IMG/VR virus record: IMGVR_UViG_3300048625_000152
Coordinates: 124,001 to 188,000 of that record
Reading direction: 5' to 3' (one strand)
DNA: 64,000 nt
Source of the DNA: a virus
The notes below the pieces were generated by a model. The model did no database searches. It saw nothing but the letters and a program-made list of their open reading frames with translations, and was not told the origin of the DNA. How positions within the stretch are numbered: the first letter of the stretch is position 1; every line of letters begins with the position of its first letter. The position numbers and the translations under genes were made by a program. Shown piece by piece: positions 1 through 64,000 of this stretch.

Positions 1-66
1 TTCCAGAACGGTGCATTGTTTAACGAAATCACTTTCGAACAAGTTCGTGCTAACAGCATGAAATAA
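1..66 (+). CDS. 3' end of an unidentified gene
   Basis: An open frame runs in from the window edge and ends at TAA; the last residues are EQVRANSMK. Too little is present to name it. It is followed directly by a hairpin-embedded promoter and a tRNA, so it closes an upstream transcription unit. Confidence 0.6.
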   Translation, partial: FQNGALFNEITFEQVRANSMK

Positions 67-71
67 TGAAC

Positions 72-105
72 AACAAGGGCATTGACTAACATCAGTGCTC
101 TTGTT
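72..105 (+). terminator. Hairpin between the upstream gene and the tRNA promoter
   Basis: AACAAGGGCA at 72-81 pairs with TGCTCTTGTT at 96-105 (nine pairs plus a wobble). There is no clean T run, so termination is uncertain. The -35 box of the tRNA promoter lies in the loop and the -10 overlaps the end of the 3' arm. Confidence 0.4.
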
Positions 106-110
106 ATAAT
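82..110 (+). promoter_or_regulatory. Sigma70-like promoter of the tRNA
   Basis: TTGACT, a 17-base spacer and a perfect TATAAT. The expected start is near 117, two bases before the tRNA, so almost no 5' trimming would be needed. Confidence 0.8.
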
Positions 111-118
111 TACAAAAT

Positions 119-193
119 GCGCTAGTAGCTAAATGGTATAGCAGGAGTTTCTAAACCTCTGAATCGCGGGTTCGATTCCCGCCTAGCGCACCA
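119..193 (+). tRNA. tRNA with anticodon CUA (amber suppressor type)
   Basis: Cloverleaf seen directly: acceptor GCGCTAG (119-125) with CTAGCGC (183-189); U8-A9; D stem GCTA/TAGC with GG in the loop; T arm GCGGG-TTCGATT-CCCGC; five-base variable loop; discriminator A190; encoded CCA 191-193. The anticodon stem is GGAGT/CCTCT around loop TTCTAAA, with four of five pairs (one G-U) and a T-C mismatch at 31-39. This register puts CTA at 151-153, which reads UAG. Shifting the loop to give TCT or TAA destroys the stem. G1-C72, A73 and U35 would be compatible with lysyl-type charging, but that is a guess. A gene with an in-frame TAG lies 1.7 kb downstream. Confidence 0.8.
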
Positions 194-302
194 TAGTTAA
201 GTACATTAGCGGTTTGCCTGGGAACCAGTAGAGTAATCTATCCAGGACGGAACAAAGTGGGCAAGTTGGTTCTTGCTACTCCGGCAGTGTACTTAACTAT
301 GG
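191..302 (+). ncRNA. Structured RNA element closed by a 15-bp stem
   Basis: Positions 191-205 and 288-302 are perfect 15-base reverse complements, and the 5' arm includes the CCA end of the tRNA. Inside, CCTGG (217-221) pairs with CCAGG (242-246), and GCAAG (261-265) pairs with CTTGC (272-276). The two apical loops hold AACCA (223-227) and TGGTT (267-271), which could form a kissing interaction. It sits just before the GroES ribosome binding site. It could be a processing element, a leader regulator or a small RNA. No known family was recognised. Confidence 0.55.
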
Positions 303-318
303 TTAATAAGGAAATAAC

Positions 319-603
319 ATGCAAGTAATGCACGACAGAGTTCTAATCAAGAAACTTGAACCCGAAACAAAATCCGCAGGTGGCATTATGCTAACTACTT
401 CAGTAACTCCGGTTTACGAAGCCGAAGTTGTAGCAGTAGGCACAGGCAAGCCCGTTAAAGATGGCGCACCCATCCCACTTACAGTGCAAGTCGGTGATCG
501 CGTGATGTACAATCCATCTGCCACAATTACTGTAACAGTTAAGGGCGAAACTCTGCTGGTAATCAAGGAAGAAGAAATCTTCGCTATTTTGGACAACGAG
601 TAA
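319..603 (+). CDS. groES: GroES-type co-chaperonin (Cpn10)
   Basis: 94 residues, the normal Cpn10 length. The N-terminus MHDRVLIKKLEPETKSAGGI carries the family's first strand and mobile-loop start; then VVAVGTGKP, VGDRVMYNP and the C-terminal strand LLVIKEEEIFAIL. It would cap host GroEL during folding of phage proteins, as T4 gp31 does. An AAGGAA site precedes the ATG. The gene follows the tRNA and structured RNA and precedes two conserved unknown genes. A second GroES-fold protein is at 34479. Confidence 0.92.
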   Translation: MQVMHDRVLIKKLEPETKSAGGIMLTTSVTPVYEAEVVAVGTGKPVKDGAPIPLTVQVGDRVMYNPSATITVTVKGETLLVIKEEEIFAILDNE

Positions 604-617
604 ATTAAGGAACTCAA

Positions 618-1544
618 ATGGGATGTTGGAATCAAACTTGTGGACTGTCTCAGCTACACATTCGCGCCAATCAAGACGTGGTTGTGTTTGCACTTGTTAA
701 AAACAACGGTGTGGACAGTCTTTGTTACACTACCCCATTTTACGCACCAGTAATGATGCCGTTCTATGCCAAGTATAACGACTACGGTGGCGCAGAGGAC
801 TGCACAGGTCTCGGGGTTGACTTGGTTATAAATGCTATCAAAGAAGAACTGGTTGAGTTGCCACAGGGAGAGAATACATTTCACGACATTCCGGTCAAAC
901 GCGAAGGCTTTGATGCAGATGTGTTCTTTGAAGCAGTACACGAGAGTCGCTTGTTCATCAAAGGTCGCTACGAGCGCCAGCGCCAGCACGTGGGATTTGT
1001 AATGATCCACAAGGACGTTTTTGATCACGTGATCGAGAACCGTGTTGTTGAACGCTATGTGGGTGCCAACAACGGCACCAGTGGATGGGATGACGCTTAC
1101 ATCAACATCACCTTTGCTGATGTAGTTAAAGACGTTGCTGCATGTGTGGATCACTTGTTTGAATCGTGCAAGAAAGATCTATTCCGATTTGATCCATTGC
1201 GTGGCCTACGTATTCTCAACGAAGGCAAAGAAAGAGCTCAATTAAATACTGCGGCACAGTGGCTAGCACATGACGAGTATCGTTACAGCAGTTTGGTTCG
1301 CCCCAGTCTTATGGTTTGTGACTATGTCGAAGCCAACGATCGCGAAGGTCTTAGAGGGATGTTAACTGAGTACCTCAAAGCCGTGTGGATCGATGGATTT
1401 ATGTTAGAGACCCGCAAGTTCTGGAGCCCACAATCGGGTGCTGGTAGCCAACAACAAGAACCTGAAGGTTACTTGCTGCTGATTGATGCAATGAAGAAAG
1501 TACTTGACGCTGAAAAACGCGAGTACGAAGAGTTCAATGACTGA
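618..1544 (+). CDS. Conserved phage protein of unknown function
   Basis: 308 residues starting MGCWNQTCGLSQL, with paired cysteines in the first ten residues, no signal peptide and no membrane segment. It is rich in aromatic and acidic residues. An AAGGA site lies upstream. The start of the type MGCWNxTCxxS is, to my knowledge, shared with hypothetical proteins of other large phages, but no function can be assigned. It overlaps the next gene by 8 bases. Confidence 0.75.
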   Translation: MGCWNQTCGLSQLHIRANQDVVVFALVKNNGVDSLCYTTPFYAPVMMPFYAKYNDYGGAEDCTGLGVDLVINAIKEELVELPQGENTFHDIPVKREGFDADVFFEAVHESRLFIKGRYERQRQHVGFVMIHKDVFDHVIENRVVERYVGANNGTSGWDDAYINITFADVVKDVAACVDHLFESCKKDLFRFDPLRGLRILNEGKERAQLNTAAQWLAHDEYRYSSLVRPSLMVCDYVEANDREGLRGMLTEYLKAVWIDGFMLETRKFWSPQSGAGSQQQEPEGYLLLIDAMKKVLDAEKREYEEFND

Positions 1545-1830
1545 TTACTTATTACGCAACGCCCTTAATTCAGATGATGTAGAGTTTCTTAACGAAACCG
1601 ATATGGACTTTGACCTAGTTAACACACATGGTCTCAAACCCGAGTCCAGTATGTTTGACAGTGGGTGGCGCGATATGGCAACCGAACAACGAGTTGTTCA
1701 TCACCTTGATCGTGTGGTGTTTAGAAATGTTACCCCAGCGCAGTACACATATCTACAACTTCGCTATCGAGATCGTCTAAATGAATTGACAGACGGCCTT
1801 AAAGGCATATATAATATTACAACGACATAA
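1537..1830 (+). CDS. Small acidic protein, unknown
   Basis: 97 residues from ATG 1537 (MTDYLLRNALNSDD), overlapping the upstream gene; an in-frame TTG further upstream is less likely. No motif is recognised. It is followed by AAGGAG and the amber-containing gene. Confidence 0.65.
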   Translation: MTDYLLRNALNSDDVEFLNETDMDFDLVNTHGLKPESSMFDSGWRDMATEQRVVHHLDRVVFRNVTPAQYTYLQLRYRDRLNELTDGLKGIYNITTT

Positions 1831-1844
1831 CAAAGGAGAAACTC

Positions 1845-2420
1845 ATGTCACAAGCCTAGATCAACTACCAATGTAAGGAATTAGTGTTCCACTTCAATAA
1901 GGGACATCTTACAGATCCGACCATTCCCATGTGGGTCATTAAATCACACGGAGTCACTTTTTACGTGCATCACGTAACAGCAGAAATCCCTTGGAGCACC
2001 AAGGAAACACCCGATAATCCCAGTACCAAAGGCAGCATCAAGTTCAAGCGATGTAAGCTAACCATTGACCAAGATAACTGTGCAACGTTATCCAAATTAG
2101 GAATACTAGATCGTAACTTACCTACACCGCACTTGCCATTTGATCGCATCATTGTGCCTATGCACAGTAATTTAACCACTGCTATTATCGACAATGAGTT
2201 TAAACATGGCATGATCAAACACGTAGACGGTGCATGTGGCACTGAGTACATCATTACCGAGATCACAAATAGAGATGATATGCTAATGTTAGCACTCAAG
2301 TATCCCAACCAGTATCGTGTGCTAAATGCAAACGAAGCATACCATAAGGATTATGATAACCAATACATTCATATCGAGATGCGCGGCAATGAAGGATTTG
2401 ACGATGAAGAAGACGATTGA
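1845..2420 (+). CDS. Conserved phage protein interrupted by an in-frame amber codon
   Basis: AAGGAG (1834-1839 region) precedes ATG 1845, and the frame reads MSQA, TAG at 1857-1859, then INYQCKELVFHFNKGH and continues to TGA 2420. The only later start is GTG 1884, whose AAGGAA lies just 3 bases upstream and which would cut conserved-looking sequence. With readthrough the product has 191 residues and a DDEEDD tail. The phage encodes a CUA tRNA at 119, so amber decoding is the simplest reading; initiation at GTG 1884 (178 residues) is the alternative. Molecular function is unknown. Confidence 0.75.
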
Positions 2421-2580
2421 ACTAAAAGTTCCGTATAAAGATATAAACTCAGTCAGGCAAGCTCTCAAAGAGTCCAAAGTAAAGCACTGGCCGTTTAAAC
2501 GGGAATGGCCGGGATATGTAGTTACTATCGAAGATGGTCCTATGAGCACGTTTTTTGCGCTAAAGTTTACTAATACTTGA
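2404..2580 (+). CDS. Small protein, distant LRW-type C-terminus
   Basis: 58 residues from ATG 2404, chosen because AAGGA lies 7 bases upstream, inside the preceding gene. The C-terminus MSTFFALKFTNT resembles the LRW family ending (F-x-L-K-W), with FF-A-L-K-F in its place. It ends the first cluster, just before a promoter. Function unknown. Confidence 0.65.
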   Translation: MKKTIELKVPYKDINSVRQALKESKVKHWPFKREWPGYVVTIEDGPMSTFFALKFTNT

Positions 2581-2596
2581 GTACTACTTTTTTTGG

Positions 2597-2625
2597 TTGA
2601 CCCATAATGAGCGTTCATGTATAAT
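2597..2625 (+). promoter_or_regulatory. Early-type promoter, conserved form
   Basis: TTGACC, 17 bases, TATAAT. The spacer begins CATAATGA as in the promoters at 24927, 38113 and 41067. It drives the SWIM gene and probably the whole first LRW array. Confidence 0.85.
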
Positions 2626-2653
2626 ACATATATCGCAAACAAAAGGGTCAACC

Positions 2654-3010
2654 ATGAAATTCTTTCAAGAAACTACTGACTACAAAGACAAGATTTCAAA
2701 CGGCATCTACTTGCTGTCAGATGACAAGACTCGTATGTTTGCCTATGTTGCCCCGGGTAACAGCACTGCAAAAGAATTCAAACGCCCAATTCGTATCGAC
2801 ACTCGCGGTCGCAGCTTCAAGCCAGTTACCAACACCTTTAACTATGTGATCCCTGCAGAAGTTGCACCAACGGTCCCACAGTGGATTGTTAAGGGCAGCA
2901 AGGGCGATGAGTACATTGTTCGTAAAGATGGCTTGATGTATTCATGCACATGCAGTGGATTCAAATTCCGCGGTAGCTGCAAGCACGTCACGGAGATCAA
3001 AGGCGCATGA
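2654..3010 (+). CDS. SWIM zinc-finger protein
   Basis: 118 residues from ATG 2654. Near the C-terminus (residues about 97-112) is YSCTCSGFKFRGSCKHV, which fits the SWIM pattern C-x-C-x(n)-C-x-H; such fingers bind DNA or protein. The stop overlaps the start of the first LRW gene (ATGA), so the two are translationally coupled. It may be a regulator of the array that follows, but only position suggests this. Confidence 0.8.
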   Translation: MKFFQETTDYKDKISNGIYLLSDDKTRMFAYVAPGNSTAKEFKRPIRIDTRGRSFKPVTNTFNYVIPAEVAPTVPQWIVKGSKGDEYIVRKDGLMYSCTCSGFKFRGSCKHVTEIKGA

Positions 3011-3216
3011 TTAAACGTCAGTATCATTACTATGGTGGCCGCAACGGTGATGCCTACTTCTGCAACTTTGTTGATGCAGCTGGTGGGCAAGAACACATTC
3101 GTACAGAACTAACTAAGTGGAAGGCAACTGTTGCCAAAAGCAAAGCCAAGTACACTTATAATGTCAAGTTTCACGACGAGCAGTTATACATATTTTTTAG
3201 GATCAAGTACTCATGA
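3007..3216 (+). CDS. LRW-family small protein 1
   Basis: 69 residues, first member of array 1. The ending DEQLYIFFRIKYS is a divergent form of the family signature E-x-D-x-x-x-F-x-L-R-W. It overlaps its neighbours by ATGA on both sides. Function unknown. Confidence 0.75.
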   Translation: MIKRQYHYYGGRNGDAYFCNFVDAAGGQEHIRTELTKWKATVAKSKAKYTYNVKFHDEQLYIFFRIKYS

Positions 3217-3443
3217 ACTGGCGGTTCTGGCGTAAGCAATATCGAGTGGCTGTGACAGAAAATGATTACAATGTTAAAATTGTAAAGCACATGACTGCTA
3301 CTGGAAAAATTCAAATGCAGTTTTTCGACTTTGTCAAACAAGAGTTTAATGCCGAGCGTGAGTGGAGTTGGCGTACTAGAGAGAATTTTCTAGTGTTCAA
3401 CAACGAACGAGATTATGTAATGTTTTTACTGAGAATGTCATGA
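3213..3443 (+). CDS. LRW-family small protein 2
   Basis: 76 residues ending NERDYVMFLLRMS. The basic N-terminus (MNWRFWRKQYR) is unlike its neighbours. The stop overlaps the next start; the junction reads CTGAGAATGTCATGA. Confidence 0.75.
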   Translation: MNWRFWRKQYRVAVTENDYNVKIVKHMTATGKIQMQFFDFVKQEFNAEREWSWRTRENFLVFNNERDYVMFLLRMS

Positions 3444-3661
3444 TTGAGCTAGACATCGACTCTGAAACTGGCACTGGACGCAAGCATTGGTGGGAAAACT
3501 TTCGCGACTATGCCGAAACACAAGGGTACGATTTCAATGAGGCCGACTCTATCACGCAGGCACTATCCGAATGGAACGCCATTGATAAAGATCCAGAGAC
3601 TACCAAGTTCTACTTTGAGAATGAGCACGACTATTTGTTGTTTATGTTGAGATTTTCATGA
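3440..3661 (+). CDS. LRW-family small protein 3
   Basis: 73 residues ending NEHDYLLFMLRFS. Acidic N-terminus (MIELDIDSETG). The ATGA overlap with the next gene is preceded by TTGAGATTTTC. Confidence 0.75.
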   Translation: MIELDIDSETGTGRKHWWENFRDYAETQGYDFNEADSITQALSEWNAIDKDPETTKFYFENEHDYLLFMLRFS

Positions 3662-3942
3662 TAGTAAAAGACACACTGCAAATTGATTCAATCTACGGCA
3701 CTCTTCGCCTGCGCCTGCGTGAGTTTGTTGCAGAGACTCCTTGCCTGTACACCAATGACGCAGATGCCGTTAATATTGTGTGTCACTGTTTCTCCTGCTG
3801 GCAGTTTAATGGTGCCGCACCGTTTGAAGAAGTTATGCTGTGGTGTGAAGAACATTTTGGGCGTGACTGGATCTGGAGATTTGAAACAATCTTCTTCAAG
3901 TACGAGCGTGATCGTGCAGTATTCTTGTTGAGGTGGGCATGA
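3658..3942 (+). CDS. LRW-family small protein 4
   Basis: 94 residues. Near the N-terminus LQIDSIYGTL lines up with MQLNSVYGTN of the member at 6122 and looks like a decayed form of the polymerase B motif. The middle has the family's second signature (LWCEEHFG) and the end is YERDRAVFLLRWA. The junction TTGAGGTGGGCATGA supplies the next gene's ribosome binding site. Confidence 0.78.
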   Translation: MIVKDTLQIDSIYGTLRLRLREFVAETPCLYTNDADAVNIVCHCFSCWQFNGAAPFEEVMLWCEEHFGRDWIWRFETIFFKYERDRAVFLLRWA

Positions 3943-4151
3943 CTAAAATCTATGCAGACATCTATCCCTACTTCAAGAAGGTTGCTAACCACTATTGGGA
4001 TGATCTATACAAGTCTAATATTAGTGTCTGGGATTGGCTTGGCCGTGAGTACGGTATTAGCCACACTTTTGGCAGTGCAGCCAGCCAGCAGATAGTGGTG
4101 TCATTTCCCGATGAGAAAACACTCAATTGGTTTATACTGAGGTGGTCATGA
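3939..4151 (+). CDS. LRW-family small protein 5
   Basis: 70 residues from ATG 3939 (ATGA overlap; an in-frame GTG 6 bases earlier is unlikely). IYPYFKKVANHYWDD and VWDWL make it a close paralogue of the gene at 4617. Ends DEKTLNWFILRWS, with codons ending CTGAGGTGGTCATGA. Confidence 0.8.
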   Translation: MTKIYADIYPYFKKVANHYWDDLYKSNISVWDWLGREYGISHTFGSAASQQIVVSFPDEKTLNWFILRWS

Positions 4152-4372
4152 GTACAACTCTTTACATATCCGACGATTACGACCAAAGCCCAATGGCATA
4201 CAAAAACTTCTATAGAGCAGTGATAGAACCTGAGATGATGAAGACCCGCCGTGCTCCCCTCTCGGGAGAAGAGTTTCTCAGAGACTACAATGCACACTGG
4301 AATAACGAAACCAAGTGCATTGTGTTTAGCACTGAACAAGATTTAACTTACTTTGTGTTGAGGTGGTCATGA
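4148..4372 (+). CDS. LRW-family small protein 6
   Basis: 74 residues from the overlapping ATG 4148. Ends TEQDLTYFVLRWS encoded as TTGAGGTGGTCATGA, so GAGG lies five bases before the next ATG. The N-terminal two thirds match nothing I recognise. Confidence 0.8.
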   Translation: MSTTLYISDDYDQSPMAYKNFYRAVIEPEMMKTRRAPLSGEEFLRDYNAHWNNETKCIVFSTEQDLTYFVLRWS

Positions 4373-4620
4373 TTGTAAAAGAGTATTACCAAAACATCAA
4401 CTGTAAACAACCCAGGAATTACTTCGAGCGTTGGTATGCAGATGTATGGGCACGCCGTATTACTAAAAAGTCCGCACCTCCGGCATTGGTGGACCATATC
4501 CTTGAAGAAGAAATTGCTCAAGTCGGTGCTTGTATTGAAGGTAAAGACAGTGGGTATAGATTTGTAGTGACCTTCAAAGACGAGCACGACTATACCATGT
4601 TTGTGTTGAGGTGGTCATGA
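4369..4620 (+). CDS. LRW-family small protein 7
   Basis: 83 residues with a basic middle (VWARRITKKSAPP). Ends DEHDYTMFVLRWS, the best match to the family consensus. Both junctions are ATGA overlaps with an embedded GAGGTGG. Confidence 0.8.
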   Translation: MIVKEYYQNINCKQPRNYFERWYADVWARRITKKSAPPALVDHILEEEIAQVGACIEGKDSGYRFVVTFKDEHDYTMFVLRWS

Positions 4621-4847
4621 AACTACGCAAAGACATTCGCCCATACTTTCAGAAGATTGCCAATTACTACTGGGACAACATTGGTCGTGACATACACAAC
4701 AACGACGGGCATCACATAACTATTTGGGATTGGCTCAAGCAAGACTACAATGTTGTTAAGGTTGGACCAGTTGGTCGCAAACCCGAGTTGTGGGTATCGT
4801 TTCCTGACGAACAACACATGACAATGTTTATGTTGAGGTGGTCATGA
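4617..4847 (+). CDS. LRW-family small protein 8
   Basis: 76 residues. IRPYFQKIANYYWDN and TIWDWLKQDY repeat the pattern of the gene at 3939, so the two arose by duplication. Ends DEQHMTMFMLRWS with the TTGAGGTGGTCATGA junction. Confidence 0.8.
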   Translation: MKLRKDIRPYFQKIANYYWDNIGRDIHNNDGHHITIWDWLKQDYNVVKVGPVGRKPELWVSFPDEQHMTMFMLRWS

Positions 4848-5044
4848 AGCAAGAGCTAACTATGCTAATGGATTGCGACTACACATACATTCCATTATCT
4901 GAAAACCAAAAAACCATTGGTTGGATAGAGGCATTGCTTTGGTGCGAAGAGTTTGATGGAATCGGACATTTTAGCATGGGAGGACATGGCGTTTACTTCG
5001 AAAATGAAAAAGATGCTATAATGTTTGCATTGATCCATAAATGA
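4844..5044 (+). CDS. LRW-family small protein 9
   Basis: 66 residues. It has the second signature in the form LLWCEEFDGIG and a divergent end NEKDAIMFALIHK. The stop overlaps the next start, but the junction has no GAGG; the next gene must rely on termination-reinitiation. Confidence 0.72.
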   Translation: MKQELTMLMDCDYTYIPLSENQKTIGWIEALLWCEEFDGIGHFSMGGHGVYFENEKDAIMFALIHK

Positions 5045-5322
5045 AAAAGCAATATACAAGAGACTCCCTTATGAAAAAGGCACGTATTGAATCCGACCAG
5101 CTAAACACTATCTTCCAGAAGTGGGCTGCAAACAATGGGTATAAGACCTCGGGACATTGGATTGACCACTTTGATCGACTTAACTTACGTTATGGTGCTG
5201 GTCAAGCGTTTGATCATTATGTTTGGTCATGTGGTGGCCGCATTTATACAGAATACAGCAAGCGTTATGCAGACTTCTTCGAAGAAGAAAATCTAATTAT
5301 GTTTACATTAAGGCACTTATGA
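5041..5322 (+). CDS. LRW-family small protein 10
   Basis: 93 residues, basic N-terminus, ending EEENLIMFTLRHL. A second in-frame ATG lies 30 bases inside and cannot be excluded as the start. Overlaps the next gene. Confidence 0.72.
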   Translation: MKKQYTRDSLMKKARIESDQLNTIFQKWAANNGYKTSGHWIDHFDRLNLRYGAGQAFDHYVWSCGGRIYTEYSKRYADFFEEENLIMFTLRHL

Positions 5323-5486
5323 TGGCGAAATGGGCAATAGTAACAATTGATGATTACACCAGCGGGGCAGAATGGTGCCATGCCAATCTCGACTATAATG
5401 ATTGGGTGTGCAGTTCTGATGGCTGTGGCTGGGACTTTCGTTTTCGTGACCCGTTAAAAGCCACAGAGTTTGCGCTGAGGTTTTGA
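5319..5486 (+). CDS. LRW-family small protein 11
   Basis: 55 residues from the overlapping ATG 5319; one of the shortest members. Carries AEWCHANL and ends DPLKATEFALRF. The junction GCTGAGGTTTTGATGA again places GAGG before the next ATG. Confidence 0.7.
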   Translation: MMAKWAIVTIDDYTSGAEWCHANLDYNDWVCSSDGCGWDFRFRDPLKATEFALRF

Positions 5487-5731
5487 TGATACGATTGGAT
5501 CTTGTTAAAGACTATGCACCTATCCCTGTGTGGAACAAATTTGTTGCACACCTGCAAGAACAAGTGGGACCACAGGCAGTAACCGACGCTTATGTTAATG
5601 CAGCACTGGTTGAGTACCGTGCAGTGTACTACATGGAAGAGGTGGGCAACTTATTTGAAAGTAGTGTTCTGCACTGGATCGAGTTTGAAGACGAAGAATT
5701 GTACTCTTGGTTTATGTTGAGGTGGTCATGA
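5486..5731 (+). CDS. LRW-family small protein 12
   Basis: 81 residues from ATG 5486, whose A is the last base of the previous stop; an overlapping TTG is less likely. Ends DEELYSWFMLRWS with the canonical TTGAGGTGGTCATGA junction. Confidence 0.78.
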   Translation: MIRLDLVKDYAPIPVWNKFVAHLQEQVGPQAVTDAYVNAALVEYRAVYYMEEVGNLFESSVLHWIEFEDEELYSWFMLRWS

Positions 5732-5922
5732 TTGAAATTAAAATCAGCAAGAAACTTCGTGATGTATACGGGGAAAGTGGTACACAGGTCGCGTGGAAGT
5801 GGTGCTTGGATAACTTTGGACCACCGGAACCTAATGGCAAGCGTCGGGCATGGGACACTATCCGAACATTTTGGTTTCATAAAGAAGAAGATGCTACACT
5901 GTTTGCATTGAGGTGGCTATGA
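5728..5922 (+). CDS. LRW-family small protein 13
   Basis: 64 residues showing both family signatures clearly: AWKWCLDNFGPP in the middle and KEEDATLFALRWL at the end. Junction TTGAGGTGGCTATGA. Confidence 0.8.
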   Translation: MIEIKISKKLRDVYGESGTQVAWKWCLDNFGPPEPNGKRRAWDTIRTFWFHKEEDATLFALRWL

Positions 5923-6125
5923 CATTAAGTGAACCAATGACCGAAGTCAGACTCTATGGATGGCACCATGAACGCACTGAGGCTAGAGTTAAGTGGTGCG
6001 AAAAAAATATTGGCGAGTATGGAGGTGAGTGGTTTTATGTGTGGGAAACCGGTGAAGGTGAATGGTCTGACTGGTATTTTTCTGATGAAAAATATGCTAC
6101 CATGTTTGCATTGAGGTTTGCATGA
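5919..6125 (+). CDS. LRW-family small protein 14
   Basis: 68 residues with VKWCEKNIGEYG and the ending DEKYATMFALRFA. Junction TTGAGGTTTGCATGA. Function unknown. Confidence 0.8.
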   Translation: MTLSEPMTEVRLYGWHHERTEARVKWCEKNIGEYGGEWFYVWETGEGEWSDWYFSDEKYATMFALRFA

Positions 6126-6412
6126 CTAAAGAAGAATGGGCAAAATTGCATCGCAAGATGCAACTAAACAGCGTCTACGGCACAAACCTCTGTAAGGAAA
6201 TAATGGCACCAAAGGATCAAGCACTAACTGCAATTCAAAACGCATGGAGCCAGTGGCCTGAGATTAAAGATACAGTCACAGACTTTGGTTTTGGGGAATG
6301 GTGTAAACATGTGCATGGGTTTGAGTATCGCTATCACAATAGTGGACAGAGGGTTATCACCACAGTGCTCGACGAGCAAAAGTATGCTTGGTTCTTACTA
6401 AAGTGGGCATGA
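6122..6412 (+). CDS. LRW-family protein with a polymerase motif-B-like N-terminus
   Basis: 96 residues. Residues about 12-20 (KMQLNSVYG) fit exactly the K-x3-N-S-x-Y-G motif B of family B DNA polymerases, but nothing else of a polymerase is present. The rest is LRW-type: GEWCKHVHG and DEQKYAWFLLKWA. Catalysis is not possible with this fragment; mimicry or chance are the alternatives. Confidence 0.78.
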   Translation: MTKEEWAKLHRKMQLNSVYGTNLCKEIMAPKDQALTAIQNAWSQWPEIKDTVTDFGFGEWCKHVHGFEYRYHNSGQRVITTVLDEQKYAWFLLKWA

Positions 6413-6413
6413 C

Positions 6414-6593
6414 ATGTTAACGTACCGTATGATTGACTGGGTCAACATTCAGCAACGCATGATTGAAAGCGGGCTCAGTGATATTCCCAATGGGCATTTT
6501 CATGACAGCTACCGTAAAGACGATTACTTGTACTTTATGGTTGAGTTTGACACGCCCGAGGATGAAATGATGTTTGTTTTAAAATGGAGTTAG
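6414..6593 (+). CDS. LRW-family small protein 16, amber stop
   Basis: 59 residues from ATG 6414, just after the previous TGA; ends PEDEMMFVLKWS then TAG. It closes array 1. With amber suppression the protein would gain 20 residues before a TGA. The next gene starts one base after the stop. Confidence 0.75.
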   Translation: MLTYRMIDWVNIQQRMIESGLSDIPNGHFHDSYRKDDYLYFMVEFDTPEDEMMFVLKWS

Positions 6594-6594
6594 A

Positions 6595-6924
6595 ATGACA
6601 AAACGATGGCTAGAGTGGGAACACTACAATGTACCAAGTCACACGCAAGATGCGTTTGAGGATTATATTATCCGCGGATACATGCCAGGCGGGTTTTTAA
6701 AGGCAGTATTGGAAAACAATTTTACTGCGGCAGCATGCCGTTGTGACTCGGTTAACAAGGATCACCTAGTCCCGATTGCTAAATGGATGTCTAATGTGGC
6801 ACCTAACATGTGTTGGGGCAATCCAGCAGTAGTACAAGACTGGCTAAATGATCAAGACCGTGTGCGCACACTATTCATTGAGCGCCTAGAAAAGAAACAC
6901 ATGTGGGCGGCATTACAAAACTAA
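6595..6924 (+). CDS. Conserved phage protein, unknown
   Basis: 109 residues: an aromatic start (MTKRWLEWEHYNVP), then DYIIRGYMPGGFLKAVL, a core I associate with conserved phage hypotheticals. No catalytic motif. Not LRW-type; it is the last gene before a new promoter. Confidence 0.7.
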   Translation: MTKRWLEWEHYNVPSHTQDAFEDYIIRGYMPGGFLKAVLENNFTAAACRCDSVNKDHLVPIAKWMSNVAPNMCWGNPAVVQDWLNDQDRVRTLFIERLEKKHMWAALQN

Positions 6925-6947
6925 TACTTTTGTAGTACTAATTTTGG

Positions 6948-6976
6948 TTGTCCAATAATGGTTTTGGTTGTATAAT
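6948..6976 (+). promoter_or_regulatory. Early-type promoter
   Basis: TTGTCC, 17 bases, TATAAT. The spacer ends TTTTGGTTG and the -10 continues as TATAATATACACATAG, a downstream stretch shared with the promoters at 7422, 7753 and 41067. Confidence 0.8.
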
Positions 6977-7004
6977 ATACACATAGCAAGCAAACAGGAC
7001 TATC

Positions 7005-7409
7005 ATGTACACAATGCAACCACTAGCACCAATTGTAACTGACCACAAAGGTTTCGTTATCGTTTGTGTATTCATGTTAGTTGTATTTTTGATGGCAGCT
7101 TACTCTAATATCACTGGTGAAGAAGAATACAAATTGTTTAATGTACTTTTAATCTTGTTGATTCCAGTAGGAATTGCTTACATGGTTAGTTATGAGTGGA
7201 CAGACCAGAGTACAAAGTACTACAAAAATACACAGGTTACTGGTACATTAGTTGGATTCGTTGCTGAAGGTTCGCGTGAAAAGTCTGGTAAGAGCTATGT
7301 GGATCGCCACTACACCTATGTAGAGTATGAAATTGGCAACGACCGGGTGTTGTTTCAAAGTTGCGAAGGTTGTACTTACCCCAAAGTTGCGGTTCTCTAC
7401 AAAAACTAA
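7005..7409 (+). CDS. Membrane protein, unknown
   Basis: 134 residues with two hydrophobic segments (about 17-33 and 46-62) and a polar C-terminal domain holding CEGC near the end. Single-gene unit between two early promoters. No family recognised. Confidence 0.7.
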   Translation: MYTMQPLAPIVTDHKGFVIVCVFMLVVFLMAAYSNITGEEEYKLFNVLLILLIPVGIAYMVSYEWTDQSTKYYKNTQVTGTLVGFVAEGSREKSGKSYVDRHYTYVEYEIGNDRVLFQSCEGCTYPKVAVLYKN

Positions 7410-7421
7410 TTTGCCCAAAAC

Positions 7422-7450
7422 TTGACAATAAATGATTTTGTTTGTATAAT
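7422..7450 (+). promoter_or_regulatory. Early-type promoter
   Basis: Consensus TTGACA, 17 bases, consensus TATAAT, followed by ATACACATAG. Drives the small gene at 7481. Confidence 0.88.
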
Positions 7451-7480
7451 ATACACATAGCAAGCAAAACAGGACCCGAA

Positions 7481-7747
7481 ATGACACGCAAAATGAATCA
7501 ACCAAAAACCATTTTGAAGAACATCATGGAAGATGCGTCTTGGCCCAGCGAGGCACGTGAAAAAGCAGCTTGGACTGATGAAAAAATTGCTGCCGATTTG
7601 GCAGACTTTGCAGAGCAGATGTGGCACAACCAGTATATTGAAGTTGATGTTAGCCAAGTAACTGCCAACGCTTTCCGTGCAGCAGCAGTAAAGCGCGAAG
7701 AATATCTCAAGGATTTGTGGGCCGGTTGCCCAGAAGAAAACATGTAA
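7481..7747 (+). CDS. Small acidic protein, unknown
   Basis: 88 residues from ATG 7481 with AGGA upstream. Contains IAADLADFAEQMW and VTANAFRAAAVKRE, likely helical. No family recognised. Monocistronic. Confidence 0.65.
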   Translation: MTRKMNQPKTILKNIMEDASWPSEAREKAAWTDEKIAADLADFAEQMWHNQYIEVDVSQVTANAFRAAAVKREEYLKDLWAGCPEENM

Positions 7748-7752
7748 AATGG

Positions 7753-7781
7753 TTGCACCATAATGATTTTGGTGCTATAAT
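7753..7781 (+). promoter_or_regulatory. Early-type promoter of DNA ligase
   Basis: TTGCAC, 17 bases (CATAATGATTTTGGTGC), TATAAT, then ATACACATAG. The whole spacer is identical to that at 41073-41089. Confidence 0.85.
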
Positions 7782-7811
7782 ATACACATAGAACGAAACA
7801 AAGGAACACAA

Positions 7812-9128
7812 ATGATCAAGCCATGGGACGTAATCGCAGAACTCGAAAGTGACAACAGCCGCCTGTTCAAGGAAGCAGTTATTGCCCGTGAGAGCAAAGC
7901 CAGTAACACAGAAGTGTTTCGGGGTTTTCGTGCTGCATACGATGCAATGGTGACATTTGGTGTTAAGAAAGTTGACGTCAAAACTGGCGACGGTCCTGGT
8001 ATCAGCTCTGACGCATTTTGGGACATTGCCCGCAAACTTGCAGAACGTGAACTCACAGGTGGCGCTGCTCAAACTGCTATCAACTTCTTGCGTATGCAAG
8101 CAACAGAAGACGAGTGGAACAACTGGTATCGTCGCATCTTGATCAAGGACATGCGCTGCGGTGCTAGCGACAGCATTGTTAACAAAGTTGCTGATCCCAA
8201 ATACCATGTGCCAGTGTTTGAATGCCAGCTTGCACACGATGGTGCCAAGCACGAAAGCAAAATCAAAGGCCACAAAACAATCGAAGTCAAGCTGGACGGT
8301 ATGCGTGTGCTTACCATTGTTTACCCAACAGGTCAAGTTGATCAATACAGCCGTAACGGCAAAGAGCTGGTCAACTTCGAAGTTGTTAAACAACAAATTG
8401 CCAAGCACGCCAAGTTCTTTCGAGAGCCAATGGTACTAGACGGCGAGATCATGAGCGCCAGCTTCCAAGACTTGATGAAGCAGGCCAAGCGCAAGACCAA
8501 CGTCAACGCAGATGATGCGGTACTTAACTTGTTTGACATCATCCCACTCGACGAGTTTCAAGCAGGCGTGGGTTCACGTACACAAGCAGAACGCAGCGTG
8601 GATCTGTTGGCTTGGTTTACTCCTTGCGAAGATCACATGCCCAACGTCACTGTTGTGGGTCAAGAAGATGTGGATCTCGATACCCCAGAAGGCTATGCAC
8701 GTTTCAAAGAGATCAATGCACAAGCTATTGCAGCAGGTTACGAAGGCATTATGCTTAAAGAACCCAATGCAGTTTACGAGTGCAAGCGCACAGTGAGCTG
8801 GCTCAAAATCAAGCCTTTCATTGAAGTGTCATTGACTGCGGTTGCCATCGAAGAAGGTACTGGCAAGAACGTGGGCAAGATGGGTGCAGTGTTGTTTGAA
8901 GGCACAGACGACGGAAAGTTCATCCGCGTAAGTGTTGGCGGCGGCTGGAGTGATAAGGATCGTGCAGACATTTGGACTGCTCGTAATACGCCAGAATCTG
9001 TCGTAGGCGATGTAGGCGAAGTTCGTGCAGATGCTGCCACGCTGAATCAAGACAGTACTGATGTCTACAGCTTGCGATTCCCACGTTTTAAAACATGGCG
9101 CGGCTTTGCTAAAGGTGAGAAACTGTGA
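7812..9128 (+). CDS. ATP-dependent DNA ligase
   Basis: 438 residues, close to the size of T4-type ligases. Motif I is EVKLDGMR (about 158-165), with Lys as the AMP-accepting residue; GEIM (motif III region), GIMLKEP (motif IV-like) and WLKIKP (motif V) follow in order, then an OB-fold domain. It seals nicks in replication and recombination. AAAGGA precedes the ATG. The stop overlaps a GTG start of a tiny gene. Confidence 0.95.
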   Translation: MIKPWDVIAELESDNSRLFKEAVIARESKASNTEVFRGFRAAYDAMVTFGVKKVDVKTGDGPGISSDAFWDIARKLAERELTGGAAQTAINFLRMQATEDEWNNWYRRILIKDMRCGASDSIVNKVADPKYHVPVFECQLAHDGAKHESKIKGHKTIEVKLDGMRVLTIVYPTGQVDQYSRNGKELVNFEVVKQQIAKHAKFFREPMVLDGEIMSASFQDLMKQAKRKTNVNADDAVLNLFDIIPLDEFQAGVGSRTQAERSVDLLAWFTPCEDHMPNVTVVGQEDVDLDTPEGYARFKEINAQAIAAGYEGIMLKEPNAVYECKRTVSWLKIKPFIEVSLTAVAIEEGTGKNVGKMGAVLFEGTDDGKFIRVSVGGGWSDKDRADIWTARNTPESVVGDVGEVRADAATLNQDSTDVYSLRFPRFKTWRGFAKGEKL

Positions 9129-9301
9129 TACCGTATACTGATTACGAGCTTGAGTTAAAGCTACAAGAACTGTACGAAGGCCGCAGTTTTGTTCTACCTA
9201 GTAGTGAAGACCACGCTTATCAGATGTTGTTTATAGCACAGTGTTATCTCAATGACCGTAAGCAAGAAACATTCGACGCACTAGCCAAGGAATACAAATG
9301 A
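9125..9301 (+). CDS. Tiny acidic protein after ligase
   Basis: 58 residues from GTG 9125, overlapping the ligase stop as GTGA. Ends DALAKEYK and overlaps the next gene. Predicted helical; function unknown. Tight coupling supports a real gene. Confidence 0.6.
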   Translation: MIPYTDYELELKLQELYEGRSFVLPSSEDHAYQMLFIAQCYLNDRKQETFDALAKEYK

Positions 9302-9396
9302 TTCAAACTCTTGCCGATTGGTTGTTTGCTGATGCGTGGCGTCAATGTGCTGCTCGTTACGAGTATGCTGCAAAAACTTTTGAGATTACTAAATGA
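9298..9396 (+). CDS. Tiny protein (32 residues)
   Basis: ATG 9298 overlaps the previous stop (ATGA) and its own stop overlaps ATG 9393. MIQTLADWLFADAWRQC is amphipathic. Coupling on both sides is the only evidence. Confidence 0.5.
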   Translation: MIQTLADWLFADAWRQCAARYEYAAKTFEITK

Positions 9397-9635
9397 CGCC
9401 TGAAATTTTCCACCGCAATCGCCTGGTAATGGCGCAGTACAAACTCAATGACAATGTGGTTGTTAAACAGGGCACTGATGCCCAACTTGGAACCATTGTT
9501 GATTATGATACGTGGAACGCTGACCGCAAAGTGTATCTAGTTATCAAAATGCACACCGAAGGCAGACTGCGAAGAGAAGATGCAGTTCCGCATTGGACCA
9601 TTGATCCCGACCTAACTTATGTAAAGCACGTATGA
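9393..9635 (+). CDS. Small beta-rich protein
   Basis: 80 residues: a core of the type DNVVVKQGTDAQLGTIVDYD followed by VYLVIKM suggests a small SH3/KOW-like barrel. Overlaps both neighbours. Function unknown. Confidence 0.65.
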   Translation: MTPEIFHRNRLVMAQYKLNDNVVVKQGTDAQLGTIVDYDTWNADRKVYLVIKMHTEGRLRREDAVPHWTIDPDLTYVKHV

Positions 9636-9892
9636 ACAAGCGTATAAACGAACTTGCCATCCAATCAGGTGGTATCTGGCAGGGTGGCTATGTTGAACAA
9701 GCTAACGGTGATAGTGTCTACACAGGACACAAGTTTGTTCACGGTGGCGACATGGATGTGGAACAATTCGCCCGACTGCTGGTGAAAGAATGTTTGGAGC
9801 AGGTTTGGTATACTCGTGAAGATGGTATCAATGGCAATGTTTCTGAAGTTATCAAAGACAGGATTAAAGAACATTTCGGAGTTGAAGAATGA
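9632..9892 (+). CDS. FGVEE-family small protein
   Basis: 86 residues with the family layout: MNKRINELA at the start, EQFARLLVKECLEQV in the middle, IKEHFGVEE at the end. The last codons GGAGTTGAAGAATGA give the next gene its GGAG and start codon. Probably a small helical protein of unknown role; further members lie at 9889, 42058, 43595 and 44082, and a relative at 35581. Confidence 0.8.
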   Translation: MNKRINELAIQSGGIWQGGYVEQANGDSVYTGHKFVHGGDMDVEQFARLLVKECLEQVWYTREDGINGNVSEVIKDRIKEHFGVEE

Positions 9893-10140
9893 ACGAACGA
9901 ATTAAACAACTTGCTGAACAGGCAGGATTGAAACAAAGATTATGGAATTCTTTGGGTAAAGAATTGCCTATGTGGCAAGAAGATCCAGATAATCCCGGAT
10001 TAGAAAAGTTCGCCGAGTTGATTGTTCGGGAATGTGCTAAGTTGTGCTACGACCGTGCTTATAAGGGAATTTTAGGTTCAGTGACTGATGGTGCGATGTT
10101 GTGTGCGAACGATATAAAAGAACATTTTGGAGTTGAATAA
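9889..10140 (+). CDS. FGVEE-family small protein
   Basis: 83 residues: MNERIKQLAEQAG, LEKFAELIVRECAKLC, IKEHFGVE. Here the stop is TAA and the next ATG overlaps its last base; GGAG is kept five bases upstream. Confidence 0.8.
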   Translation: MNERIKQLAEQAGLKQRLWNSLGKELPMWQEDPDNPGLEKFAELIVRECAKLCYDRAYKGILGSVTDGAMLCANDIKEHFGVE

Positions 10141-10436
10141 TGATTATAAATCGTGAAGAAATCCCACAGGGTGTATTAGATGATATCTACAACCATTACG
10201 AAGAAATTACCTTTGATAATTATGGCAAACCCGTAACAGAACAGGTAGTTACTAAAGCATCTAACTATTACAGAGTTATTGCGGAAAATGTTGAATGCAC
10301 GGTATTGGATCGTGATACATTTGAGCCAAAACTGATGGTAGGAACAGAAAAAGAAAGTTACCTAGTAAGAGGCATTTTTACTGATAACGCCTGTGATGTT
10401 TATGCCGTTATGTCATCGGGCATCGCATTTGTGTAG
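10140..10436 (+). CDS. Small protein, unknown, amber stop
   Basis: 98 residues, rich in acidic residues and valine, no recognisable motif. It ends in TAG; suppression would add one residue before TAA. Overlaps the preceding gene by one base. Confidence 0.65.
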   Translation: MIINREEIPQGVLDDIYNHYEEITFDNYGKPVTEQVVTKASNYYRVIAENVECTVLDRDTFEPKLMVGTEKESYLVRGIFTDNACDVYAVMSSGIAFV

Positions 10437-10445
10437 CAATAAAGC

Positions 10446-10463
10446 CTTCGGAGTTGAAGAATG
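10446..10463 (+). promoter_or_regulatory. Orphan FGVEE-derived ribosome binding cassette
   Basis: TTCGGAGTTGAAGAATGA appears here outside any gene: the upstream gene stops at 10436 in another frame. The same bases that encode FGVEE elsewhere serve here only as ribosome binding site and start for 10461. Confidence 0.7.
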
Positions 10464-10784
10464 ACCCAACGTAGAAAAATTAACGACATGGTGGACGATG
10501 TCTCCACATGGGAGTTTGAAGGTACACTAGCAACAGTGTTGGAGCGTGTGCAGGCAATGATCCGAGAACATGGACCGGATGCACGGCTTGACTATAATCG
10601 AAACTTCTATTACGATTACGATAACGACCCATCACCTCGTTATGAGTTGTATATAGTGCGTGAAGAAAACGATGAAGAATTTAACAAGCGCCTAGCTGAA
10701 CAAGCTGAGTATGACCGCAAACGTGAAGAAGCTGAAAAAGCCGAATTTGAACGATTGAGTAAAAAGTTTGGAGTTGAAGAATGA
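10461..10784 (+). CDS. Acidic protein with FGVEE end
   Basis: 107 residues, unlike the MNERI-type members at the N-terminus, with a charged helix (EEFNKRLAEQAEYDRKREEA) and the ending KFGVEE. The shared tail on a different protein shows the tail is portable. The stop overlaps the next start. Confidence 0.75.
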   Translation: MTQRRKINDMVDDVSTWEFEGTLATVLERVQAMIREHGPDARLDYNRNFYYDYDNDPSPRYELYIVREENDEEFNKRLAEQAEYDRKREEAEKAEFERLSKKFGVEE

Positions 10785-10912
10785 AAACCTTCCTTGCAGC
10801 AATTGGCGGATTTGTGTTATGCCTATCAATTTTAGGATCATTTAATATTGGTAACTTTGTGTTGATGTATAGCCCGGACAAAATTTCTTGTGTTAAAGGA
10901 GATAAAGAATGA
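10781..10912 (+). CDS. Tiny membrane protein (43 residues)
   Basis: ATG 10781 overlaps the FGVEE stop. One hydrophobic segment (about residues 4-26) and a short polar tail with one Cys. Its own end, AAAGGAGATAAAGAATGA, holds a strong AAGGAG for the next gene. Confidence 0.65.
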   Translation: MKTFLAAIGGFVLCLSILGSFNIGNFVLMYSPDKISCVKGDKE

Positions 10913-11217
10913 AAATGTATATTTGTATCAAAGACGACTTGCCTGCAGGCATGGCAATGAATTCCGCAGCACATGCTGGTCTTATGTGTCACTTGAAGTT
11001 TTGCGAAGATGGCAACTACTTGGACTGGCTCGGTAATAGCTTCAAGAAAGTAACATGTGCAGTAACTCCTGCGGAGTTTGCTATGCTGAAAACTGTAGAA
11101 GATCATTTGGTAGTAACCGAGAGTCGACTAAATGGACAAGAAGTTGCCATTGTGCTTAAACCACGCCAACCAAACGAGTGGCCCGAATTTGTTAACATGC
11201 TAAAGCTGTGGAAATGA
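10909..11217 (+). CDS. PTH2-like protein (possible peptidyl-tRNA hydrolase II fold)
   Basis: 102 residues. YICIKDDLPAGMAMNSAAHAG resembles the PTH2 start (lysine-rich strand, then KxxxQxAHA helix), and the final VNMLKLWK resembles the family's last strand and helix. PTH2 enzymes release peptides from tRNA after abortive translation. The usual catalytic residues are not all evident, so this may be a binding-only relative. Strong AAGGAG upstream. Confidence 0.5.
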   Translation: MKMYICIKDDLPAGMAMNSAAHAGLMCHLKFCEDGNYLDWLGNSFKKVTCAVTPAEFAMLKTVEDHLVVTESRLNGQEVAIVLKPRQPNEWPEFVNMLKLWK

Positions 11218-11567
11218 TACGAGAAATCGGACATGCTCTCCGCATCCTGAAAGAGTTTATCTTTTGGGCGTTATCTAAAATTGGTATGTACTTCGTAGGC
11301 CGCCACATAGAATATGCCAAGTCGTTGATAAAAGAACCAGGGTTTACCACGTTTATGACCGCTGCGATTTTAGCAACCGGGTGCATACCTGTTGGATTAG
11401 GCTCGCTAGTCTACACTGGCGAAACTGCATCATCGGTGCTTGCTGTGAAGATTTGGTTCTGGACCGTGCTTTCATACTACATGTTTACATTGGTAACCAT
11501 TGCTTTCAAAGCGTTTCTTTTAGAGCGTGAAGAGATTATGAAACGGTTAAGAGACACAAACATTTAA
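11214..11567 (+). CDS. Membrane protein, unknown
   Basis: 117 residues from ATG 11214 (overlaps the previous stop). Two clear hydrophobic segments (about 46-68 and 76-100), charged ends. No family recognised. Confidence 0.65.
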   Translation: MIREIGHALRILKEFIFWALSKIGMYFVGRHIEYAKSLIKEPGFTTFMTAAILATGCIPVGLGSLVYTGETASSVLAVKIWFWTVLSYYMFTLVTIAFKAFLLEREEIMKRLRDTNI

Positions 11568-11596
11568 TAGACAACAATTCAACATCCCTATATAAT
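11568..11596 (+). promoter_or_regulatory. Sigma70-like promoter
   Basis: TAGACA (one mismatch to consensus), 17 bases, TATAAT, immediately after the upstream gene's stop region. AAAGGA and ATG 11618 follow. Confidence 0.7.
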
Positions 11597-11617
11597 ACAT
11601 TTTTAAAGGAAAACATT

Positions 11618-11785
11618 ATGACATGCAGAGGTTACGATTCTAAAGCTGTGAAACTCTCCAGCTTGGTTAAGATGGCATCGTCTACTATTGTAGACAAGCA
11701 AGTTCGTGGAGCATTTCTCCGCAGCTTCACAAAGATTGCTGAAGCTGACGCTCGCCAAAAGGGCGCACGTAAGGACTCTAAGTGA
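11618..11785 (+). CDS. Small basic protein (55 residues)
   Basis: MTCRGYDSKAVKLSSL followed by FTKIAEADARQKGARKDSK; strongly basic and helical, possibly nucleic-acid binding. AAAGGA upstream; the stop overlaps a GTG start as GTGA. No family recognised. Confidence 0.65.
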   Translation: MTCRGYDSKAVKLSSLVKMASSTIVDKQVRGAFLRSFTKIAEADARQKGARKDSK

Positions 11786-12084
11786 GTCTAGAATACACTT
11801 TCGGCCCATTAGGTGACGATGAGTTTGCGCTGGGTACCCGTTACAAAGAGATTCAAAAGCTCTTGTGGGAACACCAATGCGAAGTCACTTTCACTAAAGT
11901 AGATGGAAGTGTGCGAACAATGCCTTGTACCCTAAAGGCAGAGGCATTGCCTGCTCGTGATGCAACTAAGCTACACGAAACACGATTGCTAAACCACAAG
12001 ACTCTTAGTGCCTGGTGTTTAGACAAAAGCGAATGGCGCAGTTTTAGAACTGAAAACGTTACTCATATTCGGGTGATTGCATGA
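11782..12084 (+). CDS. DUF2693-like (WYL-type SH3 fold) protein
   Basis: 100 residues from the overlapping GTG. The core CEVTFTKVDGSVRTMPCTL and the end WRSFRTENVTHIRVIA fit the small phage proteins grouped as DUF2693 (Sm/SH3-like barrel). Role unknown; such folds often bind nucleic acid. Confidence 0.6.
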   Translation: MSLEYTFGPLGDDEFALGTRYKEIQKLLWEHQCEVTFTKVDGSVRTMPCTLKAEALPARDATKLHETRLLNHKTLSAWCLDKSEWRSFRTENVTHIRVIA

Positions 12085-12308
12085 AAGACGCAGTAGCAGG
12101 CTTTTTATATGTGATCGCATTTATTGTGGTCTCAATGGGATGTGGTTCCATAATTGGTTGGGCCATTGGCTCTGCTGCAAAGGAGTACGCAGACAGTCGC
12201 CCTGGGCCTGTTTGGTACTGCATCGAAGGCAAGCTATACGAAAAGATCGGTGATACCTACACTAGTGTAGTTCCTGCCCGCACCTGCTTGCCAGTAAGCA
12301 AAGACTGA
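12081..12308 (+). CDS. Single-pass membrane protein
   Basis: 75 residues: hydrophobic, glycine-rich segment at about 6-32, then a polar domain with two cysteines (WYCIEG and ARTCLP), possibly periplasmic and disulphide bonded. Unknown function. Confidence 0.65.
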   Translation: MKDAVAGFLYVIAFIVVSMGCGSIIGWAIGSAAKEYADSRPGPVWYCIEGKLYEKIGDTYTSVVPARTCLPVSKD

Positions 12309-12309
12309 T

Positions 12310-12519
12310 ATGACCACAAGCAAGATTGACCCAAGCGATCTAACTCCAGAATGGGAACAGACTGGCAAGAACTCTTGGGTGGTTACTTTACAAGAAGACG
12401 GGGACGACCTGGTTATGCCCATTCCTGATGAACTACTTGCTGCACAAGGATGGGCAATCGGCGATACTCTGGTGTGGGATGTTCGTGATGATGGCACTAT
12501 CTTTCTAACTAAGCAATGA
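12310..12519 (+). CDS. AbrB/SpoVT-like DNA-binding domain protein
   Basis: 69 residues. MPIPDELLAAQGWAIGDTL then WDVRDDGTIFLTK matches the swapped-hairpin AbrB fold (PxxLLxxLGWxxGDxLxxxxxDGxIxL). Probably a dimeric transcription regulator; overlaps the next gene. Confidence 0.7.
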   Translation: MTTSKIDPSDLTPEWEQTGKNSWVVTLQEDGDDLVMPIPDELLAAQGWAIGDTLVWDVRDDGTIFLTKQ

Positions 12520-13079
12520 CTATTAGCAAAAGTCCCGAGCGTAATACTTTTCAGGCTCAAAGTTATCGTGACAAACTGTTGGTTGATCCAACGGACGAAG
12601 ATGCCCTGCAAATGATTGAACATTACGAAGAGTGGAACCATAAAGCTGACCTGAGAACTCAAGACCCCGAATGGCAAAAGGACAACATGGAGTACGATCT
12701 TCGTACAACAGATTGGATCCTTGAAAAGGTGCGTAGCGATGATGTGTATGCACAGAATCTCTATGCTGCCATGTGCAACAATGACTTCCAGAAGCTAGAC
12801 ACTTGGCCTATCTTAACAGGCAAGACCTGGGGCTGTTCTTGGCGTTATGCCGGCGGTATTGTTGCCGATATGCAGGAAAAAGGCGACTACATTGATTGGT
12901 ATTGCAGCGGTATTCGCAACGGAGATGCAACGCCCGAAGAACTAGCAGATTACACAGAAGAGCAGTTGGCCTATCACAAGCAATCACAAGCCTACGTGTC
13001 CGAAAGTCGTGTTACCGACGAGATCCGAGAAGACCTACACCGCCTAGGATGGGCTGCATTGGATAGCAAGAACGAGTAA
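12516..13079 (+). CDS. Conserved phage protein, unknown
   Basis: 187 residues, acidic, with TGKTWGCSWRYAGGIVADMQ and DYIDWYCSGI in the middle. TGKT here is not in a P-loop context. I associate this layout with conserved phage hypotheticals. Last gene before a promoter. Confidence 0.7.
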   Translation: MTISKSPERNTFQAQSYRDKLLVDPTDEDALQMIEHYEEWNHKADLRTQDPEWQKDNMEYDLRTTDWILEKVRSDDVYAQNLYAAMCNNDFQKLDTWPILTGKTWGCSWRYAGGIVADMQEKGDYIDWYCSGIRNGDATPEELADYTEEQLAYHKQSQAYVSESRVTDEIREDLHRLGWAALDSKNE

Positions 13080-13093
13080 GATTACCATAACTC

Positions 13094-13123
13094 TTGTTCT
13101 TATAGATAGCACTTTGCTATACT
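13094..13123 (+). promoter_or_regulatory. Sigma70-like promoter
   Basis: TTGTTC, 18 bases, TATACT, upstream of the HTH gene. Weaker match than the other early promoters. Confidence 0.55.
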
Positions 13124-13169
13124 ACAATCAGTTGTGCAAGACACAACAAATACTAAAGGAAATTACATT

Positions 13170-13457
13170 ATGACAACTATCAACTTAAAGCGTTTCGATT
13201 TAACTACTAAGCAAGGCAAATTGTTCAAAGCATTGGTCTTAGACAAGGAAGTTTTGAGCGAGGCACAAATTGCCAAGCGTTTCAGCATTGCTAACCCAAC
13301 TGCTACCATCAGTGCAATCCGTCAACGTGGTTATGCCATTTACGGCAAGAGCCGTAAAGCAGGCAATGGCGTTCAGGTCACTGAATACCGTTACGGCGAA
13401 GCTAGCCGCAAAATGGTTGCTATCGCTTACAAAGCAATGGCACAAGGTTTGGTCTAA
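13170..13457 (+). CDS. Winged-helix/HTH DNA-binding protein
   Basis: 95 residues from ATG 13170 with AAAGGA. LSEAQIAKRFSIANPTATIS, then AIRQRGYAIYG, forms a helix-turn-helix with recognition helix and wing, followed by a basic C-terminus. Likely a phage transcription regulator; its target is unknown. Confidence 0.75.
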   Translation: MTTINLKRFDLTTKQGKLFKALVLDKEVLSEAQIAKRFSIANPTATISAIRQRGYAIYGKSRKAGNGVQVTEYRYGEASRKMVAIAYKAMAQGLV

Positions 13458-13472
13458 TTCTAGACTGCTCCA

Positions 13473-13494
13473 AAAAGGCTCGCAAGGGCCTTTT
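13473..13494 (+). terminator. Rho-independent-type terminator
   Basis: AAAAGGC (13473-13479) pairs with GCCTTTT (13488-13494). It ends the HTH unit; the next -35 box begins four bases later. Confidence 0.65.
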
Positions 13495-13497
13495 CTC

Positions 13498-13526
13498 TTG
13501 ACAAGAAATTGGAATAGTGCTACAAT
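13498..13526 (+). promoter_or_regulatory. Sigma70-like promoter of the phosphoesterase
   Basis: Consensus TTGACA, 17 bases, TACAAT, immediately after the terminator hairpin. AAAGGA and ATG 13550 follow. Confidence 0.82.
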
Positions 13527-13549
13527 AGCACATTACTAAAGGAACTATC

Positions 13550-14392
13550 ATGCGTGTTAGCGTAATGAGTGATTTACACTTGGATTTTGCAGACTTGACG
13601 TTGCCCGGCGGCGATGTACTTATTCTCAGCGGCGACGTTTGCGAAGCCAAGCGTTTCAAGAAAGAAGATTACAACCCAGCAATGGTATTGCTAGAGCACG
13701 AGCGTAAAGACCAGCGCCCCGATCGGTGCAGTCGCTTCCTAGAGGAAGAGTGCGCTAAGTACCGCGAAGTCATTTACGTAATGGGCAACCATGAGCACTA
13801 TGGTTATCAGTTCCATAAGACCTATGATCACATCAAGAGCCAGTTGCCGTCTAACGTGCATCTGCTTGAAAAAGAAACGTACGAAATTGACGGTGTGTTG
13901 TTTATAGGCGGAACGCTGTGGACTGACATGAACAACCATGATCAGCTTACCTTGTACCACATGAAGAGCATGATGAATGACTATCGTCAGGTAACTATGC
14001 TGAACGAGACTAATGGTGCTTACCATCGCTTGCAGCCCGAAAAGACTGTAACTGAGCACATTAAGACCAAACAATACTTTACTCAGCAGCTGAGTGAGAA
14101 CCGCATGAGTGGCCGTAACAAGCCAGTGGTTGTATGTACACATCACAGCCCGAGCAAGTTGAGCACTCATCCGCGTTACGCAGACGATGTCATTATGAAT
14201 GGTGCGTACAGCAGCGATCTCAGTGAGTTTATATTAGACAACCCTGAGATTAAAGTTTGGACACACGGTCATACACACCATCAGTTTGATTACATGGTTG
14301 GTGACACTCGTGTTATTTGCAACCCACGTGGTTACAAGAACTATGAGCAGCAAGCAGAGGACTTTGATCCAACATTTGGATTTGATATCTAA
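13550..14392 (+). CDS. Calcineurin-like metallophosphoesterase
   Basis: 280 residues with all dimetal motifs: MSDLHLD (D-x-H, start), LSGDVCE (GD-x), VMGNHEHYG (GNHE), CTHHSPS (H) and HGHTHHQF (GHxH). The family cleaves phosphomono- or diesters; the substrate cannot be told from sequence, and nucleotide or RNA-end processing are both plausible. Own promoter and strong terminator. Confidence 0.88.
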   Translation: MRVSVMSDLHLDFADLTLPGGDVLILSGDVCEAKRFKKEDYNPAMVLLEHERKDQRPDRCSRFLEEECAKYREVIYVMGNHEHYGYQFHKTYDHIKSQLPSNVHLLEKETYEIDGVLFIGGTLWTDMNNHDQLTLYHMKSMMNDYRQVTMLNETNGAYHRLQPEKTVTEHIKTKQYFTQQLSENRMSGRNKPVVVCTHHSPSKLSTHPRYADDVIMNGAYSSDLSEFILDNPEIKVWTHGHTHHQFDYMVGDTRVICNPRGYKNYEQQAEDFDPTFGFDI

Positions 14393-14414
14393 CCTGTTGA
14401 CTTTAGTTAACACA

Positions 14415-14442
14415 AAGCCTATACTGCGGTATAGGCTTTTTT
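14415..14442 (+). terminator. Strong rho-independent terminator
   Basis: AAGCCTATAC, loop TGCG, GTATAGGCTT, then a T run: ten perfect pairs. Ends the phosphoesterase unit. Confidence 0.9.
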
Positions 14443-14454
14443 ACGAGGTAAATT

Positions 14455-14832
14455 TTGGCATACATTTTAAATAATCACAAGCATACCGGCAACTTATTTG
14501 CTGGCGCAACTACTGTCGCTAATCCATTTTCAGTTAGTGGATCAAATGGATACTCTAATACCACATGGACCACTGCCGCTAATCCAATGACAGTTACGCA
14601 GCAAGCGACTATTACGCTAAACGGAGAACAGGCAGACATTGTTATGAACGGCAAGAGTCTCAAGGATACGCTAGAGGCCCTTGAATCAAGGTTGGCCATG
14701 CTGAAACCCGATGTCTCACTCGAAACCGAATGGGCAGAACTAAAACGGTTAGGTGACGAATACCGCAAGTTGGAATTAGAGATCAAGGAAAAGATGAAAA
14801 CTTGGGATACTCTCAAGAATACATCACTTTGA
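14455..14832 (+). CDS. Coiled-coil phage protein, TTG start
   Basis: 125 residues from TTG 14455 with GAGGT five bases upstream. N-terminal half is rich in Ser, Thr and Asn; the C-terminal half (LEALESRLAML to IKEKMKTWDTL) is a coiled coil. Lies downstream of a terminator with no clear promoter of its own, so it may be read by leakage. Function unknown. Confidence 0.65.
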   Translation: MAYILNNHKHTGNLFAGATTVANPFSVSGSNGYSNTTWTTAANPMTVTQQATITLNGEQADIVMNGKSLKDTLEALESRLAMLKPDVSLETEWAELKRLGDEYRKLELEIKEKMKTWDTLKNTSL

Positions 14833-14857
14833 CGCATAAAGGCATTTAGTGTATAAT
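14829..14857 (+). promoter_or_regulatory. Promoter of LRW array 2, apparently leaderless
   Basis: TTGACG, 17 bases, TATAAT. The expected transcription start, seven bases after the -10, is 14864, exactly the A of the first gene's ATG. It overlaps the stop of the upstream gene. Confidence 0.82.
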
Positions 14858-14863
14858 AGTACT

Positions 14864-15046
14864 ATGAACTCTATCACAATTAATGGTGCCGATAAGGCGC
14901 TTGAGGCGGGCGGCTGGTGCAGACAACAATTTGGTATTAAGGGATGGACAATAGACTTAAACAGTATGCTGGGTAACAATCCCACGTATAGGTTTGATTT
15001 CTCTAGTCCCTCTGATGCTACACTATTTGCATTAAAATGGCGGTGA
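14864..15046 (+). CDS. LRW-family small protein, first of array 2
   Basis: 60 residues from ATG 14864. GGWCRQQFGIKG and PSDATLFALKWR are the two family signatures. No Shine-Dalgarno sequence is possible if the mRNA starts at the ATG, so initiation should be leaderless. Confidence 0.8.
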   Translation: MNSITINGADKALEAGGWCRQQFGIKGWTIDLNSMLGNNPTYRFDFSSPSDATLFALKWR

Positions 15047-15294
15047 CTCTAGCTGTTCATGAATTTTCAGTGGGGGATGTTGATGACCCGGACCTTTATG
15101 CCGCATGGCCTCTATGGGAATGGCAGCAAAGTGATGCAGGGAAATGGGTTATGGCTAATGCAATTGAAACCCCGCAATGGAGCAAGTGCAACGATTACCA
15201 CTCATACTCTCTTCGTTACAGAGTAACTGCTAAACTTAAAGATGAGGATGCAACCTTTTTCAAGTTAAAGTATGATCACACTAACCGATACTGA
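15037..15294 (+). CDS. LRW-family small protein
   Basis: 85 residues from ATG 15037, formed from the last A of a Lys codon and TG of the Trp codon of the previous LKW motif; GTG 15043 is an alternative. Ends DEDATFFKLKY plus a seven-residue tail. Confidence 0.7.
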   Translation: MAVTLAVHEFSVGDVDDPDLYAAWPLWEWQQSDAGKWVMANAIETPQWSKCNDYHSYSLRYRVTAKLKDEDATFFKLKYDHTNRY

Positions 15295-15499
15295 GTGGCG
15301 CAAGATCCGAGCTCAGATTAAAATTGAGTACGCAGACAAGCCTAGTGTTTGGCTCTTGCGATCTGTAATGAAGCGTGAGTTAGGATTCACCGACCGCCAT
15401 CATCAGGTTTACCGAGAACAAACAGGTTACATCACTACTGTCTACTTAGACTTCTTCAATGACGCAGCAGAAACAATGTTTAGATTGAAGTACTTATAA
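15272..15499 (+). CDS. LRW-like small protein
   Basis: 75 residues. MITLTDTEWRKIRAQIKIEY and LLRSVMKRELGF form two helices, then YLDFFNDAAETMFRLKYL, a divergent LRW ending. Overlaps the upstream gene by 23 bases. Confidence 0.7.
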   Translation: MITLTDTEWRKIRAQIKIEYADKPSVWLLRSVMKRELGFTDRHHQVYREQTGYITTVYLDFFNDAAETMFRLKYL

Positions 15500-15715
15500 T
15501 TGGAATTCCTTGCTCGTATCCTTCCCAAGTTAATTGCTGGTGTCCTAAGCATTATGGATGCCAGTCGCTTGCGGGATAAGGTATACCAGCAACAACACGA
15601 ACACGAGTTGATGTGGACTGCACTAGATGATATCGCACGTATGCACCCAGATCATCCGTCAGGAAAAATAGCAAAGAAAACACTAGATGAAGTTACTACA
15701 CGCTACGGTAGGTAG
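15500..15715 (+). CDS. Small helical protein, amber stop
   Basis: 71 residues from TTG 15500, directly after the previous stop; ATG 15554 is an alternative. No LRW signature. Ends in TAG; suppression would add ten residues. Unknown function. Confidence 0.5.
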   Translation: MEFLARILPKLIAGVLSIMDASRLRDKVYQQQHEHELMWTALDDIARMHPDHPSGKIAKKTLDEVTTRYGR

Positions 15716-16103
15716 GTTTCAAGCATGGCGACATGCCCGTTACCTTAAGAAGAAGGGATGGACTCAGCGCCAGTTTGATCTCATAAATGATCCTGATTTT
15801 TGCGCACGTGGTGGTAGTATTCGTAAGGACGTGTATCGTGGCTACCCTTACCTCGTCCCGTTTGACGACACAGTGCCACTGGAACGGCGGCATGGCCAAG
15901 GATGGATCACCGTAGTTGATAACATGACCACGTGGTGCGCAGCAAATGCCACCGGTAAATGGAGAGAAGATATCCTCCCAGTTGACAAGAGTTGGGATGG
16001 CGAATGGACGCAAGGGTGCATGGGTCTAAGCCACAACATTCTATTTTTTGCATTTAACAATGAGCAAGATGCTGTAATGTTTAGTCTATACTGGAGTGTG
16101 TAA
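15687..16103 (+). CDS. LRW-family protein with long N-terminus
   Basis: 138 residues. A basic N-terminal domain (RHARYLKKKGWTQRQFD) precedes a typical LRW part (TTWCAANATG, then NNEQDAVMFSLYWSV). Overlaps the upstream gene by 29 bases and the next by one. Confidence 0.72.
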   Translation: MKLLHATVGRFQAWRHARYLKKKGWTQRQFDLINDPDFCARGGSIRKDVYRGYPYLVPFDDTVPLERRHGQGWITVVDNMTTWCAANATGKWREDILPVDKSWDGEWTQGCMGLSHNILFFAFNNEQDAVMFSLYWSV

Positions 16104-16321
16104 TGAATATTAAATTCAAACATCGCCCGGACCGATACTACGAGTGGGAAATGTACTACAGTCCACAAGGTCCAGAGATGAGCGAAATATACGGATGGTG
16201 CTGGACCACATTCGGTCACCCGGGACTAGCATTAGGTAATGGCACTTGGGATAGCCATGGTGGATGGATTAAATTTCGCAGGGAAGAAGATGCTACAATG
16301 TTTGTGTTGAGGTGGAGCTAA
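16103..16321 (+). CDS. LRW-family small protein
   Basis: 72 residues with IYGWCWTTFGHPG and REEDATMFVLRWS. The junction TTGAGGTGGAGCTAATGG keeps GAGG upstream of the next ATG, which overlaps the TAA. Confidence 0.8.
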   Translation: MNIKFKHRPDRYYEWEMYYSPQGPEMSEIYGWCWTTFGHPGLALGNGTWDSHGGWIKFRREEDATMFVLRWS

Positions 16322-16584
16322 TGGAATTATTTTACGGCGGTGGCGGGAATCAGTACCCCGACTTTAGATATAAGGTGCGTATTAAAAAGAACTCGCCTGA
16401 AGTCAATGCTATGATGAAGTGGTGCGACGACTATCCAACAGGCGATAAGGGCTATTTCAAACGCTACTACATTGATTGGCGTGGAGGCACAAAAACTTGG
16501 GATAGTGAATACACTACATTTCAATTTGAATGGGAACAAGCTGCTATTATGTTTGCTCTGAGTTTTGCGGATAGTGTATGTTAA
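16321..16584 (+). CDS. LRW-family small protein
   Basis: 87 residues from ATG 16321. Basic, with MMKWCDDYPTG and a divergent end WEQAAIMFALSFADSVC. Overlaps the next gene by seven bases. Confidence 0.72.
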   Translation: MELFYGGGGNQYPDFRYKVRIKKNSPEVNAMMKWCDDYPTGDKGYFKRYYIDWRGGTKTWDSEYTTFQFEWEQAAIMFALSFADSVC

Positions 16585-16859
16585 CTATAGTAAGAATTTG
16601 GGTGTTGGATCACAATGTTATCCCCGACCAGTCTGATGTAGACTACTGCAAAAACAATGGCATACAACTAGACGCCCAGCAAGGTGAGCATCAGCGTATT
16701 GAAACCAGCGGGCAGGTCTATCACTACCGCAGCTCGCCCGGGGTTATAAAACTAACCACATTTGACGATAAAGGTGAATGTATGTTACAATTACGGTACG
16801 CAGGTAGAATCCATCTACTACAACAAATCTATACTGAGTCGGTAACACATTCGTATTAA
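16578..16859 (+). CDS. LRW-like small protein
   Basis: 93 residues; the motif is DKGECMLQLRYAG and is followed by an extra 17-residue tail. DVDYCKNNGI may be the second signature. Divergent member. Confidence 0.62.
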   Translation: MLTIVRIWVLDHNVIPDQSDVDYCKNNGIQLDAQQGEHQRIETSGQVYHYRSSPGVIKLTTFDDKGECMLQLRYAGRIHLLQQIYTESVTHSY

Positions 16860-17188
16860 TGAAAGTTCGTCTTAAAAATGGCCGAATCGGAGAACATCGC
16901 CTTAAGTGGGACAAGAACCCAACAGGCATTGCGCCATTGCTAATAGGATCGGAGACTGTGGAGTTGGACATAACTGAACGAATTTACAACGGGCCTGACT
17001 GCTACCCATGGCGCAAGACGTTTGCACTTTGGCCAGTTAAAACAATAGGTGGTAATCGCATTTGGTTACGCACTGTTTACAAACAACGATTCTGGGCAGT
17101 GTGGGGCAAAGGCTTTCACATGGAACCCTGGGTTGAATATGCAACACTATTCGAGATTTTAAAACATGAATCTAAATCATCTATCTGA
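16859..17188 (+). CDS. Basic small protein, unknown
   Basis: 109 residues, start overlapping the previous TAA. Strongly basic and aromatic; the near-terminal VEYATLFEILK recalls the LRW ending but is not convincing. Overlaps the next gene by 23 bases. Confidence 0.62.
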   Translation: MKVRLKNGRIGEHRLKWDKNPTGIAPLLIGSETVELDITERIYNGPDCYPWRKTFALWPVKTIGGNRIWLRTVYKQRFWAVWGKGFHMEPWVEYATLFEILKHESKSSI

Positions 17189-17642
17189 CGTAGAGCTGCT
17201 ACGCTACTTGGATTTGACTAGCACTGATCCATTGGTCAAACGATTAATCAACATGCTGTCTGCACCTAACGGTGGGCTTGTTGGTGATTTAGTCGAAGCA
17301 GGCATGGATCCTAACACATGGGTCTTTACAGACGATCACCAAGACTACTACCCCGGAGATTACATCACCCACTTGCAAAAGATGGTTGCCTACGCAGAAG
17401 ATGACCGTGCGGTAGCCGAAATGGATTTAGCGGATGCTCGTGAAGAACTTGATAAGTTAAGTCGACGCACCGTTACAGAACTTCTAGTAGATGCGCAGCG
17501 GGCAATTGACTCTGCAAAATCCAATCACCTTTACGCAGTTAGAGAAGCTGAAAAAGCTCACGAAGTAATTGACAAGGTACAAGCAGAGAATAGACATCTC
17601 AAAGAGCAATTGGGTATGTGGAATATTTTGGGAACTGAATGA
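17166..17642 (+). CDS. Coiled-coil protein
   Basis: 158 residues: a globular start (LSDVELLRYLDLTSTDP), then a long coiled coil from about residue 75 to 150. Not LRW-type. Sits within the array without its own promoter. Confidence 0.7.
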   Translation: MNLNHLSDVELLRYLDLTSTDPLVKRLINMLSAPNGGLVGDLVEAGMDPNTWVFTDDHQDYYPGDYITHLQKMVAYAEDDRAVAEMDLADAREELDKLSRRTVTELLVDAQRAIDSAKSNHLYAVREAEKAHEVIDKVQAENRHLKEQLGMWNILGTE

Positions 17643-17643
17643 T

Positions 17644-17913
17644 ATGGACAATATTATCCACCGCGGCGAGAATTTCCGATTAATCAAATGGCGCCATCGC
17701 AAAAGCGACAAGGTGCATTATCGTGTCGAGATGACATATGATTACTGGATGGACCGAGAACGACCTGCAGGGGAGAAAAGTTTCCCCGAGCAAGTTCGCG
17801 ATGTGATTGACCCAACTCGCTGCCGCAGCGGGCAAGCTGGCACACACTGGAAATACCGTAACTTAGAAGAAGCTACAAAAGCCTATACATTTTTAGTAAT
17901 GAAATTCACATGA
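17644..17913 (+). CDS. LRW-like small protein
   Basis: 89 residues from ATG 17644, two bases after the previous stop. Basic; ends LEEATKAYTFLVMKFT, a divergent form. Overlaps the next ATG. Confidence 0.65.
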   Translation: MDNIIHRGENFRLIKWRHRKSDKVHYRVEMTYDYWMDRERPAGEKSFPEQVRDVIDPTRCRSGQAGTHWKYRNLEEATKAYTFLVMKFT

Positions 17914-18191
17914 GTTATAAACTTAAACTAGCACACAAGCATCACGATCAATTAGATCAAATCGAAGCATGGCTCAACGCTAACGTTGGCCCTGGTAGCA
18001 AGCGACATGCAAACAATACATGGCTGGGCGCCGAAGATTGGTACTGCTATGAAGAAGTACTAGTTCCAGGCAGCGACGAAGAGGAAGAAGAGTACTACGA
18101 CAACGATGACAATCTTGAAGATATCTCAGATTTGATCTTTGTATTCCGCCGCGAAAGCGATCTGTTAATGTTTAGTTTGAAATGGGCATAG
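17910..18191 (+). CDS. LRW-family protein with acidic insert, amber stop
   Basis: 93 residues: IEAWLNANVGPG, then a very acidic stretch (DEEEEEYYDNDDN), then RESDLLMFSLKWA and TAG. Amber suppression would add two residues before TAA. Confidence 0.75.
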   Translation: MSYKLKLAHKHHDQLDQIEAWLNANVGPGSKRHANNTWLGAEDWYCYEEVLVPGSDEEEEEYYDNDDNLEDISDLIFVFRRESDLLMFSLKWA

Positions 18192-18192
18192 C

Positions 18193-18549
18193 ATGTCTAA
18201 TCCTTTTAAACTCACAGATCTTCCTAACAACACTTGGTTAGTGACATGGGCTGAGAATAACTTTGCACATAATGCTAGACAGCGAGACAAGTTAGTTGAT
18301 CTTCTGTTCCGAGACATTGGATGCCGTGAAGTTGGCCTGGGCATTACGCTAAACAATGGCGAACTAGAAACACTGTGGATTAGCGAAAAAAATTATTTTC
18401 AACGGTCTGATATGACATACGGATGGGAAGACATGTATGTGGTTGGGGGAGTTGTGTTTTTTCACAAACACGAAGCTAGAGCATTTTATGACTTATTAGA
18501 AAGTCGCTTGGCTTGGTACTATTTAAGGCAAGGTGCAGCAGTTGCTTGA
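18193..18549 (+). CDS. Small protein, unknown
   Basis: 118 residues from ATG 18193, just after the amber stop. Aromatic-rich; no LRW ending (it ends RQGAAVA). Function unknown. Confidence 0.65.
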   Translation: MSNPFKLTDLPNNTWLVTWAENNFAHNARQRDKLVDLLFRDIGCREVGLGITLNNGELETLWISEKNYFQRSDMTYGWEDMYVVGGVVFFHKHEARAFYDLLESRLAWYYLRQGAAVA

Positions 18550-18760
18550 AATTCCATACCCAACCTTAATGAATGGCAGTCGCACGTTCTCTATGGAAAC
18601 TCTACAAAAGTGGCTTGACGCACACTTTCCTCAAGAACGTTCCTGCATCGTCCGTGTTGCTATTGTTAACAAAGGGCCCGGCAGATATGGCGACGAACGA
18701 TGGGCGATTCGTTTTTATCGGGATGAAGATGCAACACTGTTTGGATTGTTATGGCAGTAA
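18533..18760 (+). CDS. LRW-family small protein
   Basis: 75 residues from GTG 18533 (AAGG four bases upstream); ATG 18569 is possible. LQKWLDAHFPQE and RDEDATLFGLLWQ mark the family. Overlaps both neighbours. Confidence 0.7.
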   Translation: MQQLLEIPYPTLMNGSRTFSMETLQKWLDAHFPQERSCIVRVAIVNKGPGRYGDERWAIRFYRDEDATLFGLLWQ

Positions 18761-19008
18761 CTTATAAAACTAATCCGTTATTCCCAGGTGTTAATTTTCC
18801 CGTGTTGCACCGTGTTGTCTATGCACACACCATTGATGGTGTCCCAGCACAATGGCAAATCAGCTACAAGGATTATATAGTCAATGAATGGCTTAAAGCA
18901 AACACACGCCATCCTTACTACCACAGTCCCGGGTATCTTCGTGAAAAGTTCATTGAGTTTGAATGTGATGAAGAAGCAGTGCTATTCGCACTAAAGTGGG
19001 CAAAGTAA
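18751..19008 (+). CDS. LRW-family small protein
   Basis: 85 residues from ATG 18751, built from the last A of a Leu codon and the Trp codon of the previous gene. VNEWLKANTRHPY and DEEAVLFALKWAK. Confidence 0.75.
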   Translation: MAVTYKTNPLFPGVNFPVLHRVVYAHTIDGVPAQWQISYKDYIVNEWLKANTRHPYYHSPGYLREKFIEFECDEEAVLFALKWAK

Positions 19009-19238
19009 TGTATAGCGAGACTCACCGATTTTTTAAATTCAAACACGTTCCCAAGGACTTTATATGGGGCAGTGAGGAAATTGACCTGTGCCGCCTGCAC
19101 ATTAGTGACAACCGTATCACGATGCCGCTTGTGGACCGCGAATGGTTTAGTGCGCCCGATGGTGTATGGATTCGACACGATTGCCTGAATAACGAAATCA
19201 TAACTTGGTTTGCACTGAAAGCAAGCAATGAAGTTTGA
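19008..19238 (+). CDS. LRW-like small protein
   Basis: 76 residues from ATG 19008, overlapping the previous TAA. Ends NNEIITWFALKASNEV, where the Trp of the motif is lost. Divergent member. Confidence 0.68.
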   Translation: MYSETHRFFKFKHVPKDFIWGSEEIDLCRLHISDNRITMPLVDREWFSAPDGVWIRHDCLNNEIITWFALKASNEV

Positions 19239-19488
19239 ATTGTTAGAAGGGCGCATACACGGAGCTCGCTACTACACGGTTAGACCAGACTTTGATTGGT
19301 GGATTCCTAGTAGCTTAAATGACACAAATACCAATTGGCGCAATATGTTAGCATGGTGTGTAGAAACCTTTGGTGCCAGTGCAGAAATGGGTGTATGGGA
19401 ACCCGGTGCTCGTTGGTATGCTAACAATGCAAAGTTTTGGTTTCGTAATGATGAAGATAGGGTAGCGTTTTTGCTGAGATGGTCATGA
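19228..19488 (+). CDS. LRW-family small protein
   Basis: 86 residues with MLAWCVETFGAS and NDEDRVAFLLRWS. The junction CTGAGATGGTCATGA uses AGA for Arg. Confidence 0.8.
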   Translation: MKFELLEGRIHGARYYTVRPDFDWWIPSSLNDTNTNWRNMLAWCVETFGASAEMGVWEPGARWYANNAKFWFRNDEDRVAFLLRWS

Positions 19489-19718
19489 AAACAGACCTAG
19501 TCCAATTTTACTGCGAACGAGATCCCTACTACGCTAAATCACGTGAGTACTACATGATGAACGTAAATCATTACGAAACTCCTTATTACCTTTGGATGAT
19601 ACAGGAATATCGCACCGTGCTGTTAAACAAACAGGGTAGCTGGAGCGACAGGGCTGAACAGCATTGGGGCTTTATTAATGAATCGGATAGAACAATTTTT
19701 ATGTTGAGATGGTCATGA
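19485..19718 (+). CDS. LRW-family small protein
   Basis: 77 residues, tyrosine-rich N-terminus, ending NESDRTIFMLRWS. Junction TTGAGATGGTCATGA. Confidence 0.8.
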   Translation: MKTDLVQFYCERDPYYAKSREYYMMNVNHYETPYYLWMIQEYRTVLLNKQGSWSDRAEQHWGFINESDRTIFMLRWS

Positions 19719-19945
19719 CAACTACTGTTGAATTTGGTAAAGATCGTTATCACTTACAGGGTGAAATGGAAGAATGGTGCGAGCACAATATTGGGTCTAA
19801 TCCTCGTTATAGCAACCACGTTTGGTCCAAGCCAGTTGAGTGGGAAGGGTTAGGCACATGGTGCATGGCTAGTGCGTTTGGCACAACATTTTTCTACTTT
19901 AAACATCGCAAAGATGCAACCTTCTTTGCATTGAAATGGAAATAA
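19715..19945 (+). CDS. LRW-family small protein
   Basis: 76 residues with MEEWCEHNIGSNP and HRKDATFFALKWK. The next gene starts one base after the TAA. Confidence 0.8.
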   Translation: MTTTVEFGKDRYHLQGEMEEWCEHNIGSNPRYSNHVWSKPVEWEGLGTWCMASAFGTTFFYFKHRKDATFFALKWK

Positions 19946-19946
19946 T

Positions 19947-20309
19947 ATGGATGATCGGAATCTCTGGAACAGGCTATGCGATTGGGTAAAATTTGGTAAG
20001 TTTATAGAATGGAAAGAATGGTTTTACTGGACCATTGTGCCTGGCACTAGCATTGGGGTCATTTGGCCCAATGGCCCAATTTCTCTGGGTTGTGATCCTG
20101 ATGGCGAAGAGGTAATCGTCGACTCCGCTGATCCAAACGATCACTATCGCCCATGGTTAGAAGAGCATGTTGGGCGTCAGGGCATTGATTGGGAATGGAG
20201 AATGGGAACTTTTGGATTTTGGACAGATGAAATAGATACTCTGGATATTAAGTTTCGGGTAGGAAAGACAAAGTATGCTACAATAGCAGCATTGATGTGG
20301 GCCCAATGA
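19947..20309 (+). CDS. LRW-like protein, long form
   Basis: 120 residues, tryptophan-rich N-terminal half (WKEWFYWTIVPG), ending KYATIAALMWAQ, a divergent form. Overlaps the next ATG. Confidence 0.68.
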   Translation: MDDRNLWNRLCDWVKFGKFIEWKEWFYWTIVPGTSIGVIWPNGPISLGCDPDGEEVIVDSADPNDHYRPWLEEHVGRQGIDWEWRMGTFGFWTDEIDTLDIKFRVGKTKYATIAALMWAQ

Positions 20310-20509
20310 GAACCAAAACTACAAGAGAACTATATCCGTACCATGTGCGCTTTAAGCGTACAGGAGATTGGTATACTCCCGGCGGTACTTGGTATCAAAT
20401 TAGTAACTGGCTACGTGAGCACTACGGGCAGAATTGGGAATATCTTGACAGTATGTTTATGTTCTCTAAGGAAGAACATAAGATGCTTTTTATAATGAGA
20501 TGGCTATGA
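20306..20509 (+). CDS. LRW-family small protein
   Basis: 67 residues from ATG 20306. ISNWLREHYGQNW and KEEHKMLFIMRWL. Junction ATGAGATGGCTATGA. Confidence 0.78.
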   Translation: MRTKTTRELYPYHVRFKRTGDWYTPGGTWYQISNWLREHYGQNWEYLDSMFMFSKEEHKMLFIMRWL

Positions 20510-20925
20510 CAAAACGCAACACCGTAGTACTGGATATTGAAACAATGGAAGCAGTAATGCCGCGCGGGTCTTCATCTGTTTTTCAAAACATCTCAGGTGG
20601 AATACATCCTGATGAAATGATGATTTTTGCCGGAGGTAGACAAACTGGCAAGTCCACAATGACTTACCAAATGCTAAAGAGCAGATACTACGAGATGGGT
20701 ATTAAGGAGCAAATCCAGAAGTTAGATACGTTTGCTCTAGCTGGTGCTACATGGTACACTGTGCATTGTCGTCCTTCAACTATTAGCGGGTGGGTGCAAG
20801 AGCAAGACCCCGATATGTGGTGCCGTCACTACAACACAGGCGCACTGCGATTTGGTCACCCCACGTTCAACAACTACAATATACACGAAGAACTGTATTC
20901 AATGCTGTTACTAAAATGGTCATGA
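20506..20925 (+). CDS. LRW-family protein with P-loop N-terminus
   Basis: 139 residues from ATG 20506. The start has VVLDIETM, like an exonuclease Exo I motif, then MMIFAGGRQTGKSTMTYQM, a complete Walker A (G-x4-G-K-S). No Walker B or other ATPase motifs follow; the rest is LRW-like with HEELYSMLLLKWS at the end. It looks like a fragment of a phage ATPase joined to an LRW module. Nucleotide binding is possible, hydrolysis doubtful. Confidence 0.75.
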   Translation: MTKRNTVVLDIETMEAVMPRGSSSVFQNISGGIHPDEMMIFAGGRQTGKSTMTYQMLKSRYYEMGIKEQIQKLDTFALAGATWYTVHCRPSTISGWVQEQDPDMWCRHYNTGALRFGHPTFNNYNIHEELYSMLLLKWS

Positions 20926-21260
20926 AACAAACTATTGCAGCAAAGACTCGTGCCATCAAAGTCAAATGGACCATTGAGAAGCCAGAGGACGACGAAGTAT
21001 GGCAAGAGGTTGGAGCAGCATTGCAAAAAGAGATCGATGACGAAATTGTCAACACTATCAAAAGGCAAAGACTTATGTTAGAAGGATGGGTCAAGGCACC
21101 GTTTACTAGCGACAAGTTTGCTACACCAGGCAACCACCAAATAGCAGAGGTTGTGAAATGGATACACCTGAACACTACAGCGCAATATCAAATATTTGGA
21201 CGCGAGTTCTGGTTTACAAGTAAGGAAGACTTAACTCTGTTTGTGTTGAGGTGGTCATGA
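20922..21260 (+). CDS. LRW-family protein
   Basis: 112 residues from the overlapping ATG 20922. Helical charged N-terminal half; VVKWIHLNT may be the second signature; ends KEDLTLFVLRWS. Junction TTGAGGTGGTCATGA. Confidence 0.78.
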   Translation: MKQTIAAKTRAIKVKWTIEKPEDDEVWQEVGAALQKEIDDEIVNTIKRQRLMLEGWVKAPFTSDKFATPGNHQIAEVVKWIHLNTTAQYQIFGREFWFTSKEDLTLFVLRWS

Positions 21261-21532
21261 CAGATACCGTTAAGTTAGAGTGGGATGATATTTGTCGCCA
21301 CGAGCATAGATGCGAGGGTGCATCTTGTAATAACTGGTTGTATCACACTGTGCCTAGCTATAGTGTATATGTCAAAGCATACAGATGGTTGCGAGAACGC
21401 GGGTGCAAACTTATAAGTGCCGAGCGTGAAGAAGAACTCGTTGCCGGTGACCAATGGAGATACACTGGCAGGTATACGTTCAAGTTCTTATGTGAGCAAG
21501 AGTATGCGTTGTTTGTACTAAGGTGGAGTTAA
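21257..21532 (+). CDS. LRW-family protein with cysteine cluster
   Basis: 91 residues. CRHEHRCEGASC near the start could bind a metal. AYRWLRERGCK, then CEQEYALFVLRWS. Confidence 0.76.
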   Translation: MTDTVKLEWDDICRHEHRCEGASCNNWLYHTVPSYSVYVKAYRWLRERGCKLISAEREEELVAGDQWRYTGRYTFKFLCEQEYALFVLRWS

Positions 21533-21777
21533 TGGATTTAGACCTTGTAAAAAAGATTGTAGTCAGACAGGCTAATAACGAATTTCTTAAAAAGCCTATC
21601 ATATTGCCGCCAGAAGCAAAGGTCGTCACTGGCCAAATCAAAGAAGATGCTTACTTGCATTTTCTAGAAACTGTGTGCGGTGTAGAGATACTGTTGTCAG
21701 GGTACCATAACAAGATAGTTGGGTACAATGTCATTGATGAAAAGAAGTTTGCTTGGTTTGTATTAAGGTGGTCATGA
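21532..21777 (+). CDS. LRW-family small protein
   Basis: 81 residues from ATG 21532, overlapping the TAA. The N-terminus (LVKKIVVRQANNEFLKKP) is not found in other members; ends DEKKFAWFVLRWS with junction TTAAGGTGGTCATGA. Confidence 0.78.
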   Translation: MDLDLVKKIVVRQANNEFLKKPIILPPEAKVVTGQIKEDAYLHFLETVCGVEILLSGYHNKIVGYNVIDEKKFAWFVLRWS

Positions 21778-22013
21778 AAGTTTATACTAAGAATACTCAG
21801 CGAACGATTTTAGAAATGTCTGAAATGTGGTATTGGATGACCAAGAACTTTGGGCCACCGGAAGTACATAATGGCAATCTTAAACGCTGGACTTATGGCA
21901 AGGATCACCCAGGGTTCATGGGCAGTGAAACCATTGACGGTACATTTGATATTGAATGGTTTGATTTCCGTGATAAAAAAGACGCTGAATGGTTTGTACT
22001 GAGGTGGTCATGA
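21774..22013 (+). CDS. LRW-family small protein
   Basis: 79 residues; MWYWMTKNFGPPEV and DKKDAEWFVLRWS. Junction CTGAGGTGGTCATGA. Confidence 0.8.
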   Translation: MKVYTKNTQRTILEMSEMWYWMTKNFGPPEVHNGNLKRWTYGKDHPGFMGSETIDGTFDIEWFDFRDKKDAEWFVLRWS

Positions 22014-22222
22014 GTCGGCATGAGAAATATTGGTGTACAATTCGAGTCACTGTACCATGGCGCAGTACTGGACAGTTTAGAGACCTGCGTATATGGTTGC
22101 TGGACAATATTTTAAATATGGACTACGATTATTACGGAGTGGATTTTGTTAACCCTGAAAATCGTATATACTACTTTGCACGAGAACAAGATGCTGCAAT
22201 GTTTGCACTGAGGTGGGCATGA
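22010..22222 (+). CDS. LRW-family small protein
   Basis: 70 residues; LRIWLLDNIL and REQDAAMFALRWA. Junction CTGAGGTGGGCATGA. Confidence 0.8.
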   Translation: MSRHEKYWCTIRVTVPWRSTGQFRDLRIWLLDNILNMDYDYYGVDFVNPENRIYYFAREQDAAMFALRWA

Positions 22223-22509
22223 TGGAAAGACCTAGATCTAATTCACAAGAGTGGATTCGGTCCAAGCATGACCCAAAACATGATATGGTACACGGCGATA
22301 GACTGTATTATGTTGAGCCAGGCTGCGAGTACGGGTTTAAAGAAGACGACGGCCATGTGTGGAGTCGGTTAAACTGTAGCTATTGGTTTGGTGACTGGAT
22401 TGAAGAAAACGGCGGAAAAGAACGCTGGAGAATATACGGCGGCAGGCACCGTGCTATCTACATTGTGCGTGAAGACCTGCTGGCGTTTATCAAGTTGAAA
22501 TGGCTATGA
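22219..22509 (+). CDS. LRW-family small protein
   Basis: 96 residues from ATG 22219 (a second ATG follows directly). GDWIEENGG and REDLLAFIKLKWL. The junction TTGAAATGGCTATGA lacks GAGG. Confidence 0.75.
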   Translation: MMERPRSNSQEWIRSKHDPKHDMVHGDRLYYVEPGCEYGFKEDDGHVWSRLNCSYWFGDWIEENGGKERWRIYGGRHRAIYIVREDLLAFIKLKWL

Positions 22510-22697
22510 AGCAATACGGCCTAGCTATTGAACATTGGGGGCATCCACGTAAGGCCACTATATGGCATTGGCTTGAGCAAAACTTTGGGCCCGAAGGCGA
22601 CCGGTGGGGTACAGTCTACAATTACGGACTGGATAATCTCTGGATGAATGAAGATGTTTACATTATGTATGAATTGAAATGGACGCAAAATGACTGA
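22506..22697 (+). CDS. LRW-family small protein
   Basis: 63 residues; IWHWLEQNFGPEG and NEDVYIMYELKWTQND, with a four-residue tail after the Trp. Overlaps the next gene by eight bases. Confidence 0.78.
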   Translation: MKQYGLAIEHWGHPRKATIWHWLEQNFGPEGDRWGTVYNYGLDNLWMNEDVYIMYELKWTQND

Positions 22698-23088
22698 TAA
22701 GAATATCAACGATCAAATGAAAATCTTGATCCCAATGATCCGTAAGGTCATGCCCACAATGATCGCAACTGACATCATTGGTGTGCAGCATATGGATATG
22801 GGAATCGAACTCGAAACCGGGGAGACTTACGTGGATGAAGCCGCTAGTCATGCAACCGAAAACAACATCGTGGAATGGTATTGGGCACGATTGCCCCTGT
22901 CTGCAGGAGCATTCTGGAACATCAAAGGAACCCAGGCGCATTACGAACAAGTTGATGCATGGTGTGAAGAAACATTCGGACCACGCTGCTCCAACGAGCA
23001 TCCTGAATTTATATGGGATAAAATTAACTACCGTTATTGCTTTAAACGAGCCGAAGATAGGACAGCATTCGTGCTGAAGTGGGGCTAA
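22690..23088 (+). CDS. LRW-family protein with capsid (gp23)-like N-terminus
   Basis: 132 residues. Residues about 12-36 (LIPMIRKVMPTMIATDIIG, then VQHM) match the conserved segment of T4-type major capsid proteins (MVRRxxPxLIAxDIxGVQPM), yet only this short piece is present. The remainder is standard LRW: VDAWCEETFGPR and RAEDRTAFVLKWG. Not a capsid protein; a chimera or mimic. Confidence 0.78.
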   Translation: MTDKNINDQMKILIPMIRKVMPTMIATDIIGVQHMDMGIELETGETYVDEAASHATENNIVEWYWARLPLSAGAFWNIKGTQAHYEQVDAWCEETFGPRCSNEHPEFIWDKINYRYCFKRAEDRTAFVLKWG

Positions 23089-23089
23089 T

Positions 23090-23302
23090 ATTTCACGCTA
23101 CGTACTACCAACACAGTCTGAGCAAACGGACGCATGGTTTAATGGTGGCCACCTAATTGTTCTGTCAGACATTATGTACTGGAGCGCACACTACCAAGAC
23201 TTGGCAGACTGGTGTAAAGAAACCGATTCCCAAGTGCAAGGAATGACAGTGGTAGTACCCAATGAAAAAGTATTAACTTTATTCTGCTTACGTTGGAGTT
23301 GA
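23090..23302 (+). CDS. LRW-family gene without a standard start codon
   Basis: An open frame encoding 70 residues with ADWCKETD and NEKVLTLFCLRWS, but the only codon at the expected start, one base after the previous stop, is ATT. The first ATG is 23174, which would leave 42 residues. Either AUU initiation or loss of the start codon. Its Arg codon is CGT, unlike the AGG of linked members; no gene overlaps its stop. Confidence 0.6.
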   Translation: MSRYVLPTQSEQTDAWFNGGHLIVLSDIMYWSAHYQDLADWCKETDSQVQGMTVVVPNEKVLTLFCLRWS

Positions 23303-23327
23303 CCTAAATTGGGTGTTATGCTATAAT
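23299..23327 (+). promoter_or_regulatory. Second leaderless-type promoter in array 2
   Basis: TTGACC, 17 bases, TATAAT. Expected start 23334; the next gene's ATG begins at 23333. The -35 overlaps the stop of the preceding frame. Confidence 0.82.
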
Positions 23328-23332
23328 ACAGC

Positions 23333-23548
23333 ATGGAAAAGAAGATCAAATGGCTACGCGAGGGTAAGCAGCTTCGTGCAACGATGCCCGTTGCTCCGCG
23401 GGGCTACGAATCTTTCCTGCGTGAAGAGGACATGGATCCCGTTCAAAAATGGTGTGATCAGGTTGGCTACGGGCGCCGCACGAGCTTTGACACGTTTAAG
23501 TTTAAAACACGGGCAGAGATAACTGCATTTCTACTAAAATGGGCGTGA
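23333..23548 (+). CDS. LRW-family small protein, leaderless start
   Basis: 71 residues, basic N-terminus, VQKWCDQVGYG and TRAEITAFLLKWA. First gene after its promoter, with no room for a ribosome binding site. Confidence 0.78.
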   Translation: MEKKIKWLREGKQLRATMPVAPRGYESFLREEDMDPVQKWCDQVGYGRRTSFDTFKFKTRAEITAFLLKWA

Positions 23549-23811
23549 TCGATAATGATATCAGCAGCATGTACCCAAGCTGTTTTGAAGGCCCACGAAG
23601 CAGAGCATTTTGGGCCCAAATTGATGAGGAACATCGCATGAGAGTACTAAACAAGAAGTATTGGCCGTACCACGTCAAAGCCGAGACCACAGATAAACAA
23701 GAGCGCTGGTGCTACGAGAATCTCAAAAGTAGCGAGTGGCGTAATGTCGGCAGTTACTTTGCATTCAAGCGAGAGCAAGATGCAATGATGTTTACACTAA
23801 AGTGGTCCTAA
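23539..23811 (+). CDS. LRW-family protein with polymerase motif-A-like N-terminus
   Basis: 90 residues from ATG 23539 (GTG 23545 is an alternative). The first residues contain DISSMYPS, an exact match to the D-x-x-S-[LM]-Y-P-S motif A of family B DNA polymerases, with no other polymerase sequence. QERWCYENL and REQDAMMFTLKWS follow. See the motif B-like member at 6122. Confidence 0.78.
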   Translation: MGVIDNDISSMYPSCFEGPRSRAFWAQIDEEHRMRVLNKKYWPYHVKAETTDKQERWCYENLKSSEWRNVGSYFAFKREQDAMMFTLKWS

Positions 23812-24101
23812 TGGATTTTGAATTTGTTGATAAATGCAAAGCTAAACTAAAACCTCTCGGGGTTAAAGTTAGTATCGACATCATTGATGATTGCTACTAT
23901 GCAACATTTGACGGAACAAAGTCCTTAATGAAAACTAGATGGGTTGAACTGTTTGGCATTTCATTTGGGCAGATTGCAATGCGCACACTAATAGAATTCC
24001 ACTCTGCACTCGATGTAGAGGAGCCTGCCGACAATATAGCAGTTTTTAAAATTGGCACACTTTTTGATATACTGAGTAAACAACATGAGCAGACATTATA
24101 G
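23811..24101 (+). CDS. Small protein at the end of array 2
   Basis: 96 residues from ATG 23811, overlapping the previous TAA. No LRW ending. Strand-rich; function unknown. Confidence 0.65.
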   Translation: MDFEFVDKCKAKLKPLGVKVSIDIIDDCYYATFDGTKSLMKTRWVELFGISFGQIAMRTLIEFHSALDVEEPADNIAVFKIGTLFDILSKQHEQTL

Positions 24102-24930
24102 TAGCAGCGCACTAGTTAGCTGGTTGCGTAACAAACTTAACATTGACAAGCCATATGCCCTGCCATGGGGAGGATTTGAAAAATGGGAAGCCGAATTGAA
24201 AGCACAACGACCTGTAGCATATTTCTTCACTGAAGTACTCCCGGACTGGGTCGAGTATCCTGCTAAATGGACTATTGACCCCATCAATGACGTTCGTTAT
24301 TACTTTCGAAATCGCTGGATCACAAAAACTCATTATCTAAAGACTAGACTACAGCCCGGTAAGTGGTACGAGTACGAAACTAGAATTTTGCACGGACTTT
24401 TTAGTGAACTTGTGGACTTTGTTGAAATCGATAAGGCCAGTCACGCAGTTGCATGGGGCGCTAAAGAAGATCGAGCAAAATACAGTATTCCATGGTGGAA
24501 GAAATTTCGTATGGCGTATTGGGGAGAGTGGCGTTGCCCACAAGCAGGCCTTGACCACTTGCGTTGGGAGATCGATCTCGACAACCCTAACAAGGATATA
24601 ACCGAACGTTGTGACAGTCAAGCACAAGCCGCCCGTGAAACCATGATCTTATACACCTGGTGGAAGGAAATTCGCAGTGTGCGTACTGACAATGCTGCAT
24701 ACGAAGTATCTGGGTGGGATGATTTTAACGTGCGTATGGATACCAAGTACGGGGATAACTGGTTATGGGGGTCCTTGGGCAATGGTAGACGCGGTAAACT
24801 TACTGCCACTGAGCAACAAGAGTACGATGCTATCCGTGCTACTATTGATCAACTTGAGCAAGAGTGGGAGCAAGAGGACGAAGATATGATGATTCGGCTA
24901 ATCAAGCTACGTAAAAGCCTTTGGACTTGA
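24085..24930 (+). CDS. Conserved phage protein, unknown
   Basis: 281 residues, very rich in Trp, Arg and Tyr (VRYYFRNRWITKTHYLKT; GWDDFNVRMDTKYG) and ending in a charged helix (LEQEWEQEDEDMMIRL). I associate this layout with conserved hypotheticals of other large phages. Overlaps the upstream gene by 17 bases; its stop overlaps a promoter. Confidence 0.75.
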   Translation: MSRHYSSSALVSWLRNKLNIDKPYALPWGGFEKWEAELKAQRPVAYFFTEVLPDWVEYPAKWTIDPINDVRYYFRNRWITKTHYLKTRLQPGKWYEYETRILHGLFSELVDFVEIDKASHAVAWGAKEDRAKYSIPWWKKFRMAYWGEWRCPQAGLDHLRWEIDLDNPNKDITERCDSQAQAARETMILYTWWKEIRSVRTDNAAYEVSGWDDFNVRMDTKYGDNWLWGSLGNGRRGKLTATEQQEYDAIRATIDQLEQEWEQEDEDMMIRLIKLRKSLWT

Positions 24931-24955
24931 CCCATAATGATTTATCTAGTATAAT
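24927..24955 (+). promoter_or_regulatory. Early-type promoter
   Basis: TTGACC, 17 bases starting CATAATGATTT, TATAAT. Drives 24974-26035 and possibly IF-1 and SOD. Confidence 0.85.
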
Positions 24956-24973
24956 TGCTACACTGGAGTTAAA

Positions 24974-25375
24974 ATGACATTAGATTTGATTGTTGAATTT
25001 GTGGTTTTCTTTTTGCAATTTATGTTCTGGATGCTGGTGTTTAGCCTTTGCATCCGTGCAGTATCCAGAGGCTCTGCCTCGATCGAAGAAGAAAAAGAAG
25101 AGCTTAAAGACAAACTTACTAAACTCATACACGTAGTTAAGCCAGAAAAACACGGCGACATGATTTACTGGTTCGACTACGACACTGATGCCTTTTTAGG
25201 ACAAGGGCACACTGATGAGGAAATTATTGCACAAATTAAAGCAAGGTTTCCGTCACATATCTTTATTATTGACGAAGGACAAAGCAGCATCAGTGCCCCG
25301 GACTGGCAGGCCGCACCACTGGCTGCACTGCTTGAGTCAAAATCTGTTAACAATATTGTTGGACGTATCAAATGA
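24974..25375 (+). CDS. Membrane-anchored protein
   Basis: 133 residues: N-terminal hydrophobic segment (about 4-30), charged linker (EEEKEELKDKLTKL), then a soluble domain with DMIYWFDYDTDAFLGQG. Conserved layout, function unknown. Confidence 0.7.
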   Translation: MTLDLIVEFVVFFLQFMFWMLVFSLCIRAVSRGSASIEEEKEELKDKLTKLIHVVKPEKHGDMIYWFDYDTDAFLGQGHTDEEIIAQIKARFPSHIFIIDEGQSSISAPDWQAAPLAALLESKSVNNIVGRIK

Positions 25376-25767
25376 GTATGCACCTACACCACCCTAGCCT
25401 CAGCATGACTGGCAAAAAGCGGGGTAAGATGAAATTTAAAAGCGCAGAGGCCAAACGCGAGTTTGAGCAACTGGATAAGGAATGGAAAGATCTGCTCAAA
25501 CGTCAAGGTGCAGAGCTTGAAGAAAAGCGCCGCCAACGTGCGCTCAAGGCCGAGCCATTGAATTACAAGCTAAGTGCCCCAAGCGGGCGGGACACCGGAC
25601 CACGTATCCCAAGTTTGAACTCAGGCGCAGGTGTTGCTACGCTGGCTCCAGCAAAAGTCTACACAGGCACAAAAGTAAAAGGTATTGCTACTATGCACAA
25701 GAGCAACGCGGTGCCAGTGTTTAGCGACGAAGAAGCTGTGGAAATCAGCCGTATGCGCCGTGGTTAA
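25372..25767 (+). CDS. Conserved phage protein
   Basis: 131 residues; basic helical middle (LDKEWKDLLKRQGAELEEKR), then KVYTGTKVKGIATMHKSNAV with FSDEEAVEISRMRRG at the end. I recall this ending as highly conserved among phage hypotheticals, but no activity is known to me. Confidence 0.75.
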   Translation: MSMHLHHPSLSMTGKKRGKMKFKSAEAKREFEQLDKEWKDLLKRQGAELEEKRRQRALKAEPLNYKLSAPSGRDTGPRIPSLNSGAGVATLAPAKVYTGTKVKGIATMHKSNAVPVFSDEEAVEISRMRRG

Positions 25768-26035
25768 TTATCAATATTACTGCGAAGTCAATTGGGATAG
25801 GCCCGGACGCCCGCGTGGAGTTTACTGGTTTAATTCTCCGGATCACAAGTATGCTACTAGATCATACCATGACGCAGTTCAATGCAGTGATGTAATATGG
25901 CGCCAAGGGCCTGGGGGTGGGGTTAAAGTAGTCAAGGATCGCCGGGCAGTTTATCCAGTGGGTTATATTACTAGCAGCGAAAAACATATGAAAAAGTTCA
26001 TGTTTATTAAACTAACTGCCAAACCTTTGGCATAA
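25760..26035 (+). CDS. Small basic protein
   Basis: 91 residues from GTG 25760, overlapping the upstream gene. Starts VVNYQYYCEVNWDRPG and ends EKHMKKFMFIKLTAKPLA, a weak LRW-like ending. Confidence 0.62.
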   Translation: MVNYQYYCEVNWDRPGRPRGVYWFNSPDHKYATRSYHDAVQCSDVIWRQGPGGGVKVVKDRRAVYPVGYITSSEKHMKKFMFIKLTAKPLA

Positions 26036-26076
26036 GTAAACAGCGTACATAACGAAAGGATAACGCAGAAAACACC

Positions 26077-26298
26077 ATGGCAAAATCAGACGACATTATT
26101 CGCATGGCCGGTAAAGTAGAAGAAGTTCTACCCAACGCTATGTTTAGAATTGTGCTTGAAAACAAGCATACCATTACCGCAACCATTGGCGGTAGACTAC
26201 GCAAAAACAATATTCGCATCTTGCTCGGCGACAGCGTAGAAATTGAAATGAGCCCATATGACATGGATCGTGGGCGTGTAGTGTATCGCAATAAATAA
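26077..26298 (+). CDS. infA: Translation initiation factor IF-1
   Basis: 73 residues, the exact length class of bacterial IF-1, a single S1/OB domain. [42 protein letters not shown] and [16 protein letters not shown] align end to end with the cellular factor. IF-1 occupies the ribosomal A site and sets start-codon selection with IF-2 and IF-3. A phage copy could bias initiation toward phage mRNAs. AAAGGA lies unusually far upstream. The SOD gene follows after 3 bases. Confidence 0.92.
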
Positions 26299-26301
26299 GT
26301 A

Positions 26302-26841
26302 ATGCACTCCATCCGTAATACCTTAACTCTATTAGAATCGCCAACCGAATTAGAGCAGATCAAACTGCCCTACAGTCACACTGCACTCTCACCAGTTATG
26401 AGCAGCGCCACTATTGACACACATTACGGGAAACTATACAAGGGTTACGTAGATCGATACAACAAAGGCGAGGGCGACAAAAGCTTCAACGAAGCAGGGG
26501 CCTATCTACATGGTATATTCTTTAGTCAGTTCAGAGCCCCGCGTTCTATTGCACCTAAAGGGCATATCTTAGATCTAATCAATCGTCACCACACATCATT
26601 TGTGGATTTTAAAAAGAACTTCAAAGAAGAAGCATTAAAGATGCAAGGCTCTGGCTGGATTTATCTAAGCAAGAGCGGCGCAATTAAAACTATACGTAAT
26701 CACACTAAACGCACAGACATTGCACTGTTAGTTGATATGTGGGAACATGCCTACACCAACGACTACAGCACAAACAAAGCAAAATACCTGGACAGCATTT
26801 GGCGAATTATGGACTGGGACGCTATTAATAGACGTATGTAA
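26302..26841 (+). CDS. Fe/Mn superoxide dismutase
   Basis: 179 residues, slightly shorter than SodB. LPYSHTALSPVMS, the first ligand His in THYGK, the second in YLHGIFF, GSGWIYLSKSG, and VDMWEHAYTNDY with the last two ligands (Asp, His) are all present, as is Tyr in KGYVDRYN. The second-shell His of HYGKH is Leu here, and the Gln that tunes the metal site appears replaced (Gly in one place, His in the other). Likely active on superoxide; metal unclear. Follows IF-1 and precedes late genes. Confidence 0.9.
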   Translation: MHSIRNTLTLLESPTELEQIKLPYSHTALSPVMSSATIDTHYGKLYKGYVDRYNKGEGDKSFNEAGAYLHGIFFSQFRAPRSIAPKGHILDLINRHHTSFVDFKKNFKEEALKMQGSGWIYLSKSGAIKTIRNHTKRTDIALLVDMWEHAYTNDYSTNKAKYLDSIWRIMDWDAINRRM

Positions 26842-26876
26842 CATATAGCCCGATATTGGGGTTGTACATGTTTTGG

Positions 26877-26882
26877 TAAATA
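26877..26882 (+). promoter_or_regulatory. Candidate late promoter (TAAATA)
   Basis: GTAAATACT, 30 bases before ATG 26907. Resembles the T4 late element TATAAATA; the same hexamer precedes six other genes at 25-31 bases. Confidence 0.6.
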
Positions 26883-26906
26883 CTCATATAGTATGGATAC
26901 CACAAC

Positions 26907-29195
26907 ATGAGTTCAGACGTAAGATTCGTAAACACAGGCGCCGTTGCAAACGACGGAACAGGCGATGCAATTCGCACAGCATTTACTACTGTAAATAGTA
27001 ACTTCAGCAACATTGATGCCAGAATCAGTACTGGTAATTTTGGCGTTGTTTACAGCGGCACTTACATTCAAGCTAACTTGTTATTAACAAGTCTTGGCCC
27101 AACAGTAACCGACACCTTAGAAGTTTACAGTACCGCAAACATTGCAGGCAATGCACAAATTGCCAATTTAACAGTTAATAACGCATTTGTTGCTAGTAGA
27201 ATCACTTCCACTGGCAACACCTATGTACAAGACAGTCTAAACGTCACCAACGATATCCAAGTCACTAGAAACGTGGTAATTGGTGGCAACTTGACTGTCC
27301 TTGGTAACTCTGTAACTGTTAGTTCTGCAGACTTAGCCGTACAAGATAGCTTGATTAACTTGCACACCACCGGCCTTGACCCATTGACGTTCGATGACGG
27401 CAAGGATATTGGCTTAAAGTTTCACTACTACAAGACTTCGGATAAACATGCTGCCCTTGTTTGGGCCAATGATAGCCAGGCATTAGAGTTTTACGCAGAC
27501 GGTATTGAGTCGGCGGGCAACACTTTCAGCGGAACTTACGGTAACGTCAAAGTGGGTAGCTTGTTTGTTACTAACACCACCGCAACTACTAACACCACCA
27601 CTGGCGCTATTGTGACCCGAGGTGGCATTGCGGCTGCTGGTAATATCGCTGCAACCAACTTCTTAGGTAACGTATATGGTACCCAAGCCAACGTAGCCAA
27701 CTTATCTGTATCTGGCTCAGTTCTTGGTAGTTTGTATTTTAGTGGTTCTGACACCATTTATATTAACGGGTCCGCAGTTGCTACATCAGCCGCATCATTT
27801 ACTGGTGGTACTGTACCTGGATACACTCTATTCAATGCTGTGGTAGAAGCTCGTGGTAATATCTTTGCCAATAGCCAAGTTGCAAGCACCGGTACAACCA
27901 CTGGTGCCTTAGTAGTCAATGGTGGTGCCGGTATTAGTGGTGCAGTATACGCAGGTAGTGTTAACGCTCCGATTGGAACCGGCACTGTTAACACAGGGGC
28001 ATTTACTACCATTACATCTACTGGTATTATAAACGCAAGCGGTAACATTGTTGCTGGCGCAACAACTAACAGCGTTGGTATTACTACCGGTGCTCTTGTT
28101 GTCAAGGGTGGTGTTGGTATTGCTGGTAACTTGTATGTAGGTGGTAGTATCAACAACACGCCAATTGGTGTGTACGGATCTAGTATTGGTAACTTTATCA
28201 GTATTGGCGACCAGGGCCCAGGATCTGGTACATTTACTCGTTTACAAATTAACAACACCACAGCAAGTGCAAACTTAACAACTGGTGCAGTAATTGTAGC
28301 CGGGGGCATTGGTGTAAGCGGTAACGTATACACAAACGGACTGTATGCTAATAATATTGGCTTTGCTAACGGTGCGCCATTTGTATCAACTGCGATTGCT
28401 AACACCGCAGATATCACTGCTAACATCCCAAGTGGACCTAGCGTAGGTGTTAGTTTAACTGCAACTGGTGTAACCGCTGGTACATATGGTAACCTTACAT
28501 ACTATCCTGTGGTCACTGTGGACAGCAAAGGACGTGCAACATCGATTGCTGCACAAGTTATTAACTTGCCACTCACAGGCACAAGCGGTACAGGTGCAGC
28601 TAACGGATCATTAACATTTGCTGGCACCAGCGGTGTTACTGCAACCGTAAGCGGTAGCACAGTAACCTTGGCTACCCCACAAGATATCCGTACTAGCGCA
28701 GCTCCTACATTTGCTGGCATTAACGTAAGTGCAGCGATTGTTCCTACTGGTAACGCCACTGTTAACTTAGGTAGCCCAACTGCATGGTTTAACAATATCT
28801 ACGGTGTGTCAAGTCAAGCCAAATACGCCGACTTGGCAGAAAAGTACACAAGCGACAGCGACTATGCTCCAGGTACTGTGTTAGTATTTGGTGGCACACA
28901 AGAAGTTACCGTTGCCACTGAATTTGCAGACTCTAGAGTTGCTGGTGCAGTTACAACCGATCCAGCTTACTTGATGAATGCTGAACTAGATGGTGTTGCT
29001 ATTGCATTGCGTGGACGTATTCCAGTTAATGTAATTGGCAAGGTCGCCAAAGGTGATTTGCTTGTTACAAGTACCACACCGGGATGTGCAGTAAGTGTTG
29101 GTAACGATAAGACATATGGTCCTGCGGTATTTGCTAAGGCACTTAACAATAAAGAAAATGATGGCATTGGCCAAATTGAAGCGGTAATACTATAA
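26907..29195 (+). CDS. Tail-fibre-like structural protein with internal repeats
   Basis: 762 residues. The N-terminus ends in FTTVNSNFSNIDARI, as in particle-attached phage proteins. The middle carries repeats of the form TTGAxVxxGGxGxxGN (at least four), and the C-terminus (LAEKYTSDSDYAPGTVLVF and GRIPVNVIGKVAKGDLLV) looks like a compact tip domain. Likely receptor or fibre protein. Late promoter motif upstream; stop followed directly by the next ATG. Confidence 0.8.
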   Translation: MSSDVRFVNTGAVANDGTGDAIRTAFTTVNSNFSNIDARISTGNFGVVYSGTYIQANLLLTSLGPTVTDTLEVYSTANIAGNAQIANLTVNNAFVASRITSTGNTYVQDSLNVTNDIQVTRNVVIGGNLTVLGNSVTVSSADLAVQDSLINLHTTGLDPLTFDDGKDIGLKFHYYKTSDKHAALVWANDSQALEFYADGIESAGNTFSGTYGNVKVGSLFVTNTTATTNTTTGAIVTRGGIAAAGNIAATNFLGNVYGTQANVANLSVSGSVLGSLYFSGSDTIYINGSAVATSAASFTGGTVPGYTLFNAVVEARGNIFANSQVASTGTTTGALVVNGGAGISGAVYAGSVNAPIGTGTVNTGAFTTITSTGIINASGNIVAGATTNSVGITTGALVVKGGVGIAGNLYVGGSINNTPIGVYGSSIGNFISIGDQGPGSGTFTRLQINNTTASANLTTGAVIVAGGIGVSGNVYTNGLYANNIGFANGAPFVSTAIANTADITANIPSGPSVGVSLTATGVTAGTYGNLTYYPVVTVDSKGRATSIAAQVINLPLTGTSGTGAANGSLTFAGTSGVTATVSGSTVTLATPQDIRTSAAPTFAGINVSAAIVPTGNATVNLGSPTAWFNNIYGVSSQAKYADLAEKYTSDSDYAPGTVLVFGGTQEVTVATEFADSRVAGAVTTDPAYLMNAELDGVAIALRGRIPVNVIGKVAKGDLLVTSTTPGCAVSVGNDKTYGPAVFAKALNNKENDGIGQIEAVIL

Positions 29196-31630
29196 TGATT
29201 GTTTGGAACACACCAGCTGGTCGACTAGGTACTCTTAAAGAGCTCGATTTCAATGAGATCGTGCTAAGTGCAACTGATCTCAATACTGGGCCATTAACAT
29301 ACATACACCTGTCAGGCTCTATGCCTCCGGGTATGTATGTCACAGCTGACGGTGTAGTTAAGGGTGTACCAACTATTACCGGAACTGTTAGCGGAAATTC
29401 TGCAACCTACGTGTTCTCTATTAGAGCTGCTAACACTAGCGGAAATATTGCTGATAGAACATTTAGCTTGGTAATCACTAACCAAAGTGTATTAACCATC
29501 GAGCCACGTAGTCTAAGCCTTGGTGCGTTTGACGATGGCAAACTTATTTCCTACCAATTCCAAGCGGTAACAGATAATCCAGGCGCAAAGCTAACGTGGA
29601 CTGTTATCAGCGGATCCCTGCCAATTGATATTAGAACAGGGCAACCAATTACTCTAAGCCAGACTGGTTTACTTGAAGGGCACATTGCACGACTAATTGA
29701 CACCACTAGCGGTACCGCAGGTTACGGCGTCGAAGCAGATGACTCTTTCCCGTTCGACTTTAGTGCTGGTAGCAAGGACAAGGTTTACAGTTTTGAAATT
29801 CAAGTAACAGATGGGTACTCATACGATACTGTACCTGTTACTATTGCTATTGTAAGTAAGGGTAATTATACTGCTGACAACAATATCACCATTATCAACA
29901 ACACTTCACTATCAGTTGATGCTGATAACAAGTATGTTCCGGTTATTATTACTGATCCATCAAATATCCCAGTTCTAGAAGAGGGCAGCAAGTTTAGTTT
30001 TAAGTTTGATGCCATTGATCCAGAAGACGACGTGGTGTATTGGTCAGCTAACGCAGGATTACCAAACGGTTTAACAATTAGTAGTGTAACCGGATGGGTG
30101 TCTGGCACGATTCCAATTCAAACTGAAGAACAAAAGACATATACATTTAATGTAACTGCATACAAACGAGACAAACCTACGTATGTTAGCGTTCCTGTGC
30201 AGGTTAACATTACCACCGTTAGAGATTCCAGCAACTACATCACATGGGCAAGCCCAAGTACACTAGGTAGTATCATCAATGGTACTACGAGTGAGTTTAA
30301 AATTTCTGCAATCAGTAACTTAGGTAAAGACATCAAGTACACTAAGTTAGACTTACCAAGTGATCGACTACCGCAAGGTCTAAAAATGCTGGACACCGGC
30401 GAGATCATCGGCCGTGCAACCTTCCAATACTTTGGCATTGATGGTCACAGTAGCAAGATATCAGTCGAAGATGCCACTGCTATTGTAGTTGGCATGACTG
30501 TTGAAGGTCCGGGCGTTGCTAGCGGATGTACTGTCACTCAATTAATTGATGCGCATACAGTAGAGATTCAACCGGCCATTTATGTCACTGAAGGTACACA
30601 AATCACATTCGTGGATTTAATCCACAGCGTCGAAGTAATTACACGAACAACTAGTCTAAGTAGTACCACTTCAATTGATAAGAATAAAACTACGTTTGAC
30701 AGCACCTTTAAGTTTACTGTAAATGCCGTAACTGCTGACCAAACTGCATCAGCGACTAAAGAGTTTACGATTGCAGTTAACAACTACAACCGAGCTCCAT
30801 ACGAAAACGTGTATCTAAAGGCATTGCCAAGCATCGACCAACGCCGCACGTTTGATAGTATCATTAGCAATACCGACATTTTCCCAGACGAACTAATTTA
30901 TCGCCCAATGGATCCATGGTTCGGCAAGGCTAAAGACATTAAAATGCTTTTTGTACCAGGCCTAACTGCAAGCGATCTAAGCACTTTTGCTAATGCTATC
31001 CAGCATAACCATTACAATAAGAAAATTAACTTTGGTAAGATTAAAACTGCTAGAGCAGTTGATGCAAAGTTTAACACCAAGTACGAAGTTGTATACATCG
31101 AAATTGAAGACACTAATGCTGGCGCAGCAATTAGCCAAGAGCCAGCAATTAGTCATTATTACAACAACATATACCACACAGTCTACCCTAATAGTTTTAG
31201 CAATATGACTTATAGATTGGCAAATGGGGTTGGTTATAGCAATCGAGGCGCATTACCAGACTGGATGACTAGCCCGCAAGAAGATGGGCGAGTATTAGGA
31301 TTAACTAGATCAGTGGTGCTAGCATACACTGTACCCGGCGCATCTAAGTTAATTGCGTATCGCCTAAACAACAACCAAATTACATTTAATAACATCCAAT
31401 TTATTGCAGATCGTTATCAAATTGATGCTGGTATGATCAGCAACTACAACACTGCCACTAACGCATTTATCCCAAGTGCAGAAACTACGTTTGATTTTAG
31501 TGGATTTAGCGCAGTACGTACCATTTTCGATGGCAACGATACTAGATTCTATAGCAGTAGAGACAATTACGCCGAACCGGAATCCGGCGATAAATATATT
31601 ATGTTCACACAACACGGAGTTTTTAAATAA
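29195..31630 (+). CDS. Large structural protein with Ig-like (putative He_PIG) domains
   Basis: 811 residues. Repeated segments of the type LPxGLxxxxxGxIxGxP (e.g. SMPPGMYVTADGVVKGVPT; AGLPNGLTISSVTGWVSGTI) are typical of cadherin-like or He_PIG domains. The C-terminal third (from about residue 540) is a different fold. Translationally linked to both neighbours; probably a fibre or baseplate adhesin. Confidence 0.75.
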   Translation: MIVWNTPAGRLGTLKELDFNEIVLSATDLNTGPLTYIHLSGSMPPGMYVTADGVVKGVPTITGTVSGNSATYVFSIRAANTSGNIADRTFSLVITNQSVLTIEPRSLSLGAFDDGKLISYQFQAVTDNPGAKLTWTVISGSLPIDIRTGQPITLSQTGLLEGHIARLIDTTSGTAGYGVEADDSFPFDFSAGSKDKVYSFEIQVTDGYSYDTVPVTIAIVSKGNYTADNNITIINNTSLSVDADNKYVPVIITDPSNIPVLEEGSKFSFKFDAIDPEDDVVYWSANAGLPNGLTISSVTGWVSGTIPIQTEEQKTYTFNVTAYKRDKPTYVSVPVQVNITTVRDSSNYITWASPSTLGSIINGTTSEFKISAISNLGKDIKYTKLDLPSDRLPQGLKMLDTGEIIGRATFQYFGIDGHSSKISVEDATAIVVGMTVEGPGVASGCTVTQLIDAHTVEIQPAIYVTEGTQITFVDLIHSVEVITRTTSLSSTTSIDKNKTTFDSTFKFTVNAVTADQTASATKEFTIAVNNYNRAPYENVYLKALPSIDQRRTFDSIISNTDIFPDELIYRPMDPWFGKAKDIKMLFVPGLTASDLSTFANAIQHNHYNKKINFGKIKTARAVDAKFNTKYEVVYIEIEDTNAGAAISQEPAISHYYNNIYHTVYPNSFSNMTYRLANGVGYSNRGALPDWMTSPQEDGRVLGLTRSVVLAYTVPGASKLIAYRLNNNQITFNNIQFIADRYQIDAGMISNYNTATNAFIPSAETTFDFSGFSAVRTIFDGNDTRFYSSRDNYAEPESGDKYIMFTQHGVFK

Positions 31631-32832
31631 TGACAAGCCAAGTTAATCCATTTAACATTGACGGTACGTATCCCGTAGCCGGCCAAGATAACGACAGTCA
31701 AGGTTTTCGCGATAATTTTACCAATACTCGCAATAACTTTGCTTTCGTTAAAAGCGAATTAGAAGATCTGCAATCTAAAGTATTGCTAAAATCTGCACTA
31801 AACAACACAACCCTAAGCAATGATTTGAGCGCAAGTGGTACTACCCTGAACCATGCTCAGTTAACTGCATTTAGCGAAACATTTTACAACAACGGTTCCT
31901 TGCTAGGTAGCCAAACTGTAGACTATAACCAAGGTAACTACCAACGTATTACCACTGGTGGTAGCTTAACAGTTGGTTTCAATAACTGGCCAGCAACTGG
32001 TGTTATGGGACGATTAATCCTTTGGGTTAGCGTTACTAGTACTGCATACACTCTAACATTACCAGTGCAAGCTACTCTAGGTTTCCCAAGCGAAATTGCA
32101 GGCGATGTTGCTAACGTTATTACGTTTGATGCTACCGGCGATTACTTGTATGAGTTTATCAGCAGCGATAACGGTGCCAGCTACTTTGTTATTGACATGA
32201 CTCGTGATGCCAACAAAGTACACGGTAACTTAACTGTTACTGGTAACGTTGTTATTAGCTCACAAAACCTATATATTGGTCCAGATGCAACTACTCGCAC
32301 ACTAATTACCCCAACTATTGTTGCTGTTGATGCAGGTGTTAACTATGCACAAGTTGCATTGTTCAACAACACCAATACTGGTAGCGCAGACTTTGCAGCA
32401 TATAGCTCTGCAGGCAGCGACGCCGGTGGTTGGGTTGACATGGGATTCACTGGCAATAACTTCTCCGACAGTAACTATACTATCACTAAGAAAAACGACG
32501 GTTACTTGATTACCAAACCAGAAAGCAGCAGCTTTGGTGGTAACTTGGTATTAGGTACCAGCAATGCTGGTTCATATAACGACGTTGTTATTGCATCTGG
32601 TAGCTTCTTTGCTAATGCCGAAGTTGCTCGTTTCCATGGTAACACTCTAAACAGCGGTACATTTACAGTCGGTGTAACTACTTCAGTTGCTAACCTAATT
32701 GTTGCTACCGGCACTGCTCCGTCCACTGCATCAAGCGCAGGCGTAAAAGGGCAGATTGCATACGACACCGGCTATATCTATGTATGCACTGCAACCAATA
32801 CTTGGAAGCGTAGTGCATTGACTACCTGGTAA
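31630..32832 (+). CDS. Structural protein, fibre or collar type
   Basis: 400 residues. N-terminus SQGFRDNFTNTRNNFAFVKS resembles that of the gene at 26907, suggesting a shared attachment site. The middle is strand-rich with Ser, Thr, Asn; ends TNTWKRSALTTW. Follows the upstream gene without a gap. Confidence 0.72.
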   Translation: MTSQVNPFNIDGTYPVAGQDNDSQGFRDNFTNTRNNFAFVKSELEDLQSKVLLKSALNNTTLSNDLSASGTTLNHAQLTAFSETFYNNGSLLGSQTVDYNQGNYQRITTGGSLTVGFNNWPATGVMGRLILWVSVTSTAYTLTLPVQATLGFPSEIAGDVANVITFDATGDYLYEFISSDNGASYFVIDMTRDANKVHGNLTVTGNVVISSQNLYIGPDATTRTLITPTIVAVDAGVNYAQVALFNNTNTGSADFAAYSSAGSDAGGWVDMGFTGNNFSDSNYTITKKNDGYLITKPESSSFGGNLVLGTSNAGSYNDVVIASGSFFANAEVARFHGNTLNSGTFTVGVTTSVANLIVATGTAPSTASSAGVKGQIAYDTGYIYVCTATNTWKRSALTTW

Positions 32833-32847
32833 TTAATACCATAAAGT

Positions 32848-32876
32848 TTGACTCCTAGATTAAGTTAGTTTATACT
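32848..32876 (+). promoter_or_regulatory. Promoter nested in a hairpin (mazG)
   Basis: TTGACT, 17 bases, TATACT; expected start 32883. The -35 overlaps the 5' arm and the -10 lies in the upper part of the hairpin at 32851-32891. Confidence 0.75.
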
Positions 32877-32891
32877 AGCTTAACTAGGAGT
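32851..32891 (+). terminator. Terminator-like hairpin that hides the mazG ribosome binding site
   Basis: ACTCCTAG (32851-32858) pairs with CTAGGAGT (32884-32891), with further pairing inside, followed by a T run. The 3' arm contains AGGAG, the mazG Shine-Dalgarno. Transcripts from upstream would terminate or hide it; those from the nested promoter lack the 5' arm. Confidence 0.75.
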
Positions 32892-32896
32892 TTTTC

Positions 32897-33310
32897 ATGA
32901 CCAATCATATCGATCTAAACAAATACACACAATTTGTAAATGCTGTAACCAGCAAAGAATCAAATAACTACGATCACTTGCAGCAACGAGTGAGTGAGCT
33001 TCGCGATACCACAAACGTAAACATCAGCTTGCTAATGACAGCATGTTTCGGACTTGCAGCAGAAAGCGGCGAGTTTATCGAAATCCCAAAGAAGATTCTG
33101 TTCCAAGGTAAACCACTTACTGAAGAAAACATCCATCACATGAAACGTGAATTAGGGGATGTAATGTGGTATTGGGTCAACGCTTGCCGCGCTTTGAACC
33201 TAGATCCTAACGACGTGATTCAAGAAAACGTAAATAAGTTAGAGAGCCGTTACCCCGGTGGTAGCTTTGATGCTCATTACAGTGAAAATCGAAAAGACGG
33301 CGACCTTTAA
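32897..33310 (+). CDS. mazG: MazG-type NTP pyrophosphohydrolase
   Basis: 137 residues. GLAAESGEFIEIPKKILFQG gives the E-x-x-E helix and KRELGDVMWYW the E-x-x-D helix that bind Mg; RYPGGSF near the end is typical of phage MazG. Hydrolyses NTPs or dNTPs, perhaps ppGpp, to shift host nucleotide pools. Its translation is under the hairpin-promoter element just upstream. Confidence 0.9.
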   Translation: MTNHIDLNKYTQFVNAVTSKESNNYDHLQQRVSELRDTTNVNISLLMTACFGLAAESGEFIEIPKKILFQGKPLTEENIHHMKRELGDVMWYWVNACRALNLDPNDVIQENVNKLESRYPGGSFDAHYSENRKDGDL

Positions 33311-33319
33311 GGAAGCAAT

Positions 33320-33565
33320 ATGCACCCACTAGCCCCAGACTTATCAAAGTTAAGTCAAGATGAACTACTTCAAAAGTACACTGACTTACAAAAACGATAC
33401 AACCAAGCGTGGCGTTCTGGCCCACAAAGCATTATGCCACAAATCCAAATGATGATGGACCATTACCAAAATGAAATTAGCGAACGCGGTCGTAAGCAAA
33501 TGGAAGAAATGGAAAAACGTCTTGAGGGTGGCAAAGGCTACAAAGGCATCATTGATATTTCATGA
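33320..33565 (+). CDS. Small coiled-coil phage protein
   Basis: 81 residues; LSKLSQDELLQKYTDLQKRY and a second charged helix. Common small protein type in T4-like phages; overlaps the next gene. Confidence 0.7.
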   Translation: MHPLAPDLSKLSQDELLQKYTDLQKRYNQAWRSGPQSIMPQIQMMMDHYQNEISERGRKQMEEMEKRLEGGKGYKGIIDIS

Positions 33566-34077
33566 ACTACGATCAATTTGGCAGAGCGTACACAACATCA
33601 AACGAGTTAGCAGAATTGTTGTATTCTAATCCGGGATTAGACATCAGCAAGTTCTTCGTAACTGATACTGACCAATACAATAAATGTGTTGAGAAGGTGT
33701 TTTATGCTGACATGCCAATGTTGACCACGTACACTCCGCTGGATATGAATCCCGAAGAGTTTGATCAAATGATGCAAAGCCACTGGCACATGCCAGAGGA
33801 ATATCAAACGTTAGACATAGCCCAATGTCTATTAGACCAATGTAAGTCTCAAGAAGAGCTACAACGAGTAGGCGAAGAGTTACTGTTATACCAAGACAGG
33901 GACTTATTCAACCTACTCCGATATCTAAAATACATGGTCGATACGTTTCGAAAAAATAATATAGTTTGGGGACTAGGTCGAGGTAGTAGTGTAGCTAGCT
34001 ATGTGTTATACTTGTTAGGAGTACACAAAGTTAACAGCATCTATTATGATTTAGATATCTCTGAATTTTTAAGATAA
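33562..34077 (+). CDS. DnaE (C-family polymerase)-like fragment
   Basis: 171 residues. The C-terminal part IVWGLGRGSSVASYVLYLLG, then NSIYYDLDISEFLR, matches the GRGSGAGSLVAYxLG...FERFL region of DNA polymerase III alpha. The catalytic aspartates that follow in DnaE are absent because the protein ends there. Not a working polymerase; perhaps a fold reused for binding or regulation. Confidence 0.65.
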   Translation: MNYDQFGRAYTTSNELAELLYSNPGLDISKFFVTDTDQYNKCVEKVFYADMPMLTTYTPLDMNPEEFDQMMQSHWHMPEEYQTLDIAQCLLDQCKSQEELQRVGEELLLYQDRDLFNLLRYLKYMVDTFRKNNIVWGLGRGSSVASYVLYLLGVHKVNSIYYDLDISEFLR

Positions 34078-34086
34078 GGAAAACAA

Positions 34087-34476
34087 ATGAAAAAAGTCTA
34101 TACAACTGCCCAAGGAAAACAAATCTCCATCGACAATGTACGTCTATCTAACGAGGACGTTATTGCAGTAGGTAACATGAAAGTGAATGCCCGCGGAGAT
34201 CAGTTAGGCCCCGGTGGCGTTCCAGAAGGTTCGCGCCAACAGGCGGTAAATCAATATTACAATTTGCACACACCTGTAGTAGGAGCCCCAGTGGCAATGG
34301 CACCAGGCAGTGGCGTAATTGAAAACAAGCCTGTAGTTACCCCTACACCACCAGCACCAGTGCAATCAGCTGATCCGCTCATCGACGAGCAAGATGCTGC
34401 ACCAATTGAAGCACCAAAGCTTCGTGGCAGTTTAGCTGACTCTGTTGCTAAGAAGACAGGACCATCACGGATCTAA
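34087..34476 (+). CDS. Conserved phage protein with Pro-rich linker
   Basis: 129 residues. The start (YTTAQGKQISIDNVRLSNED) and VGNMKVNARGDQLGPGG are the conserved part; then a Pro/Ala linker and a short basic tail. Probably virion-related; AAGGA upstream. Confidence 0.7.
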   Translation: MKKVYTTAQGKQISIDNVRLSNEDVIAVGNMKVNARGDQLGPGGVPEGSRQQAVNQYYNLHTPVVGAPVAMAPGSGVIENKPVVTPTPPAPVQSADPLIDEQDAAPIEAPKLRGSLADSVAKKTGPSRI

Positions 34477-34478
34477 TT

Positions 34479-34907
34479 ATGGCAAGAGAGGAAAAGTTAT
34501 TTGAACGCACTGGCAAATTAGCTGCCACTAACCAAGTGCCTGGCATCCGTGCTATCCACGATCACGTTATTGTAACTGATATGGATTTCGCAGGACGTAG
34601 ATTGTCAAGCGGAATTTGGATGCTCAATGATGACGGCAAGAGCGAAGGTATTCGCCCTCGTTGGGGCAAAGTATACAAAGTAGGACCTGACCAAGTTGAC
34701 GTTAAAGTTGGACAATGGGTTTACGTTGAACACGGGCGCTGGACACGCGGACTTGAGATCGACATTGACGGTAACGAGTTTACCGTTCGTCGTGTTGATC
34801 CCAAGTGCATTATCTTTGTACAAGACGAAGAACCCACCGCCGATGATACTATTTCGACTGCGGTATCAGGTGAGAAGAAAACTAGAGAGAACTGGGCAGA
34901 GCAATAA
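34479..34907 (+). CDS. gp31-like co-chaperonin (GroES fold)
   Basis: 142 residues. IRAIHDHVIVTDMDFAGRRL and SSGIWML form the first strand and mobile loop, WGKVYKVGP and VKVGQWVYVEHGRW the barrel core. Longer than GroES, as T4 gp31 is. T4 gp31 replaces GroES for folding the capsid protein; this phage has both types (see 319). Confidence 0.75.
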   Translation: MAREEKLFERTGKLAATNQVPGIRAIHDHVIVTDMDFAGRRLSSGIWMLNDDGKSEGIRPRWGKVYKVGPDQVDVKVGQWVYVEHGRWTRGLEIDIDGNEFTVRRVDPKCIIFVQDEEPTADDTISTAVSGEKKTRENWAEQ

Positions 34908-34909
34908 TC

Positions 34910-35086
34910 ATGAGTCAAATTGAAATTCAACCAAAAGACCCCAGTAAAGGTCATTTTTATGTTAGCCTTATTAAGAGCGTATTACGTATTGGGGCCGGAG
35001 TATCATTAATAATGGTGGGCTTCCCTGAAGCAGGGACACTGTTCATCGTTGCTGAATGTTTAGGAATTTTAGAGGAGTTAGTATAA
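34910..35086 (+). CDS. Small membrane protein
   Basis: 58 residues; two short hydrophobic stretches (about 18-40 and 43-56). Ends with GAGGAGTTAGTATAATGG, giving the next gene its ribosome binding site. Confidence 0.65.
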   Translation: MSQIEIQPKDPSKGHFYVSLIKSVLRIGAGVSLIMVGFPEAGTLFIVAECLGILEELV

Positions 35087-35298
35087 TGGATATGGATGTA
35101 GCAGCAGTATTTTTAGCATCGAGCGTTTTAATCGGTATGGGCGCAATTGCCATTGGCATTACCATCATAGTGATGAACAACTTGTTTGCAAAATATTGGA
35201 AGCCAGTGCAGTGGAACATTATCCCTGAAGCACTGCGTATGCCACCAACACGATTCGCTGAGCCACACGAGGTTCAAGAAGCCAAGGAGCCAAAATGA
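35086..35298 (+). CDS. Small membrane protein
   Basis: 70 residues from ATG 35086, overlapping the previous stop. Hydrophobic residues about 4-30, soluble tail rich in Pro and Glu. Overlaps the next gene. Confidence 0.68.
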   Translation: MDMDVAAVFLASSVLIGMGAIAIGITIIVMNNLFAKYWKPVQWNIIPEALRMPPTRFAEPHEVQEAKEPK

Positions 35299-35588
35299 GC
35301 GACGGCGGTAAGGGCAGTAACCCTCGCCCGTTTAGCGTAAGTCAGCAGGAGTTCGGTGCAAGTCATGAACAGGCGTTTGGCGAAAAGAAGCGTTGGTATT
35401 TTGATAAAACATGCGGCTGTTATCGCTGTATGGGGTTAAAATACGATGAGCGAGGAATGCCACTTACGATGAGCACGTTTATTATGTGTCCAGACTGCGG
35501 AAACAAGCGTTGCCCTAAGTCAACGGATCACACATTGGCCTGTACTAATAGTAACGAGCCAGGTCAAGCAGGATCAAGATATGAATGA
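35295..35588 (+). CDS. Zinc-ribbon-like protein
   Basis: 97 residues with CGCYRCMG and CPDCGNKRCP, two metal-binding pairs, then a third CxN element. Likely binds one zinc; role unknown. Confidence 0.7.
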   Translation: MSDGGKGSNPRPFSVSQQEFGASHEQAFGEKKRWYFDKTCGCYRCMGLKYDERGMPLTMSTFIMCPDCGNKRCPKSTDHTLACTNSNEPGQAGSRYE

Positions 35589-35760
35589 ACAAATTAAAGC
35601 ATTAGCAGTCCGTGCCAAGATTCAAATGTGTAGTCACGAACGCCTACAAGAGTTTGCTGAATTGGTTATCAATGAGTGCAAAGCAGCACTAGAGAAAACA
35701 GACCCAACAACATCACAACGCGGCATTGAAGCCATTAACAGAGAGCTAGGAATCAAATGA
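35581..35760 (+). CDS. FGVEE-family relative without the tail
   Basis: 59 residues: MNEQIKALAVRA and LQEFAELVINECKAALE match the family, but the end is NRELGIK. The stop overlaps the clamp-loader start. Confidence 0.72.
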   Translation: MNEQIKALAVRAKIQMCSHERLQEFAELVINECKAALEKTDPTTSQRGIEAINRELGIK

Positions 35761-36674
35761 AAGAGCTATGGACTGAGAAGTATCGACCAAAGACTGTAGG
35801 CGACTATGTGTTTACTGATGCAAGTCAACGTAAACAAATTGAGTCTTGGATTCGCGATAAGACTATCCCGCATCTGCTACTAAGCGGCAGTCCGGGTACA
35901 GGCAAAACAACTCTTGCTAAAGTTCTTATCAATGAACTGGGCATTGAAGACTACGATGTACTACAGATCAACGCAAGTCGAGACAACGGCGTAGACTTTA
36001 TTAAAAGCAAGGTCGAAGGCTTTGTGCAAACAATGCCATTTGGTCGCTTTAAAGTTGTACTAATGGACGAAGCTGATTACTTGTCGCATAACGCACAGGC
36101 TATCATGCGTGGACTGTTAGAAACATACGCAAGCCAAGCACGTTTTATCTTTACCTGTAACAAGCCACACAAGATCATGGATGCGTTGCATTCACGCTGC
36201 CAAGGCTTTCACATTGACAAAACAGATGAAACAGAATTCACTGCCCGTGTTGCAACTATTCTTGTAACTGAAGGCGTTGAGTTTGATCTCGATACGCTAG
36301 ACAGCTATTGCAAAGCCACTTATCCAGACTTGCGTAAGTGTTTAAATTTGCTGCAAGCCAACAGCACAGAAGGTACTCTAGACAAGCCCGGCGAAAATGA
36401 CCGTGGCGTTAGAGACTGGAAACTGGATGCAGTTGAACTAATGAAGAGCGGACGTATTCGTGAAGCACGTCAAGCAATTATCAACAATGGCGACAACCAC
36501 GAAGAGATCTTCCGTTGGATGTACGACAACTTGAACATTTGGTCCAAGACTGAATCTGGTCAAGACGAGGCAATCATTGTCATTCGCAAGGGACTTGTAA
36601 ACCACAGCATGGTTGCAGATCCCGAAATCAACCTATCGGCTACACTAGTCGAATTAACACAAATTACATCATGA
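35757..36674 (+). CDS. Sliding-clamp loader, gp44/RFC small-subunit type
   Basis: 305 residues, AAA+. Walker A SGSPGTGKTTLAK (about 43-55), Walker B VVLMDEADYLS, sensor 1 FIFTCNK and the RFC signature ALHSRCQGF are all present. Loads the DNA polymerase clamp; T4 gp44 acts as a tetramer with gp62. No gp62 homologue is obvious immediately downstream. Confidence 0.93.
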   Translation: MKELWTEKYRPKTVGDYVFTDASQRKQIESWIRDKTIPHLLLSGSPGTGKTTLAKVLINELGIEDYDVLQINASRDNGVDFIKSKVEGFVQTMPFGRFKVVLMDEADYLSHNAQAIMRGLLETYASQARFIFTCNKPHKIMDALHSRCQGFHIDKTDETEFTARVATILVTEGVEFDLDTLDSYCKATYPDLRKCLNLLQANSTEGTLDKPGENDRGVRDWKLDAVELMKSGRIREARQAIINNGDNHEEIFRWMYDNLNIWSKTESGQDEAIIVIRKGLVNHSMVADPEINLSATLVELTQITS

Positions 36675-37072
36675 GCAATAAAGACATCTATCTAGTAGCA
36701 TATTATGGCATGAAGCCAAAACCAGGAGTCCGCACCAACGTTAAAGGTTGGATGGATAATAAAGACAACATTCGCTACGACGAAAAAGTTGAAATCACCC
36801 GCGGTTTAAAGAACAGCGCACACACTGCAAAGATTGTGCTTAACTTCTCTAACAAGACAGTTACACGTAACGGCTTTAACGAAAATCGTGACTTCAAAGA
36901 ACTGTTTAAGTATTTCTTTGCAGGATATCATCAGTACATGACTACAGTTATGAAACAGTTGGATCCAGAGTTCATGGACATTATTGTCTCAGAGCTAGAA
37001 GCCGAAATGGAAGCAGCAGACGCGGCAGCAGCGGCCGAGATTGAAAATGCCCAAGCAGTTCCAGCTGAGTGA
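36671..37072 (+). CDS. Conserved phage protein after the clamp loader
   Basis: 133 residues; YLVAYYGMKPKPGVRTNVKG, then ITRGLKNSAHTAKIVLNF, ending in a helical Ala/Glu tail. It occupies the place gp62 has in T4, but similarity to gp62 is not visible. Overlaps the cupin gene. Confidence 0.65.
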   Translation: MSNKDIYLVAYYGMKPKPGVRTNVKGWMDNKDNIRYDEKVEITRGLKNSAHTAKIVLNFSNKTVTRNGFNENRDFKELFKYFFAGYHQYMTTVMKQLDPEFMDIIVSELEAEMEAADAAAAAEIENAQAVPAE

Positions 37073-37373
37073 TGCAGGCGATAGGGGTTGGTTTGTAGGG
37101 CAATTTGATAAGGCTGTTTTTAAAACAGATATCTTAGAAGCTGCCTTCCAAACTAACTACCAGGGCGAGACTAGTGTGGCACATTACCACAAAATCGCCA
37201 CGGAAATCAATCTAATTACGGCAGGCAAGGTTCAAATTAACGGGGAAATCTACACCGCAGGTATGGGAATTATATTCTATCCCAACGAAGTGTGTCAGTG
37301 CAGCTACTTAGAAGATACCACTACTATGGTCATCAAGGTTCCGGGCCCACTTAACGATAAATATCCTATATGA
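37047..37373 (+). CDS. Cupin-fold protein
   Basis: 108 residues from ATG 37047. AHYHKIATEINLITAGKVQI is cupin motif 1 (HxH...E...G) and GIIFYPNEVCQCS motif 2. Possibly a sugar isomerase or small-molecule binding protein. Confidence 0.65.
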   Translation: MPKQFQLSDAGDRGWFVGQFDKAVFKTDILEAAFQTNYQGETSVAHYHKIATEINLITAGKVQINGEIYTAGMGIIFYPNEVCQCSYLEDTTTMVIKVPGPLNDKYPI

Positions 37374-37615
37374 ACCCAGCAATGCTTAGACTAATGAAGG
37401 CGAAGAAAAAGCGTCCAGTGGACCCTAATGCTCCGCCTCGTCCCAACTTATTGAGCCACGAGAAAGTACTTAAAGACACTAAGTTAACTATGGACCAAAT
37501 GGCCGCTAAACTTAATCGATTAGAACAACGACTAGAAGCCACTGAATCTAAATTACGCTACCAAACACAATATCTATCTCAATTACATGCTAGCATCGCT
37601 AGCAAGAAAAAGTAA
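37370..37615 (+). CDS. Coiled-coil small protein
   Basis: 81 residues; Pro-rich basic start, then a heptad coiled coil (LNRLEQRLEATESKLRYQTQ), lysine-rich end. Last gene before a long gene-free stretch. Confidence 0.68.
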   Translation: MNPAMLRLMKAKKKRPVDPNAPPRPNLLSHEKVLKDTKLTMDQMAAKLNRLEQRLEATESKLRYQTQYLSQLHASIASKKK

Positions 37616-37646
37616 CATCATCGTAACATAAGGTTGGCAGGCCGGT

Positions 37647-38106
37647 TATAATTCTGCTGGGTAAGCATCTGATGTGTGTGCCGATGCCCAATTCTGTCAT
37701 TACGGACGGACTTCAATTCTCTACCCCAGTGATGCTGGGATGCCTTAAAACGATACCCCTCTGCGGTAATTACGTTTGAATTGTCGGATACAGGTTGAGT
37801 GTAGCGCGAGCTAACTTAGATCCATTACGTCCATTGCACATTGACACCGAGGTGCATTAAAAATCGTAGTAGGTAGGGTAAGGTACAGAGCCCAGAGACG
37901 TGGAATCCAAAACACCTATTGTCGTTTAAACGAGAGCAACTCGGATGAAAGCCTTTTGACATCCATTTACTGGGTGTCATTCTCACTCCACAATCTGGAT
38001 GAATATCTCATACATCACTTCTACTACTTCAAACAAATGCGTTAAGCGATAGCTTATAAGCAGATGTACGCAGTACATCTTTCATGTAATACAAAGTATT
38101 AGATAA
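37647..38106 (+). ncRNA. Gene-free stretch, probable large structured RNA
   Basis: About 500 bases (37616-38112) without a credible gene in a genome packed end to end. A TATAAT at 37647-37652 lacks a good -35. Local hairpins include GCATC/GATGC (from 37666), CCCAG-TGATG-CTGGG (near 37726), TGCAC/GTGCA (near 37840) and GACATCC-ATTTACT-GGGTGTC (near 37960). Size, phage context and freshwater type recall the ornate large RNAs GOLLD and ROOL, but no match can be shown here. Confidence 0.5.
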
Positions 38107-38112
38107 TTTTGG

Positions 38113-38141
38113 TTGACCCATAATGATTTCCTTGTTATAAT
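38113..38141 (+). promoter_or_regulatory. Early-type promoter
   Basis: TTGACC, 17 bases starting CATAATGATTT, TATAAT. Drives the gene at 38171. Confidence 0.87.
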
Positions 38142-38170
38142 AAACGCATAGCAAATAATTAAGGGTTACC

Positions 38171-38344
38171 ATGAACAAATCTGATGCTGTGAGAATCTTG
38201 TTTAATCGCACTGAACTTACACAGGTTTGCCGCTACACTAGCATGAATCTAGTGCATGTTGGGGAACTTTGGGTTGAGGCATGGTCTAGCCCTGCGGATT
38301 TAGGTACCATGCAATTAAACAATTGGGCTTACCGAGTCCTCTAA
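38171..38344 (+). CDS. Small protein (57 residues)
   Basis: ATG 38171 with AAGGG upstream: MNKSDAVRILFNRTELTQVC to the end NNWAYRVL. Monocistronic between two early promoters. Function unknown. Confidence 0.65.
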   Translation: MNKSDAVRILFNRTELTQVCRYTSMNLVHVGELWVEAWSSPADLGTMQLNNWAYRVL

Positions 38345-38351
38345 CCGAAAT

Positions 38352-38380
38352 TTGACCTTAAATGGTTTTGGTGCTATAAT
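38352..38380 (+). promoter_or_regulatory. Early-type promoter
   Basis: TTGACC, 17 bases ending TTTTGGTGC, TATAAT. Starts the unit 38412-41070. Confidence 0.85.
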
Positions 38381-38411
38381 ACTAGCATAGTAAGCAAAAC
38401 AGGAGTTTGAT

Positions 38412-38801
38412 ATGGCCCGCGAAACAGCAGCACAACGTAATGCACGATTTGACGCAGAACGTGAAGCACGCCGCCAAGCAGAAATGGCAGCTTATCCTTC
38501 GCGTTTGATGTCAACGCTGGCACGTGTGAACAATCAATATGACTGGACGCTCACTGTAGTAGACGAAGTGTTTTTGGTCTCAAACCCTAGTAGCCGTGCG
38601 TACCACAACAAAGAGTATCGCATGGCATACGCTTTTGATACTGTATCCCAAGAGAATCTAGAGGATCTCGAATACATGCTAAATGACTTGGAAGAAGCTC
38701 AAGCAGAAGCCAAGCGCCAATCATCAGTCAAAGCAGAAGCTCAACGCAAGGTGCGTGAGTTGTTGAATGATGAAGAACGTGCATTGTTGGGGCTCCAATA
38801 A
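38412..38801 (+). CDS. Conserved phage protein, helical
   Basis: 129 residues: charged helix, then a short strand-rich core (DWTLTVVDEVFLVSNP), then a long charged helix with NDEERALLGLQ. AGGAG upstream. Unknown function. Confidence 0.68.
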   Translation: MARETAAQRNARFDAEREARRQAEMAAYPSRLMSTLARVNNQYDWTLTVVDEVFLVSNPSSRAYHNKEYRMAYAFDTVSQENLEDLEYMLNDLEEAQAEAKRQSSVKAEAQRKVRELLNDEERALLGLQ

Positions 38802-38802
38802 C

Positions 38803-39441
38803 ATGGCAATCAACGTACTTGATACTCTTGTGCTAGCGGTAGCAGCATATCGCGTCAATGGCAACAGTGTGGTCAATTCTACTACACTTGAGCGTCCAGT
38901 TACCAATGCCGCTATGGTTAAAAGCCATATGCTGCATTGTACTAGCATTGAAGTGCTAGACGAAGATCGCACTCGCGCACAAGAGATTAAAGATGCTATT
39001 GTGCAGCAGGTTTTGTTGGCTCGACTAACGGGTAAAGAATTAGGCAATTTTGTTGAGCGTGTGGGATTGATTGTAGAGAAAGAATCTACAGGACGTAGCG
39101 ATTTTGGAATCATTATTTGGATTCCTAAAATCTATGCAGATCTTCAGGCCGAACAGAATCAAACACATGAGCTGACTATCAATGGCTATAGCAGCAGGTA
39201 CATTGGTCGCATTGGTGACAAAGTTGAGCTGGAGTTTACTACAGTAATCAAGCGTTGGAACAAGACTTATCTCTGCTATCGCTACACAGGGCACGATGGC
39301 AACGGCAACCTAGTGGGGTTTTTCTGTAAGCACGAATATCCCTTAACAGTTAAATTGCGGGCCAAAGTTAAAGCACAAGAAGAAAGCAAGTTTAGTGGTG
39401 GTAAGATCACGTATCTAAACTACACAAAGGAAATAAAATGA
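38803..39441 (+). CDS. Phage protein, unknown
   Basis: 212 residues from ATG 38803, one base after the previous stop. The second half has KVELEFTTVIKRWNKTYLCY, likely a beta domain. Overlaps the next gene. Confidence 0.65.
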   Translation: MAINVLDTLVLAVAAYRVNGNSVVNSTTLERPVTNAAMVKSHMLHCTSIEVLDEDRTRAQEIKDAIVQQVLLARLTGKELGNFVERVGLIVEKESTGRSDFGIIIWIPKIYADLQAEQNQTHELTINGYSSRYIGRIGDKVELEFTTVIKRWNKTYLCYRYTGHDGNGNLVGFFCKHEYPLTVKLRAKVKAQEESKFSGGKITYLNYTKEIK

Positions 39442-39656
39442 TGGCCGTGTTTGGTTGGATTTGTTTGGTAATGTTTATGCTGTCAGCAACCGCATCGTGG
39501 TTTATTATGTGGATTTGCTACAGTGGCAAGTGGACACTAGGTGGCGCAGAAAACTCGTGGGCTTCGCGTATTTCGATTAACGTTGCTGGTATTGCAGTTG
39601 CAGCACTGTGGTACTTGGTCTTTAATGAAGCTCCTTTTACATTGGCGTTAAAATGA
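39438..39656 (+). CDS. Membrane protein
   Basis: 72 residues with two hydrophobic helices (about 4-26 and 46-66). Overlaps both neighbours by ATGA. Confidence 0.68.
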   Translation: MMAVFGWICLVMFMLSATASWFIMWICYSGKWTLGGAENSWASRISINVAGIAVAALWYLVFNEAPFTLALK

Positions 39657-40060
39657 TTCCCGAAGAACACAAAACATCACTTATCACCAATGGTTTGCAT
39701 TTTATGCGGGCCATTACAGAAGCATACGGCGCCGACAAAGGGCTGGAACTGTGGGAACAAATTACAAATGTGCTTGATCCCGATGTTAAGGGTCAAATCT
39801 TCTTTGCAATGATCACCGGTCAGTATAATGATCGTATCCTGTTAAAAGGCCTTACCTCAATGGCGGGCAACAATGCAGTGGCCTGCATCAAAGAGATTCG
39901 CACATGGTCGGGCCTGGGTCTTAAAGACAGTAAAGACATTTATGACCGATTGCGTGATCGCACATACTTGTCTAACCCAAGTACTGAGTATTTGAAAGTT
40001 AACCCCGAGCAGTATAGCCAAGCGGTGGCCGGGTTGCGTAACGTAGGATTCACGGTATGA
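39653..40060 (+). CDS. Protein with ribosomal L7/L12 C-terminal-like domain
   Basis: 135 residues. The C-terminal half (VACIKEIRTWSGLGLKDSKD and YSQAVAGLRNVGFTV) matches the L7/L12 CTD pattern (IKxVRxxTGLGLKEAKDLV...L...GA). In the ribosome this domain recruits translation GTPases. The phage protein lacks the L7/L12 N-terminal dimerisation part. Confidence 0.62.
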   Translation: MIPEEHKTSLITNGLHFMRAITEAYGADKGLELWEQITNVLDPDVKGQIFFAMITGQYNDRILLKGLTSMAGNNAVACIKEIRTWSGLGLKDSKDIYDRLRDRTYLSNPSTEYLKVNPEQYSQAVAGLRNVGFTV

Positions 40061-40416
40061 CGCACAATAGAGAAAAAGAATGGGGCACAGCAGACGGGCG
40101 TAGAATCAAAGTCAAAGATATGACTGATGGTCACATGGTCAACGTGGTTAATTGGATTCTAGACAATCCCAGATCATATCCGGCTTCTGCATTAACTTTG
40201 TTTGTTAGCGAAGCTATGTACCGCCAGACAGTGTTGTTTGCAGAAGGCAAGGCGTATCCACAATTGGTTGGTAATCGCTGGAAATTGATTGATCCGCAAA
40301 CTGGCGTTGGCAAGATCGAAAAGCCGCCCAAGGACTATCTTGAGGCTGTTAAAGACAATGCAGGATATCAGCGTATGGCTAAGAAAACTAGAGCAAAACG
40401 TGTAAAGGAACAGTAA
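40057..40416 (+). CDS. Conserved phage protein, basic C-terminus
   Basis: 119 residues; DMTDGHMVNVVNWILDN in the first half, strongly basic end (KKTRAKRVKEQ). Overlaps the neighbours. Unknown. Confidence 0.65.
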   Translation: MTHNREKEWGTADGRRIKVKDMTDGHMVNVVNWILDNPRSYPASALTLFVSEAMYRQTVLFAEGKAYPQLVGNRWKLIDPQTGVGKIEKPPKDYLEAVKDNAGYQRMAKKTRAKRVKEQ

Positions 40417-40580
40417 TGACAAAAGATAACATGTGGTGTATTGTGTTGGGATTTTTAATCTTCAGCATCTTAAACACCATGCCGTTTGCTGATGCTGAAA
40501 AGTATCGCAGAGCAAAACAAGAGTGTGAGAAATCTCTTCCGCGTGATCAGCAATGTAAAATCATTGGAGTACCAGAATGA
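40416..40580 (+). CDS. Small exported or membrane-anchored protein
   Basis: 54 residues: hydrophobic N-terminus (about 7-24), then a soluble part with two Cys (ECEKSLPRDQQCKII). Ends with GGAG before the overlapping next start. Confidence 0.65.
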   Translation: MTKDNMWCIVLGFLIFSILNTMPFADAEKYRRAKQECEKSLPRDQQCKIIGVPE

Positions 40581-40894
40581 ACTACGAGCACATTCTTTGG
40601 TGCAACGAAGATAACCACGACAAAGTGTGGGGTATGATTCGAATTGCAGATGTGGATATAGTCTACAGTGGTAGCAGAATCAATACTTACAAGTATGTGA
40701 CATTCTGGGGCCGACGTGGTAAGAAACTCCAGACAAAGACTGCTGATGCTTTCTATATGGACGCAGAACATCAGCGTGATAAAAAGCTCAAGAAAGGCTA
40801 CAAGATCGTTTCTAAATTAGAACTAGATGAAGTGTATCCAGAATTTGAACAAGACCTAGAACAAACTGCCGTCTGGGCAATGTTGAAAGCATAA
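40577..40894 (+). CDS. WGR-like domain protein
   Basis: 105 residues. YKYVTFWGRRGKKLQTKT, then DKKLKKGYKIV fits the WGR domain seen in nucleic-acid-binding proteins. Unknown role in phage. Confidence 0.62.
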   Translation: MNYEHILWCNEDNHDKVWGMIRIADVDIVYSGSRINTYKYVTFWGRRGKKLQTKTADAFYMDAEHQRDKKLKKGYKIVSKLELDEVYPEFEQDLEQTAVWAMLKA

Positions 40895-40896
40895 AA

Positions 40897-41070
40897 ATGT
40901 TAGCTATACAAATCATCGTTACTTTTGGCGTCATCTTTGTTGCTGGTATGCACTATGCAATGTGGGACAATTTTCATGAGCGCAAAAGTGTATACTTTTG
41001 TTTAGGTTTAACAGTGATTGGGTTTTGGAACCTAATTGGTCTTGTCAGTTATGTTGCAAAGCACAGTTGA
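40897..41070 (+). CDS. Small membrane protein
   Basis: 57 residues with two hydrophobic helices separated by NFHERKS. Its stop lies inside the next -35 box. Confidence 0.62.
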   Translation: MLAIQIIVTFGVIFVAGMHYAMWDNFHERKSVYFCLGLTVIGFWNLIGLVSYVAKHS

Positions 41071-41095
41071 CCCATAATGATTTTGGTGCTATAAT
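41067..41095 (+). promoter_or_regulatory. Early-type promoter
   Basis: TTGACC, CATAATGATTTTGGTGC (identical spacer to 7759-7775), TATAAT, then ATACACATAG. Drives 41125 onward. Confidence 0.88.
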
Positions 41096-41124
41096 ATACA
41101 CATAGCAGCAAAGTGAGGTAGCAC

Positions 41125-41862
41125 ATGAGTCAAGTTCTTGTTTGGAAAAGTGATGCAGATGGCAAGTTGTTTGAAGACAAAGCCAAGTACACTACTCACC
41201 TTCGCAAACTTGGCGCTGCACGAGCACAAGTGCGCCGCTTAGAAAAACGTGCAGCAGACCGCGAAGTGTTCCTAGACACAATGGGACAGGTTGCATCATT
41301 TGATGAGCTGCAACAGTTTATCATTGATCATTGGAGCTTCTTCCGTGACAACATGATCCAGCGCAATAGCTGGCGCAAACGCAGCAATTTTCCCAAGAAA
41401 GACGATCAGCTGATTGGGTTGAAACTGTCTGGGTTGCACTTTGTTAACGAACTTAGCAACAGTCACTCTTGCCCGCGTGGAGGTGTTACTAACTTTGATC
41501 GCCGAAGTGAACATAACAAAGGCAAGCCTACGGGCTATGCGGGCTGGCGCGGCCGAATCACTTACAGCGTAACAAGTTCGACCGGCTTTGGCAGTGACTA
41601 CTTCGAAGACTCTCCTATCTGTACTGGATCAGGTGGCGGAGGCGGAAAAAGTCTCAGCTACGACTTGAGCTTGTGGGCTGCTGACTTTCCTGTGATGTGG
41701 GAAGAACAGTCTAAACAACTCTGGATTCAGAAAGAAAATCAAGACCGTGCATTTGCTTGGCGCCAACTTGGTGGAGCACCTGCTGGCTTGGTTGAAGTCA
41801 CTGATGTGCCAACGGACTGGGTTGTACCTGATGCGCTACAAGGAACATCACACTGTGAATGA
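41125..41862 (+). CDS. Phage protein, unknown
   Basis: 245 residues: charged N-terminal helix (ARAQVRRLEKRAADREVF), then a domain with SFFRDNMIQRNSWRKRS and a Gly-rich loop (TGSGGGGGKSLS) that is not a true P-loop. Conserved-looking, no function. Confidence 0.65.
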   Translation: MSQVLVWKSDADGKLFEDKAKYTTHLRKLGAARAQVRRLEKRAADREVFLDTMGQVASFDELQQFIIDHWSFFRDNMIQRNSWRKRSNFPKKDDQLIGLKLSGLHFVNELSNSHSCPRGGVTNFDRRSEHNKGKPTGYAGWRGRITYSVTSSTGFGSDYFEDSPICTGSGGGGGKSLSYDLSLWAADFPVMWEEQSKQLWIQKENQDRAFAWRQLGGAPAGLVEVTDVPTDWVVPDALQGTSHCE

Positions 41863-42058
41863 AGCAGAAAACACCATGCGGGCTCTAAAGGACGAGCCTT
41901 TGCTGGCAACAAGTTTTTGGTGTCGCATTGGGTGGCATAATTGGACCAAGTACCACGATCCAAAAGCCCGCAAAGAAGGTGTATGGACAGTTGACTACCA
42001 AGCCAGGCATTGCGGCAACTGCAACTTGCTAGATATAAAAGAATTGAGGAAGTACTGA
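41855..42058 (+). CDS. Small zinc-binding-like protein
   Basis: 67 residues from GTG 41855, overlapping the previous stop. FWCRIGWHNWTKY and ARHCGNCN supply Cys and His pairs. Function unknown. Confidence 0.65.
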   Translation: MNEAENTMRALKDEPLLATSFWCRIGWHNWTKYHDPKARKEGVWTVDYQARHCGNCNLLDIKELRKY

Positions 42059-42285
42059 TGAACGAACGAATCAAACAACTTGAACTTGAGGCTATTGCCT
42101 ATGCTGATAGCCGAGTGCCGGTCAACGACCGATACAATGATATCTATCACAGCATCGTCCGTGGAAAGTTCGCCAAATTGATTGTTTGGGAATGTGGTCA
42201 ATATCTTAACTCTCCCGAGTTTATTGGACGCAGTGACTTGGACTGGGCAATGGTGCTGAATGAACATTTCGGAGTTGAAGAATGA
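42058..42285 (+). CDS. FGVEE-family small protein
   Basis: 75 residues from ATG 42058 (last base of previous stop). MNERIKQLELEA, FAKLIVWECGQYL, LNEHFGVEE. Ends GGAGTTGAAGAATGA, starting the next gene. Confidence 0.8.
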   Translation: MNERIKQLELEAIAYADSRVPVNDRYNDIYHSIVRGKFAKLIVWECGQYLNSPEFIGRSDLDWAMVLNEHFGVEE

Positions 42286-42443
42286 AAACCTATCAAGTAT
42301 ATTATCTAGTCAGTTCAGAGGGTATCGAAGCAGGTCCGTTCCCTACAGTAGATGCGGCTGTGCATGGTAAAAGCAAGTTCATTGCGCCCTTTCAAAGTTT
42401 GCTCTCTATAGTCAAGAGCACTATTGAAGCAGAGCTATTATGA
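42282..42443 (+). CDS. Small protein (53 residues)
   Basis: ATG 42282 is formed by the FGVEE cassette. MKTYQVYYLVSSEGIEAGPF; mixed alpha/beta. Its stop overlaps the next start. Unknown. Confidence 0.65.
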   Translation: MKTYQVYYLVSSEGIEAGPFPTVDAAVHGKSKFIAPFQSLLSIVKSTIEAELL

Positions 42444-42682
42444 ATCCCATTACTGACGTTATTGACCAAGAAATTAAAGCAGATGACTTTGTGGTCTTCT
42501 ACAGCAATATCTACAAGGTCAAAGCTGTGGGTACTACTAAGTACGAAAACGGTAGCGGCCAGGTGCGTATGAAGATTGTGGATAATCCCAATGCGAAATC
42601 TGTTAGCAAACACAGCAAGGATATTGCTAAACTGGATCAACAGCAAGTGTTGGTTTGGATGTTAAAGAAGGGCTACCAGTGA
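42440..42682 (+). CDS. Small beta-rich protein
   Basis: 80 residues; DQEIKADDFVVFYSNIYKVK suggests a small barrel. Overlaps a GTG start as GTGA. Unknown. Confidence 0.65.
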   Translation: MNPITDVIDQEIKADDFVVFYSNIYKVKAVGTTKYENGSGQVRMKIVDNPNAKSVSKHSKDIAKLDQQQVLVWMLKKGYQ

Positions 42683-42933
42683 AACTCTGTTACAAAGGGT
42701 GGAAAGCAGAAGATGGTAATACCAAAGGGCGGTGTTGCTGCAACTGCGACTATCAATTTGAAGTTACACGACATCCTTGGAATACTATGAGTGGCGGCCG
42801 CATGAAAGGTCCTATTACACAAACCGCAGGGTGGGGTTGCTATGCGATGGGCGCCGACATAGGTGAGAAGAAGATCACCTTCATGGAAGACGAGCATAGC
42901 GTGTGCGAAATGCACAAGTGGAAAACAATTTAA
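42679..42933 (+). CDS. Cysteine-rich small protein
   Basis: 84 residues from GTG 42679. RCCCNCDYQF, GWGCYAMG and SVCEMHKW give likely metal ligands. Unknown. Confidence 0.65.
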   Translation: MKLCYKGWKAEDGNTKGRCCCNCDYQFEVTRHPWNTMSGGRMKGPITQTAGWGCYAMGADIGEKKITFMEDEHSVCEMHKWKTI

Positions 42934-42942
42934 GGAAAACAA

Positions 42943-43437
42943 ATGAACATTTATTTAGACATGGACGATGTGGTTTGCGATTGGAAAGTCCACGCACAAA
43001 ACATTCTTGGTATGACATGGGACGACACTATTGGTGAACGTATTCCGCAAAAGGATTGGGATCGTCTTAAAGAGGACGAACGCTTTTACTTGAACTTGCC
43101 ATTGAAGCCAGGCGCACATGACTTAGTCGCTTACTGCCAAGCACTTACGCAGGAAACAGGCGGAACACTGCGATTCTTGTCAGCTCTGCCACATGACTAC
43201 AGTGTGCCCTTTGCTGCACAAGATAAAGTATGGTGGGCAGACAAGCACTTTCCCGGCATCCCTGTGTTCCTGGGCCCTTTTAGCCATGACAAGTATCGTT
43301 ATGTCAAGCACCCAACTGACATCTTAATTGATGACCGACACAGTAATTGCAGTGAGTGGATTGCAGCAGGCGGTATCGCTCATGTTTACACGACTTGGGA
43401 AAAGTGCGAAGCGTGGTTTAAGGAGTTGCAAGCATGA
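42943..43437 (+). CDS. 5'(3')-deoxyribonucleotidase-like HAD phosphatase
   Basis: 164 residues. YLDMDDVVCDW is HAD motif I (D-x-D), FLSALP motif II region, DKYRYVK supplies the Lys and ILIDDRHSN motif IV (DD). Size and cap fit NT5C-type enzymes that dephosphorylate dNMPs in nucleotide metabolism. Confidence 0.85.
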   Translation: MNIYLDMDDVVCDWKVHAQNILGMTWDDTIGERIPQKDWDRLKEDERFYLNLPLKPGAHDLVAYCQALTQETGGTLRFLSALPHDYSVPFAAQDKVWWADKHFPGIPVFLGPFSHDKYRYVKHPTDILIDDRHSNCSEWIAAGGIAHVYTTWEKCEAWFKELQA

Positions 43438-43595
43438 AAGATATTGAGATTGAGCAATACTGTGATGGATGGACAGTAAACGTAGATGGCAAACGGTTCA
43501 GCTGGGACCACAATGATGAAGACATGGGAACTGAAGGTATCAAAAAATTGTTGGAATACCTCGGACATACTGTCACAGTTGAGGAATGTTACTAA
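43434..43595 (+). CDS. Small acidic protein (53 residues)
   Basis: ATGA overlap with the phosphatase. MKDIEIEQYCDGWTVNVDGK, ends VTVEECY with GAGG shortly before the next ATG. Unknown. Confidence 0.65.
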   Translation: MKDIEIEQYCDGWTVNVDGKRFSWDHNDEDMGTEGIKKLLEYLGHTVTVEECY

Positions 43596-43816
43596 TGAAC
43601 GAACGAATTCGAGAACTTGCTGAACAGGCTTATTGTATGGCATTTGACGAGGCGGACGATAAAAATTTTCTTGACCATCATATGGAAATGTTCGCCGAGT
43701 TGATTGTTAGGGAATGTGTTGACATTGTTGGGGACTATTATGGACAAGGTAAAAAGTCTGGTCCTGGTTATACTATGATTTGCGAGATTAAACAACATTT
43801 CGGAGTTGAAGAATGA
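43595..43816 (+). CDS. FGVEE-family small protein
   Basis: 73 residues; MNERIRELAEQAY, MFAELIVRECVDIV, IKQHFGVEE. Same GGAGTTGAAGAATGA junction. Confidence 0.8.
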   Translation: MNERIRELAEQAYCMAFDEADDKNFLDHHMEMFAELIVRECVDIVGDYYGQGKKSGPGYTMICEIKQHFGVEE

Positions 43817-44085
43817 ACTACATTAATGGAATAGAGGTTCCTTCACCATTAAAGACCCCTCCAGAAAAAGGAACCGAATACTGGACTCTCGGTGGAGGTT
43901 GCTGGACTTGGCACGGAACAACTCACGACTTCACAAGTTTAGGAAAGGGCATATGGTTGACTGAACGAGAAACTTGGAAAGTAAATCGTGCAATCAGAGT
44001 AGCACTGGGTCTTGAAGGATTTACACTTAGTTCGATTGTAGAAAATAGAGCAGAAAATAAAAAACCTTTCGGAGTTGAAGAATGA
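43813..44085 (+). CDS. Unrelated protein carrying the FGVEE tail
   Basis: 90 residues. MNYINGIEVPSPLKTPPEKG and GGCWTWHGTTHDF are nothing like the MNERI type, yet it ends KKPFGVEE with the standard junction. Supports the tail being a movable module. Confidence 0.72.
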   Translation: MNYINGIEVPSPLKTPPEKGTEYWTLGGGCWTWHGTTHDFTSLGKGIWLTERETWKVNRAIRVALGLEGFTLSSIVENRAENKKPFGVEE

Positions 44086-44363
44086 ACGAACGAATTCTAG
44101 AACTTGCACGAGTAGCAGAACAACTTGCTGATGATGAACTTGCCCACTTGGAACGGGTGCATAATCGTCTTTATTCTTTTACCGAGGGTAGAGAAATTTA
44201 TAACAAAAAGTTTGCAGAGTTGATTGTTAGGGAATGTCTTGCTAAAGCAGAAGAAGAGGCTGAACTCTATCGTGGATTTTCTCACCTAGGAGGGGCTGAG
44301 TATGCCAAGGTAATGTATAACTATCAATTATTATTGAAAGAACATTTCGGAGTTGAAGAATGA
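44082..44363 (+). CDS. FGVEE-family small protein
   Basis: 93 residues; MNERILELARVAEQ, KKFAELIVRECLAKAEEE, LKEHFGVEE. Same junction. Confidence 0.8.
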   Translation: MNERILELARVAEQLADDELAHLERVHNRLYSFTEGREIYNKKFAELIVRECLAKAEEEAELYRGFSHLGGAEYAKVMYNYQLLLKEHFGVEE

Positions 44364-44653
44364 TTAGTTTCAGTTTTAATTTACGCAACCCATTCAGTGA
44401 CCGTTGGGACAATATCTACAACCGCAGTGCTGTCATTGATCGTCTGCATAAAGCTGTGGAGTTTGAAGTCTATCGTGATTCAACCATTGTGAGCTTTGCA
44501 TTCCGTTGGAACATTAGACAAGATCACGCTGGCATGAGCTTGGATCTTGGCTTGTTAGGCTATACTGTATCAGCACAGTATTACGATACTCGTCATTGGA
44601 ATGATGAGGCTGGTCGTTTCTCTATCTACGACAGTGCAGGTAACGCATCATGA
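44360..44653 (+). CDS. Phage protein, unknown
   Basis: 97 residues; starts ISFSFNLRNPFSDRW, contains FAFRWNIRQDHAGMSLDL. Strand-rich. Started by the FGVEE cassette. Confidence 0.68.
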   Translation: MISFSFNLRNPFSDRWDNIYNRSAVIDRLHKAVEFEVYRDSTIVSFAFRWNIRQDHAGMSLDLGLLGYTVSAQYYDTRHWNDEAGRFSIYDSAGNAS

Positions 44654-44856
44654 GTGAAATCATCGGTTACGATCGAGTGGGCAAAGACCAGTACCAACCT
44701 ATCCAACAACCCAAAAAGGGCTACATCTACACCGCTGCGATGATCGCGTGTTGCCAATGCAATCAAGTGATCAGTGGTATGGGCGGCCCTCGTCCTAAGG
44801 CTCTTTGTGTCAAGTGTGCAACCGAAGCTGGAATTCCCAATGAAGTACATAACTAA
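44650..44856 (+). CDS. Zinc-ribbon small protein
   Basis: 68 residues with CCQCNQVI and LCVKCATEAG (C-x2-C twice). Likely a treble-clef or ribbon finger. Overlaps a tiny downstream gene. Confidence 0.68.
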   Translation: MSEIIGYDRVGKDQYQPIQQPKKGYIYTAAMIACCQCNQVISGMGGPRPKALCVKCATEAGIPNEVHN

Positions 44857-44953
44857 CAAATACGATAATATTCGTTTACCTTTTAAGGAAGATATGTTAC
44901 AATGGTTACAAGAAACTTACCCCTTTTCTAATTATCACGTTGTGGATCAATGA
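44840..44953 (+). CDS. Tiny protein (37 residues)
   Basis: ATG 44840 inside the end of the previous gene; FKEDMLQWLQETYPFSNYHV recalls the N-terminal half of LRW members. Stop overlaps the next start. Weak support. Confidence 0.5.
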   Translation: MKYITNKYDNIRLPFKEDMLQWLQETYPFSNYHVVDQ

Positions 44954-45060
44954 TGGTACCAGTAAGTTACATGGTGGGTTGGATATTGTGGACTGCAATA
45001 TGTTTTTGGTTAGTTGGGTATTTCACTGGCAAAGCAGATGCCAAAAGGAAACGCAGATGA
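44950..45060 (+). CDS. Tiny membrane protein (36 residues)
   Basis: ATG 44950 overlaps the previous stop. One hydrophobic helix (about 5-26) and a basic end KADAKRKRR. AAAGGAAACGCAG provides the next site. Confidence 0.58.
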   Translation: MMVPVSYMVGWILWTAICFWLVGYFTGKADAKRKRR

Positions 45061-45362
45061 GTGAACAAACATTTTTTAAAATACGCCACCGAGTAACCAA
45101 GCGTTATAGCAAAGGCGGCACTTATGCCAACGCAGATGGCAACAACAGCTATTGGGTCGAAAAAGGTGGCAAGACTTGGGACACCCTGGGTAAACTCCGT
45201 GCCCACATTACAAGCCATATTAACAAATATTATGGAGCCACTGACATGAGCGAGTGGGAGGTAATTGAATACCGTTGCATCCCGACTGATCACAAAATGG
45301 TCCACGAGATTGTCAAACCCGAAAAACTAATTGAAATGTTGAAAGCATCACATGGCAGCTAA
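45057..45362 (+). CDS. Conserved phage protein
   Basis: 101 residues from ATG 45057. FFKIRHRVTKRYSKGGTYAN, GKTWDTLGKLRAHITSH and IVKPEKLIEMLK form a pattern I associate with conserved phage hypotheticals. Unknown. Confidence 0.7.
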   Translation: MSEQTFFKIRHRVTKRYSKGGTYANADGNNSYWVEKGGKTWDTLGKLRAHITSHINKYYGATDMSEWEVIEYRCIPTDHKMVHEIVKPEKLIEMLKASHGS

Positions 45363-45609
45363 AGAAATTCCGGTACACAAAGATAAACTAGGTCGGGATA
45401 TTGCACTAGGTGATTGCGTTGCAGTGGCGCACCATAATGGCATGGAGATCGCCAAGGTAGTTAAGATTAACCCTAAGATGGTTAAGGTTGAAATCCTCAA
45501 CGTCGAAAAACGTTCATGGTACAGCGGTGAGCATAACAAGTACGGCGAGCAAATGTGTGTTATTGACAGCCAAGACGTTACTATGTACATTCTTAGAGGT
45601 GGCGCATAA
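45352..45609 (+). CDS. Small beta-barrel-like protein
   Basis: 85 residues; DIALGDCVAVAHHNGMEIAK and KMVKVEILN suggest an SH3-like fold. Overlaps both neighbours. Confidence 0.65.
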   Translation: MAAKEIPVHKDKLGRDIALGDCVAVAHHNGMEIAKVVKINPKMVKVEILNVEKRSWYSGEHNKYGEQMCVIDSQDVTMYILRGGA

Positions 45610-45845
45610 TGGCTAATTACGCAGAATATTTTGCAGCACGTGATGCTGATAAGCCCAAGCCTAAGTACAACTATGGCGACAGAGTTTTTGGCCACTGGAA
45701 TAAAATTCCCTTCATTGCAATGGTGGTTCGCGAAGAAAATAAGCAAGTCCTAGTACATACAGATTTGCCAATTAGATTTGAAGAAGCTAATCACAGTATC
45801 TTACGTTTATCCCGCACTCATGTTGCACTACTAAAGGAAATGTAA
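45609..45845 (+). CDS. Small protein, unknown
   Basis: 78 residues; KYNYGDRVFGHWNKIPFIAM also suggests a small barrel. One-base overlap with the previous stop. Confidence 0.65.
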   Translation: MANYAEYFAARDADKPKPKYNYGDRVFGHWNKIPFIAMVVREENKQVLVHTDLPIRFEEANHSILRLSRTHVALLKEM

Positions 45846-45998
45846 ATGAACTTTAGAGCATGGTGTCAGGAAAAATGGTACGAACATCAAACAGAGCTAG
45901 AAAGCTATGGCCAGGTGTTGCCATATACTGCACAGGAATATTTTGCCAAGTACAAGTATTGGTTTAAACGTGAATATAGGCATCAACAAAATGACTAA
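45846..45998 (+). CDS. Tiny protein (50 residues)
   Basis: ATG 45846 follows the previous stop directly. Aromatic and charged (WCQEKWYEHQTELESYG). Overlaps the next gene by eight bases. Confidence 0.58.
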   Translation: MNFRAWCQEKWYEHQTELESYGQVLPYTAQEYFAKYKYWFKREYRHQQND

Positions 45999-46473
45999 GA
46001 AGATCTTCTACGAAAAAGTTGGCCGCAGATATGTGCCAGTGCATGAGTACGATAGCGATCTAATGGACGCATTACCCAAAGGCTCACATCTCACTATTTG
46101 CTATCCCGGCGGGGTTAGTCGCAGATACAATATTGATCCCAACTATGCTGCAATGATTGCAGCAGGGCGGCTAGCAGAAGATGCTATCAGTAGCGCCATT
46201 GTTGCTGCCACAGACTTGCGTATGCAGAAACAAAAACAAAGCAACACACCGCTAACTCCTAGTCAGAAAGCAGCCTGGGATAATCTAGTTGCTGAGTTTG
46301 GGGATAGTGCAAAGACACTAGAATGGCCTAGTGCCCGCGAAGCCTGCGAAGATGCAGTTAAAGTCATGACCCGAGAAGCAGAGAACCTAATGCAGCATGA
46401 AAGTGTGCGACAAGCATACGAGCACTTTCAAATGGTATGCAACTTAACGAAAGAACACAATGGCAACAGTTGA
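45991..46473 (+). CDS. Conserved phage protein
   Basis: 160 residues from ATG 45991. FYEKVGRRYVPVHEYDSDLM, then YPGGVSRRYNIDPNYAAMIA, followed by helices. I associate this start with phage hypotheticals; function unknown. Confidence 0.7.
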   Translation: MTKKIFYEKVGRRYVPVHEYDSDLMDALPKGSHLTICYPGGVSRRYNIDPNYAAMIAAGRLAEDAISSAIVAATDLRMQKQKQSNTPLTPSQKAAWDNLVAEFGDSAKTLEWPSAREACEDAVKVMTREAENLMQHESVRQAYEHFQMVCNLTKEHNGNS

Positions 46474-46681
46474 AACTTATGTAGAAGTTGACGTAGATTT
46501 AACCGACTTTGACACCTACGATCTAATTGAAGAATTAGAAAAACGAGGCAAGGGCTTTGAAGTTGACAGTAGTACACCGTCGGAGTTAGTGACTAAAATT
46601 TACGAGCTGCGTAGAACCGGGCGAGACTACCAGCAAGAGCTGGATGAGTTAATCTACGTGGCAATTGGTCGTATATCTTAA
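46460..46681 (+). CDS. Small acidic protein
   Basis: 73 residues: VEVDVDLTDFDTYDLIEELE, ends YVAIGRIS. Overlaps the upstream gene by 14 bases; last gene of the + strand block. Confidence 0.68.
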   Translation: MATVETYVEVDVDLTDFDTYDLIEELEKRGKGFEVDSSTPSELVTKIYELRRTGRDYQQELDELIYVAIGRIS

Positions 46682-46686
46682 AAGAA

Positions 46687-46724
46687 TATGCGCCAACACT
46701 AGTTGGATTTAGTGTTAGCGCATA
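46687..46724. terminator. Hairpin between convergent genes
   Basis: TATGCGC-CAACACTA pairs with TAGTGTT-AGCGCATA around GTTGGATT, one mismatch. No good T run on either strand, but its place between converging genes suggests a two-way transcription stop. Confidence 0.6.
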
Positions 46725-46754
46725 TAAGCGGATAAGGTTAGTAAGTAACTATAC

Positions 46755-47546
46755 TCATACCTCCTTGTAGATCTTCAATATCTCGAGAACAGCAGGATGT
46801 CGCATAATATCCTTGCCTGTGAATTCCACTCCGCTGACGTATTTGCAATTACGGTAATCATCAACTAGACGTTTAAAGTCTAGTAAGCCGTTGTCTGCTT
46901 CTTTACGGTCTGCTTGGCGTGTGTCACCTGTAACTACAATCTTGGAACCTTCACCGAGGCGTGTTAGCAGCATCTTCATCTGCGATGGTGTGGCGTTTTG
47001 CATTTCGTCTGCAATAATCCAACTATTTTTAAAGGTACGTCCTCTCATATATGCTAGTGGAGAGATCTCAATTTGTTTTTCTTCTAGCATTTTTGTGACT
47101 TCAATTGGTCTATAGTATTCTTCGATGTAATCTAAAATAGGTCTAGTCCATGGTGCCATTTTTGCATTAAGGTCGCCTGGTAGGAACCCGTGCTGCTCAT
47201 CATCAACGCCGACGGCTGGTCGAGTGATAACGATCTTGGAACATTCGCCAGCTCTAAATGCTTTTAGTGCCGCTAATACGGCTAGCATTGTTTTACCAGT
47301 ACCTGCTGGGCCAGTGGCGAATAGAATAATTTTTTGGGGATCTGTTAACAGATCAATATAGTCTTCTTGTGCTAAAGACTTTGGGGAAAGGTTAATTGGT
47401 CTTTGTTTTTGGGGACGATATGTATCGATGTTAATGGTGTTATCGTTGCGATTGTTTGATTGGGTGATTGCTGGTTGAGCATTTGATGCTCGGCCTTTAC
47501 GCTGTTTAGACAAATGTGCCTCCTTGGGGTGCGTGAATTTTTCCAT
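46755..47546 (-). CDS. phoH: PhoH-like ATPase
   Basis: 263 residues from the ATG at 47546 (an in-frame TTG at 47609 is possible). Walker A ATGPAGTGKTMLA, Walker B SWIIADEMQNAT, then VVTGDTRQ and a C-terminal GVEFTGKDIMRHPAV. PhoH proteins are RNA-acting ATPases common in T4-like phages. One of only two minus-strand genes. A TAAATA element on this strand at 47589-47584 is rather far from the start. Confidence 0.92.
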   Translation of the reverse strand: MEKFTHPKEAHLSKQRKGRASNAQPAITQSNNRNDNTINIDTYRPQKQRPINLSPKSLAQEDYIDLLTDPQKIILFATGPAGTGKTMLAVLAALKAFRAGECSKIVITRPAVGVDDEQHGFLPGDLNAKMAPWTRPILDYIEEYYRPIEVTKMLEEKQIEISPLAYMRGRTFKNSWIIADEMQNATPSQMKMLLTRLGEGSKIVVTGDTRQADRKEADNGLLDFKRLVDDYRNCKYVSGVEFTGKDIMRHPAVLEILKIYKEV

Positions 47547-47647
47547 TTTACTGTGGATCAGTAAAACAGTCTGTCCACGCAAATATTTACGGAGGTTGAC
47601 TCGGACCAATTAACAGGGTTTATAACTTTGGTTGACCGGCATAAGTA

Positions 47648-48187
47648 TTAAGCTGTGCGCGATACTTTCCACTCTGCGTATAGGCGGTTCTGCGTGTCCC
47701 ATCTGCATTCTACTAGCTTACATCCAAATAGCTCGCTTAAACGCACATGCTCCTCAATACTCCATGGATAAAAATCAATGTCGTTACATTCTGTGTTACC
47801 GTGATCTTTGCGCCCAGGATTGCAACGCCAATAAATCCTGGCTTCGCTTTTAAGCAACCCAAGCACTATAGCAATTTGATCTTCGATGTTTTTCCTATCG
47901 CCAAAGTTAATTGACCCCAAACAAAACGCAACATCAAACGGTGCGGGGGTGCGGTACTCTTCTAGTGTGCATTTAACGTCTGCTTGGTCAAATGCAGGAT
48001 CGATGCCCACTAGATCAGGGATATGCCCTTTAAACGGATTCATTCCGCACCCAACATCAATTACTCGTTCATCGGGTTTAATTTTGTCCACTAAGGCCCA
48101 TCCAGTGTAGGTATATTGATCAAGAGTGCGATCGCGTTTTGCCCATACATTGGCAAAATAGTCATTGAGGTAAGGTTGATTAATCAT
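47648..48187 (-). CDS. Class I SAM methyltransferase
   Basis: 179 residues. ERVIDVGCGMNPFKG is motif I, LVGIDPAF motif II, FDVAFCLGSINFGD motif IV region. Substrate unknown. A minus-strand TAAATA at 48213-48208 lies 26 bases upstream of its ATG, in line with late genes. Confidence 0.82.
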   Translation of the reverse strand: MINQPYLNDYFANVWAKRDRTLDQYTYTGWALVDKIKPDERVIDVGCGMNPFKGHIPDLVGIDPAFDQADVKCTLEEYRTPAPFDVAFCLGSINFGDRKNIEDQIAIVLGLLKSEARIYWRCNPGRKDHGNTECNDIDFYPWSIEEHVRLSELFGCKLVECRWDTQNRLYAEWKVSRTA

Positions 48188-48204
48188 ATAAAATTGTCTA
48201 CAAT
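48176..48204 (+). promoter_or_regulatory. Possible sigma70-like promoter
   Basis: TTGATT, 17 bases, TACAAT, between divergent genes; expected start 48211, ATG at 48220. Moderate match. Confidence 0.5.
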
Positions 48205-48219
48205 GTGTATTTAAATACT

Positions 48220-48795
48220 ATGCTACCAAATCGAATATTTTTTACCGGAGTGCCCGGAAGCCGCTGGAGCGGCATTGCACAACTACTAGAAACACTGCCA
48301 GAGTTTAATACTCGGGATCGTAATAATGATCGTGTATTCACTCATGCAAAATATGGAGGCCACTGTGGCGCATACTTTGGGCCCGGCATGGAACTGGAAG
48401 ATCGATTGGATGCTGACTACATTGACAGCGCATGGGCAAAAGAGGGTGGTACCAAGATTGTAAAGAGCCATAACTGGGCATATAAGCTGCATGACGTAAA
48501 AGCAGCATTTCCCGACGATTGGATTATGCTAGTCTACCGCCCCGATATGCCTAGCTATACATGGTGGCACGAAGCAGGTGGGTTTGATATTGAGTACCCT
48601 GACTACAGTTGGTACCAAGACAGTCCAACTATGTTACATGAGATCAGCGTACAGAACAAAAGGATACTGGAGTTTGCATACCAACACGATGCAACCTGGA
48701 ACCACTTCACTGATGCATGGATTAAAAATAACTTTGGTCACGACGTGCGATTAACTAAACAGCATAGTGATATACTAGTCACAATTATTAAATGA
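48220..48795 (+). CDS. Sulfotransferase-like P-loop protein
   Basis: 191 residues from ATG 48220. IFFTGVPGSRWSGIAQLLE near the start is a PAPS-binding-like loop (G-x-P-x-S-R-x-S/T-G), and IMLVYRPDMPSYTWW resembles the 3'-phosphate region of sulfotransferases. Substrate unknown. Overlaps the next gene. Confidence 0.62.
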   Translation: MLPNRIFFTGVPGSRWSGIAQLLETLPEFNTRDRNNDRVFTHAKYGGHCGAYFGPGMELEDRLDADYIDSAWAKEGGTKIVKSHNWAYKLHDVKAAFPDDWIMLVYRPDMPSYTWWHEAGGFDIEYPDYSWYQDSPTMLHEISVQNKRILEFAYQHDATWNHFTDAWIKNNFGHDVRLTKQHSDILVTIIK

Positions 48796-49478
48796 GCAAA
48801 GACTCTAGCGATCTAAATATATTCTACTACGGTGGCAGTGGCGGCTTTTTATTCTTGCACTTGTTATTGTTAAGTGGCAACTATACATGCCATTTCCATC
48901 ATGAAAATATCACCCTCAACTCTTACCGGTCATGGTTTTTATTTTTTAAAAAAGTAGTATACAAGAATCAGTGGACCGTTGGGACGGAATGGAAGAATAC
49001 TGAATCGTGGCCTATAAATTCTGTTACTCAAACAATGGACCTTGGGAAACACAAAATATATTTCACTTGCAATCATATTGAACAGTGGGAATCTTTACCA
49101 GGGAAGAAAGTTTTTCTCTATACTGACTTACGCACTGAGCTTAGATTGGCATGGTATAAGAAAGCATTTGCATATTATAAAAAATGGTATAAAGACGAAA
49201 TTGTAACTACAACTGAAGCTATTAGGCGTACAAAACTTGCTATACGAAATGCAGAAGTAATCGACGGTGAGATTTATACAAAAGGGGTGCAGCAGGCAAT
49301 GGACCAAGCTGATGTTAAAGTTTCTTTAAAAGACCTAGTTAACGATCCTGGTACTGCATTACTTAACAATTTTGACCTTTCAATTAACGAACCTCAACAA
49401 ACTCACATAGATAACTGGATTAACTTGCACCCAGTCCGGTTGCTATCTAAAACTAATTTAAATCGGAGAACAATATGA
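48792..49478 (+). CDS. Sulfotransferase-like protein, AT-rich
   Basis: 228 residues. IFYYGGSGGFLFLHLLLLSG resembles a nucleotide-binding loop of sulfotransferase-type proteins; VSLKDLVNDPGTALLNNF fits their later region. Base composition is visibly more AT-rich than in the surrounding genes, suggesting recent gain. Confidence 0.52.
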   Translation: MSKDSSDLNIFYYGGSGGFLFLHLLLLSGNYTCHFHHENITLNSYRSWFLFFKKVVYKNQWTVGTEWKNTESWPINSVTQTMDLGKHKIYFTCNHIEQWESLPGKKVFLYTDLRTELRLAWYKKAFAYYKKWYKDEIVTTTEAIRRTKLAIRNAEVIDGEIYTKGVQQAMDQADVKVSLKDLVNDPGTALLNNFDLSINEPQQTHIDNWINLHPVRLLSKTNLNRRTI

Positions 49479-50434
49479 AAAAGTTTTTAATCACCTTACT
49501 ACTAATCCCTGTGCTAGCGTTTGCATGGGAACCCACTAAACCCATTACAGTCTTAATTGGTAACCAACCCGGCTCAGGCAACGAAGTTGGATTTCGCGCC
49601 ATTAGTGCAGTGGTTAACAAAACCAATCCTGCTGTGTTTGTAATTGACCTCAAGCCCGGCGCAGACAGCGTAGTATCAATGAACTTGCTATATAACGCCA
49701 AACCTGATGGCCACACTATTGCTATCCCCAGTTACATGAGTACCTACGTAACAAATGACATTTGGCAAAAGGACATTAAGCAGTTCCAATACAACAGTTT
49801 TACAACTGCATTTGGTATGGGCAAGAGTCCGTTGGCGATCGTTGCCAATCCCAAGAGCAAGATTACTACTCCTGCAGAACTTGCTAAGTTAGTTAAAGAA
49901 ACAGACAAGCCAATTACTTTTGCAATTGGTGGAGGAGCTCACAGAATGGCATACGAGTTCTTTATGATGAAAGCTGGTGGAAACAAAACTCAAGTTAAGT
50001 TTACACAGTTCCCTGGCCCGTTGCAGGCAGTTACAGCCGTGGCTAGCGATGCAGGAATTGAGTTTGGAATCATGCCCATTGCTATTGCGCTGCCACTAGT
50101 ACAAAGCGGGCACGTTAAAGTAATTGGCATCACTGGTGAAAAGCGCCTTGCTAATTTGCCCGCAGCAGAACCTATTCGAGTGGGCGGCAGCTACATTAAC
50201 GTATTTGCAGCATGGGCACTTGCATTGCCGCCAAACACCCCTAAAGAGATTGTGGACTGGTATGCTAAAAATTTCATCCCTGCATTGCGTAGCGCAGAGA
50301 TCAAGCAGTATTACGATACCAATCTAATATTCATTGACGAGCGTGAACTTACTCCTTCGGGGTTTAATCGACACATTGAGCAGTTGCGCAGCGTGTTCAT
50401 TCCGTTAAGTCAACAAATTAACTTACTAGACTGA
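49475..50434 (+). CDS. Bug/TctC-family periplasmic solute-binding protein
   Basis: 319 residues with a signal peptide (MKKFLITLLLIPVLAFA) and WEPTKPITVLIGNQPGSGNE, the typical Bug start (P-x-x-P-I-x-x-V-V-P-x-x-x-G-x). Later blocks GGAHRMAYEFFMMKAGG, DAGIEFGIMPIAIALP and WALALPPNTPKEIVDWY follow the family order. Bug proteins deliver small carboxylates to tripartite transporters and are most abundant in Betaproteobacteria. Linked by ATGA to phage genes on both sides, so it is part of the phage operon. No transporter genes here. Confidence 0.88.
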   Translation: MKKFLITLLLIPVLAFAWEPTKPITVLIGNQPGSGNEVGFRAISAVVNKTNPAVFVIDLKPGADSVVSMNLLYNAKPDGHTIAIPSYMSTYVTNDIWQKDIKQFQYNSFTTAFGMGKSPLAIVANPKSKITTPAELAKLVKETDKPITFAIGGGAHRMAYEFFMMKAGGNKTQVKFTQFPGPLQAVTAVASDAGIEFGIMPIAIALPLVQSGHVKVIGITGEKRLANLPAAEPIRVGGSYINVFAAWALALPPNTPKEIVDWYAKNFIPALRSAEIKQYYDTNLIFIDERELTPSGFNRHIEQLRSVFIPLSQQINLLD

Positions 50435-51069
50435 TGTCAAAAACCTTATTGGTGATAACCGGCCCCCAGGGGTCCGGGAATCATTTATTTTCAAAAATAT
50501 TTGCAGCCAATGCAAATGTGTTTGGGTGGGACTATCTAACAAATAATTACTGGGCGCCACACGATCAAGAACCATTTGCCGAAGCTTGGCGTCGGCCTCT
50601 CTCACTTAAAGACATACAGTTTGATAAGTTTGCGTTTACTAGCATAAGCTGCCCCTATATGTATAAAGGAAGCGTATCAATCCCGGATTATAAAGGTTTT
50701 GTTAACGCAGCAAAAGACATAGGGTATAACTTAAAATTTGCAATAATTGGTAGAGACAAAAACATCTTAGAGCATCAGCAGACTAGATTGCGCGGACAGA
50801 TTACTTTACCGCACTTTGAAAAAGCTATTCCATATTTAATGGGACACAATCCAGTATACCTAAGCACTGAGTTATTGTATTTGTATAAAGCAAATTATAT
50901 TAAGAGTATTGCTAAACAGCTAGAGTTTCCGGTGCATGTCGATCCAGTTAAGCTAGATGAAATATTGTCACAAGATCCCAATGCTAAGTATTTTTCCGCA
51001 GTAGGGGATCAGCCATTAGACCTTGTAGTTAGAACAGCAAGCGGGCTAAATAATACAAAAGCGGAATAA
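50434..51069 (+). CDS. P-loop protein with GSGN variant
   Basis: 211 residues. LLVITGPQGSGNHLFSKIFA resembles a kinase or sulfotransferase P-loop with Asn in place of Lys. FAIIGRDKNILEHQQTRLRG follows. Related in layout to 48220. Possibly sulfotransferase-like; activity uncertain. Confidence 0.58.
   Translation: MSKTLLVITGPQGSGNHLFSKIFAANANVFGWDYLTNNYWAPHDQEPFAEAWRRPLSLKDIQFDKFAFTSISCPYMYKGSVSIPDYKGFVNAAKDIGYNLKFAIIGRDKNILEHQQTRLRGQITLPHFEKAIPYLMGHNPVYLSTELLYLYKANYIKSIAKQLEFPVHVDPVKLDEILSQDPNAKYFSAVGDQPLDLVVRTASGLNNTKAE
51047..51052 (+). promoter_or_regulatory. Candidate late promoter (TAAATA)
   Basis: CTAAATAATAC inside the end of the previous gene, 27 bases before ATG 51074. Confidence 0.58.
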
Positions 51070-51073
51070 AACA

Positions 51074-51640
51074 ATGGCTCAGAGCATTAAAGATGTAATT
51101 AACAATACAAAAACACTGACTATGACAGACAGTGCATTAGCTACCCTTATGGACTTTGAACGTGTAATTGACGAGTTAGACTTGTATGCGTTTAAAAACT
51201 GGAAGAACGGGGAGTTAGTAGAAGGCCCAATCTACGAGAAGTACTTTGTTACTTGCACGTTTATGTGGCCGCACAAATTTATGCCCGACCCACGTGCAGC
51301 AGAGCGCCTAGTAGAATATAACTGCGAAGTCTATTACAAGCGAGACACTCTAGAATATCCGATTAAAGTTAAAAACCCCAACGACTTTAAGCCCGGAACG
51401 AAGGTGCCTAAGAAAGGCGAGAGCCCGGTTTGGTTAGTTAAGATTGTAATGCCTAAGACGCTTATGCAAGAAATCCACCAAGGTAGCTTGGAACTTGAGT
51501 CTGGTAGTATCGATATGGAAGACATTGAGCAAGCATATGAAACTGGTCAAGACGATAAGATGTACAAGACCGGCAACGCAGAACAAGTAAATCCACAACA
51601 AGGACCAGGTAATGAACCAGCACCAGCACCAGCAGCTTAA
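51074..51640 (+). CDS. Conserved T4-like phage protein
   Basis: 188 residues. KDVINNTKTLTMTDSALATL, FVTCTFMWPHKFMPDPRAAE and LVKIVMPKTLMQEIHQGS form a pattern I associate with structural-region genes of T4-like phages. Acidic, with a Pro/Ala tail. Overlaps the next gene by 29 bases. Confidence 0.68.
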   Translation: MAQSIKDVINNTKTLTMTDSALATLMDFERVIDELDLYAFKNWKNGELVEGPIYEKYFVTCTFMWPHKFMPDPRAAERLVEYNCEVYYKRDTLEYPIKVKNPNDFKPGTKVPKKGESPVWLVKIVMPKTLMQEIHQGSLELESGSIDMEDIEQAYETGQDDKMYKTGNAEQVNPQQGPGNEPAPAPAA

Positions 51641-52172
51641 AGAAGGGCTAGAGTACGGCGACTTAAAGCGCCTTATCCACCCTGAGTTGCATATTGATGA
51701 ATACAAGAGCAAGCTAGGGCGCGACGAAGATGTTGCAGTACTAAGTTTTAAACTTGCCACAAAAGAACCAGCAGAAGACCTAGTTAGTTTTTGCGAAAAA
51801 GGGTACGAGTGGGTAATCGATGCTGATGTTAGTAGCGGCGAATTAGATGACGGCGCATACCTGGTGTTTGTCGAATTAGAACGCGATTACGATCTCCCAA
51901 AGAATGTACACAAACTGTTACAAGACATGATGAACTTGACAGAGCAGAGCATCGAAGATTGGCGTGTACGTTACCGCTCAGACGAAACCGATCACGAAGC
52001 AACTGTTAATAGCATCGCTGACCTAGTTCCGTTATCTGCTAAATCATACAATGAGCGATACGGCAAAGAAGACATTGATAAAATGAAAGCAGCAGCAGGA
52101 GTAGAAGTAACTACTAAAGCTCCTAAGAACGATTTCACTGAATCTCTAAGAATCGCAGCAGGAATCCGCTAA
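51612..52172 (+). CDS. Conserved T4-like phage protein
   Basis: 186 residues. LKEGLEYGDLKRLIHPELHI, DEYKSKLGRDEDVAVLSFK and EKGYEWVIDADVSSGELDDG are blocks I recall from T4-like phages. Possibly an assembly or scaffold protein; no proof. Confidence 0.7.
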   Translation: MNQHQHQQLKEGLEYGDLKRLIHPELHIDEYKSKLGRDEDVAVLSFKLATKEPAEDLVSFCEKGYEWVIDADVSSGELDDGAYLVFVELERDYDLPKNVHKLLQDMMNLTEQSIEDWRVRYRSDETDHEATVNSIADLVPLSAKSYNERYGKEDIDKMKAAAGVEVTTKAPKNDFTESLRIAAGIR

Positions 52173-52181
52173 TCCATTTTG

Positions 52182-52217
52182 GCTCCTACTAGCTAAATAC
52201 TGTAGCTATTTAGGAGC
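52182..52217 (+). terminator. Hairpin hiding the endolysin ribosome binding site, late promoter in its loop
   Basis: GCTCCTA (52182-52188) pairs with TAGGAGC (52211-52217), and TAGCTA with TAGCTA inside; TTTT follows. AGGAG is the endolysin site. TAAATA (52194-52199) sits in the loop, so late transcripts would start around 52205 and lack the 5' arm. Confidence 0.7.
52194..52199 (+). promoter_or_regulatory. Candidate late promoter (TAAATA)
   Basis: CTAAATACT, 30 bases before ATG 52224, within the hairpin. Confidence 0.6.
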
Positions 52218-52223
52218 TTTTCA

Positions 52224-52850
52224 ATGAGTTTAAACCTGTCGCTCGACCAATTAAAACAAATCATCCCCGGTAACAAACACGTAGAGCATTGGCACGAAGC
52301 CTTGTGCGAAATCCTTCCGGACTACGATATTGACACACCCCAACGCCTTGCAGCGTTCCTTGCACAATGCGCCCACGAAAGCGGCGGATTTACTGCTATT
52401 AAAGAAAACTTAAACTATCGTCCTGCTACCCTAGTGACATTGTTTAAGAAGTACTTTGACCTCGAAACTGCTACTCGCTATTGCGCTATGCCAGATAAGC
52501 AAGCTGCGATTGCTAACAGAATTTACGCCAACCGTATGGGCAACGGCCCAGAAGAATCGGGTGACGGATATCGCTATTGCGGGCGTGGCTTAATCCAGCT
52601 AACTGGTAAAGACAATTACACCCGCTATGCACAAAGTCTTGAAATTGATGTAGAAGAAGCTAGCGAGCATTTAACTACATTTGAGGGTTGTGTACAAAGT
52701 GCAGCTTGGTTCTGGGAATCTAACAACTTGAACCAATTTGCTGATAAAGGCGACATTCTAATGTTGACTAAACGCATTAATGGCGGTACCATTGGACTTG
52801 AGGATCGCATTAAGCATTACCAACACGCATTGCACGTACTAGGCGCTTGA
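52224..52850 (+). CDS. GH19 chitinase-type endolysin
   Basis: 208 residues. AAFLAQCAHESGGFTAIKEN holds the first catalytic Glu, GYRYCGRGLIQLTGKDNYTRY the substrate cleft signature, INGGTIGLEDR the end of the domain. Cuts peptidoglycan glycan strands at lysis. No signal peptide, so holin-dependent. First gene of the lysis cassette. Confidence 0.92.
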   Translation: MSLNLSLDQLKQIIPGNKHVEHWHEALCEILPDYDIDTPQRLAAFLAQCAHESGGFTAIKENLNYRPATLVTLFKKYFDLETATRYCAMPDKQAAIANRIYANRMGNGPEESGDGYRYCGRGLIQLTGKDNYTRYAQSLEIDVEEASEHLTTFEGCVQSAAWFWESNNLNQFADKGDILMLTKRINGGTIGLEDRIKHYQHALHVLGA

Positions 52851-52851
52851 T

Positions 52852-53313
52852 ATGTGGTTGCTACATTTCCTACCCGACAGCTTCCTGCAATTTGTAGTTC
52901 ACGCTATCTTAATTGCGGGTATCATCGGTACATTCCTAAGTTTCTTTGTTGTTAACAGGATTCTTATGTCTCTGCCAATGTTGTCTAGTTACGTTAATAT
53001 AGCACAGCTTGTTAGTGCAATTACCTTGGCTGCAGGTGTTTACTTCGAAGGTGGGTATGCAGCGGAAACGCAATGGCGTGCCCGGGTTGCTGAAATGGAA
53101 GTTAAAGTAGCAGCAGCAGAAGCTGAAGCTAAAACTGCCAATGATAAGCTAGCAAAGAAGAGTAAGGAAAAAGTTCGAGTAATTCGTGAGAAGGCTGTAG
53201 TGGTTAAACAATACATCACTCGTGAAGTTACCAAATATGATGCTACCTGCAAGATCCCCGAGCCGGTAGTTAAAGCACACAACGCCGCAGCAAAGAACGA
53301 GGCCATTAAATGA
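52852..53313 (+). CDS. Inner-membrane spanin candidate (Rz-like)
   Basis: 153 residues: hydrophobic segments at about 12-35 and 46-66, then a charged coiled coil (VAAAEAEAKTANDKLAKKSK) ending in a Lys-rich periplasmic part with one Cys. Position after the endolysin supports a spanin role. Two membrane segments are atypical. Confidence 0.65.
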   Translation: MWLLHFLPDSFLQFVVHAILIAGIIGTFLSFFVVNRILMSLPMLSSYVNIAQLVSAITLAAGVYFEGGYAAETQWRARVAEMEVKVAAAEAEAKTANDKLAKKSKEKVRVIREKAVVVKQYITREVTKYDATCKIPEPVVKAHNAAAKNEAIK

Positions 53314-53690
53314 AAATTAACGAAATTATTACAGAAGCATGTTGGGACGGTTATAAGCGTGTTCCTGGTACAAAGGAGTATTCTCCGGGTAGTTGTGAAA
53401 AGGCAGAAGAAAGTGCCGTTGACGAAACCGCAGCTTGGCAAAAGAAGTCAGGTAAGAATAAAAATGGCGGCCTAAATCAAAAGGGTGTTGACAGCTATCG
53501 TAGAGAGCATCCAGGCAGCAAACTACAAACCGCAGTCACTAAAAAGCCTAGTGAACTAAAGCCGGACAGCAAAGATGCCAAGCGCCGTAAGAGTTTCTGT
53601 GCTCGAATGAGTGGCATGGAAGGCCCAATGAAGGACGAAAACGGTAAGCCAACTCGCAAGGCACTGGCTTTGCGTAAATGGAATTGCTAA
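53310..53690 (+). CDS. Conserved DUF5872/DUF6321-like protein
   Basis: 126 residues. KNKNGGLNQKGVDSYRREHP, then AKRRKSFCARMSGMEGPM and the final LRKWNC are the family's marks. Very basic; likely virion or DNA associated. Lies between the two spanin candidates. Confidence 0.68.
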   Translation: MKINEIITEACWDGYKRVPGTKEYSPGSCEKAEESAVDETAAWQKKSGKNKNGGLNQKGVDSYRREHPGSKLQTAVTKKPSELKPDSKDAKRRKSFCARMSGMEGPMKDENGKPTRKALALRKWNC

Positions 53691-53959
53691 TGAAATATAC
53701 GTTAATCGCGTTTGCACTATTATTATCAGGATGTAGCACAACTGCACCGGTTGTGGCTAAGTTCCCCGACGAACCGGGCAAAGCCGCTATGGAGTCATGT
53801 CCACAGCTGACGACAGTAGAGAACGGGGTGAAGTTGAGTGAGTTGACTGCGACGGTGACGCAGAATTACAGCACCTACTACGAGTGTGCAGTAAAGGTTG
53901 ATACCTGGCAGGAATGGTATCGAGTACAAAAACAAATTTTTGAGGGAGTATCTAAATGA
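53690..53959 (+). CDS. Outer-membrane lipoprotein, o-spanin candidate
   Basis: 89 residues from ATG 53690: MKYTLIAFALLLSGCSTT has a clear lipobox (LLSGC). Short soluble domain follows. Pairs by position with 52852. Confidence 0.72.
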   Translation: MKYTLIAFALLLSGCSTTAPVVAKFPDEPGKAAMESCPQLTTVENGVKLSELTATVTQNYSTYYECAVKVDTWQEWYRVQKQIFEGVSK

Positions 53960-54012
53960 GCGACCGTAAAGAAGAATGTCCACATTGTGGACACAAGCAT
54001 CCAAAGAACTAA
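53956..54012 (+). CDS. Possible 18-residue zinc-knuckle peptide
   Basis: ATGA overlap, then MSDRKEECPHCGHKHPKN. CPHCGHKH could bind zinc. Very short; support is coupling and motif only. Confidence 0.4.
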   Translation: MSDRKEECPHCGHKHPKN

Positions 54013-54032
54013 AACTATAAAGGAGATCAAAG

Positions 54033-54578
54033 ATGGCAGAAGAAATCAAGGAAGCAAAACCCCTATCACGCTCGGAGCGTGAAGCACAAATTAAAGACAA
54101 AGCAGGCTTGGTGATTGTTATCATGGCATTGTTCATGGCGGTAACTACATACTTTGCAAACATACACAGTGGCGCAGCATTGAAGAATATGTTAAAGGCA
54201 ACTGACACATACGCTTTCTTCCAGTCTAAGAGTATCAAGCAAACTATCGCCGAAGGTCAACGTGATGACTATCTAGCTCGCGGGGATAAGGCTAAAGCCG
54301 AATCATTGCAAGCAAAAATTGACCGTTACGAAAGCGATCCAGTCAAGGGCGAAGGTAAAAAAGAATTGCTAGCAAAAGCGCAAGCATACGAAGCTGCCCG
54401 CGACCAAGCAAGTAAGCACAGCCCATGGTTAACGTTTGCTAGCATGGCGTTCCAATTGGCTATTGTGTTGTTGAGTGCAAGTATCTTGTCAGTTAACAAT
54501 AAGATGTATAAGTTTAGTGAAGTGGTTGCTGTTATTGGCATTGTTTTACTAAGTCAAGGCATTTGGCTTTGGTTCTAA
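54033..54578 (+). CDS. DUF4337-like membrane protein
   Basis: 181 residues with AAGGAG upstream. Hydrophobic segments at about 25-42, 130-150 and 157-178; between them a charged helical part (YDYLARGDKAKAES type). LTFASMAFQLAIVLLSASIL is typical of DUF4337. Unknown role, lies in the lysis region. Confidence 0.7.
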   Translation: MAEEIKEAKPLSRSEREAQIKDKAGLVIVIMALFMAVTTYFANIHSGAALKNMLKATDTYAFFQSKSIKQTIAEGQRDDYLARGDKAKAESLQAKIDRYESDPVKGEGKKELLAKAQAYEAARDQASKHSPWLTFASMAFQLAIVLLSASILSVNNKMYKFSEVVAVIGIVLLSQGIWLWF

Positions 54579-54588
54579 GGAGTAAACA

Positions 54589-55086
54589 ATGTTTAAGAAA
54601 TCAACTAAACCAGAAGTAGAAGTAGAAGTAGTCGAAACAGAAGTAGTAGGCAAAGGCGAATGGATGCAGAAATACTGGCGTCCATGTGCGGCCTTTATGT
54701 ACATGGCATGCTGTTTATGCGACTTTGCCATCTTCCCAATTATGTTCACCGTTGTGCAGTTTTGGGAAACACAAGCGGCCAATGATGCATTCCGTCAATG
54801 GGTACCAATTACACTACAAGGCGGTGGCTTGTTCCATGTGAGTATGTGTGCAGTATTAGGCGTAAGTGCATATGGTCGTACACAAGAGAAGTTAGCTGGA
54901 CAATCAGCAGTACCCGATGCAGCAGGTTTGCCTAGCCCAACATTATCTACAGCGACTCCAGCAGTGGCACCAACTGCAACTCCTGCACCAGCAGCGTTTA
55001 CTCCAACCTTTGCTGCACCGACTGTGGTAGCAACAACAGCAAGTGGCAAGAAGATTGTCCCAGAAGCTGAACAACCATTACTATAA
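54589..55086 (+). CDS. Holin-like membrane protein
   Basis: 165 residues: acidic start, two to three hydrophobic segments (about 30-60 and 78-95) and a Pro/Ala/Thr-rich tail. YWRPCAAFMYMACCLCDF resembles T4-like phage holins of the 3TM type. Would permit endolysin release. AAGGAG upstream. Confidence 0.6.
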   Translation: MFKKSTKPEVEVEVVETEVVGKGEWMQKYWRPCAAFMYMACCLCDFAIFPIMFTVVQFWETQAANDAFRQWVPITLQGGGLFHVSMCAVLGVSAYGRTQEKLAGQSAVPDAAGLPSPTLSTATPAVAPTATPAPAAFTPTFAAPTVVATTASGKKIVPEAEQPLL

Positions 55087-55095
55087 GGAAATAAT

Positions 55096-55293
55096 ATGAA
55101 AGATCTATTAGCAATCGTAATCGCAGTGTGTGCATTAACCGCACATGCTGGTGGCGAAAAGAAAGAAGTCTGCACTGAAGTAAAAGACAAAGCAGGCAAA
55201 GTGGTTAAGAACAAAGATGGTAGCACAAAGCAATCTTGTAAGACTATTAAGGTCCACAAGAAGGTCGAAGGCGAAAAAGTACCAACTAAGTAA
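55096..55293 (+). CDS. Small exported basic protein
   Basis: 65 residues: signal peptide (LLAIVIAVCALTAHA) then a Lys-rich soluble part with two Cys (VCTEV, QSCKTI) that could form a disulphide. Ends the lysis cassette. Confidence 0.65.
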   Translation: MKDLLAIVIAVCALTAHAGGEKKEVCTEVKDKAGKVVKNKDGSTKQSCKTIKVHKKVEGEKVPTK

Positions 55294-55296
55294 CAC

Positions 55297-55325
55297 TTGA
55301 CACCAAATGGAAAGTCCTGTATAAT
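55297..55325 (+). promoter_or_regulatory. Promoter nested in a hairpin (dnaJ-clpA operon)
   Basis: Consensus TTGACA, 17 bases, TATAAT; expected start 55332. The -10 lies across the loop of the hairpin below. Confidence 0.82.
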
Positions 55326-55341
55326 ATACATACAGGACTTT
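55311..55341 (+). terminator. 12-bp terminator hairpin overlapping the promoter
   Basis: AAAGTCCTGTAT (55311-55322) pairs perfectly with ATACAGGACTTT (55330-55341), loop of seven, then T run and ATG 55345. Readthrough from the lysis genes should stop here or hide AGGA; local transcripts lack the 5' arm. Confidence 0.78.
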
Positions 55342-55344
55342 TTT

Positions 55345-55560
55345 ATGAACCCAATTTATGAACTATTATCTAATCATCAATATGATGTATGGGATGTTCC
55401 TACGCAGTTTCAAATCAGGAATGAAATTCTAGCTTTAGGAATCCCGGGTCTAGTAGATGTACAGTTTAACCTTAAAAGGTCAGAAGCGAAGGTGACGCCA
55501 GTGTTTGCACCCGAACAAGACTATACTTGGTATCAATTAAAATATGTCAACTCACTATGA
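55345..55560 (+). CDS. LRW-family outlier leading the chaperone operon
   Basis: 71 residues from ATG 55345. PEQDYTWYQLKYVNSL is the family ending with Tyr for Trp. Far from the arrays; overlaps dnaJ by 17 bases. A functional link to protein handling is possible but only positional. Confidence 0.68.
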   Translation: MNPIYELLSNHQYDVWDVPTQFQIRNEILALGIPGLVDVQFNLKRSEAKVTPVFAPEQDYTWYQLKYVNSL

Positions 55561-56389
55561 AACGCTTGGCTTAACCGAGTCGGCAACACAAGACGATATC
55601 AAAAAGGCATATCGCAGTCTTGCCAGCAAGAACCATCCCGACAAAGGTGGCAACACAGCTAAGTTCCAAGAAATCCAAGCAGCATACGCAGCGATTGAAA
55701 CTCCCGAAAAGCGTGAGCAATACGATGCTGAACGCAGTAACCCATTTGGCAATAGACAGCACGGCTTTAATACCGGCAATATGGATATCAATGACCTAAT
55801 GCGTAATTTTGGGTTTGCATTTAATGGTGCCGGATTCCAACAGCGCCAACAGCGTAACCGAGACATTCGAGTTACTGTGCAAATAAACTTAGCAGAAACA
55901 TTGGAAGTTCAAAAGCGCACACTGAATATCAATACAAACCGGTCAACATCAGACCAAGTAGTTGATATCGAAATCCCGCGTGGTGTATACTCAGACAGCA
56001 GCATTAAGTATCCGGGTCTCGGCGACAACCTTTTTACCACATTGCCGCGTGGCGATTTGTATGTTAATATTGTTGTTATGCCGCACCCGAGATTCCAAAT
56101 TAACGGAATTGATTTGTTCACATCCATTGACATTGATTGCCTTGATGCTATAATTGGATGTAGCAAAGAGTTTACCACTTTAGACAACCGAACTTTTAGT
56201 CTCACAGTACCACAAGGTACGCAGCCCGGGACTAAATTTAAAATTGGAGGACAGGGTCTTTATGCGCTAAATCAATCCAACAGGGGTAATTTGTATTTGA
56301 TTGCAAATATCACTGTTCCAACAAATTTAACAGAAACTCAGGTAGAAGCCATTCGTCAACTAACTAAAAATCAAGATGCTACAAACTAA
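55544..56389 (+). CDS. DnaJ/CbpA-type co-chaperone
   Basis: 281 residues. N-terminal J domain with HPD (ASKNHPDKGG) and GNTAKFQEIQAAY; no cysteine zinc-finger repeats; two C-terminal substrate domains (VDIEIPRGVYSDSSIKYPG; GDLYVNIVVMPHPRF; SLTVPQGTQPGTKFKIGGQG). Stimulates DnaK. Overlaps clpA by 14 bases. Confidence 0.92.
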   Translation: MSTHYETLGLTESATQDDIKKAYRSLASKNHPDKGGNTAKFQEIQAAYAAIETPEKREQYDAERSNPFGNRQHGFNTGNMDINDLMRNFGFAFNGAGFQQRQQRNRDIRVTVQINLAETLEVQKRTLNINTNRSTSDQVVDIEIPRGVYSDSSIKYPGLGDNLFTTLPRGDLYVNIVVMPHPRFQINGIDLFTSIDIDCLDAIIGCSKEFTTLDNRTFSLTVPQGTQPGTKFKIGGQGLYALNQSNRGNLYLIANITVPTNLTETQVEAIRQLTKNQDATN

Positions 56390-58667
56390 TCCAGAAATTG
56401 ACCACATCGTTGCAGAAGCAACAAACCTTGCAAAAGAACACAAACACGAGTACGTGGTTGCAGAACACATGTTGCTCTGTCTTGTTAAATACAAGCCATT
56501 CAATGAATTGATTTACGGCTACGGCATCGATACTGATGGCTTGGTCAAAGACCTCGAAACATACATTGCAGGCCTAACAGACTTGGTTAACCCCGATGTT
56601 ACTGAGCCAAAGAAGACTCATGCGCTGGAGCGTGTGTTTAATCGAGCATTTACGCAAGTGTTATTTTCTGCACGTACACACGTTCAAGTCATTGACTTGT
56701 TCCTGAGCTTGCACTCTGAGAACAGCACCTATGCACACTACTTCATGGTCAAGTACGGCATGGATCGTGCAAAACTTGTCGACTACTACAACAAGCACTA
56801 TACAGAAGAAGCACATCGCAAAGAAGCTGGCAAAGAGAAAGCAGACGAGTTCATTGAGCAGTACTGTGCTAATCTAAACAAGCAGGCAATCGAAGGCACC
56901 ATCGATCCAGTAATTGGTCGCGAATACGAGCTGGACGAAATTGCAGAAGTGTTGGCTAAGCGTAACAAGAGCAACGTGTTGTTGATTGGCGATCCCGGTG
57001 TAGGTAAAACTGCCATTGCAGAAGGTCTTGCCCTTAACATTGTCAACGGCACTGTACCTGAGTACTTGAAAGACCACACTGTCTACAACTTGGACATTGG
57101 TAGCTTGCTTGCTGGATCTAAGTACCGCGGCGAGTTTGAAGAAAAGTTCCAAGACGTTATTAAAGGTCTCAAAGCAAAAGGCAAGGCAATTTTGTTTATT
57201 GACGAAGCGCACCAGATGCGTGGGGCAGGTTCTGGTAGCAACAGCAGCGTCGACTTTGGTAATATGATCAAGCCTGCATTGACTAAAGGCCAAATCAAAG
57301 TGTTAGCAAGCACAACTTGGGAAGAATACAGCCAGAGCTTTGAGAAGGATCGTGCATTGATGCGCCGTTTCCAGCGTATTACTGTTGATGAGCCAACTCC
57401 AGCAGTTGCTAAGGATATTCTTAAAGGTCTCAAAGAGAAGTTCGAATCATTCCATGGTGGCGTTATTACAGACGAAGCTATTGACGCAGCAGTTGATCTT
57501 AGCGTTCGTTACCAAACTGACAAGAAGCTGCCTGACAAAGCAATTGACTTGATTGACAGCACATGTGCTCGTCTTAAGATTAAGACTGTGGACTTTGTTG
57601 TTACACGTAGCCATATTGTGGATGCAATCAGCAAGTTTACTAAGATCCCGGTTGAACAAATTGGTAATACCAACAATGGTGGTGCAATCACTAACCTTGA
57701 AAGCAACATTAAAGTTAAATTGTATGGACAAGACCAAGCGGTTGATTCTGTATTGGAAAAGATCTACGTGGCACGAGCTGGCTTGAAGAGCTTGAACAAA
57801 CCCGTTGGTAACTTCTTGTTCCTTGGCCCAACTGGTACAGGTAAAACTGAACTGGCTAAGTTACTTGCAGAGAACTTGGGCATGAAACTGTTGCGTTACG
57901 ATATGAGCGAGTACCAAGAGAAGCACAGCGTGGCTAAACTGATTGGTGCGCCTCCTGGCTATGTTGGTTACGACGATGGCAACTTGGGCGGCGGAATGTT
58001 GATTAGTGACGTTGAGAAAAGCCCTAACAGTATCATCTTAATGGATGAGATTGAAAAAGCTCACCCCGACGTATCTAACATCTTGTTGAGCTTAATGGAT
58101 GAAGGTATGGTTACTAGCAGCAACGGCAAGAAAGCTGACTGCCGTAACTGTATTGTGATCCTTACAAGTAACTTGGGTGCAGCAGCAAACGAGCGTAACA
58201 ACATTGGTTTTGGTCGCAGTATGCAAAAGACTGACGAGGATGACAAAGCAGTTAAGGACTTCTTTAAGCCAGAGTTCCGCAATCGCTTAGACGGCATTGT
58301 TAAGTTCAACAAGCTGGACCAATTGAGTATGCGCAAGATTGTCAGCAAGTTTGTTAACGAAATCAACGTGTTGCTTGCAGAACGTCAGATCAAAGTGCGC
58401 TTGAGCGAGTCGGCTATTGATGAAATCATTGCTACAGGCTTTGATGCTAAGATGGGTGCTCGCCCTGTGCAACGTAAGATTAACGACTTGATTAAAGTAC
58501 CATTGAGTAAGAAAATCTTGTTTGATAACATTGGTCCTAACACCATCATGGTAGTAGACTATGTTAATAAAGAGTTTACATTCGAAGCACAATCAGCGTT
58601 TGACATCGCACCACAACCTACAGTAAACGAAGATGGTTTCATTGTTCTGGACCAAACTAAATCCTAA
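56376..58667 (+). CDS. clpA: ClpA-type AAA+ unfoldase
   Basis: 763 residues, near E. coli ClpA length, with the Clp N domain, two AAA+ modules (Walker A GDPGVGKTAIAEG and GPTGTGKTELAK; Walker B ILFIDEAHQM and IILMDEIEKAHP), pore loops (KYRGEFEEKF; GAPPGYVGYD) and no ClpB-type middle domain. NIGFGRS is at the position of the ClpP-docking loop ([IL]-G-[FL]), so it may feed host ClpP. Cellular ClpA unfolds tagged proteins. Confidence 0.93.
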   Translation: MLQTNPEIDHIVAEATNLAKEHKHEYVVAEHMLLCLVKYKPFNELIYGYGIDTDGLVKDLETYIAGLTDLVNPDVTEPKKTHALERVFNRAFTQVLFSARTHVQVIDLFLSLHSENSTYAHYFMVKYGMDRAKLVDYYNKHYTEEAHRKEAGKEKADEFIEQYCANLNKQAIEGTIDPVIGREYELDEIAEVLAKRNKSNVLLIGDPGVGKTAIAEGLALNIVNGTVPEYLKDHTVYNLDIGSLLAGSKYRGEFEEKFQDVIKGLKAKGKAILFIDEAHQMRGAGSGSNSSVDFGNMIKPALTKGQIKVLASTTWEEYSQSFEKDRALMRRFQRITVDEPTPAVAKDILKGLKEKFESFHGGVITDEAIDAAVDLSVRYQTDKKLPDKAIDLIDSTCARLKIKTVDFVVTRSHIVDAISKFTKIPVEQIGNTNNGGAITNLESNIKVKLYGQDQAVDSVLEKIYVARAGLKSLNKPVGNFLFLGPTGTGKTELAKLLAENLGMKLLRYDMSEYQEKHSVAKLIGAPPGYVGYDDGNLGGGMLISDVEKSPNSIILMDEIEKAHPDVSNILLSLMDEGMVTSSNGKKADCRNCIVILTSNLGAAANERNNIGFGRSMQKTDEDDKAVKDFFKPEFRNRLDGIVKFNKLDQLSMRKIVSKFVNEINVLLAERQIKVRLSESAIDEIIATGFDAKMGARPVQRKINDLIKVPLSKKILFDNIGPNTIMVVDYVNKEFTFEAQSAFDIAPQPTVNEDGFIVLDQTKS

Positions 58668-59388
58668 GATCGTTTGCGAAGATACACGTAAGCAGTTCTA
58701 TGGCCAGTTTTGTTATAAGCTGGTCATAGAGGCTCACGGTAGTAGGTCTATCACCGACACGAGGCCCAATGATTACATTGCAAATCACTTAGCCGACAGA
58801 CTATCTAAGCAAAAGCATTTTAACTATGGCGGAAGTTGGGCATCACAATCCAATTGGGCACTGCGGCAAGCAGATGAACTAAAAAAATCAGACCCTGTAT
58901 TCCTTGAAGAATTGCGCAGTATCAAAAATGGATATGGTAATCGTATACGAATGCGCATTGAGGAGCCCTGGCTACAGGTTTATACTAAAGACGAGCAGAC
59001 TCTTAGAGACATTGCCACAAGACTAAACTACGATCGAACTATTGCTAGCAGACTATTAAGTATTAGTACACCAGCTAGCCCGGAACAGCAGGCATTGCTA
59101 GAAGCGGGTCATATTATTGCAGCACCTAATTCTAAGCAAGAATACAAATACAAGATAGTGCTCAGAGACGGATCCTACAGCATGGAAACCAAGCAGTCAA
59201 TTGTTAATTATTTAAAAACAATGGGCAGCGAAGTTAAAGTTTCTAAAGCTAATATGAACATGTTATCGGGCCCATTGAAATACATATGGGGTTGTTTTGT
59301 TTATACCAACGACCCATCTATTACAACAATGATCGGATTGATTGCTCCGGGGATGGTCGGAAAAATTCACGAGATCGTGAAACCGTGA
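58633..59388 (+). CDS. Conserved phage protein, unknown
   Basis: 251 residues; ATG 58633 lies 35 bases inside clpA. QFCYKLVIEAHGSRSITDTR and EPWLQVYTKDEQTLRDIA suggest alpha/beta domains. I have an impression of similar phage hypotheticals. Unknown function. Confidence 0.68.
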   Translation: MVSLFWTKLNPKIVCEDTRKQFYGQFCYKLVIEAHGSRSITDTRPNDYIANHLADRLSKQKHFNYGGSWASQSNWALRQADELKKSDPVFLEELRSIKNGYGNRIRMRIEEPWLQVYTKDEQTLRDIATRLNYDRTIASRLLSISTPASPEQQALLEAGHIIAAPNSKQEYKYKIVLRDGSYSMETKQSIVNYLKTMGSEVKVSKANMNMLSGPLKYIWGCFVYTNDPSITTMIGLIAPGMVGKIHEIVKP

Positions 59389-59390
59389 AA

Positions 59391-59396
59391 TAAATA
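59391..59396 (+). promoter_or_regulatory. Candidate late promoter (TAAATA)
   Basis: AATAAATACTAC, 31 bases before ATG 59422, just after the upstream stop. Confidence 0.6.
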
Positions 59397-59421
59397 CTAC
59401 TATAATATCAAGGAGCCCGAG

Positions 59422-59589
59422 ATGGCAAAAATTCAAGAACAAGTAATCGTAATCAGACTTAGCAAATTGGTTAAAGATTCCGACGATCACTACCCAGACC
59501 TAGCAACTGAAGAAGTTGTTGCTAGCTTAGAACAAGTAACACAAGAATTGGTTGCAGCCGGCGTAGTAGTCGAAGTTGCAGCTGGATAA
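59422..59589 (+). CDS. Small acidic protein (55 residues)
   Basis: AAGGAG, then MAKIQEQVIVIRLSKLVKDS and a helix ending AAGVVVEVAAG. First gene of a late unit. Unknown. Confidence 0.68.
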   Translation: MAKIQEQVIVIRLSKLVKDSDDHYPDLATEEVVASLEQVTQELVAAGVVVEVAAG

Positions 59590-59608
59590 CTCACACAAGA
59601 AAGTAAAC

Positions 59609-60499
59609 ATGGTTAAAAAAGTAACTACACCCGCCTCTGGGCAATCCACCTCTGACGCTATTGCTGCAATCAAAGCAGCATCAGAAGCAGCACAACAAAC
59701 AGCAGCACCTGCTCCAAAGCCACAAGGTACGCCGTTTGATTTCTCTAAGTGCCATTTGCACATCGGTATTCCTTGCTATGGCGGCATGATGAGCGAGCCA
59801 ACTGTTACCAGTTTGTTGCGTTTTATTTTGCTTGCACAACAAGTGGGACTAAACTGGAGCCTGGATACAATGGTCAATGAATCATTAGTTACCCGTGCTC
59901 GCAATAACTTAATGGCTAAGATGATGACTAATCCTCAAGCCACACACTTTTTCTTCATCGATGCAGACATCCGTTTTGAACCCGACGCTCCATTAAAGAT
60001 GATGGCATGTGACAAGGAAGTTATTGGTGGCCTGTATCCCAAGAAAGCATTACCAGTCAACTACGTTATTAACTTGAACCCACAAACAAAGGTACAAGGC
60101 GATATCTTTACAGTAGATACAATGGGCACAGGCTTCTTGATGTTTAAAAAGACAGTGTACGAGCAGTTGATTGCAGCACACCCAGAGACCAAGTATGTTG
60201 ATGACGTGGGATTAGGTAAGCAATACGAGCCAATGATGTACAGCATCTTTGATTGTGAAATTGATGAGCGCGGGCATTACTTGAGTGAAGACTGGTTGTT
60301 CTGCCGTCGATGGCAAAAACTAGGTGGCGAGATTTGGGCACACGGTAAAGTGTTGTTGAACCACATTGGGCACTACGAGTTCCAAGGTGACTTGAGTAAG
60401 ATGCCACAGTTTGGTGCACCAGTTGCACAGCCAGAAGGCCAACAGTTACCACAGGCATTAACCGATGCTATGAATATGGCTGTTAAAAAGGACGCATAA
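59609..60499 (+). CDS. GT-A-fold glycosyltransferase
   Basis: 296 residues from ATG 59609. After a flexible Ala/Thr-rich start, HIGIPCYGG begins the nucleotide-sugar fold, RARNNLMAKMM follows, and THFFFIDADIRFEPD carries the D-x-D metal site. ERGHYLSEDWLFCRRW is like the acceptor-side acidic motif. May modify phage DNA, virion or host surface; target unknown. Confidence 0.8.
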   Translation: MVKKVTTPASGQSTSDAIAAIKAASEAAQQTAAPAPKPQGTPFDFSKCHLHIGIPCYGGMMSEPTVTSLLRFILLAQQVGLNWSLDTMVNESLVTRARNNLMAKMMTNPQATHFFFIDADIRFEPDAPLKMMACDKEVIGGLYPKKALPVNYVINLNPQTKVQGDIFTVDTMGTGFLMFKKTVYEQLIAAHPETKYVDDVGLGKQYEPMMYSIFDCEIDERGHYLSEDWLFCRRWQKLGGEIWAHGKVLLNHIGHYEFQGDLSKMPQFGAPVAQPEGQQLPQALTDAMNMAVKKDA

Positions 60500-60969
60500 T
60501 GCAAGAAATTGAAAAGATCAAGTTTCGAATCGGCATTAGTGGTACGTACTGGGACAAGAAACCCCAGTACAGCATTGCTATTTCTGGTAAAGAATATGCA
60601 GCGGGATATATTGCCGCTGCATCTGGTGAAACAGAATACCACGAATTCTTAGTTGACTTAGTTGACGGCGATCATCAATTGGAGATTTCCTTGTTAAACA
60701 AAGAAAGCTCAGACACTGTTAAGGACAACTCTGGCGAAAACTTTACTATCGTAAAGGATATGTTACTTAACGTTGATCACATTGAAATCGACGACATTGA
60801 CATTGGGCACTTGAGACACTCAAAGAGCCATTACGCTCCAGTTAAAAAGCAAGTATATAACGGTGCTATTGTTGATCGCATTGATCAGTGTGTAAACATG
60901 GGGTGGACTGGTACGTACATTCTCGAATTTAGCAGTCCTTTCTACCTCTGGCTATTGGAAAACCTATAA
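60499..60969 (+). CDS. Beta-sandwich (CBM-like) protein
   Basis: 156 residues, strand-rich: YSIAISGKEYAAGYIAAASG and FLVDLVDGDHQLEISLLNK resemble xylan-binding Ca-dependent modules. Shares layout with 62719. Probably a structural adhesin. Confidence 0.6.
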   Translation: MQEIEKIKFRIGISGTYWDKKPQYSIAISGKEYAAGYIAAASGETEYHEFLVDLVDGDHQLEISLLNKESSDTVKDNSGENFTIVKDMLLNVDHIEIDDIDIGHLRHSKSHYAPVKKQVYNGAIVDRIDQCVNMGWTGTYILEFSSPFYLWLLENL

Positions 60970-60981
60970 GCCGTTTTAGAC

Positions 60982-60987
60982 TAAATA
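60982..60987 (+). promoter_or_regulatory. Candidate late promoter (TAAATA)
   Basis: CTAAATACAG, 25 bases before ATG 61007. Confidence 0.6.
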
Positions 60988-61006
60988 CAGCAATAACGGA
61001 ATTTTT

Positions 61007-62722
61007 ATGTTTATTGCTGAAATGTTTACTGAAGCGGCACAGCCGCAAGTAGTTGTAATTTACCCAGGGCGTTTCCAGCCCTTCCATCTAGGACATCGCG
61101 ACGTATTTGAAAGCCTACAAGCCAAATACGGTCGCGATAACGTCTACATTGCAACTAGCAACAAGACAGAGCTGCCTAAAAGTCCCTTTAACTTCACAGA
61201 CAAGACAGTGTTAATGCACGCCGCTGGTGTGCCTAACGATCGCATCTTAGAAGTTAAAAGCCCTTACATCCTTCCTCCACAATTTGACCCTGCATCTACT
61301 GTGTTTGTAGTTGCAGTTGGCGCCCCTGACGCAGATCGCCTAAAGCCTGGCACATACAAGAAAGATGGCCAGCCTAGTTACTACCAAAAGTTTGAAGATC
61401 TAAACAAGTGTCAAACTGCCGATAAGCATGGCTACGTTATTATTGCAGCAGAACGCAAGAAAGTCATCACAATCAATGGTCAGCAATACGATGCTAGCCA
61501 CGGCACTGAAAATCGCGCATTGTGGAACAGTATCCGTAACGATGCTAAAGCACGTGGCGAATACCTATTGCAAATGTACGGTCGCAATGACCCAGAAGTG
61601 GGCCGTATCCTAGACAAAATCCCAATGAATGAGGACTCTATCAGTCCACATGCTACAGACAGTGCAAGTGCTATTCCTGGTATTAGCGAGCATATTGTTA
61701 AACACGGTAGTCAGTACCGTTTGCTTAGTAAGCATGGTAACAAAAATCTAGGTACTTTCCCAACTAAAGCCGCTGCACAAAAGCACGAGCGCGAAGTGCA
61801 GTACTTTAAGCATGCCAATGAAAATGCAGTCCCGCAGTGGACAGAGTTGGGTGAGGAGCTGTCAATAGAAGACAAGATGGCTATCTTCGAAGCATACTAC
61901 ATTGATGGAACATTGCTAGAATCAGATAACCACACCGCTGAATATTTTACCGGGCTAGATAGATTTTCTAGTACGCCAGTAAAAAATAAAAAATACATTG
62001 TGACTCCATTGATGCTGATTCAGAATAGAATCATACCACTCAACTCCGATCTTATACATGCAACGCTAGTTGGAAAAAGTGGAAATCAATACTTATTTGT
62101 AAACGATGCAGGCGAGACTATTAAATTTCCGAGCAATCAAACAAGCAAACACGGAATGTCACACACGTTTATATTCGATAATAGCAAAGCATATGACAAT
62201 TTTAGAGCCGAAATTGCAATAAAATTTAATGTAGAATTGCCAGATGCTGCCATTGATGAAGCCTACGACCACAATGCCCCATTTAATGCGGCAGACTTCA
62301 ATCGTCACATGGCGCAGCTAAGAGCACGTGAAGAATTGCGCAAGACTGATCCGATGAAAGCATTAGTTGGTGACTTGATTGACAAAGAACATGAAAAAGA
62401 CCGGTTAGCTAAACGCAAACCAGCAGACGATAGCTCGTTGGACATTAACGATCCACGTCATCCCGGGTGGGGCGCATTGCATAACCCACTAGGCGAAGAT
62501 GCAGCAGGTGTAGGTGTTGTTAGCAACAGCAAAGATCCACGATACGTAATGGCCACCATGGGCGATCAAAATGATGTTGACGCTAGCACATTACCTAAAA
62601 TGATGAAAGCATACGGCTTAACCCGTAAGTTACCTAAACACAAGATCAAAGAAGCAGAGCAGTTATTAAGCCGTTTAACACAGTTACAAGAACAGTTAGC
62701 GACCCTAAAGGCTAGAAAATGA
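61007..62722 (+). CDS. Nucleotidyltransferase fused to a structural-type tail
   Basis: 571 residues. VVVIYPGRFQPFHLGHRDVF carries the HxGH motif of cytidylyl/NMNAT-like enzymes in the first 35 residues; the domain runs to about 200. A middle section (about 300-420; NKKYIVTPLMLIQNRIIPLN) is more AT-rich than the rest and may be an insertion; the C-terminal part ends in a coiled coil (EAEQLLSRLTQLQEQLATLK). Possible NAD-type metabolism or a virion-borne enzyme. Confidence 0.75.
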   Translation: MFIAEMFTEAAQPQVVVIYPGRFQPFHLGHRDVFESLQAKYGRDNVYIATSNKTELPKSPFNFTDKTVLMHAAGVPNDRILEVKSPYILPPQFDPASTVFVVAVGAPDADRLKPGTYKKDGQPSYYQKFEDLNKCQTADKHGYVIIAAERKKVITINGQQYDASHGTENRALWNSIRNDAKARGEYLLQMYGRNDPEVGRILDKIPMNEDSISPHATDSASAIPGISEHIVKHGSQYRLLSKHGNKNLGTFPTKAAAQKHEREVQYFKHANENAVPQWTELGEELSIEDKMAIFEAYYIDGTLLESDNHTAEYFTGLDRFSSTPVKNKKYIVTPLMLIQNRIIPLNSDLIHATLVGKSGNQYLFVNDAGETIKFPSNQTSKHGMSHTFIFDNSKAYDNFRAEIAIKFNVELPDAAIDEAYDHNAPFNAADFNRHMAQLRAREELRKTDPMKALVGDLIDKEHEKDRLAKRKPADDSSLDINDPRHPGWGALHNPLGEDAAGVGVVSNSKDPRYVMATMGDQNDVDASTLPKMMKAYGLTRKLPKHKIKEAEQLLSRLTQLQEQLATLKARK

Positions 62723-62988
62723 ACCACACTTGCATTGACGTAGACGTTTGGTGCAAGTGGGACACAACACCGCCAGCATACAGAGTCTATATTGATGACC
62801 AACTGCTAACGGAGCGCACGTTTATTTGGGAAACCAGTAGACACTATATCCGTGAGCACATTGAAGTTTATTTAGACAATGGCTGGCATGAATTACGTAT
62901 TGAAAAATGCAGCAACACTGATGCACAATTTATCACTAACAATGTTGCAGTAAACGGACAAGGTGCAGGCCTCAAGTTTATTGTGTAA
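62719..62988 (+). CDS. Small beta-sandwich (CBM-like) protein
   Basis: 89 residues; VDVWCKWDTTPPAYRVYIDD and NGWHELRIEKCSN follow the same pattern as 60499. ATGA overlap with the upstream gene. Confidence 0.6.
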   Translation: MNHTCIDVDVWCKWDTTPPAYRVYIDDQLLTERTFIWETSRHYIREHIEVYLDNGWHELRIEKCSNTDAQFITNNVAVNGQGAGLKFIV

Positions 62989-62989
62989 C

Positions 62990-62995
62990 TAAATA
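62990..62995 (+). promoter_or_regulatory. Candidate late promoter (TAAATA)
   Basis: CTAAATATAATATAC, 25 bases before ATG 63015. Confidence 0.58.
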
Positions 62996-63014
62996 TAATA
63001 TACAGGAAATTCGC

Positions 63015-64000
63015 ATGAAGACAACAGATTTTATCACAGAACACAACGCATTTATCGCCCAAGATGCAGGTGAAATGCACTCAGACCACGAAGTACAAAT
63101 GGCTCGTGCCGACTGCTACCACGCAGCAGACTACGCTATCAAGCTACACAAGATTCTAGCCCAAGCTAACGACAATGGTAACATCGAGGGATGGGTAAGC
63201 GAGAAGATTACTCTTGCAAACGATTACCTACGTACAGTATACGAATACCTAAGCTACGAAGACAAAGAAGTTGACTTACATGCGATGCCTACATTTGCAT
63301 TTGAATCAGCCGAAGCTCAATTGCAAGCTGCATTGGAAGAAGGTTATTCAATGGCTGATGTACAGCGTGACGCAGAAGCTAATGCACGTAAGTCAGTGGA
63401 CAGAATGACTGCTCCACAGGAGAAGACTCCGTTTATGGCGCAAGTGGGCAAGAAGATTGTTGGCGGCGTAACTGGCGCAGTTAAAGGCGCATATAAAGGC
63501 TTCACTGGACAAGTAAACGAAGTGGATCCACGCAACTTTGACAGCGACGAAGATTATTACGCAGCTCGTAATGCTCCTGCAAAGCAGAGACACCGTGGTC
63601 AACAAACACCTGGTGTAAACCCAGATGATGAAGCATACTTCCGTGAAATCTTCCGCAAGAAGCGTGCGGCCGCTGCCAAAGCACAACAAGATGGTGAGCA
63701 AGGTGTGGCGGAAGGCCAACTAAACGAATACTTAGTAAAAGCTGGCATGCCAGTTAAGGATGTGCTAGCACTAAACCTATTCCAGGACTTTGATCCGGTG
63801 GAAGGTGCCGCTGCACAGTTTCCAGAGTTTGCACAAGAGCCTATGTGGCAACAGGTTGTGCGTAAGTATGCACCTATTGCCAACATGCTAGAGAAAAAGC
63901 TATTGGCACAAAAGCGTCGACTGACAGATGCCGAAGCAGAAGCAGTTGACGAAACATGGTATGACGGTTCAGATGCTTACGACGACATGGAAATTGAATA
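63015..64000 (+). CDS. Large structural-type protein, runs off the window
   Basis: At least 328 residues, open to the edge. FITEHNAFIAQDAGEMHSDH and a helical region to about residue 120, a Gly/Ala segment (VGKKIVGGVTGAVKGAYKG), then EQGVAEGQLNEYLVKAGMP, a linker type I associate with virion proteins of T4-like cyanophage relatives. Late promoter motif upstream. Confidence 0.7.
   Translation, partial: MKTTDFITEHNAFIAQDAGEMHSDHEVQMARADCYHAADYAIKLHKILAQANDNGNIEGWVSEKITLANDYLRTVYEYLSYEDKEVDLHAMPTFAFESAEAQLQAALEEGYSMADVQRDAEANARKSVDRMTAPQEKTPFMAQVGKKIVGGVTGAVKGAYKGFTGQVNEVDPRNFDSDEDYYAARNAPAKQRHRGQQTPGVNPDDEAYFREIFRKKRAAAAKAQQDGEQGVAEGQLNEYLVKAGMPVKDVLALNLFQDFDPVEGAAAQFPEFAQEPMWQQVVRKYAPIANMLEKKLLAQKRRLTDAEAEAVDETWYDGSDAYDDMEIE

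What the first reader, a model, noticed from the sequence alone, without database searches (positions are those of the whole stretch)
3007..23811. About 46 tandem small genes sharing one C-terminal signature: an expanded, undescribed family
Two arrays (3007-6593 and 14864-23811) plus relatives at 2404, 25760 and 55345 encode 55-140 residue proteins. All end near F-x-x-E-x-D-x-x-x-F-x-L-[RK]-W-[SA], and most have a W-[CL]-x-x-[NHF]-[FIV]-G motif about 25-35 residues earlier. N-terminal parts vary widely, though duplicates are recognisable (3939 and 4617). Over 12 kb of a phage genome is spent on them. The pattern (constant C-terminal fold, variable N-terminus, tandem duplication) is what one expects of proteins adapting to many changing partners, such as host defence proteins. 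Function is unknown; this is inference from layout.
Basis: partly seen in the sequence, partly recalled or inferred. Interest (0 to 1): 0.92.

Follow-up and report, generated by a model that had tools for sequence, protein, structure and literature searches.

The report
Shuffled small-gene arrays in jumbo phages
Large bacterial viruses carry long strings of small genes that share one protein tail but have different fronts, some resembling pieces of the virus's own capsid and DNA-making proteins, perhaps to fool bacterial defences.

Summary
35 of 50 candidate window genes match one family profile at E<1e-3 (34 of 50 with a profile built without this phage group); nine more are doubtful, six interspersed genes are not members. 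The family is widespread: 703 ORFs in 117 of 131 sources, none in reversed or shuffled controls, and in isolated phages Phosso (36 matches) and PA5oct (4). The C-terminal domain is predicted as a small alpha/beta unit, perhaps ferredoxin-like. Many genes overlap by ATGA; codons of the final Leu-Arg-Trp hold the next gene's ribosome-binding site. Strong promoter matches precede the arrays, whole genes are gained and lost between close relatives, and selection is purifying. New here: some N-terminal segments match the phage group's own core proteins: two regions of capsid protein gp23 (one overlying T4's Gol segment, which binds EF-Tu and triggers the Lit defence protease), the DnaB-like helicase P-loop and, weakly, NrdA's active-site motif. 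Modules and bodies are recombined. Most likely function: conflict proteins, some acting as decoys for factors that sense phage proteins. This is inferred; only 33 of 703 members carry a recognised module, and no experiment exists.

The parts
2597..2625 (+). sigma-70-type promoter match (TTGACC-17-TATAAT) upstream of array I
   Evidence: 11 of 12 matches
3007..3216 (+). array I first gene, doubtful member
   Evidence: E 0.19; ortholog in L011
3213..3443 (+). family member
3440..3661 (+). family member
3658..3942 (+). family member
3939..4151 (+). family member, paralog of 4617, no ortholog listed in L011
4148..4372 (+). family member
4369..4620 (+). family member
4600..4620 (+). example of the junction: end of one gene, AGGTGG ribosome-binding site inside its Arg-Trp codons, ATGA overlap with next start
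   Evidence: 10 such junctions
4617..4847 (+). family member
4844..5044 (+). family member
5071..5322 (+). doubtful member
   Evidence: E 1.8
5319..5486 (+). family member
5486..5731 (+). family member
5728..5922 (+). family member, 64 aa, the bare domain; structure predicted
5919..6125 (+). family member, no ortholog listed in L011
6122..6412 (+). family member with N-terminal NLCKEI (NrdA-like, weak) motif
6414..6593 (+). family member, end of array I
14829..14857 (+). sigma-70-type promoter match (TTGACG-17-TATAAT) just upstream of array II
14864..15046 (+). family member, first of array II
15037..15294 (+). doubtful member
   Evidence: E 0.39
15272..15499 (+). doubtful member
   Evidence: E 2
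15687..16103 (+). family member, long N-terminus
16103..16321 (+). family member
16321..16584 (+). family member
16578..17913 (+). four interspersed genes that are not members (16578, 16859, 17166, 17644)
   Evidence: E>100
17910..18191 (+). family member
18193..18549 (+). interspersed non-member
   Evidence: E 130
18533..18760 (+). family member
18751..19008 (+). family member
19008..19238 (+). interspersed non-member
   Evidence: E 480
19228..19488 (+). family member
19485..19718 (+). family member
19715..19945 (+). family member
19947..20309 (+). doubtful member
   Evidence: E 0.22
20306..20509 (+). family member
20506..20925 (+). array gene with N-terminal P-loop module (GGRQTGKS) like the DnaB-like helicase of this phage group; tail ends LLLKWS but profile match fails (E 23)
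20922..21260 (+). family member with N-terminal gp23 module B (G002 gp23 about 155-218)
21257..21532 (+). family member
21532..21777 (+). family member (weakest firm one), no counterpart in the G002 stretch read
   Evidence: E 1.1e-4
21774..22013 (+). family member, no counterpart in the G002 stretch read
22010..22222 (+). family member, no counterpart in the G002 stretch read
22222..22509 (+). doubtful member
   Evidence: E 0.57
22506..22697 (+). family member
22690..23088 (+). family member with N-terminal gp23 module A (G002/G003 gp23 about 60-91; T4 gp23 98-118)
23174..23302 (+). family member; true start uncertain, frame open from 23078 without ATG/GTG/TTG near the junction
23299..23327 (+). 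sigma-70-type promoter match (TTGACC-17-TATAAT) before the last two genes
23333..23548 (+). family member
23539..23811 (+). family member, end of array II; its body is shared with gp23-A carrying members of L018 and L106

Best explanation
A recombining operon array of accessory conflict proteins. SHOWN by sequence: a conserved C-terminal domain of about 45-65 residues; variable N-termini; many genes linked by ATGA overlaps in which the Arg-Trp codons of one gene supply the Shine-Dalgarno sequence of the next; strong sigma-70-type promoter matches before, not inside, the arrays; purifying selection; whole-gene gain and loss; in a minority of members, N-terminal modules homologous to gp23 (two regions) and the DnaB-like helicase of the phage group, weakly NrdA, combined with different bodies. 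INFERRED: the host RNA polymerase transcribes the arrays early and coupled translation yields dozens of small soluble proteins; each binds a different host (or rival) target through its own N-terminus while the constant domain gives a stable scaffold or common attachment; the module-bearing members are decoys that mimic parts of phage proteins which cannot easily mutate (Gol segment, capsid helix region, P-loop, NrdA active-site loop) and so titrate the factors that recognise them, the clearest candidate being an EF-Tu/Lit-type sensor of the Gol segment. Repeated junctions let cassettes be swapped without breaking translation.
For: Family and controls. Spread: 113 of 119 pattern-found stretches hold a member and 58 hold five or more; Phosso 36 and PA5oct 4 matches. 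Junction: motif Arg is AGG in 38 of 49 cases in the four ligase-anchored sources with members, against 29 of 452 Arg codons elsewhere in the same ORFs (Fisher p 6e-29). Promoters: 9 sites of at least 11/12 on the + strand and 0 on the - strand of 1-27000, 0.37 expected on the + strand; none within 3007-6593 or 14864-23298. Turnover: array I of L011 shares 14 genes with the window, has 6 of its own and lacks 2, each difference a whole gene (the junctions of two insertions read). Selection: pooled dN/dS 0.148 over 38 array-region genes, 0.077 over 9 neighbours. Modules: of 230 ORFs taken as phage proteins, only gp23 is hit at E<1e-4 by the N-parts (8 members; reversed 0 hits at E<1e-3); Pfam Gp23 hits 9 of 150 long members (best 1.6e-10), each of the other 18 Pfam families listed 1 of 150; gp23-A profile 6 members, gp23-B 19 members after three rounds, 0 reversed hits at E<0.01; P-loop modules hit the DnaB-like helicase at 2.2e-5, reversed best 3.6. 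Six gp23-A modules align to T4 gp23, all covering 98-118. Shuffling. Literature passages: Gol binds EF-Tu and promotes Lit cleavage (PMC3014915); CapRel contacts the P-domain beta-sheet and spine helix of another capsid protein (PMC9712102).
Against: No experiment, no binding partner, no host known. Only 33 of 703 members carry a module by these tests. Only very conserved motifs can be recognised at this distance, so the bias towards functional sites may be one of detection. Of the 19 gp23-B members, most entered through iteration (5 hits in round one, 21 in round three) and the weakest have E near 0.009 over about 25 residues. Modules evolve faster than the rest of the same four genes (dN/dS 0.34 vs 0.155), which strict mimicry does not predict. 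The Gol residue numbers (about 93-121) are recalled; jumbo gp23 has not been shown to behave like T4's. The NrdA match is weak (E 0.016). One other N-part hit a non-gp23 ORF at 4.7e-4. Proteins could equally bind the phage's own or a rival's proteins. Early expression is inferred from promoter consensus alone.
Confidence: 0.42

Rival explanations
1. Interference between phages: capsid, helicase and RNR fragments act as dominant-negative pieces that poison assembly or replication of co-infecting relatives.
For: Modules come from essential phage proteins and are diverged from the group's gp23 (module A 50-56%, module B 31-43% identity), so they could hit relatives more than self; gp23 modules occur in several contigs.
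Against: Module A of 22690 is about as close to the group's own gp23 (52-56%) as to that of other jumbo phages (58% over 31 aa), so self-harm is not avoided by sequence; most members have no such module.
Confidence: 0.13
2. Host-takeover regulators: the C-terminal domain is an RRM/ACT-like binder and the members modulate host transcription, translation or metabolism, without any defence role.
For: Predicted strand-helix-strand-helix unit with weak look-alikes among ACT, RRM, KH, Cas2 and ribosomal or translation-factor domains; promoters of host type.
Against: Z below 5 for all look-alikes, the level of a common arrangement; does not explain the gp23 modules.
Confidence: 0.18
3. Mostly neutral recombination products: junction repeats drive duplication, and the shared C-terminal end persists mainly because it holds the next gene's ribosome-binding site.
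For: AGG bias at the motif Arg, and more Arg than Lys where an ATGA overlap follows (39:7 vs 10:10 in anchored sources, p 0.005); cassette turnover; S-PM2 lost a similar-looking region in culture with a gain in fitness (PMC4503421, abstract and passages).
Against: Purifying selection (dN/dS 0.148); conservation reaches about 38 residues upstream of the final Trp (invariant Trp in 129 sequences); the [RK]-W end persists in genes without ATGA overlap (131 R and 46 K of 208).
Confidence: 0.12
4. Capsid-associated or injected internal proteins: gp23-derived segments tether members to the capsid, and they are delivered with the DNA as T4 internal proteins are.
For: Two gp23 regions recur; T4 internal proteins are a constant module plus variable cargo (recalled).
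Against: Most members lack gp23 segments; the constant part is C-terminal, the T4 capsid-targeting sequence N-terminal (recalled); no virion proteomics available.
Confidence: 0.1

Closest known systems
ORFanage of Synechococcus phage S-PM2 (PMC4503421)
   Same: Tandem run of more than 30 small ORFan genes, many with 4-nt overlaps; synteny rarely conserved in metagenomes (paper passages).
   Different: None of 38 genes read matches the family profile at E<1e-3 (best 0.0055 in a 38-sequence search).
[quoted passage not shown] zinc-ribbon expansion in G, PMC7824862 passage)
   Same: Jumbo-phage arrays attributed to tandem duplication.
   Different: Profile A4 gives 0 matches in phage G and one marginal match (E 0.0063, in a 249-aa frame) in 121Q; described as very similar genes, whereas these members are highly diverged.
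Major capsid protein gp23 (PF07068, phrog_138), including the Gol segment
   Same: Two segments of about 20-65 residues match the N-termini of array members.
   Different: The members are small (window genes 55-139 aa apart from the start-uncertain 23174), lack the rest of the capsid protein and end in an unrelated domain.
phrog_23986 (unknown function, 105 positions)
   Same: Matches the family consensus at E 3.9e-4 over 32 residues.
   Different: No function given; its members were not looked at.
T4 internal protein loci and mobile regulatory cassettes (PeSLs) of T4-type phages (recalled; PeSLs cited in PMC4503421)
   Same: Modular, fast-changing accessory loci with a repeated element that favours shuffling.
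   Different: Here the repeated element is a coding junction (stop, start and ribosome-binding site), not a promoter stem-loop; constant module is C-terminal.

Membership tests
The array family itself (C-terminal EWCKENFG...FxFxxExDAxxFxLRW domain) | Profile match at E<1e-3, with controls | tested here: met
   35 of 50 window genes; 703 of 13,534 ORFs vs 0 reversed, 0 shuffled
S-PM2 ORFanage genes | Same protein family | tested here: not met
   0 of 38 at E<1e-3
S-PM2 ORFanage genes | Layout: long tandem run of overlapping small ORFans | tested here: met
   annotation, junctions
121Q / phage G tandem arrays | Members match profile A4 | tested here: not met
   0 in G, 1 marginal in 121Q; which genes form the 121Q array was not looked up
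gp23 major capsid protein | Full-length capsid protein | tested here: not met
   only short segments align
Gol-type EF-Tu-binding peptide | Homology to T4 gp23 Gol region | tested here: met
   six members align to T4 gp23, all covering 98-118; the Gol residue range itself is recalled
Gol-type EF-Tu-binding peptide | Binds EF-Tu, activates or blocks Lit | not testable with these tools
   needs bench work
Ferredoxin-like fold (ACT, RRM, KH, Cas2) | Clear structural match | tested here: inconclusive
T4 PeSL shuffling cassettes | Promoter plus stem-loop between genes | tested here: not met
   no promoter of 11/12 or better inside the arrays; weaker promoter-like and terminator-like sites at chance level
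T4 internal proteins | Packaged in the virion with an N-terminal targeting sequence | not tested
   no virion proteomics

The most novel reading that the evidence does not exclude
Jumbo phages keep a shufflable library of decoys: cassettes in which short copies of functional sites of the phage's own essential proteins (capsid Gol segment, capsid helix region, helicase P-loop, ribonucleotide reductase active-site loop) are grafted onto one scaffold domain and expressed from an operon, to soak up bacterial immune sensors (or rival phages' factors) that recognise exactly those sites. This would be a modular, repertoire-like counter-immunity made of self-mimics.
Probability: 0.17. Interest if true: 0.95.

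Novelty: new variant of a known kind. Interest (0 to 1): 0.74.

Why it matters
Small unexplained genes fill much of jumbo-phage genomes. Here over 30 of them in one phage, and hundreds in other contigs, become one family with a definable domain, a clear operon and junction logic, and a visible origin for some variable parts. If the gp23 modules act on EF-Tu/Lit-type sensing, this would be a modular counter-defence built from pieces of the virus's own proteins; the idea is directly testable with T4 and laboratory E. coli, and with the isolated phage Phosso.

Tried and rejected
(1) That members are unrelated: rejected by a profile built without this phage group and controls. (2) That they match a known family: PHROGs and Pfam scans of 46 members and PHROGs, Pfam and NCBIfam scans of 150 long members gave gp23 as the only family hit by more than two members, apart from phrog_12830, also 'major head protein' (5 of 150); of 34 PHROGs only 25 were shown. 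The consensus had 0 Pfam matches and one unknown PHROG; PDB sequence search gave only E>0.5. The 150 were chosen from 160 mutually dissimilar members with N-parts of 55 residues or more, with window 20506 put in for the last. (3) That members are general scraps of the phage's own genes: of 230 ORFs (155 kb of G002 plus the window, ORFs of 100 aa or more), only gp23, the DnaB-like helicase and weakly NrdA are sources; the rest of the genome was not compared. A PolB-like reading of NDISSMYPS in 23539 rests on a recalled motif; [SM]YPS is not enriched (1 of 678 members, shuffles 0.46) and is dropped. (4) Same family as S-PM2 ORFanage genes, or presence in 121Q, G, RaK2, XacN1, CBB, T4: not supported. 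(5) Bacterial genomes: one scan with a stricter pattern found a single 6.4-kb MAG contig, L151, with at least 14 matches. (6) Fold search: only weak look-alikes; no family can be named. (7) Microcystis phage Mvi-JY20, suggested by tblastn, has no member by profile. (8) Literature: all ten paper searches were used; in their listings and in passages of eight papers I saw no description of this family or of capsid-fragment chimeras. Searches failed on a short search term.

The other 8 of 11 ligase loci scanned have none, several of them short or distant. L001-L010 and L022-L031 were left out of the ORF set as duplicates or fragments. Some contigs are near-duplicates (678 distinct sequences among 703 ORFs). 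The 38 dN/dS pairs include five non-members (16859, 17166, 17644, 18193, 19008).

Full report
WHAT IS THERE. The window is bases 124001-188000 of a 240,493-base viral record. It holds two runs of small + strand genes, 3007-6593 and 14849-23811. A profile of the C-terminal region, seeded with the last 22 residues up to the motif of 39 window proteins and iterated over ORFs of fetched loci, has the consensus ...EILEWCKENFGPRWRYEGGYTFYFKDEKDATMFLLRW. It matches 703 of 13,534 ORFs at E<1e-3 (117 of 131 sources), and 0 of 13,534 reversed and 0 of 13,534 shuffled ORFs. In the window it matches 35 of 50 tested genes; a profile built only from other contigs matches 34 of 50. Nine more genes are doubtful and six genes inside array II are not members; 25760 is not a member. 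Over whole records, profile A4 gives 36 matches in G000, 35 of them in the two arrays, 37 in G002, 36 of them in the arrays, and 8 in G003, 5 of them in one small array.

SPREAD. Through the DNA ligase between the arrays, phages with 100% (L010, 354 kb), 98% (L011, 321 kb), 74% (L018) and 63% (L012) identical ligase were found; L011, L018 and L012 hold 23, 15 and 5 members, the other eight ligase loci scanned hold none (L010 was left out as a duplicate). The first member of each such stretch is given by the pattern, the others are not. Members lie on one strand in 115 of 117 loci, and 527 of 584 consecutive same-strand pairs end within 700 bases of each other. Among nine named phages searched whole, Phosso (Sinorhizobium, 469 kb) has 36 matches and PA5oct (Pseudomonas) 4; 121Q has one marginal match; phage G, RaK2, XacN1, CBB, Mvi-JY20 and T4 have none. 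Six further IMG/VR records of 236-344 kb, picked because they have members (G009-G014), gave 1 to 17 matches with a narrower profile.

HOW THE ARRAY IS BUILT. ATGA overlaps follow 418 of 626 distinct members examined, 47 of 70 in the ligase-anchored sources and 17 of 31 in the window. The codons for Leu-Arg-Trp-Ser/Ala typically read TTG AGG TGG KCA TGA, so AGGTGG is a Shine-Dalgarno sequence spaced for the ATG inside the stop overlap. In the four sources found without using this motif, the motif Arg is AGG in 38 of 49 cases, against 29 of 452 Arg codons elsewhere in the same ORFs. It is not only that: a Trp 38 residues before the final Trp is invariant in 129 aligned members, and genes without an ATGA overlap keep [RK]-W as well. 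Nine sigma-70-type promoter matches with at least 11 of 12 consensus bases lie on the + strand of 1-27000, none on the - strand, 0.37 expected; they stand, among others, before array I (2597), before array II (14829) and before the last two genes (23299), none inside. Weaker matches occur inside at chance level. This suggests long operons read by the host polymerase; timing is inferred.

TURNOVER AND SELECTION. Against L011, array I keeps 14 genes in order, L011 has 6 extra and lacks 2; in array II the G002 stretch read lacks three window genes and has two others. Every difference is a whole gene, and at the two insertions read the overlaps are intact. One L011 array I gene resembles window gene 21257 of array II (56%), as if moved between arrays. 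Per-gene synonymous difference ranges from 0.00 to 0.67 in the array region and 0.17 to 0.43 in nine neighbours, as expected of mosaic exchange. Pooled dN/dS is 0.148 (38 array-region genes, five of them non-members) against 0.077 (nine neighbours): functional proteins, somewhat faster evolving.

THE DOMAIN. AlphaFold2 on an alignment of 129 members gives strand-helix-strand-helix, mean pLDDT 83, pTM 0.69 (74 and 0.58 with 16 sequences). A ferredoxin-like arrangement is my reading; no family can be named.

THE VARIABLE PARTS. N-parts of 698 members fall into 279 clusters, 184 of them singletons. A minority are recognisable. The window's record lacks a full gp23, so gp23 of the close relative G002 and of G003 was used. 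Against 230 ORFs of this phage group (155 kb of G002 plus the window, array members removed), the only target at E<1e-4 is gp23 (8 members); one other hit lies at 4.7e-4, and no reversed-database hit reaches 1e-3. Two regions recur: module A, residues about 57-105, and module B, about 155-224. Profile searches find A in 6 members and B in 19 members (five hits in the first round, 21 after three; some in near-identical contigs), with 0 reversed hits at E<0.01; three further gp23-like ORFs are not members by profile but lie between array genes. Independently, Pfam's Gp23 model hits 9 of 150 long members (best 1.6e-10) and phrog_138 hits 8 of 150, while each other Pfam family listed hits one. Whole-record searches with phrog_138 found, besides gp23 itself (full in G002 and G003, cut in G001), fragments in the arrays of G000, G001, G002 and in the array contig G008, one in G006 whose ORF lacks the family tail, and one weak match elsewhere in G001. 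In all, 33 of 703 members carry a gp23, P-loop or NLC module by these tests.

Six module A segments align to T4 gp23 within residues 77-131, all covering 98-118. This overlies the Gol segment (residues about 93-121, recalled). The review passage read says that a 29-residue region of gp23 defines Gol, with a more stable interaction from 100 amino acids of the first quarter, that it binds EF-Tu domains II and III, promotes cleavage of EF-Tu by the Lit protease, and is the most conserved region of gp23 in T4-related phages (PMC3014915). Module B lies in the region that I take, by recall, for the capsid P-domain helix; CapRel contacts the P-domain sheet and spine helix of a different capsid protein (PMC9712102). 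Two further modules: a P-loop segment (four members and window 20506) whose profile hits the group's DnaB-like helicase at E 2.2e-5 (reversed best 3.6; identity by phrog_19 at 2.5e-68), and NLC[KQN]E[IS] (6 members, two of them orthologs; pattern in 7 of 678 members against 1 of 12,831 other ORFs, one of the 7 upstream of the likely start) whose profile hits NrdA of G002 at its NLCTEI site, but only at E 0.016 (reversed best 3.4; NrdA by Pfam at 3.7e-126).

SHUFFLING. The same module sits on different bodies and the same body carries different modules. The KYWPY body carries module A in L018 and L106 but a different front in window 23539 (bodies 44-47% identical, E 2e-13 to 5e-17). The FSRAxW body carries module A (L053, L036), P-loop plus NLC (L032, L018), NLC alone (L088, L049) or neither (L042, L066) (bodies E 1e-13 to 2e-30). 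The four window genes with modules show pooled dN/dS 0.34 in the module and 0.155 in the rest: constrained, but looser.

WHAT IT MOST LIKELY DOES. The architecture above is shown. Function is inferred: a set of early, co-translated proteins, each aimed at a different target, in a conflict with hosts or rival viruses; some members mimic parts of phage proteins that cannot easily change, and could titrate sensors of those parts. The capsid Gol segment gives a concrete, testable case. Against this: few members carry modules, motif conservation limits what can be seen, and mimicry could equally serve interference with other phages or capsid attachment.

RELATION TO WHAT IS KNOWN. Arrays of small orphan genes are a known kind: S-PM2's ORFanage (PMC4503421: abstract, outline, passages) and the tandem arrays of phage G and 121Q (PMC5646251, passage; also cited in the 2026 jumbo review PMC13282480, passages; zinc ribbons in G, PMC7824862, passages). 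They share layout, not family. A search for related terms in two rhizobial jumbo-phage papers (PMC6102473, PMC11242549) found no mention of such arrays. I therefore rate it a new variant of a known kind, with the chimeric modules as its really new feature.

Noticed in passing
window 49475-50434: A tripartite tricarboxylate transporter receptor (TctC, Pfam E 3.1e-18) is encoded in a phage; such receptors are common in betaproteobacteria (recalled), which hints at the host.
   Followed up: partly
window 319-603: GroES-like chaperonin (Cpn10, E 1.6e-23) about 2.4 kb upstream of array I; T4 needs its GroES analogue to fold gp23 (recalled), the protein whose segments recur in the arrays.
   Followed up: partly
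window 55544-58667: DnaJ-like protein next to a ClpA/ClpB-like ATPase: phage-encoded chaperone and unfoldase pair.
   Followed up: partly
window 23078-23302: An array gene with a strong family match whose frame has no ATG/GTG/TTG near the upstream junction (a rare start such as ATT/ATA, or a start far inside at 23174).
   Followed up: no
L151 (DLXM01000070.1): A 6.4-kb contig binned as a Bacteroidetes MAG carries at least 14 family matches; probably phage DNA.
   Followed up: partly
L110, L123, L145, L087, L068: Members of five loci share the exact string AGYTDDLGIIAD (AGYTDD in 0 of 12,831 other ORFs), source unknown.
   Followed up: no
Phosso PV764938.1: Matches are spread over many places of the 469-kb genome instead of two arrays.
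   Followed up: no
G000 record position 227429-227590 and G002 289907-290068: One weak family-profile match outside the arrays in each record, lacking the C-terminal end; possibly a relative of the domain.
   Followed up: no
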